From the IMG/VR virus record IMGVR_UViG_3300013372_002174, positions 1 through 29,015 of that record: a DNA stretch of 29,015 nt. One strand, written 5' to 3'. The notes below the pieces were generated by a model that saw only the letters and a program-made list of their open reading frames with translations, was not told the origin of the DNA and did not search any database. The position numbers and the translations under genes were made by a program. Of this stretch, positions 1 to 29,015 are shown in pieces. Numbering within the stretch: the first letter of the stretch is position 1; the number at the start of each line of letters is the position of its first letter. This DNA is from a virus.

Positions 1-229
1 CGCGCTGGGCTGCGTTTAGGTTTTGCTCGAGATTCTTGTCGTCGCTTGCAACCCCGCTGTCCGTCAGCAGAACCACCATCGCACTGGTTGAGCGGAGGGA
101 GCTTAATACCGATTGAACGACAAAGCTTGTATAGACCGCACAGGATGCGGCCATGGATAGTATCACGAATGTTGCCCATAAAAGGTTACTTCGATCGTCT
201 GCGCTTTTTGGTGGTCGGTTTTGGTGCAT
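1..229 (-). CDS. Membrane-anchored small protein, possible i-spanin (3' end beyond window)
   Basis: This is an open frame of 76 codons from ATG at 229-227 to the left edge, with no stop seen, so the protein is partial at its C terminus. The first 15 residues are polar (MHQNRPPKSADDRSN). A strongly hydrophobic segment follows at about residues 16-38 (LLWATFVILSMAASC then AVYTSFVV), then a polar stretch entering a Gln/Asn/Leu-rich region. This is the layout of a signal-anchor protein with its bulk outside the cytoplasm. It starts 44 bases inside the upstream holin-like gene in another frame and has a good Shine-Dalgarno sequence (AAGGA, 8 bases before ATG). A small membrane protein overlapping a holin gene is typical of the i-spanin (Rz-like) position in lysis cassettes, but no sequence family is recognised. 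A lipoprotein reading is less likely because the AASC motif is a poor lipobox and sits late. Existence of the gene is fairly likely; the spanin role is a guess from position. Confidence 0.55.
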   Translation of the reverse strand, partial: MHQNRPPKSADDRSNLLWATFVILSMAASCAVYTSFVVQSVLSSLRSTSAMVVLLTDSGVASDDKNLEQNLNAAQR

Positions 230-533
230 GTTTGATTTCCTTTTCGCCGCGCGCGCGGACGTATTTTATGAGGTACTCCATGATCTCTGGAGCAACTGCG
301 CCGGCGGCGCCTATCGAAGCATAAAGTGCACCCTTACTGGTGATATAATCCTGAGCAAGCAGTCCAACGATGGCTGCGGTTATCATAGCTGCAGCACCAC
401 GTCTGACGATCCACGCCAATGATAGCGGCTCGTCGCTCAAAAGAATTCTGGCGCACATGGCCGCACCTCCGAGAATGCCGGAGATAATTCCGTCTTTAGC
501 CAGTCCGGCCATATCAGGTTCAGCGGCGCTCAT
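186..533 (-). CDS. Holin-like small membrane protein
   Basis: The protein of about 115 residues has three hydrophobic segments at about residues 16-33, 48-66 and 70-92, separated by short charged turns. It ends in a very basic tail (KPTTKKRRRSK). Small size, two or three membrane spans and a cationic cytoplasmic tail are the usual features of phage holins, which permeabilise the inner membrane to end infection. The general pattern resembles LydA/class-III-type holins, though no diagnostic motif decides the family. GTG at 536 and ATG at 533 are adjacent in-frame starts; ATG is chosen as the stronger codon, and neither has a Shine-Dalgarno sequence. The gene begins inside the end of the giant gene (14-base overlap) and is itself overlapped by the next membrane-protein gene. 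This places lysis functions directly after the ejection cassette. It could instead be an unrelated small membrane protein. No endolysin is seen in the window. Confidence 0.65.
   Translation of the reverse strand: MSAAEPDMAGLAKDGIISGILGGAAMCARILLSDEPLSLAWIVRRGAAAMITAAIVGLLAQDYITSKGALYASIGAAGAVAPEIMEYLIKYVRARGEKEIKHAPKPTTKKRRRSK
238..242 (-). promoter_or_regulatory. Shine-Dalgarno site for the embedded left-end gene
   Basis: On the minus strand AAGGA lies 8 bases upstream of the ATG at 229-227, inside the coding region of the holin-like gene. It is the only start in the window with an obvious, well-spaced Shine-Dalgarno sequence, and it supports the ATG at 229 over the later ATG at 179 in another frame. 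Confidence 0.55.
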
Positions 534-3500
534 CACGTTCTAGGGTTGGCATCATTTCACGTCGCTTAAGCAGGAAAGCCAGCCTCTTGACGCCATTGGT
601 ACTGATTGACTCGCCTCCGTTTACATCCGCGCCGGTAATTTGCATGAGAGGTATGCCTTCCATAACCCTACGCCTGAACTGGATTTCTTCTTCCTTGGAG
701 CGAACTAGAGGGCTATGCACAAGCGTAGTGGTGAGGGGGTTGGTCATCCTTATCACATATGCTGCTGATGCAGCCGGGTCTAGGTGGGCCCTCGGGAAGA
801 ATAGCTTCACTAGGCCATCGACATGTGCCTTGTGCTCTATGCCTGCGGCGAGGGTGCCTGATGGATCGGGCCTATACATCAACGGCTGTATGTTCCTGTT
901 CATTGGATTAATGGAATTACCATAGGGCTGAAGTCCGGCGCCCTTGAGCTCAAACTTGTCGGCAACAATCATTGGCGTAGTTGAAGATCCAACTTGGTCT
1001 TGGTTTATCATTCCGCGCTCTATTAAAGCGAGGGTCACAGCCTTGTTTGATTCTCTGCTTGGCGCCATGGCGTCCCCGGCCATTCCAGACGGCATATTTT
1101 CACCGGCGAATTTCTCGTTAAGCTGAGGACCTATTAAACCCCTTTCGATATACTTAGCACGGATGGCTTCCTTGATCCTAGATAGGTCCATGTCACCAAA
1201 CACGCTTTCGTCAGTTCCCGTTGGGAAATGCCCGGCGAATTCTTTCATGATAGACGTAGGAGATATCGTTCCAAAGTCTACGTAAGCTCCAGCCGGTCCA
1301 AATTCCTTAAGGAACGTGCGGACCATCCAGTTGTTGCCCTTGTACTTGGATGACCGCAGATACCTTTCACGGAACGCCTCAAGCTGCCTAGGGCTAGCCT
1401 GAGTCTGGTCTATCTTTTCGATGACTTTGCCACTCGCGTCAGATAGCACCAGCCAGTTGCCATCAACATTGACAGAGGGGCGGTCAAATGAATCTAGCGA
1501 GTAGTTAAGCTTGAAGGCTTCTGTCGATCCGGGAACGGCGAGCTCTAAGGCGTATTGAGGCAGGCCATAGTTAGCTATGTAGCCCCATCCGGCAGAGTTC
1601 GAATTGGCACCAGCTGCCACAAATAGTCCAGCCTCAGAGCCGACTTTGGTGGTTATCTTGTCGGTGTTAGATTTATTGACCACCTTCTTGCCCTCATAAA
1701 CATGCACCCTGTTTGATATAGGGCCGTACAGGTTTATTGGGGCGCCAGTATAGGTGCCGACGCGTCCCCGATAAGCCATCATCCAGTCATCCGGGAAGGC
1801 CTTCTCTGCTTCACGACCAAGGGCCATAAGGGCTATTTTAAAGTGGTCAGCCAGCTTGCCCTCTTGACCTCCGTGGGTGAACACCTTGCCACCAGTAAGC
1901 TCACCAACGTGTTGAGCTACTTCAAGCGTGGCCAGCCTGTGGAAGAATCCAGAGTGAGGCCCTTCTGGCCCGTTGACTGACTTTCCGGTATTCTTTTCCC
2001 AAGCCAAGATGGCTCCACTAACATACATGGTCATATCTTTAGGCATGCCCGCATCCCTGAGTGAGAGCAGGTGGCCTTGTGATCCGCCAATCCTAAGCCA
2101 GCCTGCAGGCGTGGATATGCCTCCGCCGCGCTGAATCTGGTAAGTGGCATCCATGATTCCCATGCCGTGCTGGCCATGGTTCATTGAATCCAGCACATTC
2201 ATTATCAGCTGGCTGGTTTTGTAGGCGCCATCTTCGGCAAACGGCATGACATCAGGGAAGACAGTTATGTCCTCTACTCCATCCGGCATGGATACATGGC
2301 CGCTCTTATTTGGGCTAAAGGTTTCCTTAACCACCTTCCTCATGGCGGCTATCTCGTCGGCCTTCCTGTTGGCGGCTTCCAAGAACTTAGGGCCACCAGA
2401 CATAGCTGAATAGATCTCCACCACGTTTTTAGCAAAGTCGCCGGCCGCGCTTCCATTGTGCCTGTGGTATGGAGCGGTGTATACGTGTATGGCGCTATTG
2501 GCTACGCCCATTTTCTTTAAAGCCATAGCATAAGCCACAAATTGCTCCTTGGTATCAAACGTCCTGAAGGTGACATTACCAGCTGTGCCAAGGCCAAGTT
2601 GGCCGACAGGATTTACCCTTACCCATACCTGACCAAAGTCACCTTTAACTTCTGGGCAATTTGCAAGCGTGTCGCCTACTTCCTGAGGTGTAGTATCAAC
2701 ATCTAATGCGACTATGGTTGCCTTAAACCTGCTAGCTAAGGCGTTCTGGCTTTCATGCAGAACGTTGGAGAAGCTTTTTGCGGCCTCGGAGTGAGGCCTT
2801 GCCTGTGCTGGCCTGCGCTTAAGCTCGTCAAGTATGATCAAGACCGACTTGCCGATGTATGACTTACTGTCCGCGTAATCCTTTCGGATGCGCTCAATAG
2901 TCCTATCAACCAAGCTTTCGTAATCTACGGCGCCGGTTCCATCTATGTGGCCGCCAAGCTCTGTCGCCAGCTTCTCATCCTTGATCATAGACCGGACAAC
3001 GTGAGTGGCAATTAGGTCTCCTATCTTTGAGCTATTGCGCCCAATACTAACCAGCTCGCTTACAAACCTATGCATTTCTCCGGTAGCCCCAGCAGCCTCA
3101 AGCATATCGAGCTCCTTCTTCAGGGCGTCTAGGCCTTGGTTTCGCATAGCCTCTACGCCTCGATTAATAATGGCAGCCGTCATCTCGAGCTGCTTTTTTG
3201 CAATCGAAGCCACGCCATCAATGGTCCGCATGTCTCTGAGCAGTTTTTCTTTCATTTGCTCAGCCCTTGGGTTGCGCATTGATAGGTCCGCATGCTCAGC
3301 GTTCGTTATGTTTTCGATCATGCGCTGCTTCATCTTTTCGTACACAGCATTCTCTACGTTTTCAGGCGAGAAATACGGGTAGCTGCGGATGGTGTCTATA
3401 AGCTCATGATCAAAGTCATAGACGAACACCTCGGTAGGAGATACCTGACCATTAGTCATGCGAGATATGGATTCGCGAATGCGGTCAGGAACCTTTGCCG

Positions 3501-6500
3501 TACGACCAGTCCTCCTTAGTAAGGCCGGGACAGCTTCATGCATCATCGAGCGCTGGAAGATGTCAGTCTGATCTAAGAACAACCTAGAGGACAGGATATC
3601 AAAATCTTTGGTGCCAGTTGATATTCCTCCGGTGCCGGTACCGATAATGGTAGATAGCTGCTCTGCCGCCTTCCTGCTTGAGTCATTGGCAAGAGCTAGG
3701 AGGTCCTTGTATTCCTTATTGAGTTTAGTCAGCTCAGAAGACCTGCCAAAAGCCTCTTGCTCAGCAAGGGTGACGGGAAGGAACATGTCCGGGTCGCTAT
3801 ACGGAACTATCTTATCAACCTTCTGGAATATGTCTGACTGAATTTCCTCGAGCAGCGATATAGGTTCGCGCCTAAACGCGAGTGGCAGGTCTCCATTAGG
3901 ATCAATGCCGGTAAGCGTAGCAAAGCCGTCTATGCCCAAGGCTGAGGTCATCATGCCCCATCCAGTCCTTGAGTGGCCAAGCTCATAGGCTCCGCCACCA
4001 CCAGACATCGACGAGCTGCCGGGCATAGCCTTTTCAAAGTGCGTCCCGTGGTTCCTATTGTCGTCATGTGCCATCCTCTTGCTAGTTGCGAGCCTGACCG
4101 CAGCCACCCGCTGTATAGTCTGTTGCAGGGCGATCTCGGAGGTGTACTTTTGCTTTTCAGCGTCAAGCTCTGGGCCCGGGGTCATCCTGCTTATCTTTTC
4201 CTTACGAGCCTTTAGGTTGTCGCGAACCTCTTTGAGGTAAGCGGTTATGTCGGACAAGCCATCTTTGTCTGCGTACCTGACGATTGCTTGGTGGTGCGCC
4301 TGATAAGGCGAAGCTATGTAAGTGGTGTACGGGAAGCTTCCGTAATAATGCATGGACTGACCTAACGAGTCTTCCATGTCAGAGCCCCATCCAAACCCGA
4401 TGGCCTTGCCAGCTTCCAGAGTTGTAGCTAGCGCATTGGTTGGCCTCGTTGCCGCGTGGGGCATGTTAGGGCTTACTAAGGACGAGATGTATGGCCCTAT
4501 TTCATCAGCTACAGGACCAAGTATAGCCCTAATTGCAGCGTCGGAGGCGAGCGCCTTGATCCTGTCATTAACCGCATGACGCGATTGCTCGAGCTGCCTG
4601 AAGTCGTACGAAGCAAACGGCTCCCCTTCCTTGGCCACTATTTCCGCAAGCTTGCCATGAATAGTGTCAGACAGAGAGACTGAATCTATCCTGTCAGCCC
4701 GGAAGACTCCGATCTTCTCTGCGAACGACCTGAGATGCCCTTCAATAAAGCCAACCATTTCAACCAGCTTGGCCTTAGTTGCCTCATCGGCTCCCTCACT
4801 AGAAACCTTTTCGTACAGCGTGGTTAATTCCAGACGCTTAGATAGCAGCGCATCGACGGCCATCAACTGGTTCGCCCTGCTCTGAAGCCTTGAGTCGTGT
4901 ATGAATGGAGGTACGAAGGTGTTATTGCCAAGGGGCTTGACGCTCTCCTCTGGGTTGAACCCAAGCGCTGAAGCCTGTTGTGCAGCATGCATTAGGTACA
5001 TGGCCGGCTCCGACCTGCGCATGGTCGGATATACTGCGGCCATAAATTCAGCCATGTCCTGCCTGCTAAACTTGGCGGCCGGGTTGTTTGCAAGCAGGTG
5101 CCCAAGGCCAGTCTGCCTTATCTCGGCCTTTGATACGCCATTCTTGGTCAGCAGGCTGAACCATTCCGTACCATTGAGGTACTGGAAGTCCCTATTGTTG
5201 CCCGGCAGGCCACGGATGATGGCGTTCATCGCCCTTGATCCAAAGTTCATAACGCCTTGAGGCAGGCCGAAGTTCACCTTCTGCCTTACCATGTCTTCGA
5301 GCTCAGGGATTGAGCTGCCAGTAATCTGCTCAAGCTTTACAGCAGGAGTGTCAAACTCTAGATGGAAATTACGGCCCAAAGCTTTTCCGACCTGTCGAGC
5401 TTGCTGGACGTCCATAGCCACATCCAAATCACCCACGCGGTACTTGCCTGTTCCCTCTAGCTCGCCCGAGAAACCAACAGACGGCTGCAGTCGCTCAATC
5501 TCTCTGACCTTAGCTTCCGCGAAGAACTTGCTTCCCTTACCTTCGTCTGGCCTCTCAACGACCCTGAAATCTCCGCCGGCAAGCGATCTAAGCACAGATG
5601 CCTCAGTCATACTTGACGCTAGCTTATTTGAGAAAGCAATTGCCTGCGCCTCAGTTTTAAAAGCGATAGCCTTTTTCCCGATTTGCAATCCTCCCTCAAG
5701 CCCAAATGAGCTTGGGTGATTCATTTCCACAATGTATGCGCGGAAATTATCATCCTTCATGAAGTTGGTGCGCTTCCATATTTTAATACCATGAGCAGCC
5801 TTGGCGTCCCACGAATGGGCTAGCAGGTCTTTTCTGCCCGGGAACATCTGGGATATTGCTAGACCAGTGTCTCCGTTCATTGAAAGAGTCCTTTCAGTGT
5901 CCGGCAGGAAGTAGCCACTTTCTCCGCTTATTATTTTGTGCGCGGCAAGATATACGTCATCCATCAAGTGCGGATCAACTGACAAGCCCATCTGCACATT
6001 GTCCTCAAGTCCGGCCAATATGCCTTTAGTGTAGGCTCCAGACTGACGGCTTGGGACTATGCCAAAGTCACCATCCATCTGGCTCATGGTGAATATGCCT
6101 CGGGCTTTCGCATCTCCCTTAAATATTTCTTCGTGTCCAACGTTAAGCCTATGCTTTCTCTCCCTAGTAGCCGACTCAACGAAGGCGCCACCAAGGGTTG
6201 GCTCAACATGCATAGCCATAAGTATAGCGGCTAGGTTTTCAGTTGTAGTTCCGGCCGGAAGAATGAATGACGTGTACGAGCTTGGCCCATTTATGTCATT
6301 CATGGTGGCAGCGTGGAAAGCCCTGCGCTCAATTGGGATACGCGTGTCCAATAGGAAGGCCTTAAATTGATCCCTTTCCATCGCCCCTAGGTTGTGCCCG
6401 GGTATTCCTTCTAGCACTGGCTGCATCGGGTCTATTTTCCCGCGAGTGTGGTGCATGCCTCGAATATCGCGCACAGCGCTGTCGATTATAGCCTGCATCA

Positions 6501-9500
6501 TCATCGGGTCCTTTTGCGAGAAAGCGGAAGCAAGTGGGTGCTTCATCATGCCAAGGAAGTCAGAGGTCGTAGCCTGAGACTGCATGTTGCCCGGTATCAG
6601 CAGCCCTGAGTTCGGGTCATATCCAACGCCTTCGGAAAGGCTGAATCCATAACCAGCCCTTACAGCACCCCTGACCTGATAGTCTTGCTTATAGCCAAGA
6701 TGGTCGCCGGTAAGGTTGATCATGATACGCCCATCAGGAAGGCGCTTCCATGCGTAGCCCTTCTTGGGAGCAAACTCTCCAGCCCTGTGGGGGTCTGATA
6801 TGTAGCCAGTTCCGTAATTAGAAGCAGGAGGGGGCTGAGTGAATCCCCTGAGCCTAGACGCCTCCATGGTGAGCATGGTAGGCTGTTTCTTTTTATCGTT
6901 TCCGTATGCTTGGAATGTGGTCTTGCTGATAGACCTCATTCCCCTGCCGTGGAATTGAGCAGAGGCCTCCAGTACGCCCTCCGCAGAGTTAAAACCGCCA
7001 ATCTGGGATACGCCTAGTCCGCCGTAAGAAAGCTGCTGGCCGGCTGGAGCTATCTCAATGGTCTTAGCTCCATCCTTTTGGGCTCGTCCGATAATTGACT
7101 CCTGAACGAATCCGCGAATCACGCTAGCAGGGATCGCGCTTCGTCCTTGGTTGCCGAACTGTATCTGTACGTTGCCAGACTCCATCACAGGCTCCCTCTC
7201 GATTAGATCAATAGGGTCCTCGGACATGAACATGGCTCCAACCGCGCCAAGGCCACCATCGTAAGGCTTGGCCCGGAGAGGCTCATAATTAGTTCGCATG
7301 TATCTGCCCGGCTCCAAGTCGTCAGCTCCTACACCCTCGTAAGCTGCGTCATCGGCCCACCTTCTAGCTTCTCGAACATCCGGCTCTAAGATCGAAGTAT
7401 CCATTCTCATAGGCTCAATGCTGCTATGATCCGTGAGCCTAAAGACGCCACGCATGCTTCCTCCATGAAGGGAGGAGTCTATCACAAACCCCTTCGTGTC
7501 GTTATCTGAGTGCGGAAGCGTATATTTACCGGTAGTCGCGTTTCGGGAAATTATTGGAGTAGCTCCATCAATTTCTGATAGACCTTTAAGGGCCTTGACC
7601 ATGACTTCTTGGTACGCGCTAGCATCGATCCAGTTGTTAGTGGTAGCTAATGCCTTCTTGAGGGAAAGGGGACTAAGCCTGTCTTTAGCTGCTGCCCAGT
7701 TAAGGTCATAATCACCCCTTCCTCCAAGAAGGGTATTTGTGTCCGGGTTAATGCCAAGCACGTCATGTATGAACGTGTTCGCATCCATGCGGTCAATTAC
7801 GTCCCTTTTAGCTATAGTACCGACGGCGGCTTCTATGGCGAGCAACTCAGCCTTATTGAAGTTTACCCCAGTCTTGCGAAGCGACCTGATGGTTCGCTGC
7901 GTCTCAGCTAGTCCGGTTAGCGTGGCAAACTGCTTTATGGCATCAATGCTCATGCTGTTAAGCATGCTTCCCTGCGACATCCGAACCATGGATTGGAAGT
8001 CGTAATTGTCAGACTCCGTAGCCACTCCACCTATCACCTTGGCTAGAACTTCCATGGACATGGGTGAAGACATGTCGCCAAATGAGTTCATGAACGGCCT
8101 GCGCATGTGCGCTACGCTCATGACTGCCATCGCTGCACTCATCGAGGAGATTAAGGACAACTTTTGGGAGTCACTTACTTCGGGCGCTTTTTCCGCAACG
8201 TGCCAATGGTACCTAGATTTGTCTGCCTTAAGCCACATCCTCAGCTTCTTTGAGAGGGCCGTGTTCCTTGGCAGGTGGGTTGCTTCTAGTAGCTGCGCGG
8301 CAGCAAGCAAAGGGATGGTGCCATCTAACGTGTGGGCTATGTTGCGGATAAATCCGTTCTTATAGTACTCCTTATGGATTAACGTCGGGAGCGAGTCCTT
8401 GCTATCAAATGATCTGCTTACAACGTACCTAATCAATCCGGGGTCGGTGACAACCTCTCTATCGACAGAGAAGCGAGTTCCGGCTTCGGCTGCAAAGTCT
8501 CCAAGTATCCTAGCGATACGAGGTATGCGCATTTGCAGCATCTTTTGCTCATAATCGGCGCTGGTGTAATCAAGGTTTACTACACGCTCGGCGCCCTCGT
8601 CGTCCGCTTCTCGTACAAACTCAGCGAGCAAGTTGTGTCCGGTTGCGCTAGTCCTCGCCACCACCCTAAGGGGCTCTGAGGCTATGGCCTTTTGCTTTTT
8701 ACTGGCGGTGGTGCTTGTGAGCCCATTGAGAAGGCTAGCCGTGTGCGGCTCCATCGTAGAGCCGAGTGCCTCATACGCGGAGGTGACGACCAAAGCTCCC
8801 TCCCTAGTGTAGTGCCGTACCAAGGCCGCCTGAGACTGAGGCTTATAGCCTCCCGCGTCACGTCGGTCTGTGGCCGGGATAGAATCCCAGCTTCCTTGAT
8901 CGATGCCCGTAACATTACCAAGGCCGATATTGTATGCCTGCTGGTCGATGGTTTCTGCCATGCGCAAGAAGCCAAGAGCCTTGGCCGATTGCTCGCCTAT
9001 GTTTGGCTCGGTTAGGATTCTTAGCGTATCAGGGTTGGCTAGCATTAGCTCCCGCATAGAAGCGCCCCTGATCCTGCTGCTGCCGGCCAAAATTTGGATG
9101 CGCCTATCAAGCCCTTCTTCTCCGTCCATGGAGCTGATGTACTTAAGCAGGTCATTGGCCCTGATTATCAATGCGCGCTGCGCAAATTGGGCATGCCTAA
9201 TGTAGGCTGGCACCTCAGAGTCATAATCCGCGTTGGGGATTTTTGACTCATACAAGGACGTACTCAGGGAGGCTTCTGCTTTATTCATGCCACCTTCCGC
9301 CGACCTTAAACCTATCGCTATCTGTTCGTCTCCGTTAGTAATGTTGACTGTGTCAGGCACATCTGAGCTGGGCCCAAAGGTTATGCTCCTGTGCATATTC
9401 CTCAAAACCTTGTCGGGCTTGTAAGCAGTGTCGCTTAATGCCGGTACTGCCGGATGGACGCTGGTGCCAGCCATTACCGACTGTAGTCCATAGGCCCTAG

Positions 9501-12500
9501 CCGAAGCTGCAAAAGCTTCAGACGCTCCACCTACCAACCCATGCAAGACAGAGCCAGAGGAGCCTTCACTCATGAAGGGTGATCCGATTCCTCTCCTAAC
9601 TAGGGTTTCATTGACAGTAACGCCGTCATAGAACGACCTCTTGCCCTGACTCATCATCTGGAACTCGCGCGAGCTTAGCTCAATACGCTTTTGTCCATCT
9701 TCGCCAACCCGAGATACCACGACATCCTTAAGGCCGGCGGTCAGCGCTTCGGAATAAAATGCAGCCAACATCTCTTGGAACCTTTGAGTATGACTGGAGC
9801 CGGCGATAACTTCTCCAGTATCCCTGATAGATTTCTCCATCTTCTGCGCTAGCTTTTCAGCGAAGGGAGTAAGCTCTACGAGTAGACGCTCAAGTCTAGA
9901 TGCGAACCTGTAATAGGCGCTTGCTGGGGTTATGAAGTCCGAACTATTTCCGCGCCTCGCTTGGCCCATTGCATCAATACTTGTTTCAACACGGATATTC
10001 ATACGAGCTACATCATCTCTATCAGTGTATCCACCTCGATCAGTGTGCTCCGGGAACCTATCAGCCAGCGCGTTAGCTATGCGCTTAGCTAGGTCTTTGC
10101 CGGCCTGACCTCCAACAAATCGCTGTATGTACTCATTAGCATTCCAGTTAAATTGTATGGTTTCCACGATCGCTTCCATCAAGAAGAACCTTCCAGCTCC
10201 TGCCTCTGTGGTGCTATCAACTTTAAGCAACGATCTGAGCGGAATTGCGCGATCAGAGTTACTGTTTCCTCCGCTTAACGACTCATTGATGAACGCCCTC
10301 ATGCACGGGGCGTAGTAGTTAGGAGCGTCCGGGTTCATCGCTGCCCTATAAAGCTTCCTAAACTGCTCCGCGCTATCGACGCCTGACATTATGTCCCTCA
10401 TGATGGCCGGTATGGTGTTGCCCCTTCCGGATACATCTAGGAGCGGCACGTCATGTATCATGGCGATCATGTCGGCCAGCTCTCCTCGCGTAAACTTAAC
10501 GCCCTTAAAGTTCTTTTCGATGTGGTCCAAGTGGGCCACGTTAATGTCCTCGTACGAAAGGCCGGCAGCCCTGAAGGTCTCGACGATCTTGTGGGACTCA
10601 ACCACTTCCGGTATCTCAGCCTTGTAGATGGCGTTGAGCGCGCGGCTGCTCATTCCGATATGCTCCTCGATGACATGCTTGGCGCCCATCGCAGCAGCGA
10701 TGTCCGAGATAGTCACAGTCTTGCCTCCGTCCCTGCTTATGCCGCCAAGGAAACCCATGTCTCCGCTTTGGTACATCTGGGTCGGGATGAAGCTCTTATC
10801 CACAAGCAGCTTGCCGAACTTTATTACATCCTCTGAGTCAGCGTCCTTGGCATTTCCAAATAGATCAGTCCTTTGCTCCTCGGTAAGATTTCTGCGCGCA
10901 GCGGATTCATCGTGCTTAGCCCTGATGACTTGCTCCTGATTGGCCGCTAGGTTTCTAACGTCTCCACCGAATTGACCCAACAAGGGAGAGCCTTCAAGGA
11001 ATCCAGTCTCGCTAATGTATACGGGAAGGCCGTCATCACCAATGTGCCAGCCCCTAGAAGTGTACATGAGCTTGCCTAGGTGCATGAGCTCGGCGTTGGC
11101 CTTATGGACGTAGTGACCAAGCAGGCTTGCCCTAGCCAGCATTCGCATACCGCCGGCGAATAGATTGTTCGCGGACTCTCCAAACGGGCTGACGTTCATT
11201 TTCTCCGCGCCCACACTTCCCCCGATCATGTTTAGCTTAGGAGGGTTGCGGAATATGCGACTAGCATTCTGCCCAAGGTTTTCCCCATTGTTGCTAGCCA
11301 GCCTAGCTAGGCGCTCGTAAGTATTCTCGGCCACCTTGCGAGGGGAAGCTGCCAGCTCAGACTCAGACATCCTAGACCTGTCTGCGGTCACATTAGACAT
11401 TATCTCGTCCGGGTCGGTGCCGTAGTACACGCCCTGCAAGAGCCTCATGTATGTGTTGGCAGCCTTAAACCCCCACGGGGCTTTTATGGCATCTGCCTCG
11501 TCGATTATAGAACCAACTGTAAGTGAAGCTCCAAGGCTTACCTCGGATGACATCCTAATCAGGGTCGGGTCGTATGACTGAAGGGCATTCACCGAGGCTG
11601 GCCACCTCGAGCCGACAGAAATGCGATCAAAGTCTGCCTTACTTAGAGATACGGAAACGGCGGCCCTCTGCGCTGCCACAAAGTCTCCCCCCTTTATAGA
11701 CTGAGCGAGAAGCTTGGCTTCTTCTATGTTCCTCTCAGCCGTCTTAATGATGTTTTCGAAATAAGAGACGGCATCGGCTATCATTACTCCATCATTCAGG
11801 CCGGCTAGCACCTTAATCATGGTGGACTCAGCCTTCAACCTGCTCGACGTGTAGTAAGCTATAGTGCGAGGTATGAACTCAGATATGAGAGCGTGGGCCA
11901 CCGGCGCGTTTAGTATCTTTTGGATCTCCTTGGTCGCAGTGGCGTCATCAGGCTGAATGATCTCCAGCTTGCCTGACGCGTCTCTGACATGGCTTACCAG
12001 CTTGGCGGAGTTGCGATGATAGGTTCGCATGACCGCGACGATGTGCTCATCTAGGCCAGTCCCGGGAGCTAGCTGCTTCTCAGGTGAGTCCAGTATTCCC
12101 ATTGGTTCCGGTCCGCCCAGCAAGATAGGAAGGTTGGGCACCGAAGCCGCGTAGGCTCCGGCTGCTAGAGCCATCCGGTCTGGATAGCCGGAGCCGGAGG
12201 TGGCAAAATTAGCAACGTCGCTAGCGATATAAATATGCCCAGCGTGGTAAAACTTTTCAGCTTCTTGAATGGCATGCTGTATCTCATGGAGAAGCAGGCC
12301 GCGAACGTACTCAACGTTAGCATCATGCCCCATGAAGGATTGATAGTCTATATCCACGCCGCCGGTTCGCTTCCTTAGCCTGTCTCCAAGCGCCGACACA
12401 AGCATAGCTTGCGGAGATATCCTGAAGACGTTTTCCAGCGGGCTATACGACGCCTCGCACGTTGATCCATTTGGAGTCAGCTCAAACCTTGTGTGCTCAA

Positions 12501-15500
12501 GGTTCGGGTAGAAAGCATACAGCTCAGGGTGGGTTATGATATCACCAAGCGTGTAGCCCTTCGAATTGAAGCTGCGGTAGAACTCGTCATACAGGCTGGC
12601 GTCAACCGGGACTGCAGAGTCAGACACAAGCGTATCCAGCGTCTGGTCTATGAGCTTATTCAGCTTATCATCCGCATTATAGATGCCTGCGGTAAGCATT
12701 CCATCAAGCCGGCCGCCAAACTTCTGCAAGCTAAGCTCGGCCTTCCTATCTGAAATCTCAAAGTAATCGTAGCTGTTGCCGAAGTGATCTACCATCCTAC
12801 CAATAAGGCCCAGCTTTTCCATCTCGCGCTTCCTAATGTCGTCGAGCTTGGCTATAGCTTGGCTGCCGGTAAGCATCATCAGCTTGGATGACTGGACAGA
12901 GTCTATCTTCTTTGAGCCATAGCCTACACCCATAATGCTGCCTTGGCCATCCACAGGACCATCAAGCGTCCTGACGGCCATCCTGAAGTCGCCATCAACG
13001 TCGGCGACGCTGCCGGTCCTTATGAACTGCCTAAGCATGTCCACGTACCTAGAGCCGGCACCGGGAGCCTTGGCGGTATCAACACCAAGCTTCTCGAGTA
13101 GCCTGTTGGCGCTTCCGTTAGACGGGAATGAATCAGAGTCTAGACTATGCTTAAAGTAGTTCTCCTGAGCCGCGAGGTACTGGCCTATCCTAAGGACGCC
13201 AGCCATGTGGGAGTTATGATCTGAGGATACTGTGTCGGCGTAGCCAGCTACCACCTGCTCCACGAACATCATATTATCTCCGTACACACCGGCTTCCTTG
13301 AGCATGGAGGATATCTCTCCAGACCTGATCTCTCCTCCGTTTATCATATCTTCCTCAACCTTCCTCATGATACCCATGGCCTGAGCTAGCGACATGTGGG
13401 CGAGAAGCGTTTCCTTGGTAGCCTCCTTGGCGTCAGGCATCATGGCCATTAGCTTAGCTGGGCCATCTTTGCTTGCGAAGAACTGCAAGGCCATGGGAGG
13501 CATGATACCATCCCAAGCGTTGCCGCCCGGTATGATAGAACCAGCGCCCCGCTTAAGGCTGCTTGGGTCTATAGTGCTCATAGCCTTACCGCTAGTGTTA
13601 GACATGAACGCCCTAACCTCAGTTGAGGTGCCGACGATATGCGACACGTCAGCGATGCTTATTGCATGACTGCTAGATCCTTTTGGCTGTGCAGCTATCA
13701 TGGCAGGTATGCCACTAGAGCCGACGTGCATGCCTCGCTCCTCGGCTATCCTTAGAGCCCTGCCCGGAGGCTGCCTGTTCACATTAACAGGAACATAGGC
13801 AATGTTACGCTTCTTCGCCTGCCCGTTAATGGAAGTCGAAGTAACCACTTCTCCAATACTCGGAGGCAGGGTATAGAAATCCATGCCCTGATGATGGCCT
13901 CCATTAAATAGTCCGCTCTTAGCCCTGATTTCACTCATGCCCGGCTTCATACCCCTATCGTCAAGCGTCCTCATCTCATGGAAGATAAGGCTAGAGTCAT
14001 TGGTGACCCTCATGATCAAAGACAAAACGCGGATGTAATCCCTCTGGTGGTCGGCCAAGGACTCGCGGTCACCCTTGCCAATCTCCTTGGTGATCTCGCG
14101 CAGCGCGGTGAACAAATTGGTCATGGACACCACTGTCTGGACGTCCGGATTGGAAAAATCAGCTATGACAGCAGACGTGATAAAGCCCTTCTTAGCCCCA
14201 GACTCCTGCCTAAGCTTGCCCTGCTTGTCAAAGAAGCCAGCTACCGACTTCTGGAACATGCCACCGCCGGCCGCCAGTCGCTTTACTGCAGCGCTGTAGT
14301 CAGAGATAAGCTGCTTGGCTATGCCTTCTCGCATTGGTTTATTGGCATTGGCGTACTCGACATCGTCTACGCCAGTCGGCCTGTGTTTCTCCGCTTGGAA
14401 CAGGTAGCTTTCGATGGCTCCCTGTATGTCCCTGATCCCGGTGTTAGATGAATGGAACTCTAGGAACTCCCCAGCGCGGCCACCTGCCTGCATGAGGGCG
14501 TTCATAATGCGAGGACGCATCTTGGGGTCAGGAGTTAGGGCCGACACATCCAGATACACGGGAGGCATGCCTCCGAGCTTATCGCCGTAAGCTTGCCGCG
14601 CGGCTGATTTTATCGCTGCTCCTATTGCCATGCCTTCAATGTCAGGCAGCGAAGCCATAGACTCATCGACCTCGATGGCGTTAAGCGCAGCTTGCCAGTG
14701 ATCTGGCACACTGATGACGCCCTTGGTAAACGTAGACGGGTTGAATGAAGACGTTGATTGGCCGCGCTGCTTAGACCTATTGGTCTTGGTGGGGTCGCCT
14801 GCTTCAAAGAACGACCAATCTATGTCGGCACCTAATTGGGCCATGCCCTCTCCGTGCTTAGCTAGCAGCTTAGATATGTTTTCATCCCTAGTATCTCTGT
14901 CCCCGCCGGCCGCTTCGGCCATAAGCTCTCCCATCCTCCTGTAACTCTGGATTGCGGATGCCGTCATAGCCGTAGGAAGGTTTACCTTACCGGCCTTATG
15001 GAGGGCGTTGTACTTGACCGCTATGGCCATACGACGCGCAAGCTGATCAGACAGTAGCTCCTTGTCGGTGTTGTACAGATGCCTAAACCAAGACCTATCA
15101 ACACGCAGTAGCTCATTCTGGAATGTGCCAACCACTTCCGTACCCCTAGCTACGCCGGTGTCTTCATCTGCAAAAGCTATCTGGGTGTCCCTCATGGACA
15201 CGTCATACTTCTTGCCATCAACCTCGATGGTGGTGTTAAAGTCTCCGGCAGCTTCCCCGAGTATTTCTACCAGCGGGACAAACTTCTTGGAGAAAGAGCT
15301 CTCAACGTCACCAAGAGGATTGGAGTACCTTGCGCCGGAATCCTTGGATGCGTACTCAAACAAGTGATCAACCGCGCTCTTGCCGCCATGGTTAGATTCC
15401 TTGACGCGCTTAACCAGACCGGAGAGCTGATACCTAACGTGAATATTTAGCGACTCAGTCGTGGACTCTAGCTTAGCTAGTGCGTCGTCGTGGGGGCTTG

Positions 15501-18500
15501 ACACGTTAATCATGTCATCAGACGAAGGCTGCAGGTCGGCTTCGTTAATGTGAGCTGCTTCAGCTCCAGCTCGCTTCATGGCGGCCTTGGCCGTCTTGAA
15601 TACGCTTATCTTGATGCCGAACGGATCATAGAGGGCGAAGCCAGTCTTGGTCTCATAGACCTCGAACCCGTTGTTATCCTTGAGGTACTTCTTGCCATTA
15701 CCGATATCACGCTCGGTGAATCCGGTGATCTGGAAGTTGCGAGCTATGCCATCATATCCCTGAACGTGGACGAATGGGAAGGGCTGCACCTTGCTGTGCA
15801 CGTTCCAAGATGTCGGGTGAATCTTAACGTCCGCGAGCGTATCGAAACGCATCGTGTAGAAAGGCCTGTTGGGGTCATCCGCTCCACCGATGTATCCATC
15901 CTGAGGGGTATTGATGAAGGCGTCATCCTTGCGCTTACGGCCGCCAAAGGCTTCGTACATTATATCCCTAACGCGCTCAGCCCTGTCGCCGTACTCAGCC
16001 CTGAATAGATCAGCGCTCGGAACCTTAGCTCCATTGAGGCCAGACTGGTTGGATACGTACAGGTTGAACCTGTCTACGAACTCGGAGAAGTTGCCATTGA
16101 ACATACTCCTGACATCAGCCCGCTTAAAGGTCTTCATCAGCCTGCGGTTCACGGCAGCAACGTCGACGGAGTGGATCAGGATGCCGCCCTTGGCCGCGCG
16201 CAGAGGGTTGCCCTCCGAGTCGTGCGTCTTGAGGGTTACCTCAACCGAGTAAGGCATGAAGGTCCTGTAAGTAACAGGGACATCAGAGCCAGTAAGCCTG
16301 AACACGCCGCCGGCCTTGCGAACCTGCTTGCTGTGCGCGAGTAGGGTTCCGGTCATGACATTGAACGTCACGTCGCCCATGCGGTTCTTTTCAGCTATCT
16401 TTACTATCGCGGAAAGCTCGTTGAACTCCTGAGGCGTCAGGGCTCCAGAGGACTGGATGGCAGCCATCGTCTCGGCGTTAGCGGTCTCAAGCCTGAGCTT
16501 AACTGAGCCATCAGGCATAGACTCGATGACGGGCCTGACGTCTTCGCTTACGCCCTGCATGGCGCTGAGTATCTTGTTGGCCTGAATCTGGGAGGCCTCG
16601 TCGAGCTCCGAAGGAGACTTGAGCCTCATGCCGCCAGTAGGCAGCGACTTAAATAGGTGCACCTTGCCGTGCTCCTTTGCGAAAGCTTCCTGACGCATTG
16701 GATCAAGGGTTGATACCAGAACCTCAGACCTAGCGTACGCCTGCTTGAGTACGGACTCGACCCATGAGTCCATGCCCGGAGTCCTGACAACGACGCCGTC
16801 GTCAAACATGTAAGTCTCGATAGCCGGGTTGCCATTGTCGTCTAGCATCCTAGGGCTGCCGTCAGCGTTGGTGAACTTGGCCTTAATCTCTACGCCAGCT
16901 TCTTCGAGTGAGGAGAGTATGCGGCTGTTCTTCCTAGCTGCCCTGTTCTCGGCCCATGACCTGAGCAAGTTGCGCGCGGCCGGGTCCTTGACGTACTTGT
17001 CTACCGGGAAAACATTAGAGGTGCCAGAAGCGTAGTAGGCAAAAGCTTCCTCGGCCATATTAGTGGCCATCTGGAAGTCGCCTACCACCTCCATCTTCTG
17101 CATGTCCACTCCCCTACTGAGGTGGCCACGCATACGGCTAAGCAGTCCGCCGTAAAAACCCTTGGCGTTTTCACTTATCCTTTTGATCATCTCTGGATCG
17201 CTTGGCTTGCCGTTAGCATTCCAATCCCTAGCGGCTCCATAGCTGGTCATAAGGGATTCCCACGCGGCATCAGGCATGACTCCCATGTCCTTTGAGGTCC
17301 CGAATATGCGGCTAGCGTAGGCCGGATTAAAGACGTCACCCATGTATCGGCCGGTTTCCTTATCGATCACAGAATCCATCTCGGCGTTCGCTTCCACCAC
17401 GGACCTAAAGAGGGCGTGGGAGATTTCGTGGCGGCCGGTGGTAGGCTTATACAGGTCTGAGTTGATGGCTATCAGCCTCTTAACTGTGCCGTCATTCAAG
17501 GTTACCTTCTCGAACATGCCGGCCGCAGACCCCATAGCCCTGAACGACTCCATGAGCTTATCATAGTCGCTACCCTTAACATTGGACTCAGCTAGGATGT
17601 TGCTGAACTCCTGATCACTTTTGCCAAAGAAGAACATGACATTCCCTTCTCCGACAAGGCTGGCTTCGTGCGCAACCAGCGTTGATATGTGCGAGAGCTC
17701 TATGGAGCTAGTCCTTAGGTCTCCGAAAGAATTGACATGGTTATAGAACCGCTTGGCCATCTCCATGCTAGTTGGTCCGGCTATGCGGCCAAACGCCGGC
17801 ACCACGTAGTCCCTGAAATTATCAACAACCCTAGAGTCCTGAGGAGTGTAGTAGCTGTACGAGTGAAGGTGCCTTATAGTTCCCGAGAGACCTCCCCACG
17901 CTGTACCCATTGCAAGGCCGGCGCCAGTGCCCTCACTCGGAGAGTTCGCATAGCCAAGCGCTGCACCGAACATGCCATCACGGAATGCAGTCTTTAGCGC
18001 GGCGCCAGATAGAGACGGAGCCCATCCAACAGTAGCGTTGATACCCTTCGCAAGCATTTGAGCCTCGCGAGACATGGCGTCTGCGCCCTTAGCTGTGCCG
18101 GCTGCAAGACGTTCAAGCGTGGTGGCGCCAAGCGAGTCGGCCCTGACCATAGTCTTGCCAAGGGCCCTATCAACCATGTCAGCTCCAGCCACCTGCATGA
18201 CTTCACCTAAAGCTTCAGCTCCGAAGCTACGCATGAATCCCATTGCAGGATGCACGGCAGTAGATCCAAGTAGTGTGGCGCCAGCTTCGACTATTTCAGC
18301 TGTAGCCATGTTGCGAACGGCGTTGCCGGCGTAGTCTCCAGCCATCTGTGTGGCAGCCTGACTGGTTCCGTATATTGCCTTAAAGGGTGCCTTAACCGCG
18401 CTTCCGGTAGCTTCGAGCGCACCGCCAGCTACACGCTGACCGAAGGCCTGATATCGGCTAGTGGTTGCCTGAATCCATGAGTCGGCCATCTTTGCAGACT

Positions 18501-19308
18501 TGGCAACTCGAGCAGCCTTCATGCCACCCATAGCCGCAATCCTTGCAGCCGTTGCTGGCGTTGACGCACCCATGGTAAATATCCATTCCGGGAGATCGTA
18601 GGCTATGTAAGATAGGCCAATGGCACCCTTCTGGTTCACCTTCGAGCTAAAGGATTCCTGCCAAGACTTTGCAAGAAGCGGGGCTAAGACTGAATTCTCA
18701 TCATACGTCGCATCACTAAAGTCTCGCGCGGTATTAAACTGGCGCATCTGCGAGTCGATGTCTCCATCATCCTTGCCTACTAGTGCTGAAGCCCAGCTCC
18801 TGAACTTAAACAAGGGGCTACTTGGGTCTTGGGACTCCCAAAGCACTCCATACAGATCCCTAGCGCCTCTGAATAAGCCTTCTGCGGTAGTTGCTCCGAA
18901 TGCTGCCGGGTCGCTAAACGGGCTTGGAAAGTTTGCGACACCTTCGCCAATTTCTTCGACCATCTGACGTGCAGCCGGCTCCATCGTTCCAACCAAGTCG
19001 ATGGTCTTGTCGGCCATGTACTGCTTGTACTTCTTAAACGCAGCCCTGCCGCCATCATCAAATGAAAACTTAAACCCCTTGCCCTCTGGTGACCTGAGGA
19101 AATCTCCGTAGTCCTTACCGGTCCACTCCCTGCTCCTTAGCTCCTTTACCTGTGGGTCTTGCTCCTCCTCGGGGGTGGATTGATCCGAAAAATCAGGGAG
19201 GGCCTGCCTTGCGACGGGAACTCCCTGCCTTGCGAGAAGGTCTCGCGTCTTCTGAATGTCTAGTCCGTCTGAGTTTACTTCTTCTTCGTTACCTTGGGGC
19301 GAGTCCAT
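520..19308 (-). CDS. Giant 6262-residue polyvalent-type phage protein, probably virion-packaged and ejected
   Basis: This is a single uninterrupted reading frame of 6262 codons, about 0.67 MDa by residue count. The N-terminal 480 residues are Ala/Gly/Met-rich with amphipathic or hydrophobic stretches (about 229-262 and 440-480) that might contact a membrane. A HEISH metallopeptidase-like site is at 627-631, with a Glu-rich EEAFA motif at 753. A MPTase-PolyVal-like domain spans about 2253-2640. A segment beginning NGTEWF (4712) and an EEIQSD motif (5154-5159) match a paired module of polyvalent proteins. No polymerase, lysozyme or nuclease motif was recognised elsewhere. Multi-thousand-residue proteins of this mosaic type are known from some podoviruses (Bcep22-like phages, from memory) and are thought to be injected with the DNA to counter the host. 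Here that role is inferred from its position directly after the internal virion genes. The ATG at 19308 overlaps the upstream gene by 20 bases and has no Shine-Dalgarno sequence. Arginine is encoded mostly by AGG near the start, unlike the fibre gene. Confidence 0.8.
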   Translation of the reverse strand: MDSPQGNEEEVNSDGLDIQKTRDLLARQGVPVARQALPDFSDQSTPEEEQDPQVKELRSREWTGKDYGDFLRSPEGKGFKFSFDDGGRAAFKKYKQYMADKTIDLVGTMEPAARQMVEEIGEGVANFPSPFSDPAAFGATTAEGLFRGARDLYGVLWESQDPSSPLFKFRSWASALVGKDDGDIDSQMRQFNTARDFSDATYDENSVLAPLLAKSWQESFSSKVNQKGAIGLSYIAYDLPEWIFTMGASTPATAARIAAMGGMKAARVAKSAKMADSWIQATTSRYQAFGQRVAGGALEATGSAVKAPFKAIYGTSQAATQMAGDYAGNAVRNMATAEIVEAGATLLGSTAVHPAMGFMRSFGAEALGEVMQVAGADMVDRALGKTMVRADSLGATTLERLAAGTAKGADAMSREAQMLAKGINATVGWAPSLSGAALKTAFRDGMFGAALGYANSPSEGTGAGLAMGTAWGGLSGTIRHLHSYSYYTPQDSRVVDNFRDYVVPAFGRIAGPTSMEMAKRFYNHVNSFGDLRTSSIELSHISTLVAHEASLVGEGNVMFFFGKSDQEFSNILAESNVKGSDYDKLMESFRAMGSAAGMFEKVTLNDGTVKRLIAINSDLYKPTTGRHEISHALFRSVVEANAEMDSVIDKETGRYMGDVFNPAYASRIFGTSKDMGVMPDAAWESLMTSYGAARDWNANGKPSDPEMIKRISENAKGFYGGLLSRMRGHLSRGVDMQKMEVVGDFQMATNMAEEAFAYYASGTSNVFPVDKYVKDPAARNLLRSWAENRAARKNSRILSSLEEAGVEIKAKFTNADGSPRMLDDNGNPAIETYMFDDGVVVRTPGMDSWVESVLKQAYARSEVLVSTLDPMRQEAFAKEHGKVHLFKSLPTGGMRLKSPSELDEASQIQANKILSAMQGVSEDVRPVIESMPDGSVKLRLETANAETMAAIQSSGALTPQEFNELSAIVKIAEKNRMGDVTFNVMTGTLLAHSKQVRKAGGVFRLTGSDVPVTYRTFMPYSVEVTLKTHDSEGNPLRAAKGGILIHSVDVAAVNRRLMKTFKRADVRSMFNGNFSEFVDRFNLYVSNQSGLNGAKVPSADLFRAEYGDRAERVRDIMYEAFGGRKRKDDAFINTPQDGYIGGADDPNRPFYTMRFDTLADVKIHPTSWNVHSKVQPFPFVHVQGYDGIARNFQITGFTERDIGNGKKYLKDNNGFEVYETKTGFALYDPFGIKISVFKTAKAAMKRAGAEAAHINEADLQPSSDDMINVSSPHDDALAKLESTTESLNIHVRYQLSGLVKRVKESNHGGKSAVDHLFEYASKDSGARYSNPLGDVESSFSKKFVPLVEILGEAAGDFNTTIEVDGKKYDVSMRDTQIAFADEDTGVARGTEVVGTFQNELLRVDRSWFRHLYNTDKELLSDQLARRMAIAVKYNALHKAGKVNLPTAMTASAIQSYRRMGELMAEAAGGDRDTRDENISKLLAKHGEGMAQLGADIDWSFFEAGDPTKTNRSKQRGQSTSSFNPSTFTKGVISVPDHWQAALNAIEVDESMASLPDIEGMAIGAAIKSAARQAYGDKLGGMPPVYLDVSALTPDPKMRPRIMNALMQAGGRAGEFLEFHSSNTGIRDIQGAIESYLFQAEKHRPTGVDDVEYANANKPMREGIAKQLISDYSAAVKRLAAGGGMFQKSVAGFFDKQGKLRQESGAKKGFITSAVIADFSNPDVQTVVSMTNLFTALREITKEIGKGDRESLADHQRDYIRVLSLIMRVTNDSSLIFHEMRTLDDRGMKPGMSEIRAKSGLFNGGHHQGMDFYTLPPSIGEVVTSTSINGQAKKRNIAYVPVNVNRQPPGRALRIAEERGMHVGSSGIPAMIAAQPKGSSSHAISIADVSHIVGTSTEVRAFMSNTSGKAMSTIDPSSLKRGAGSIIPGGNAWDGIMPPMALQFFASKDGPAKLMAMMPDAKEATKETLLAHMSLAQAMGIMRKVEEDMINGGEIRSGEISSMLKEAGVYGDNMMFVEQVVAGYADTVSSDHNSHMAGVLRIGQYLAAQENYFKHSLDSDSFPSNGSANRLLEKLGVDTAKAPGAGSRYVDMLRQFIRTGSVADVDGDFRMAVRTLDGPVDGQGSIMGVGYGSKKIDSVQSSKLMMLTGSQAIAKLDDIRKREMEKLGLIGRMVDHFGNSYDYFEISDRKAELSLQKFGGRLDGMLTAGIYNADDKLNKLIDQTLDTLVSDSAVPVDASLYDEFYRSFNSKGYTLGDIITHPELYAFYPNLEHTRFELTPNGSTCEASYSPLENVFRISPQAMLVSALGDRLRKRTGGVDIDYQSFMGHDANVEYVRGLLLHEIQHAIQEAEKFYHAGHIYIASDVANFATSGSGYPDRMALAAGAYAASVPNLPILLGGPEPMGILDSPEKQLAPGTGLDEHIVAVMRTYHRNSAKLVSHVRDASGKLEIIQPDDATATKEIQKILNAPVAHALISEFIPRTIAYYTSSRLKAESTMIKVLAGLNDGVMIADAVSYFENIIKTAERNIEEAKLLAQSIKGGDFVAAQRAAVSVSLSKADFDRISVGSRWPASVNALQSYDPTLIRMSSEVSLGASLTVGSIIDEADAIKAPWGFKAANTYMRLLQGVYYGTDPDEIMSNVTADRSRMSESELAASPRKVAENTYERLARLASNNGENLGQNASRIFRNPPKLNMIGGSVGAEKMNVSPFGESANNLFAGGMRMLARASLLGHYVHKANAELMHLGKLMYTSRGWHIGDDGLPVYISETGFLEGSPLLGQFGGDVRNLAANQEQVIRAKHDESAARRNLTEEQRTDLFGNAKDADSEDVIKFGKLLVDKSFIPTQMYQSGDMGFLGGISRDGGKTVTISDIAAAMGAKHVIEEHIGMSSRALNAIYKAEIPEVVESHKIVETFRAAGLSYEDINVAHLDHIEKNFKGVKFTRGELADMIAMIHDVPLLDVSGRGNTIPAIMRDIMSGVDSAEQFRKLYRAAMNPDAPNYYAPCMRAFINESLSGGNSNSDRAIPLRSLLKVDSTTEAGAGRFFLMEAIVETIQFNWNANEYIQRFVGGQAGKDLAKRIANALADRFPEHTDRGGYTDRDDVARMNIRVETSIDAMGQARRGNSSDFITPASAYYRFASRLERLLVELTPFAEKLAQKMEKSIRDTGEVIAGSSHTQRFQEMLAAFYSEALTAGLKDVVVSRVGEDGQKRIELSSREFQMMSQGKRSFYDGVTVNETLVRRGIGSPFMSEGSSGSVLHGLVGGASEAFAASARAYGLQSVMAGTSVHPAVPALSDTAYKPDKVLRNMHRSITFGPSSDVPDTVNITNGDEQIAIGLRSAEGGMNKAEASLSTSLYESKIPNADYDSEVPAYIRHAQFAQRALIIRANDLLKYISSMDGEEGLDRRIQILAGSSRIRGASMRELMLANPDTLRILTEPNIGEQSAKALGFLRMAETIDQQAYNIGLGNVTGIDQGSWDSIPATDRRDAGGYKPQSQAALVRHYTREGALVVTSAYEALGSTMEPHTASLLNGLTSTTASKKQKAIASEPLRVVARTSATGHNLLAEFVREADDEGAERVVNLDYTSADYEQKMLQMRIPRIARILGDFAAEAGTRFSVDREVVTDPGLIRYVVSRSFDSKDSLPTLIHKEYYKNGFIRNIAHTLDGTIPLLAAAQLLEATHLPRNTALSKKLRMWLKADKSRYHWHVAEKAPEVSDSQKLSLISSMSAAMAVMSVAHMRRPFMNSFGDMSSPMSMEVLAKVIGGVATESDNYDFQSMVRMSQGSMLNSMSIDAIKQFATLTGLAETQRTIRSLRKTGVNFNKAELLAIEAAVGTIAKRDVIDRMDANTFIHDVLGINPDTNTLLGGRGDYDLNWAAAKDRLSPLSLKKALATTNNWIDASAYQEVMVKALKGLSEIDGATPIISRNATTGKYTLPHSDNDTKGFVIDSSLHGGSMRGVFRLTDHSSIEPMRMDTSILEPDVREARRWADDAAYEGVGADDLEPGRYMRTNYEPLRAKPYDGGLGAVGAMFMSEDPIDLIEREPVMESGNVQIQFGNQGRSAIPASVIRGFVQESIIGRAQKDGAKTIEIAPAGQQLSYGGLGVSQIGGFNSAEGVLEASAQFHGRGMRSISKTTFQAYGNDKKKQPTMLTMEASRLRGFTQPPPASNYGTGYISDPHRAGEFAPKKGYAWKRLPDGRIMINLTGDHLGYKQDYQVRGAVRAGYGFSLSEGVGYDPNSGLLIPGNMQSQATTSDFLGMMKHPLASAFSQKDPMMMQAIIDSAVRDIRGMHHTRGKIDPMQPVLEGIPGHNLGAMERDQFKAFLLDTRIPIERRAFHAATMNDINGPSSYTSFILPAGTTTENLAAILMAMHVEPTLGGAFVESATRERKHRLNVGHEEIFKGDAKARGIFTMSQMDGDFGIVPSRQSGAYTKGILAGLEDNVQMGLSVDPHLMDDVYLAAHKIISGESGYFLPDTERTLSMNGDTGLAISQMFPGRKDLLAHSWDAKAAHGIKIWKRTNFMKDDNFRAYIVEMNHPSSFGLEGGLQIGKKAIAFKTEAQAIAFSNKLASSMTEASVLRSLAGGDFRVVERPDEGKGSKFFAEAKVREIERLQPSVGFSGELEGTGKYRVGDLDVAMDVQQARQVGKALGRNFHLEFDTPAVKLEQITGSSIPELEDMVRQKVNFGLPQGVMNFGSRAMNAIIRGLPGNNRDFQYLNGTEWFSLLTKNGVSKAEIRQTGLGHLLANNPAAKFSRQDMAEFMAAVYPTMRRSEPAMYLMHAAQQASALGFNPEESVKPLGNNTFVPPFIHDSRLQSRANQLMAVDALLSKRLELTTLYEKVSSEGADEATKAKLVEMVGFIEGHLRSFAEKIGVFRADRIDSVSLSDTIHGKLAEIVAKEGEPFASYDFRQLEQSRHAVNDRIKALASDAAIRAILGPVADEIGPYISSLVSPNMPHAATRPTNALATTLEAGKAIGFGWGSDMEDSLGQSMHYYGSFPYTTYIASPYQAHHQAIVRYADKDGLSDITAYLKEVRDNLKARKEKISRMTPGPELDAEKQKYTSEIALQQTIQRVAAVRLATSKRMAHDDNRNHGTHFEKAMPGSSSMSGGGGAYELGHSRTGWGMMTSALGIDGFATLTGIDPNGDLPLAFRREPISLLEEIQSDIFQKVDKIVPYSDPDMFLPVTLAEQEAFGRSSELTKLNKEYKDLLALANDSSRKAAEQLSTIIGTGTGGISTGTKDFDILSSRLFLDQTDIFQRSMMHEAVPALLRRTGRTAKVPDRIRESISRMTNGQVSPTEVFVYDFDHELIDTIRSYPYFSPENVENAVYEKMKQRMIENITNAEHADLSMRNPRAEQMKEKLLRDMRTIDGVASIAKKQLEMTAAIINRGVEAMRNQGLDALKKELDMLEAAGATGEMHRFVSELVSIGRNSSKIGDLIATHVVRSMIKDEKLATELGGHIDGTGAVDYESLVDRTIERIRKDYADSKSYIGKSVLIILDELKRRPAQARPHSEAAKSFSNVLHESQNALASRFKATIVALDVDTTPQEVGDTLANCPEVKGDFGQVWVRVNPVGQLGLGTAGNVTFRTFDTKEQFVAYAMALKKMGVANSAIHVYTAPYHRHNGSAAGDFAKNVVEIYSAMSGGPKFLEAANRKADEIAAMRKVVKETFSPNKSGHVSMPDGVEDITVFPDVMPFAEDGAYKTSQLIMNVLDSMNHGQHGMGIMDATYQIQRGGGISTPAGWLRIGGSQGHLLSLRDAGMPKDMTMYVSGAILAWEKNTGKSVNGPEGPHSGFFHRLATLEVAQHVGELTGGKVFTHGGQEGKLADHFKIALMALGREAEKAFPDDWMMAYRGRVGTYTGAPINLYGPISNRVHVYEGKKVVNKSNTDKITTKVGSEAGLFVAAGANSNSAGWGYIANYGLPQYALELAVPGSTEAFKLNYSLDSFDRPSVNVDGNWLVLSDASGKVIEKIDQTQASPRQLEAFRERYLRSSKYKGNNWMVRTFLKEFGPAGAYVDFGTISPTSIMKEFAGHFPTGTDESVFGDMDLSRIKEAIRAKYIERGLIGPQLNEKFAGENMPSGMAGDAMAPSRESNKAVTLALIERGMINQDQVGSSTTPMIVADKFELKGAGLQPYGNSINPMNRNIQPLMYRPDPSGTLAAGIEHKAHVDGLVKLFFPRAHLDPAASAAYVIRMTNPLTTTLVHSPLVRSKEEEIQFRRRVMEGIPLMQITGADVNGGESISTNGVKRLAFLLKRREMMPTLERDERR
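3829..5175 (-). other. Polyvalent-protein 'EEIQSD' module with long helical insertion (residues 4712-5160)
   Basis: Two segments that normally sit close together in phage polyvalent proteins are both present. One is NGTEWFSLLTKNGVSKAEIR followed by QTGLGHLL and a basic helix (4712-4763), matching the W..L.K.GV...E.....GL...L pattern. The other contains GHSRTGW (about 5109-5115) and SLLEEIQSDIF, where EEIQSD is 5154-5159, matching the vl-x-IEEIQSDWHQ pattern with IF in place of the usual WH. Between them lie several hundred residues that are mostly charged and helical, including a probable coiled coil at about 4810-4870. A HYYGSFPYTTYIASPY segment at about 4985-5000 may correspond to the usual HW...PN..AH region. 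The biochemical role of this module is not established. Confidence 0.55.
11374..12552 (-). other. MPTase-PolyVal-like domain in the giant protein (about residues 2253-2645)
   Basis: The segment carries the successive hallmarks of the metallopeptidase domain of phage polyvalent proteins. LGDIITHPELYAFYP (His2260 in HPELY) is followed by a strand region with ASYSPLENVFRI, then LLLHEIQHAIQEAEKF with HEIQH at 2341-2345. Much later comes YYGTDPDEIMSN with Glu2635, followed by ADRSRMSE, which matches the usual tail of the domain (Y...P-x-E-x-x-A/S followed by R..MS). In typical members the last acidic ligand follows the HExxH by well under 100 residues, as I recall the family. Here it is 290 residues away, implying a large insertion. 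The family match is fairly confident; activity and substrate are unknown. Confidence 0.7.
17050..17430 (-). other. Metallopeptidase-like site 1 in the giant protein (residues 627-753)
   Basis: Residues 624-633 read TGRHEISHAL, a HExxH zinc-binding signature followed by AL as in many gluzincin-type peptidases. About 120 residues downstream a TNMAEEAFAYYASG segment supplies Glu753/Glu754, a plausible third ligand because Glu followed by a small helix (E-x-x-A) is common in this class. The segments in between are predicted helical by composition. The motif and spacing are seen directly; proteolytic activity is inferred. Possible targets are the giant protein itself or host proteins. A structural prediction placing H627, H631 and E753 or E754 around one site would settle it. 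Confidence 0.5.
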
Positions 19309-20293
19309 CTGGTATATTATTGGTAGATTGCTGGCCTGTGGGGGAGCCAGCTGTAGCCTCAGGTTTATCCTTAAGCTTCTCTAGCACAAGCCCATTCATA
19401 TAGGCAGTGCGAATCAATATTCCACGAAGTTGCTCTCTGGTCTTGTTCAGCTTTACGAGGCCATCGCCGACAGGCTTCAGTAGGTCAATGCTTGCCCTTG
19501 GTAGGGTTGCTTGAATTTGATCCATTTCTACATCCGACACTCCAGCCATACTAACCGATCCGCTCTTTAGGCTAGTCACAACAGTAACAAGCCCCTTCTC
19601 CAGCTGCTCGAGCTGCGATCGGGTGTCGTTAAAGAGAGGACTACCCGGAAGGCTTTTCCAGCCGGGTTTATTGTACAGGTCTTCGATTTGGTCTAGTATG
19701 ACCATGACCTCGCTAGTCTTGGCTGCATTCCTTCGCCAAACTACGGCAGCTTCATCTCCGCTTAGGAATGGAACCGCGCTGACTCCATTGCGGTATATGT
19801 AGTCGCTCATGCTGGTTCGCTTACGCTTACCATCTACACCCATCTCCTCTATGTCGCCGGCTGGCTTAATGCCATAGCTGCCACCCCTGCCCATCTCAAT
19901 GATCTGTCCGTGGGTAAAAATAGATGGGCCGCGCGTCTTTGCTAGCGTTCGGGCCGCACCTATATTGCCCGTAGATGCATATACCTGCTGGGCTATGTAG
20001 GCTGGGTCCATCTGCTTCTCCATTAACTTGGCTTGGTCTGCGGCAGCCTTGGCTTGAAGGGCCTGATCCTTGCCGACGGCAGCTCGGTACGCCGTAGCTT
20101 CGCGCGGGAAGTTCGGGTTCATGAGTTCAGCTGGGTCCTTGCCCATAGCTCTAATTACCTGAGCATCAGACATTTGCGCAGGCGCGTAGCCCTGAGGAGA
20201 CCTATCGGCCGTGTCAGAGTCGTAGTTATCTAGCTGAGACCTAACGGCAGCCGCGAGGACGTCCGGGTCGATATCCTCTGGGTCGTTGATCAT
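19289..20293 (-). CDS. Probable internal virion (ejection) protein, 334 residues
   Basis: The protein is soluble-looking and largely helical, with no enzymatic motif. Residues 65-100 are Ala/Gln/Lys-rich. The C-terminal half (about 185-310) is a run of amphipathic helices containing GSVSMAGVSDVEMDQIQ (245-261). It resembles a helical segment, with a small-residue turn followed by S-D-x-E, found in various phage DNA-transfer or internal virion proteins; this likeness is weak and from pattern memory. The start ATG at 20291-20293 shares a base with the upstream TGA (TGATG), and the end overlaps the giant gene by 20 bases. It is therefore probably co-translated with both neighbours. Position directly before the giant gene suggests that the two act together in ejection or packaging. 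The function call comes from context rather than homology. Confidence 0.6.
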   Translation of the reverse strand: MINDPEDIDPDVLAAAVRSQLDNYDSDTADRSPQGYAPAQMSDAQVIRAMGKDPAELMNPNFPREATAYRAAVGKDQALQAKAAADQAKLMEKQMDPAYIAQQVYASTGNIGAARTLAKTRGPSIFTHGQIIEMGRGGSYGIKPAGDIEEMGVDGKRKRTSMSDYIYRNGVSAVPFLSGDEAAVVWRRNAAKTSEVMVILDQIEDLYNKPGWKSLPGSPLFNDTRSQLEQLEKGLVTVVTSLKSGSVSMAGVSDVEMDQIQATLPRASIDLLKPVGDGLVKLNKTREQLRGILIRTAYMNGLVLEKLKDKPEATAGSPTGQQSTNNIPDGLAPR

Positions 20294-21567
20294 CAGTCGG
20301 CCATTTCGAATTCACCCTTTGCAAGCAATCGGGCCATCTTGTCGCCCATCTTTCCGGTCATGAAAATAGCCTTCTTGCCTGCCTTATCCCGGTAAGGGAA
20401 GGCCAGCGGCTTATCTTCCTTGTATCCATTAGCGCCGTAAAAATCAGCAAGACTTCTGCGGAACTCCTTAAGGCCGGGCTCATCGGAGGTAAGTGAAATA
20501 TCACCCCGGCCCAAGCCTGCTATCGTATCCTTGTGCTTACCCAGTAGCGCATCGTACGCACCAGACCTATGGGTATTTGGCTCTCCGATCATGTCCTTCC
20601 TGTATTTATTAAAGTGGAAGTCCATTGCTGCTTCATAATCTGCATCATCCTGAGGTTCAATAAGTCCCATCATCGGACCGCCACCCTCGGAGTAATAGGT
20701 ATCCCGGAATGCCTTACGCATCTTATCTTTTTCACCCGGCCCATACACCCCGTACGCAGTAAGAGCAGCCACGCCCGCGCCGGTCACAGCCTTCATCTGC
20801 CTGCCTTGAATTTTTTGACGAGCTTCTGCAGCCAAGCCCTTTATCGCGCGCTCGCCGCCGGCAAGCTGACTGGCGTTAGTCCTGTTAGCGTCAAGGGACT
20901 CTTGAAGAATTTGCTCAAGGGGTTTATTACTCTGCGCGGACGCGGCCTCCATGCCAGCCCTAGTCGCAGCTTGGTCAGGGACAGGGGTCCTATTGTTAGC
21001 TACCACTGTGTTAAGGGCGTCAAAGTCAATCTTGCCAGCAGTCTTAGCATCATTGATCTGCTGCATTAGCACTTCAAGTGATCGCTGGTTGCCCATTCCG
21101 GGTACTGACGTCCTTAGAAGCTGCATAAACTTACCAAATCCTGCTGGCTGTGCTACAGTGCCGGCTAGAAGGTTTCCTCCAGCTCGACTTCCCATGTCAG
21201 GAAGCCCTCCTTCGACTGTGGTGCTAAGTTTGCTAAGCGCTTCAGCCAAAGTGTTGGCCCTCTTTGCGTTCGGGTCTCCAAAAACTATTCCTGAGCCCTC
21301 GTCGAGCTTCTGAGTAAAATCAGCGGCAGGGAGGCGATTGTCTGGGTCCAAAAGGTTAGCTTGAATATCAGCCAATCGCTTTGCTTTAGCATCCCTCATG
21401 TCTTTCAACTCCTGCAAGACGGCTGTATCGCGATCAACCACCATGCCCGGACCGCCGACCTGAGGTGCGCCCGGCTTAGGGGCATTATCTTTAAGCCATT
21501 CTTGAAGGAGTAGCGCTTCGGCTTCTTGTTTCTGCTTTTCCGCTTTGGAGTATTTTGTTAGGGCCAT
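20293..21567 (-). CDS. Probable internal virion protein, 424 residues, with one hydrophobic segment
   Basis: The N-terminal 70 residues are a charged helix rich in Lys, Glu and Ala (about 4-26 and 46-72). The middle (about 100-250) is helical and Ala/Gln/Asn-rich. A hydrophobic stretch at about 258-276 (MKAVTGAGVAALTAYGVYGP) could insert in or cross a membrane. The C-terminal 100 residues are charged, with Lys/Asp/Tyr-rich motifs. No known catalytic motif is seen. This is the only clear intergenic start in the block: the ATG at 21565-21567 follows the upstream stop by 28 bases, and that spacer has no Shine-Dalgarno sequence (CACTACCAAA precedes ATG). A single hydrophobic segment in a helical virion protein would suit an ejection-channel component, but that is inference. 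The gene is real by length and context; its role is unproven. Confidence 0.6.
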   Translation of the reverse strand: MALTKYSKAEKQKQEAEALLLQEWLKDNAPKPGAPQVGGPGMVVDRDTAVLQELKDMRDAKAKRLADIQANLLDPDNRLPAADFTQKLDEGSGIVFGDPNAKRANTLAEALSKLSTTVEGGLPDMGSRAGGNLLAGTVAQPAGFGKFMQLLRTSVPGMGNQRSLEVLMQQINDAKTAGKIDFDALNTVVANNRTPVPDQAATRAGMEAASAQSNKPLEQILQESLDANRTNASQLAGGERAIKGLAAEARQKIQGRQMKAVTGAGVAALTAYGVYGPGEKDKMRKAFRDTYYSEGGGPMMGLIEPQDDADYEAAMDFHFNKYRKDMIGEPNTHRSGAYDALLGKHKDTIAGLGRGDISLTSDEPGLKEFRRSLADFYGANGYKEDKPLAFPYRDKAGKKAIFMTGKMGDKMARLLAKGEFEMAD

Positions 21568-21595
21568 TTTGGTAGTGCTGTAAATTGGTTAGGTT

Positions 21596-22753
21596 TTAAT
21601 TGGCGTGGAATCCGGGAATGTCGATAGCAGCGTTGTCGGCAATAGCTTGCTGGCGCTTGGCAGACCATTCCCTAGGATCAACTCCATTGGTAGCCTTAAG
21701 GGCTCGTCGGCTCGTCTCCCTGAGTAGGTCTACGCCCTGAGGACGAGTGTTGGTAAGCTCGCTCTTGATTTGCTGTGGCGTCTTGTATTCGCGTCCGGGC
21801 TGCGGAACGCCCATTCCCATGTAGCTTGGGCCGGCGCCAGCTGCAATGTATGGACTTACCTCGTCCATGAAAAACTCTCCGAAGCGGGCAAACGGCCACG
21901 TCCATTCCTGAGTGTCATTTTGGATGGCCTCTAGGTCATAGTTAGTCCTGTCCATTAGCTCAGCCAGCGCGGATATTCTAGTTGCAGCTGCGGCTATCTT
22001 TTTCTCATCTCCGCTAGACAGGTCAGAGGTCACGGACTCGATACCCTGATCTACATAGCTCTTAAGGTCTCCCCTTATGCCTTCCCATAGCGCGGCGCTC
22101 ATTTTGCCGGGTTCCTGTTGGGCCGTGTTCATGACACGCATAGACTCAACGGCGTTCAGAAGGGTGTTGTATTGGCTGTCTTCGCCAGAATAGCCGCTAA
22201 GCTTTGCTATCTCCCTAAGGTATGGAGACTTCTTCCTATTGGCGTCATGAATCTGCATCTCGGTTAGCTCTCCAGCGATCAAGCTGGCCGGTATAGCACC
22301 AACCTTAGACCATTGAGCTGCGCTAATTGGGGCCTCAATGAGGTTAGTCAGGACAGAGCCGGCGTCTGTTCCGGTTGGAGCTTGCTGCTCTAGCTTTCCA
22401 TTACGCATGGCAACCCTTCCATACGGGTCCTGCCCAGCTCCGGTTGCAGAGCTGGATCCTATCGCGTTAGATACAGTATCTATTCCGGTCAAAAGTGGGC
22501 CAACTCTTTTTTGGGCGGCTTCTTTAAGGAGTAGCGCTGGGAGCTTCAGAGCTTCACCGGCAAGCCCCGGGAAGATGGAGTATTCTGGCTTTACTGAAAA
22601 CCTCCTATCCCTGTCTTGAACCATGCCGGCGGCGATGGCTCTTGTAGACGAAGATTCAGGATCAAGTGGATCAAGGCCCGTTCCACCAGCAAGCCTCAGG
22701 ATTTCCTCATAGGGAAGCCCCGACGTCTTGCTTGATGCGAATGGGTCGTTCAT
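21596..22753 (-). CDS. Probable internal virion protein, 385 residues
   Basis: The protein is mainly helical and rich in Ala, Ser, Glu and Leu. A Leu/Ala-rich stretch lies at about residues 62-82, and a Trp-containing TQEWTWPFARFGEFFMDE segment is in the C-terminal half, followed by a Pro/Gly-rich linker and a charged tail. No family is recognised. The longest frame could begin at TTG 22759, but ATG at 22751-22753 shares its first base with the stop of the upstream gene (TAATG), exactly as at the two preceding junctions. ATG at 22753 is therefore chosen. Its place in a run of five helical proteins between the nozzle-like gene and the giant gene suggests a structural or ejection role. Confidence 0.6.
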   Translation of the reverse strand: MNDPFASSKTSGLPYEEILRLAGGTGLDPLDPESSSTRAIAAGMVQDRDRRFSVKPEYSIFPGLAGEALKLPALLLKEAAQKRVGPLLTGIDTVSNAIGSSSATGAGQDPYGRVAMRNGKLEQQAPTGTDAGSVLTNLIEAPISAAQWSKVGAIPASLIAGELTEMQIHDANRKKSPYLREIAKLSGYSGEDSQYNTLLNAVESMRVMNTAQQEPGKMSAALWEGIRGDLKSYVDQGIESVTSDLSSGDEKKIAAAATRISALAELMDRTNYDLEAIQNDTQEWTWPFARFGEFFMDEVSPYIAAGAGPSYMGMGVPQPGREYKTPQQIKSELTNTRPQGVDLLRETSRRALKATNGVDPREWSAKRQQAIADNAAIDIPGFHAN

Positions 22754-23706
22754 TACCAAATAAAGGGTGCTCTTGGCGTGGTGACGGCTGGCGGAGTCGT
22801 GGCAGGAAACAAGCTAGCGCCGGGAGTAAGCGTAGCCGGCGCAGGGCCCCACGGATCAAACGCAGGTGGCTGAGCCGCAGCCGGAGCCGGAGTTGGAGCC
22901 GTCGGAGTGGCATTAGATAAGGTTCCACCTAAGGTCGGCGAGGTTGGGGTTTGTCCAAGCGGCGTTGGCACTATGCGGTAATCTTCAGGGTTAAATCCGG
23001 GAACGTTCATGTTGCCGCCTTGGCTGATGCTGCTCTGCGGCGTCGCCTCAGGAAGAACCGGAACTGGAGCCGGAGCTGCGCGCGGATCTTGCCGGCCAGC
23101 CCCAGCCATTCCAGCAGCTGTAATCAATGGCGACCCAGAAGTAGTAAAGCTTCCCTTAGGCCCATAAATGTTGGCAAGACGCGGGGCGCCTCCAGTAAGT
23201 CCGCCCCTAGTTCCAGCCATTCCAGCTGCCCCGGATTTAATTGAAGCTATTCTTTTCTGAATTGCATCGGCTTTCTTTTGGTAATCTTTGTCGGCTGGAT
23301 CAAGGGCGCCAAGCGCCATCTCCATTTCCGTTATCTGGGCTTTTATGTCACCAGCGGCGACTTGATCTGTTGCATCGATACTGCCACCCGTATTCCAGCT
23401 GGTCACCCTGTCGGCGTTAGCTTCGCCGGCCATATTGTGACGCTCATTCTCAGATGCGTTCCTGTTATACAGCTTATTGGTCAGGTTGTACTGGCGGGCA
23501 TTCTCCCAGCGGTTTTGGTCCGCGATAGACATCTGCGTGGCGTTATTCATCGCAGTCGTTTTGACCTGCGCGCCGGCCGACATGCCAGAACCCACAGCCG
23601 TGTTAGCGGCTTGGGCTATGGCCTGTTGGGGCTGGTACTGGATGCCAAATATTTGGGCTAACGACGGGGATGAGTCCCCTCGGTAAGATGATTGTAGCTG
23701 TTGCAT
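22753..23706 (-). CDS. Probable internal virion protein with Pro/Ala/Thr-rich tail, 317 residues
   Basis: The N-terminal half is polar and helical, rich in Gln and Asn (MQQLQSSYRGDSSPSLAQIF, then about residues 55-90 with repeated N-R-x-x-E and N-x-x-Y spacing). A charged helix follows at about 112-155. The last 120 residues are low in complexity and rich in Pro, Ala and Thr (for example TPTAPTPAPAAAQPPA), so probably disordered. Gln/Asn-rich helices are common in core proteins of podovirus virions. The start overlaps the upstream stop by one base (TAATG) and the stop overlaps the next start in the same way. The DNA of the tail region contains short GGAGCC-type repeats that follow from the A-P coding. 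No specific family is recognised. Confidence 0.6.
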   Translation of the reverse strand: MQQLQSSYRGDSSPSLAQIFGIQYQPQQAIAQAANTAVGSGMSAGAQVKTTAMNNATQMSIADQNRWENARQYNLTNKLYNRNASENERHNMAGEANADRVTSWNTGGSIDATDQVAAGDIKAQITEMEMALGALDPADKDYQKKADAIQKRIASIKSGAAGMAGTRGGLTGGAPRLANIYGPKGSFTTSGSPLITAAGMAGAGRQDPRAAPAPVPVLPEATPQSSISQGGNMNVPGFNPEDYRIVPTPLGQTPTSPTLGGTLSNATPTAPTPAPAAAQPPAFDPWGPAPATLTPGASLFPATTPPAVTTPRAPFIW

Positions 23707-24521
23707 TAGGTTGCTTTGGCGGCGGCCGCCTGAGATTTGATACCGCAGTAAGCTAGAGCGTACTCAGCGTTCCATGCGGAGAAGTTGGTGCCGGGGTTAA
23801 AGGTATCAAGGATAGCTCCAGCCTCATAGGTCTGGCGTATCTGTTGATCCCTAAGCTGGCCGGTGTTCAACGTGTCTTGCCATCCGGTAAGCACGTCTGC
23901 CGCGAATTGAGATTCGAACGGAGCTACGACAGGTATAGTCAAGGCCGCCGTTGCCGTGCTCTGGCTGGTCGTAGCGGACAGCTGTGAGCCAGTTGCCGTG
24001 AAGACCTTGTAGTAGGTGTCTAGGGCCTGCGTGTACGCGGTAAAGGCAAGCTGCTTGGCTTGGAGCTTCTGCTCAAAGGTGATGGTATCCTTGATTGCGC
24101 TGACAGAATTATGACCCCCGCCCATCGCCGCGCTAAGCCCGGAGGCTATCTGGTTGTTAGCGGACTCATCTATCTCAGGGCTCTCAAGTAGCGACTTGGC
24201 CGCAAGAGCTAGCTCTGATAGCCGGGAAAGCTGATCTGCCGTAGTCGGTACAAGTGGGATAGCAGAGCTGCCCATCGTCGACGTAAACATCGACTTCAGC
24301 GTAGCAGCATTCGTTACTGTCTGACTGGCAAGAGAGCCTGTCAGAGACAGGTTCGTGCTAGCCCACTTAGCTGCATTGGCTATGTACGAGTCTAGTCCGT
24401 AAGATATTTCCTCCGTAGCACTTCGGCCGTACAGGCTGTACCCGTGGCCGGTATGGATGACCGGCATCGTGTACGACGACGCCGGGCTTGTATCGTTACT
24501 GGGTGTTCCGGGAGGGGGCAT
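23706..24521 (-). CDS. Probable internal virion or tail-associated helical protein, 271 residues
   Basis: The first 35 residues are Pro/Ser/Gly-rich (MPPPGTPSNDTSPASSYTMP). The rest is a mostly helical Ala/Thr/Ser/Gln-rich protein. A long helix lies near residues 148-180 (for example FEQKLQAKQLAFTAYTQALD), and a C-terminal section contains LRDQQIRQTYEAGAI. There is no signal peptide, membrane span or catalytic motif. The gene begins one base inside the upstream nozzle-like gene (TAATG) and ends one base inside the next gene, so it is part of a translationally coupled chain. Composition and position suggest it opens the set of internal virion proteins, but it could equally be a small tail adaptor. 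No homologue is recognised. Confidence 0.55.
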   Translation of the reverse strand: MPPPGTPSNDTSPASSYTMPVIHTGHGYSLYGRSATEEISYGLDSYIANAAKWASTNLSLTGSLASQTVTNAATLKSMFTSTMGSSAIPLVPTTADQLSRLSELALAAKSLLESPEIDESANNQIASGLSAAMGGGHNSVSAIKDTITFEQKLQAKQLAFTAYTQALDTYYKVFTATGSQLSATTSQSTATAALTIPVVAPFESQFAADVLTGWQDTLNTGQLRDQQIRQTYEAGAILDTFNPGTNFSAWNAEYALAYCGIKSQAAAAKAT

Positions 24522-25888
24522 TAGTAGATGCTAAAGAAGGAGCGTCCGACCATGGAGCCATCAACCCCCATCCCGAGGATGCGCGGATAGCCAGCAGATA
24601 CAACGATCTTGAGCTTCACGGCCATAGCACGTTTGTTGATCAAACCGCGCCTAATCGTGCTGCCAGTCGCCGTAGTAAACTGATCAAGCAGCTGCTCGGA
24701 GTCTGGATTGACTGTGAGGGCTTTTATCTGGACCGCCGCGCCGTCGGCATTGTCCATGTGAACGTAGAATCCATCGTACTTCTTGTCCACCATCGTCCTG
24801 AATTGGTAGCTGCGGCTACGGATTTCGGACACAATCGGCGATCCAATGTCAGCCGTGCCCGTCTCGAGCCTGATGAGCCTGAACTGGCCGGTCTTCTGCA
24901 GCGCGAACAAGCAAGGTATGCCGTCCTTTCTAGCTACAAGCAGGACTTCAGGGCTAAACGGATACTCGTCGAGAGATTCGAACATGCCCTTGATAGACGG
25001 ATTAAGCACAAGCACCTTCCATTTGTCTTGGAACGGCAGCGCAAAGTAAAACCTGCCGGCAAAAGACACGGCGCAAATCTCGGAATACCGCGAAGGGTTT
25101 ACCAGTTGGATGATATCCTTGATTGCGTCGCTCATAGGAGCAGCGCCCTCGCTTAGTTTTCCGCCGTTGATAATCTTTATGCCCGGATTGGTGCCAGAGT
25201 CGAAGAAAGCTACAAGCCCGGCCAACTCTGCCACGGCGTTTGGGCCGGCAACTCCATCGTTGGAGCTTATCTTCTGCACTTGGTGCATGCTGTCGGACTT
25301 CTTTTGGGAGGCTACGTATCCCATGCCTGCTTTTACCGCGTAGATGCTGCGGGCGCCGAAGGCGTAGATAAAGTTATGGGTAGTAACCATAGCTTTAATC
25401 GGGTCATACGTTCCTTGCACCAAGCTCAAGGTGTCGGCCGGTATTGGGGCAACGCCGCCGTAGAACGTAAACGCGAGCTGATCATTCTTGGCCGTTACTA
25501 GGCGCTCGACGATGTTGCCGCCGGCTACGTAATCCAAGTCTGCCGTCTCCATGCATAGGGCGTCTCTATAGCCCTGTCCGCGCACAGGCCTTTTGGTCGC
25601 TAGCGCCGGCAGCGCGTAGGCGATAGAGCTGTCTATCACCCACCTGCGGTTGTCCCCAAAGAGAAGTATGGAGTCTCCGGTTGGCGAATGGGCCGCAATG
25701 GCGTCAGTCATTTGCTCTGAGGTTGTGTACAGGCTCGTAGAGCCCTTGCGCTTGGTGATTACGCCTTCAGTGATCCTGATATTTGACGCGTACTCCAGCA
25801 AGGTGCTTGGCTCAAAGGCCGCGCTGTTAGGGTAGCTGGCAAATCCTTCAAATCGAAGGTCGGCCTCGGTTGATATTTCTCTTGGCAT
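24521..25888 (-). CDS. Probable tail nozzle / packaged-DNA stabilisation protein (P22 gp10-like)
   Basis: The 455-residue protein opens with short beta-rich blocks. The early pattern is NIRITEGVITKRKGSTSL at about residues 36-53, then AIAAHSPTGDSILLFG, a string of strands such as NFIYAFGARSIYAV and VAFFDSGTNPGIKI, and EICAVSFAGRFYFALPF followed by KVLVLNPSIKGMFESLDEYP. Repeated short blades with a 'N..v..GvI.kR.G' opening are typical of the beta-propeller nozzle proteins that plug podovirus tails (P22 gp10, T7 gp12 class). That matches its place between virion proteins and the ejection-protein set. The role would be to close the tail channel and hold DNA in the head. The match is by pattern, not by a decisive motif. 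ATG at 25888 comes 3 bases after the upstream stop, with no Shine-Dalgarno sequence. Confidence 0.55.
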   Translation of the reverse strand: MPREISTEADLRFEGFASYPNSAAFEPSTLLEYASNIRITEGVITKRKGSTSLYTTSEQMTDAIAAHSPTGDSILLFGDNRRWVIDSSIAYALPALATKRPVRGQGYRDALCMETADLDYVAGGNIVERLVTAKNDQLAFTFYGGVAPIPADTLSLVQGTYDPIKAMVTTHNFIYAFGARSIYAVKAGMGYVASQKKSDSMHQVQKISSNDGVAGPNAVAELAGLVAFFDSGTNPGIKIINGGKLSEGAAPMSDAIKDIIQLVNPSRYSEICAVSFAGRFYFALPFQDKWKVLVLNPSIKGMFESLDEYPFSPEVLLVARKDGIPCLFALQKTGQFRLIRLETGTADIGSPIVSEIRSRSYQFRTMVDKKYDGFYVHMDNADGAAVQIKALTVNPDSEQLLDQFTTATGSTIRRGLINKRAMAVKLKIVVSAGYPRILGMGVDGSMVGRSFFSIY

Positions 25889-25891
25889 AAA

Positions 25892-26671
25892 TTATGGAGT
25901 TGTGGCTGGTGGTGGGTCAGGTGGTATCTTCCAGCCGTTCTCCTTGGATGTAACGATCGCATTCATCAGCTTATCCTTAGACTTGATCTGATGAACTCTC
26001 CAAAAGCCATTATTTGTGACGCCTGCTGGTGGCGGCTCGATTCCTTCTCCGGTTGGCAGGGCAAGGCTCTTAAGGCCGTCCGGGATTATTAGCTGTCCTC
26101 CATCAAACATATTCCCATTGGATGCCCCGGTATAATCCCAGTCTAGGGCTTCTTGTTCTATCTCTATTTCGTAGTATTTACCAAGGATATAAATCTTAAC
26201 CTTGTGCCCCTCCATGGCTTCCCATGGGTAGTTAAAATCAGTCGTTGAGTACATGCTCGCCTCCGACGGCGACCATCCGCATATCAGGTAAAAATCGTAT
26301 ATAGGCTTCACGTCGCCGGCTGCGTTAGTCCATGTCCGTATTTGCTTCACGCCGACAAACAGCTGAGATGGGCTATGATCATGGTAGTCCTTTTCAGCCT
26401 CTAGCCTGATCCATGGGTTTCCGACCGGATTTTGCCGGTAGTGCCCTTTTACTGTAAACGCCCCGTAAGCTTCTTGGTTTTTCTGCCACTCGTTTATTTC
26501 CCCGATGCTATTCCAGTCCCTGTACGGAAGTGGTACATGCCTATTAGCCAGCCAAGTCCTTCTCTTGTCGTAGGTGCCTAGCGTCCCCTCGGTTGGGAGA
26601 AATGACCAGCCTTGCCCTATGAAAAACATGTTCGATACAGGTACCGGACTCCCTCCACCTCCTGTGGCCAT
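25892..26671 (-). CDS. Unrecognised virion-type protein, 259 residues
   Basis: The protein is rich in Trp, Tyr, Pro and acidic residues and appears beta-rich, with blocks such as PYRDWNSIGEINEWQKNQ, IYDFYLICGWSPSEASMY and KVKIYILGKYYEIEIEQEA. The C terminus is a Pro-rich linker ending KIPPDPPPATTP. There is no signal peptide or membrane segment, and no catalytic motif is seen. One base separates its ATG from the stop of the preceding gene (TAA-G-ATG), and 3 bases separate its end from the nozzle-like gene. Aromatic, beta-rich proteins in this location are often tail accessory or receptor-contact proteins, but no family is recognised and the role is left open. Many of its first arginine codons are AGA or AGG. 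Confidence 0.6.
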   Translation of the reverse strand: MATGGGGSPVPVSNMFFIGQGWSFLPTEGTLGTYDKRRTWLANRHVPLPYRDWNSIGEINEWQKNQEAYGAFTVKGHYRQNPVGNPWIRLEAEKDYHDHSPSQLFVGVKQIRTWTNAAGDVKPIYDFYLICGWSPSEASMYSTTDFNYPWEAMEGHKVKIYILGKYYEIEIEQEALDWDYTGASNGNMFDGGQLIIPDGLKSLALPTGEGIEPPPAGVTNNGFWRVHQIKSKDKLMNAIVTSKENGWKIPPDPPPATTP

Positions 26672-26672
26672 C

Positions 26673-27818
26673 TTAGATTCGCGCGACGTAGTACATCGCA
26701 GGGGAGTCTCCCATTTGCATACGATCGACCCACATGGAGCCGGTCACATATTGGTTTACTTGGTCGCCTTCTACGAAAGCTATGAGTACGTATAGCGTTT
26801 CATCGTCAGACTCCTGCGCGCTTCCATAGGTGTATACCTCTGGCTGTCCGGTCCAGTTTCCGGTAGTTTCATCAAAGCTGTATTCCATATACACCCAGCT
26901 ATCTCCGCCGCCTTCGTAGTCGCCGGCGGCAATGGTTATATTATTAACTGTACCAGCTGTTACGCTAATGGTGTCTCCGACAGCCGTGACTTTAAATGGG
27001 TGAGAGCCTCCCCCTCCTCCTACAACGACTATGTCGCTCTTAAGGAACTGGGTCATGACTGCGCCCGTCCATTGAGCTATCAAGATGAAGAAGCCTTGCG
27101 TCCCCAAGTTGGTTGGAGCGCCGTTGTTCCCCCATATCCCCCACTTGCGCGTAGATGGGTCTCCGTCGTCATAGCAAAATAGCCTGATCATGCCAGTGCC
27201 AGACCAGCTGTAGTAAGCGCCGACGCCACCACCCTCAAATGAGTCTTTGCCTATTGGGCACGTTCCTGTTCCAAATGTAGCAAGCGTGGTATCGGGAGTT
27301 GGGTCTCCACCAGTGCTTACACCTCCTCCGGTTCCGATCCCCCTGTATGAAGGAATAAATGACGTCTGCAATGGGTTTTCGTACTCTGAGTAGTTTTGCT
27401 GCTCTGGCCCCGGGTTCCAGTTTGAAGGAACAAAGTCCTTCTGGTCACTATTTGTGCTACCAGTCGTCCCCCTCAAGTTTACCCTCTTTTTGATTTTTAG
27501 CGGCTGAACTATCGTTCCTTGAAGGAAGCTGGAGAAATTTCTATTACCAGCATCAAGGATCAGGCCCTTGTAACACCTTACTGATCCATCAAGCATCTGC
27601 CTTACCTCGAATGGATGAGTTGGCCTACCGGGAAGCACACTAGAATCCGTGTAAGAGATGTCTGGCGGCGTGGGTGCTGGTGGAGCTGGCTGGTCCGGAC
27701 TGCCGCTCATAGTTTGCGCGGCGGCTTCTGCCGATGACTTAAACTTGTACGCCAGATCAGGACGGGCCCGAGTGGCTTCGTCTATCAGACGCTTCCAGTA
27801 GGGCCTTTCCTCTGACAT
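26673..27818 (-). CDS. Unrecognised beta-rich virion protein with a possible internal duplication, 381 residues
   Basis: The first 35 residues form a basic and acidic helix (EERPYWKRLIDEATRARPD), followed by a Pro-rich linker at 41-56. The remaining sequence is Gly-, Ser- and Thr-rich and beta-like. Two segments look related: THPFEVRQMLDGSVRCYKG at 67-85 and SHPFKVTAVGDTISVTAG at 272-289, each followed by a Gly/Asn-rich turn and hydrophobic strands. The second resembles small beta domains seen near the ends of phage fibre and baseplate-accessory proteins. The C terminus (YVTGSMWVDRM, then SPAMYYVARI) has no obvious catalytic residue. The gene starts 3 bases after the small membrane protein and ends 1 base before the next gene. 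It is probably a tail accessory or fibre-associated protein, but this is inference. Confidence 0.6.
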   Translation of the reverse strand: MSEERPYWKRLIDEATRARPDLAYKFKSSAEAAAQTMSGSPDQPAPPAPTPPDISYTDSSVLPGRPTHPFEVRQMLDGSVRCYKGLILDAGNRNFSSFLQGTIVQPLKIKKRVNLRGTTGSTNSDQKDFVPSNWNPGPEQQNYSEYENPLQTSFIPSYRGIGTGGGVSTGGDPTPDTTLATFGTGTCPIGKDSFEGGGVGAYYSWSGTGMIRLFCYDDGDPSTRKWGIWGNNGAPTNLGTQGFFILIAQWTGAVMTQFLKSDIVVVGGGGGSHPFKVTAVGDTISVTAGTVNNITIAAGDYEGGGDSWVYMEYSFDETTGNWTGQPEVYTYGSAQESDDETLYVLIAFVEGDQVNQYVTGSMWVDRMQMGDSPAMYYVARI

Positions 27819-27821
27819 GGC

Positions 27822-27929
27822 TTACTTACCTAGGACGGAGTGGTAGACGTCGCGGAGCTTTTCAGCCCAGCGCGCGCCGACGTAAACGCCACCAAGGAAG
27901 GTGATAGAAATGAGGATGATGGTAATCAT
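27822..27929 (-). CDS. 35-residue single-pass membrane protein
   Basis: The ATG at 27927-27929 opens a 35-codon frame ending in TAA at 27822-27824. It exactly fills the space between the tail-fibre gene (4-base gap) and the next gene (3-base gap). The product is a single hydrophobic N-terminal helix (MITIILISITFLGGVYVG), then ARWAEKLRDVYHSVLGK, an amphipathic cationic tail. The tight fit between two real genes, the clean hydrophobic-then-charged layout and use of ATG/TAA all support a true gene, although it is too short for routine calling. There is no Shine-Dalgarno sequence. Possibilities include a pinholin-like or membrane-tethering small protein, or a virion-associated peptide. No family is recognised. 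Confidence 0.6.
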   Translation of the reverse strand: MITIILISITFLGGVYVGARWAEKLRDVYHSVLGK

Positions 27930-27933
27930 GGAA

Positions 27934-29007
27934 TTAAGCCTGTCGGACAGGCATCCAGTAGTCCGTGCCAGCGACTGTAATCTTAACCTCGTGGGGATAT
28001 GAGACTTTCAAGGCATCAGATTGCGTAGGGTCCCCAGAGCTGTTGCTTTGAAACCCTATAAAGGTCTGCACCCAACCATTGTTGATGCGGACATAGGATG
28101 TGTTGTCTGGCGGGGCGTCACTAATACCCGACTGGTCGTGATTTGACAGGAGATGCCAATCGTTGTTAAAACGAATGTAGGCGTTATTGTCTGATGGGGC
28201 ATCATTAATACCGCTAGCCCCGTCCGCCCCTGCTGGTCCTTGCGGCCCTTCTGGTCCTGTAGCACCGCTGTTCTGGTCGTAGGACGACAGAGGTTGCCAG
28301 TCGTTGTTAACACGGACCCAAGCATTTCCATCAGCAGGTGCTTCTCCAATACCGCCACCACCACCGCTGTTCTGGTCGTAGGTGGAGAATAGATGCCAGT
28401 CGTTGTTGTAACGAACATACGCCTGTGAGTCAGCAGGTGCTTCGCCAATACCGCCACCACCACCACCAGTCTGGTCGTATGACGAGAGAGGTTGCCAATC
28501 GTTGTTGATACGGACGTAGGGACTACTGTCGTAAGGAGCATCACCAATACCGCTGCTGCCATCACTTCCTGCTGGTCCCGTGGGTCCTTGGTCGCCTTGG
28601 GGGCCTTGGGGGCCTTGGTCGCCCTTGCTGGCGATCAACTGCCATGATCCGGGATGGCCAATTGGGTCGTAGCCGGCTGCGCCAATAAAGTTAATCATCA
28701 CATAGCTTGAGCCCCCATATTCAATATAGTCGTTAGGTGAGTAGGTAATGCCGCCGTCGTATGCACCGCGATATGTCCATGGTCCGCCCGCCGGCCCTTG
28801 AATGCCTTGAATGCCTTGAGGACCGGGATCACCCTGTGGTCCTTGTGGTATTGCTGATATGGCCGATGATATGTCGGCAGCAGTAGCATACGGGTTGCCG
28901 GAAGAAGGCGCCGGCGCGGCGTTCAGCGCGTCGAGCAGTTGCTGGGAAATCTCATCGCCTATATTGACGACGTTCTTTTCTGGAGGGGGCGAATACGACG
29001 AGCCCAT
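27934..29007 (-). CDS. Collagen-like tail fibre with a CBM5/12-like module and repeated W-motif units, 357 residues
   Basis: The layout is modular. An N-terminal 55-residue region is followed by collagen-like Gly-x-y runs at 56-75, 129-148 and 248-266. At about 77-125 lies a compact aromatic module (YRGAYDGGITYSPNDYIEYG, then SYVMINF and PGSWQLIASKGDQG), which fits the CBM5/12-type carbohydrate-binding pattern seen in many phage fibres. Five copies of a unit of about 27 residues (IG.AP.D...YVR.NNDW..L.SYDQ) follow at 153-320, and a beta-like C-terminal tail of about 37 residues ends the protein. Collagen-like segments trimerise fibres, and the units are typical of receptor-binding fibres. Arginine codons here are CGT/CGC/CGG/CGA, unlike the AGG-rich giant gene. 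The ATG at 29007 lies at the right edge; the bases TAATG there suggest overlap with the stop of an upstream gene outside the window. The fibre identity is secure, the receptor unknown. Confidence 0.85.
   Translation of the reverse strand: MGSSYSPPPEKNVVNIGDEISQQLLDALNAAPAPSSGNPYATAADISSAISAIPQGPQGDPGPQGIQGIQGPAGGPWTYRGAYDGGITYSPNDYIEYGGSSYVMINFIGAAGYDPIGHPGSWQLIASKGDQGPQGPQGDQGPTGPAGSDGSSGIGDAPYDSSPYVRINNDWQPLSSYDQTGGGGGGIGEAPADSQAYVRYNNDWHLFSTYDQNSGGGGGIGEAPADGNAWVRVNNDWQPLSSYDQNSGATGPEGPQGPAGADGASGINDAPSDNNAYIRFNNDWHLLSNHDQSGISDAPPDNTSYVRINNGWVQTFIGFQSNSSGDPTQSDALKVSYPHEVKITVAGTDYWMPVRQA
27938..27952. other. Short perfect inverted repeat at the end of the fibre gene
   Basis: The plus strand reads GCCTGTC-G-GACAGGC, a 7-base-arm palindrome that could form a 6-base stem with a 3-base loop. 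It sits in the last codons of the fibre gene, 10 bases before the small membrane-protein start. It is followed on the minus strand only by TTAATTCC, not a U tract, so it is not called a terminator. It might affect coupling of the next gene, or be chance within the codons for MPVRQA. Confidence 0.25.
28048..28551 (-). repeat. Five fibre repeat units in alternating A/B form
   Basis: Five units occur at fibre residues 153-179, 186-212, 219-245, 266-292 and 294-320. Units 1 and 3 share NNDWQPLSSYDQ. Units 2 and 4 carry NNDWHLFSTYDQ and NNDWHLLSNHDQ. Unit 5 is diverged (INNGWVQTFIGFQ). Spacers are Gly runs between units 1-2 and 2-3 and a collagen segment between 3-4. At the DNA level the units share a GTTGCCARTCGTTGTT-like core on the plus strand. 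The A-B-A-B order implies duplication of a two-unit block. Confidence 0.8.
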
Positions 29008-29015
29008 TAGATCAC

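Follow-up and report, generated by a model that had tools for sequence, protein, structure and literature searches.

The 29,015-bp window analyzed here, which is the entire IMG/VR virus record IMGVR_UViG_3300013372_002174, carries on its minus strand a single frame of 6262 codons whose product, which we call the giant, is probably an internal virion protein ejected by an uncultured clade of podoviruses with genomes of ~47–50 kb. As the window is the complete record, it represents a fragment of a phage genome, and the phage origin proposed in a preliminary description of the sequence is supported. New here are the extreme size of the protein and the fraction of the genome devoted to it, its two zincin domains, and an exchangeable internal cassette. 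The giant would be packaged in the virion, would enter the host and may be cleaved and act there as payload; that it is delivered together with the DNA is suggested by the position of its gene and by analogy to gp60 of Pseudomonas phage H66. The genes discussed below are as follows.

186..536, minus strand: 116-aa holin-like membrane protein with two hydrophobic segments
520..19308, minus strand: giant open reading frame, ATG start, 6262 aa, stop-free
19289..20293, minus strand: 334-aa protein in ejection-type position, conserved in the clade
20293..21567, minus strand: 424-aa protein in ejection-type position, fast diverging
21596..22759, minus strand: 387-aa protein in ejection-type position
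22753..23706, minus strand: 317-aa protein in ejection-type position
23706..24521, minus strand: 271-aa protein, conserved in the clade
24521..25888, minus strand: 455-aa head-closure (Hc3)-like protein (PHROG 578, E 5e-4)
27934..29007, minus strand: collagen-like tail-fibre protein (PHROG 5073, E 3e-20); the record ends just past this gene

The length of the giant frame is not due to chance: at the window composition, 6262 consecutive sense codons have an expected log10 probability of −108.6, and 100 shuffles contained stop-free runs of at most 242 codons. The product has a computed mass of 682.9 kDa and a pI of 6.3, so that the giant scale given in the preliminary description holds, with its 0.67 MDa adjusted to 0.68 MDa. 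Scans of IMG/VR returned relatives in many contigs, from different metagenomes and across a wide divergence, and every relative with room for the gene carries an unbroken homologue of 5.3–6.5 thousand residues, except for one (G016, IMGVR_UViG_3300010388_000278), in which the giant is encoded as two chains of 2371 and 3293 aa. Five independent assemblies contain unbroken homologues of 6259, 6323, 6453, 6459, and 6286 aa, with whole-protein identities to the window of 94, 48, 31, 30, and 51%, respectively (the frame of the last was closed across contig ends through a 123-bp in-frame overlap), and further contigs contain homologues of 5.3–6.4 thousand aa. Between the window and the nearest copy, dN/dS is 0.117 overall and 0.03–0.35 in every full 250-codon block, and 1060 of 1489 substitutions fall at third positions, which confirms that the gene is under purifying selection along its length. 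Unusual length is what would recommend an assembly chimera or frame error that joins ordinary genes; this reading is refuted by the unbroken homologues in independent assemblies and the selection seen in each block, and the single uninterrupted frame that had been described is real.

Outside the metagenomic records, no isolate of the clade was found in the phage collection, and no relative of the giant in plasmids or in bacterial genome contigs, and there is therefore neither a provirus nor a host assignment for the clade. We found no published description of the clade in the literature on giant phage proteins, of which our coverage was partial, and the portions available to us of the reports on S. 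meliloti phage AP-20-A and phage PhiGT1 describe no comparable giant.

Many full-size relatives have exact end overlaps, mostly of 87–127 bp, that yield closed genomes of ~47.4–49.9 kb, and the giant gene occupies 35–40% of these (33–37% of contigs that lack an end overlap). The gene order in the relative G002 runs from Erf, exonuclease VIII, a PDDEXK nuclease, and RusA through TerL, portal, scaffold, and major head protein to a collagen-like fibre, Hc3, small structural genes, the giant, and the holin-like gene. Phage C75C1 encodes similar versions of TerL, the head protein, and Hc3, with the 455-aa protein of the window matching the C75C1 head closure protein in tblastn (E 2e-7), and for TerL and the head protein the similarity extends to LUZ24-type podoviruses. 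The giant is thus encoded in the morphogenesis operon, downstream of head, neck, and ejection-type genes and upstream of a holin-like gene (the G002 homologue of the 116-aa protein is 99% identical and matches PHROG 6384 holin, E 6e-4), and this gene order bears out its reported placement directly after internal virion proteins. The giant ATG lies 20 nt within the upstream 334-aa gene and has no obvious Shine-Dalgarno sequence, an arrangement that matches what would be expected for translational coupling.

The giant itself can be divided into the following regions. Conservation peaks at aa 300–1290 and is weaker at aa 4000–4790, 5080–5180, 5600–5760, and 5890–6010.

17839..18561, minus strand: aa 250–490, Ala/Gly-rich all-helical N-terminal region, conserved, low-confidence model
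16999..17841, minus strand: aa 490–770, zincin-like domain Z1, H627-E628-x-x-H631 with distal E754
15439..16911, minus strand: aa 800–1290, most conserved core, without a PDB match
12874..15411, minus strand: aa ~1300–2145, exchangeable cassette, 597–930 aa in relatives
11329..12981, minus strand: aa 2110–2660, zincin Z2, H2341/H2345/E2635
4939..7311, minus strand: aa 4000–4790, C-terminal block defined by conservation
3529..4071, minus strand: aa 5080–5260, invariant GHxR ... EExQSD block (alignment A7)
1219..2541, minus strand: aa 5590–6030, C-terminal conserved block, fairly confident model, no fold match

The two protease-like sites noted earlier are HExxH motifs at aa 627–631 and 2341–2345, both of which are conserved along with a distal glutamate. 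In Z1, the HExxH motif and E754 are kept across relatives (alignments A2 and A6), and an AlphaFold model of the domain (pLDDT mostly 70–89) has three strands, the helix with the HExxH motif, and, later in the chain, a helix that bears the Glu. This topology matches the plan laid out for zincin-like metallopeptidases, in which a three-stranded sheet is combined with an HExxH helix and a helix that carries the distal Glu (Iyer et al. 2017, PMC5512222). An hhalign comparison of Z1 with the zincin of the N4 virion RNA polymerase (vRNAP) places the two HExxH motifs in register at a weak, not significant level (P 9%, E 0.0036), a resemblance to that domain and no more. Z2, in which H2260, the HExQH motif at 2341–2345, E2635, T2641, and R2644 are invariant (alignment A8), matches H66 gp60 both in tblastn (E 1e-4) and in hhalign (P 97.5%, E 8e-12), and by this sequence comparison it is homologous to the H66 gp60 zincin. 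Z1 and Z2 apparently belong to different zincin subfamilies, and no further domain was recognized in the giant.

Pfam (E up to 5) and PHROG (E up to 1) scans of the window giant returned nothing above the cut-off, and candidate matches to PBECR1 (0.12) and Methyltransf_10 (0.21) were rejected as weak. The same family scans of the giants of eight relatives gave no convincing match, only HTH-like and other weak matches in single members; in one or two relatives, an HTH/sigma-region-4-like match within the giant reaches E ~1e-4 (members of alignment A9). A polyvalent-domain search, which the preliminary description had proposed, accordingly found no convincing Pfam polyvalent domain in the window or in the eight relatives, and a search of the record for LPD30 was negative, as were its controls, so that this search carries no information. 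PDB profile searches with eight blocks of the giant found no convincing relative. The structure predictions suggested at the same time were made for two tiles, and neither AlphaFold model, of aa 250–1290 (pLDDT 61) or of aa 4990–6040 (pLDDT 76), has a significant Foldseek match; the top match of the former is a lethal-factor zincin (E 0.29, insignificant). Apart from Z2, no tile of the giant matches H66 gp60, N4 gp50, or the large proteins of C75C1, the N-terminus has no sequence match to known ejection proteins, and no payload enzyme other than the zincins was recognized. For the GHxR ... EExQSD block, a tblastn search of phages up to E 10 returned nothing. We take this block (GHxR...EExQSDxxQ) to be reminiscent of a motif in polyvalent proteins. 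The protein had been described as a mosaic of polyvalent segments; recombination within the gene in relatives favors the mosaic part of that statement, but the polyvalent part is not supported as stated, given that no Pfam polyvalent domain or PHROG family scores convincingly. Z2 is the one segment demonstrably common to a known polyvalent-type protein, and it is the zincins that carry the comparison.

Two patterns of divergence point to recombination inside the gene. Between ~23,600 and ~17,000, a stretch that comprises the upstream ejection-type genes and aa 1–~750 of the giant, the DNA of the window and of G002 is mostly 50–80% identical, compared to mostly 85–99% in the surroundings, and dS is 0.8–1.26 in giant codons 1–750 and 0.1–0.4 further on. 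That the ejection-type genes and the giant N-terminus diverge as one block suggests that their products work together. The second pattern concerns aa ~1300–2145, between the conserved core and Z2, where identity drops to about 15–70% per 50-residue bin, with sharp borders that the pairs have in common, in several pairs of close relatives (G010/G023, G015/G017, G012/G013, and G005/G006). In the three closest pairs, the adjacent Z2 is mostly 84–100% identical. Third-position differences, determined for three pairs, amount to 0.61–0.67 within the divergent segment versus 0.06–0.21 downstream; this saturation favors recombinational replacement over selection alone. In G015/G017 the N-terminal side is diverged throughout, and the sharp border is confined to the downstream side. 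Alleles of the segment are homologous within clades and merely 23–55% identical in close pairs, and none contains a known domain in a Pfam scan. A profile of the segment matched the TPR-like repeats of kinesin light chain over ~70 residues (E 3.5e-5), which we took as helical-repeat similarity and not as homology. By these sequence comparisons, aa ~1300–2145 behaves as a cassette swapped between relatives, which is new here, and it is probably the part of the protein under host-driven diversification. The exchangeable segment indicates where host-specific function may reside.

We propose that the giant would be expressed late, from the last large gene in the head–neck–ejection operon, and that a few copies would be packed inside the head. 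Most likely, the N-terminal ~1290 residues (the helical region, Z1, and the core) would associate with the ejection proteins encoded upstream and bring about delivery of the chain, and the remainder would consist of payload domains with a function inside the host upon entry. Z1 and Z2 would most likely process the giant chain or cleave host proteins, both of which have been discussed for zincins (PMC5512222), and aa ~1300–2145 would be a payload or specificity cassette exchanged by recombination among relatives. Packaging is supported by the operon slot, by H66 gp60, by the precedent of N4, and by cargo capacity: known cargo loads are ~2.5 MDa in P22 and ~5.5 MDa in crAss001 (PMC10172136), and a few copies of a 0.68-MDa chain fit within them. 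Several observations count against this reading: the N-terminus has no sequence match to known ejection proteins, no payload enzyme besides the zincins was recognized, a Kyte-Doolittle scan predicts no transmembrane segment in the giant, and the two chains of G016 imply that the protein may not need to be a single chain. A more elaborate form of the proposal, which we regard as rather speculative, is a delivered polyprotein in which a constant N-terminal module for delivery and proteolysis is followed by a recombining cassette of ~600–930 residues and then by a second protease, which would release the cassette inside the host; if this were true, these viruses would adapt a single injected giant by exchanging its middle part.

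A possible but less probable account is that the giant is a virion-packaged, self-cleaving polyprotein whose zincins cut the chain before or at packaging, so that the virion or host would receive several individual proteins. The two conserved zincins are consistent with this account, as is P1 DdrB, which is processed ahead of packaging (PMC5512222), and G016 offers a naturally divided version: its split (L067:8150-8290) lies just past the third ligand of Z2 and involves a one-base shift, reading frames that overlap in ATGA, and the SD-like sequence GAAGAGG. This split is, however, either a true gene fission or a one-base assembly error, no cut site was identified, and N4 vRNAP is packaged uncut together with its zincin (PMC5512222). 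Moreover, the single frame is otherwise kept, whereas freely separable parts would often be encoded as separate genes.

Two further readings give the giant a different function within the particle. It is improbable that it is an elongated structural protein of the tape-measure or fibre type that is retained in the particle and not delivered: its length, its place among structural genes, and its long helical N-terminus would suit such a role, but the gene has no tandem repeats, the head, terminase, and neck genes are like those of podoviruses (LUZ24-like phages and C75C1), which lack a long tail, and the protein has two conserved zincins and an internally exchanged segment. It is very improbable that the giant is a virion RNA polymerase of the N4 type, or some other enzyme required for early transcription, that has diverged beyond recognition. 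The slot is comparable to that of virion polymerases, the HExxH motifs of Z1 and of the N4 vRNAP zincin line up, and no phage RNA polymerase was recognized among the scanned G002 genes; against this, neither the window nor its relatives convincingly match a polymerase model in Pfam or PHROG, no tile has a profile match to N4 gp50, and the Z1 alignment has a probability of 9% only.

Among known systems, the ejected internal virion protein that we favor can be compared to H66 gp60, a 3787-aa 'PLxRFG domain-containing protein' of a Hollowayvirus that is annotated as a virion protein verified by mass spectrometry. Its gene is preceded by Hc3 and further genes and followed by a holin, a slot comparable to that of the giant, and the two share the HE(I/L)QH zincin of Z2, beyond which no similarity is detectable. 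H66 gp60 has 60% of the giant's length and contains LPD23, LPD3, a methyltransferase-like domain, and PLxRFG, none of which was found in the giant; with the motif and LPD domains absent, the giant is not a PLxRFG/H66-type protein. N4 gp50 vRNAP, a giant podovirus protein of 3500 aa with one HExxH zincin and a gene beside structural genes, is packaged and ejected (PMC5512222), but it contains a polymerase module that was not found here. Polyvalent proteins are likewise very large and phage-encoded, with zincin peptidase domains and a predicted early-delivery slot, and the giant is ~3 times the >2000-aa size stated for them (Iyer et al. 2017, PMC5512222), although it contains no second recognized catalytic or LPD domain. 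The giant would work like the ejected and polyvalent giants, yet it cannot be placed among the N4-type vRNAPs, as no polymerase was recognized in it. The nearest named phage by TerL (33%), C75C1 (OQ984151), which is similar in head protein and Hc3 too, has after its Hc3 and tail-fibre genes a gene for a 2769-aa protein that is less than half the giant's length, has no HExxH, and has no detected sequence similarity to it.

Calculated from lengths, the share of a ~49-kb genome spent on one protein (~38% for the giant) is extreme next to the 15% of N4 gp50, the 17% of H66 gp60, and the 21% of the C75C1 protein. A chain of 0.6–0.7 MDa that is kept clade-wide and would need to pass through a short tail probes how far protein ejection can go. 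With its two zincins, the giant also allows a direct test of whether ejected proteins of this kind process themselves.

Two minor observations concern other parts of these genomes. The early region of G002 contains genes for proteins of 538 aa (L015:917-2533) and 369 aa (L015:3026-4135) that have no PHROG or Pfam match. Within the collagen-like tail-fibre gene of the window, a 99-bp tandem repeat is present in 2.5–2.8 copies (28263–28553) and is likely a site of length variation.
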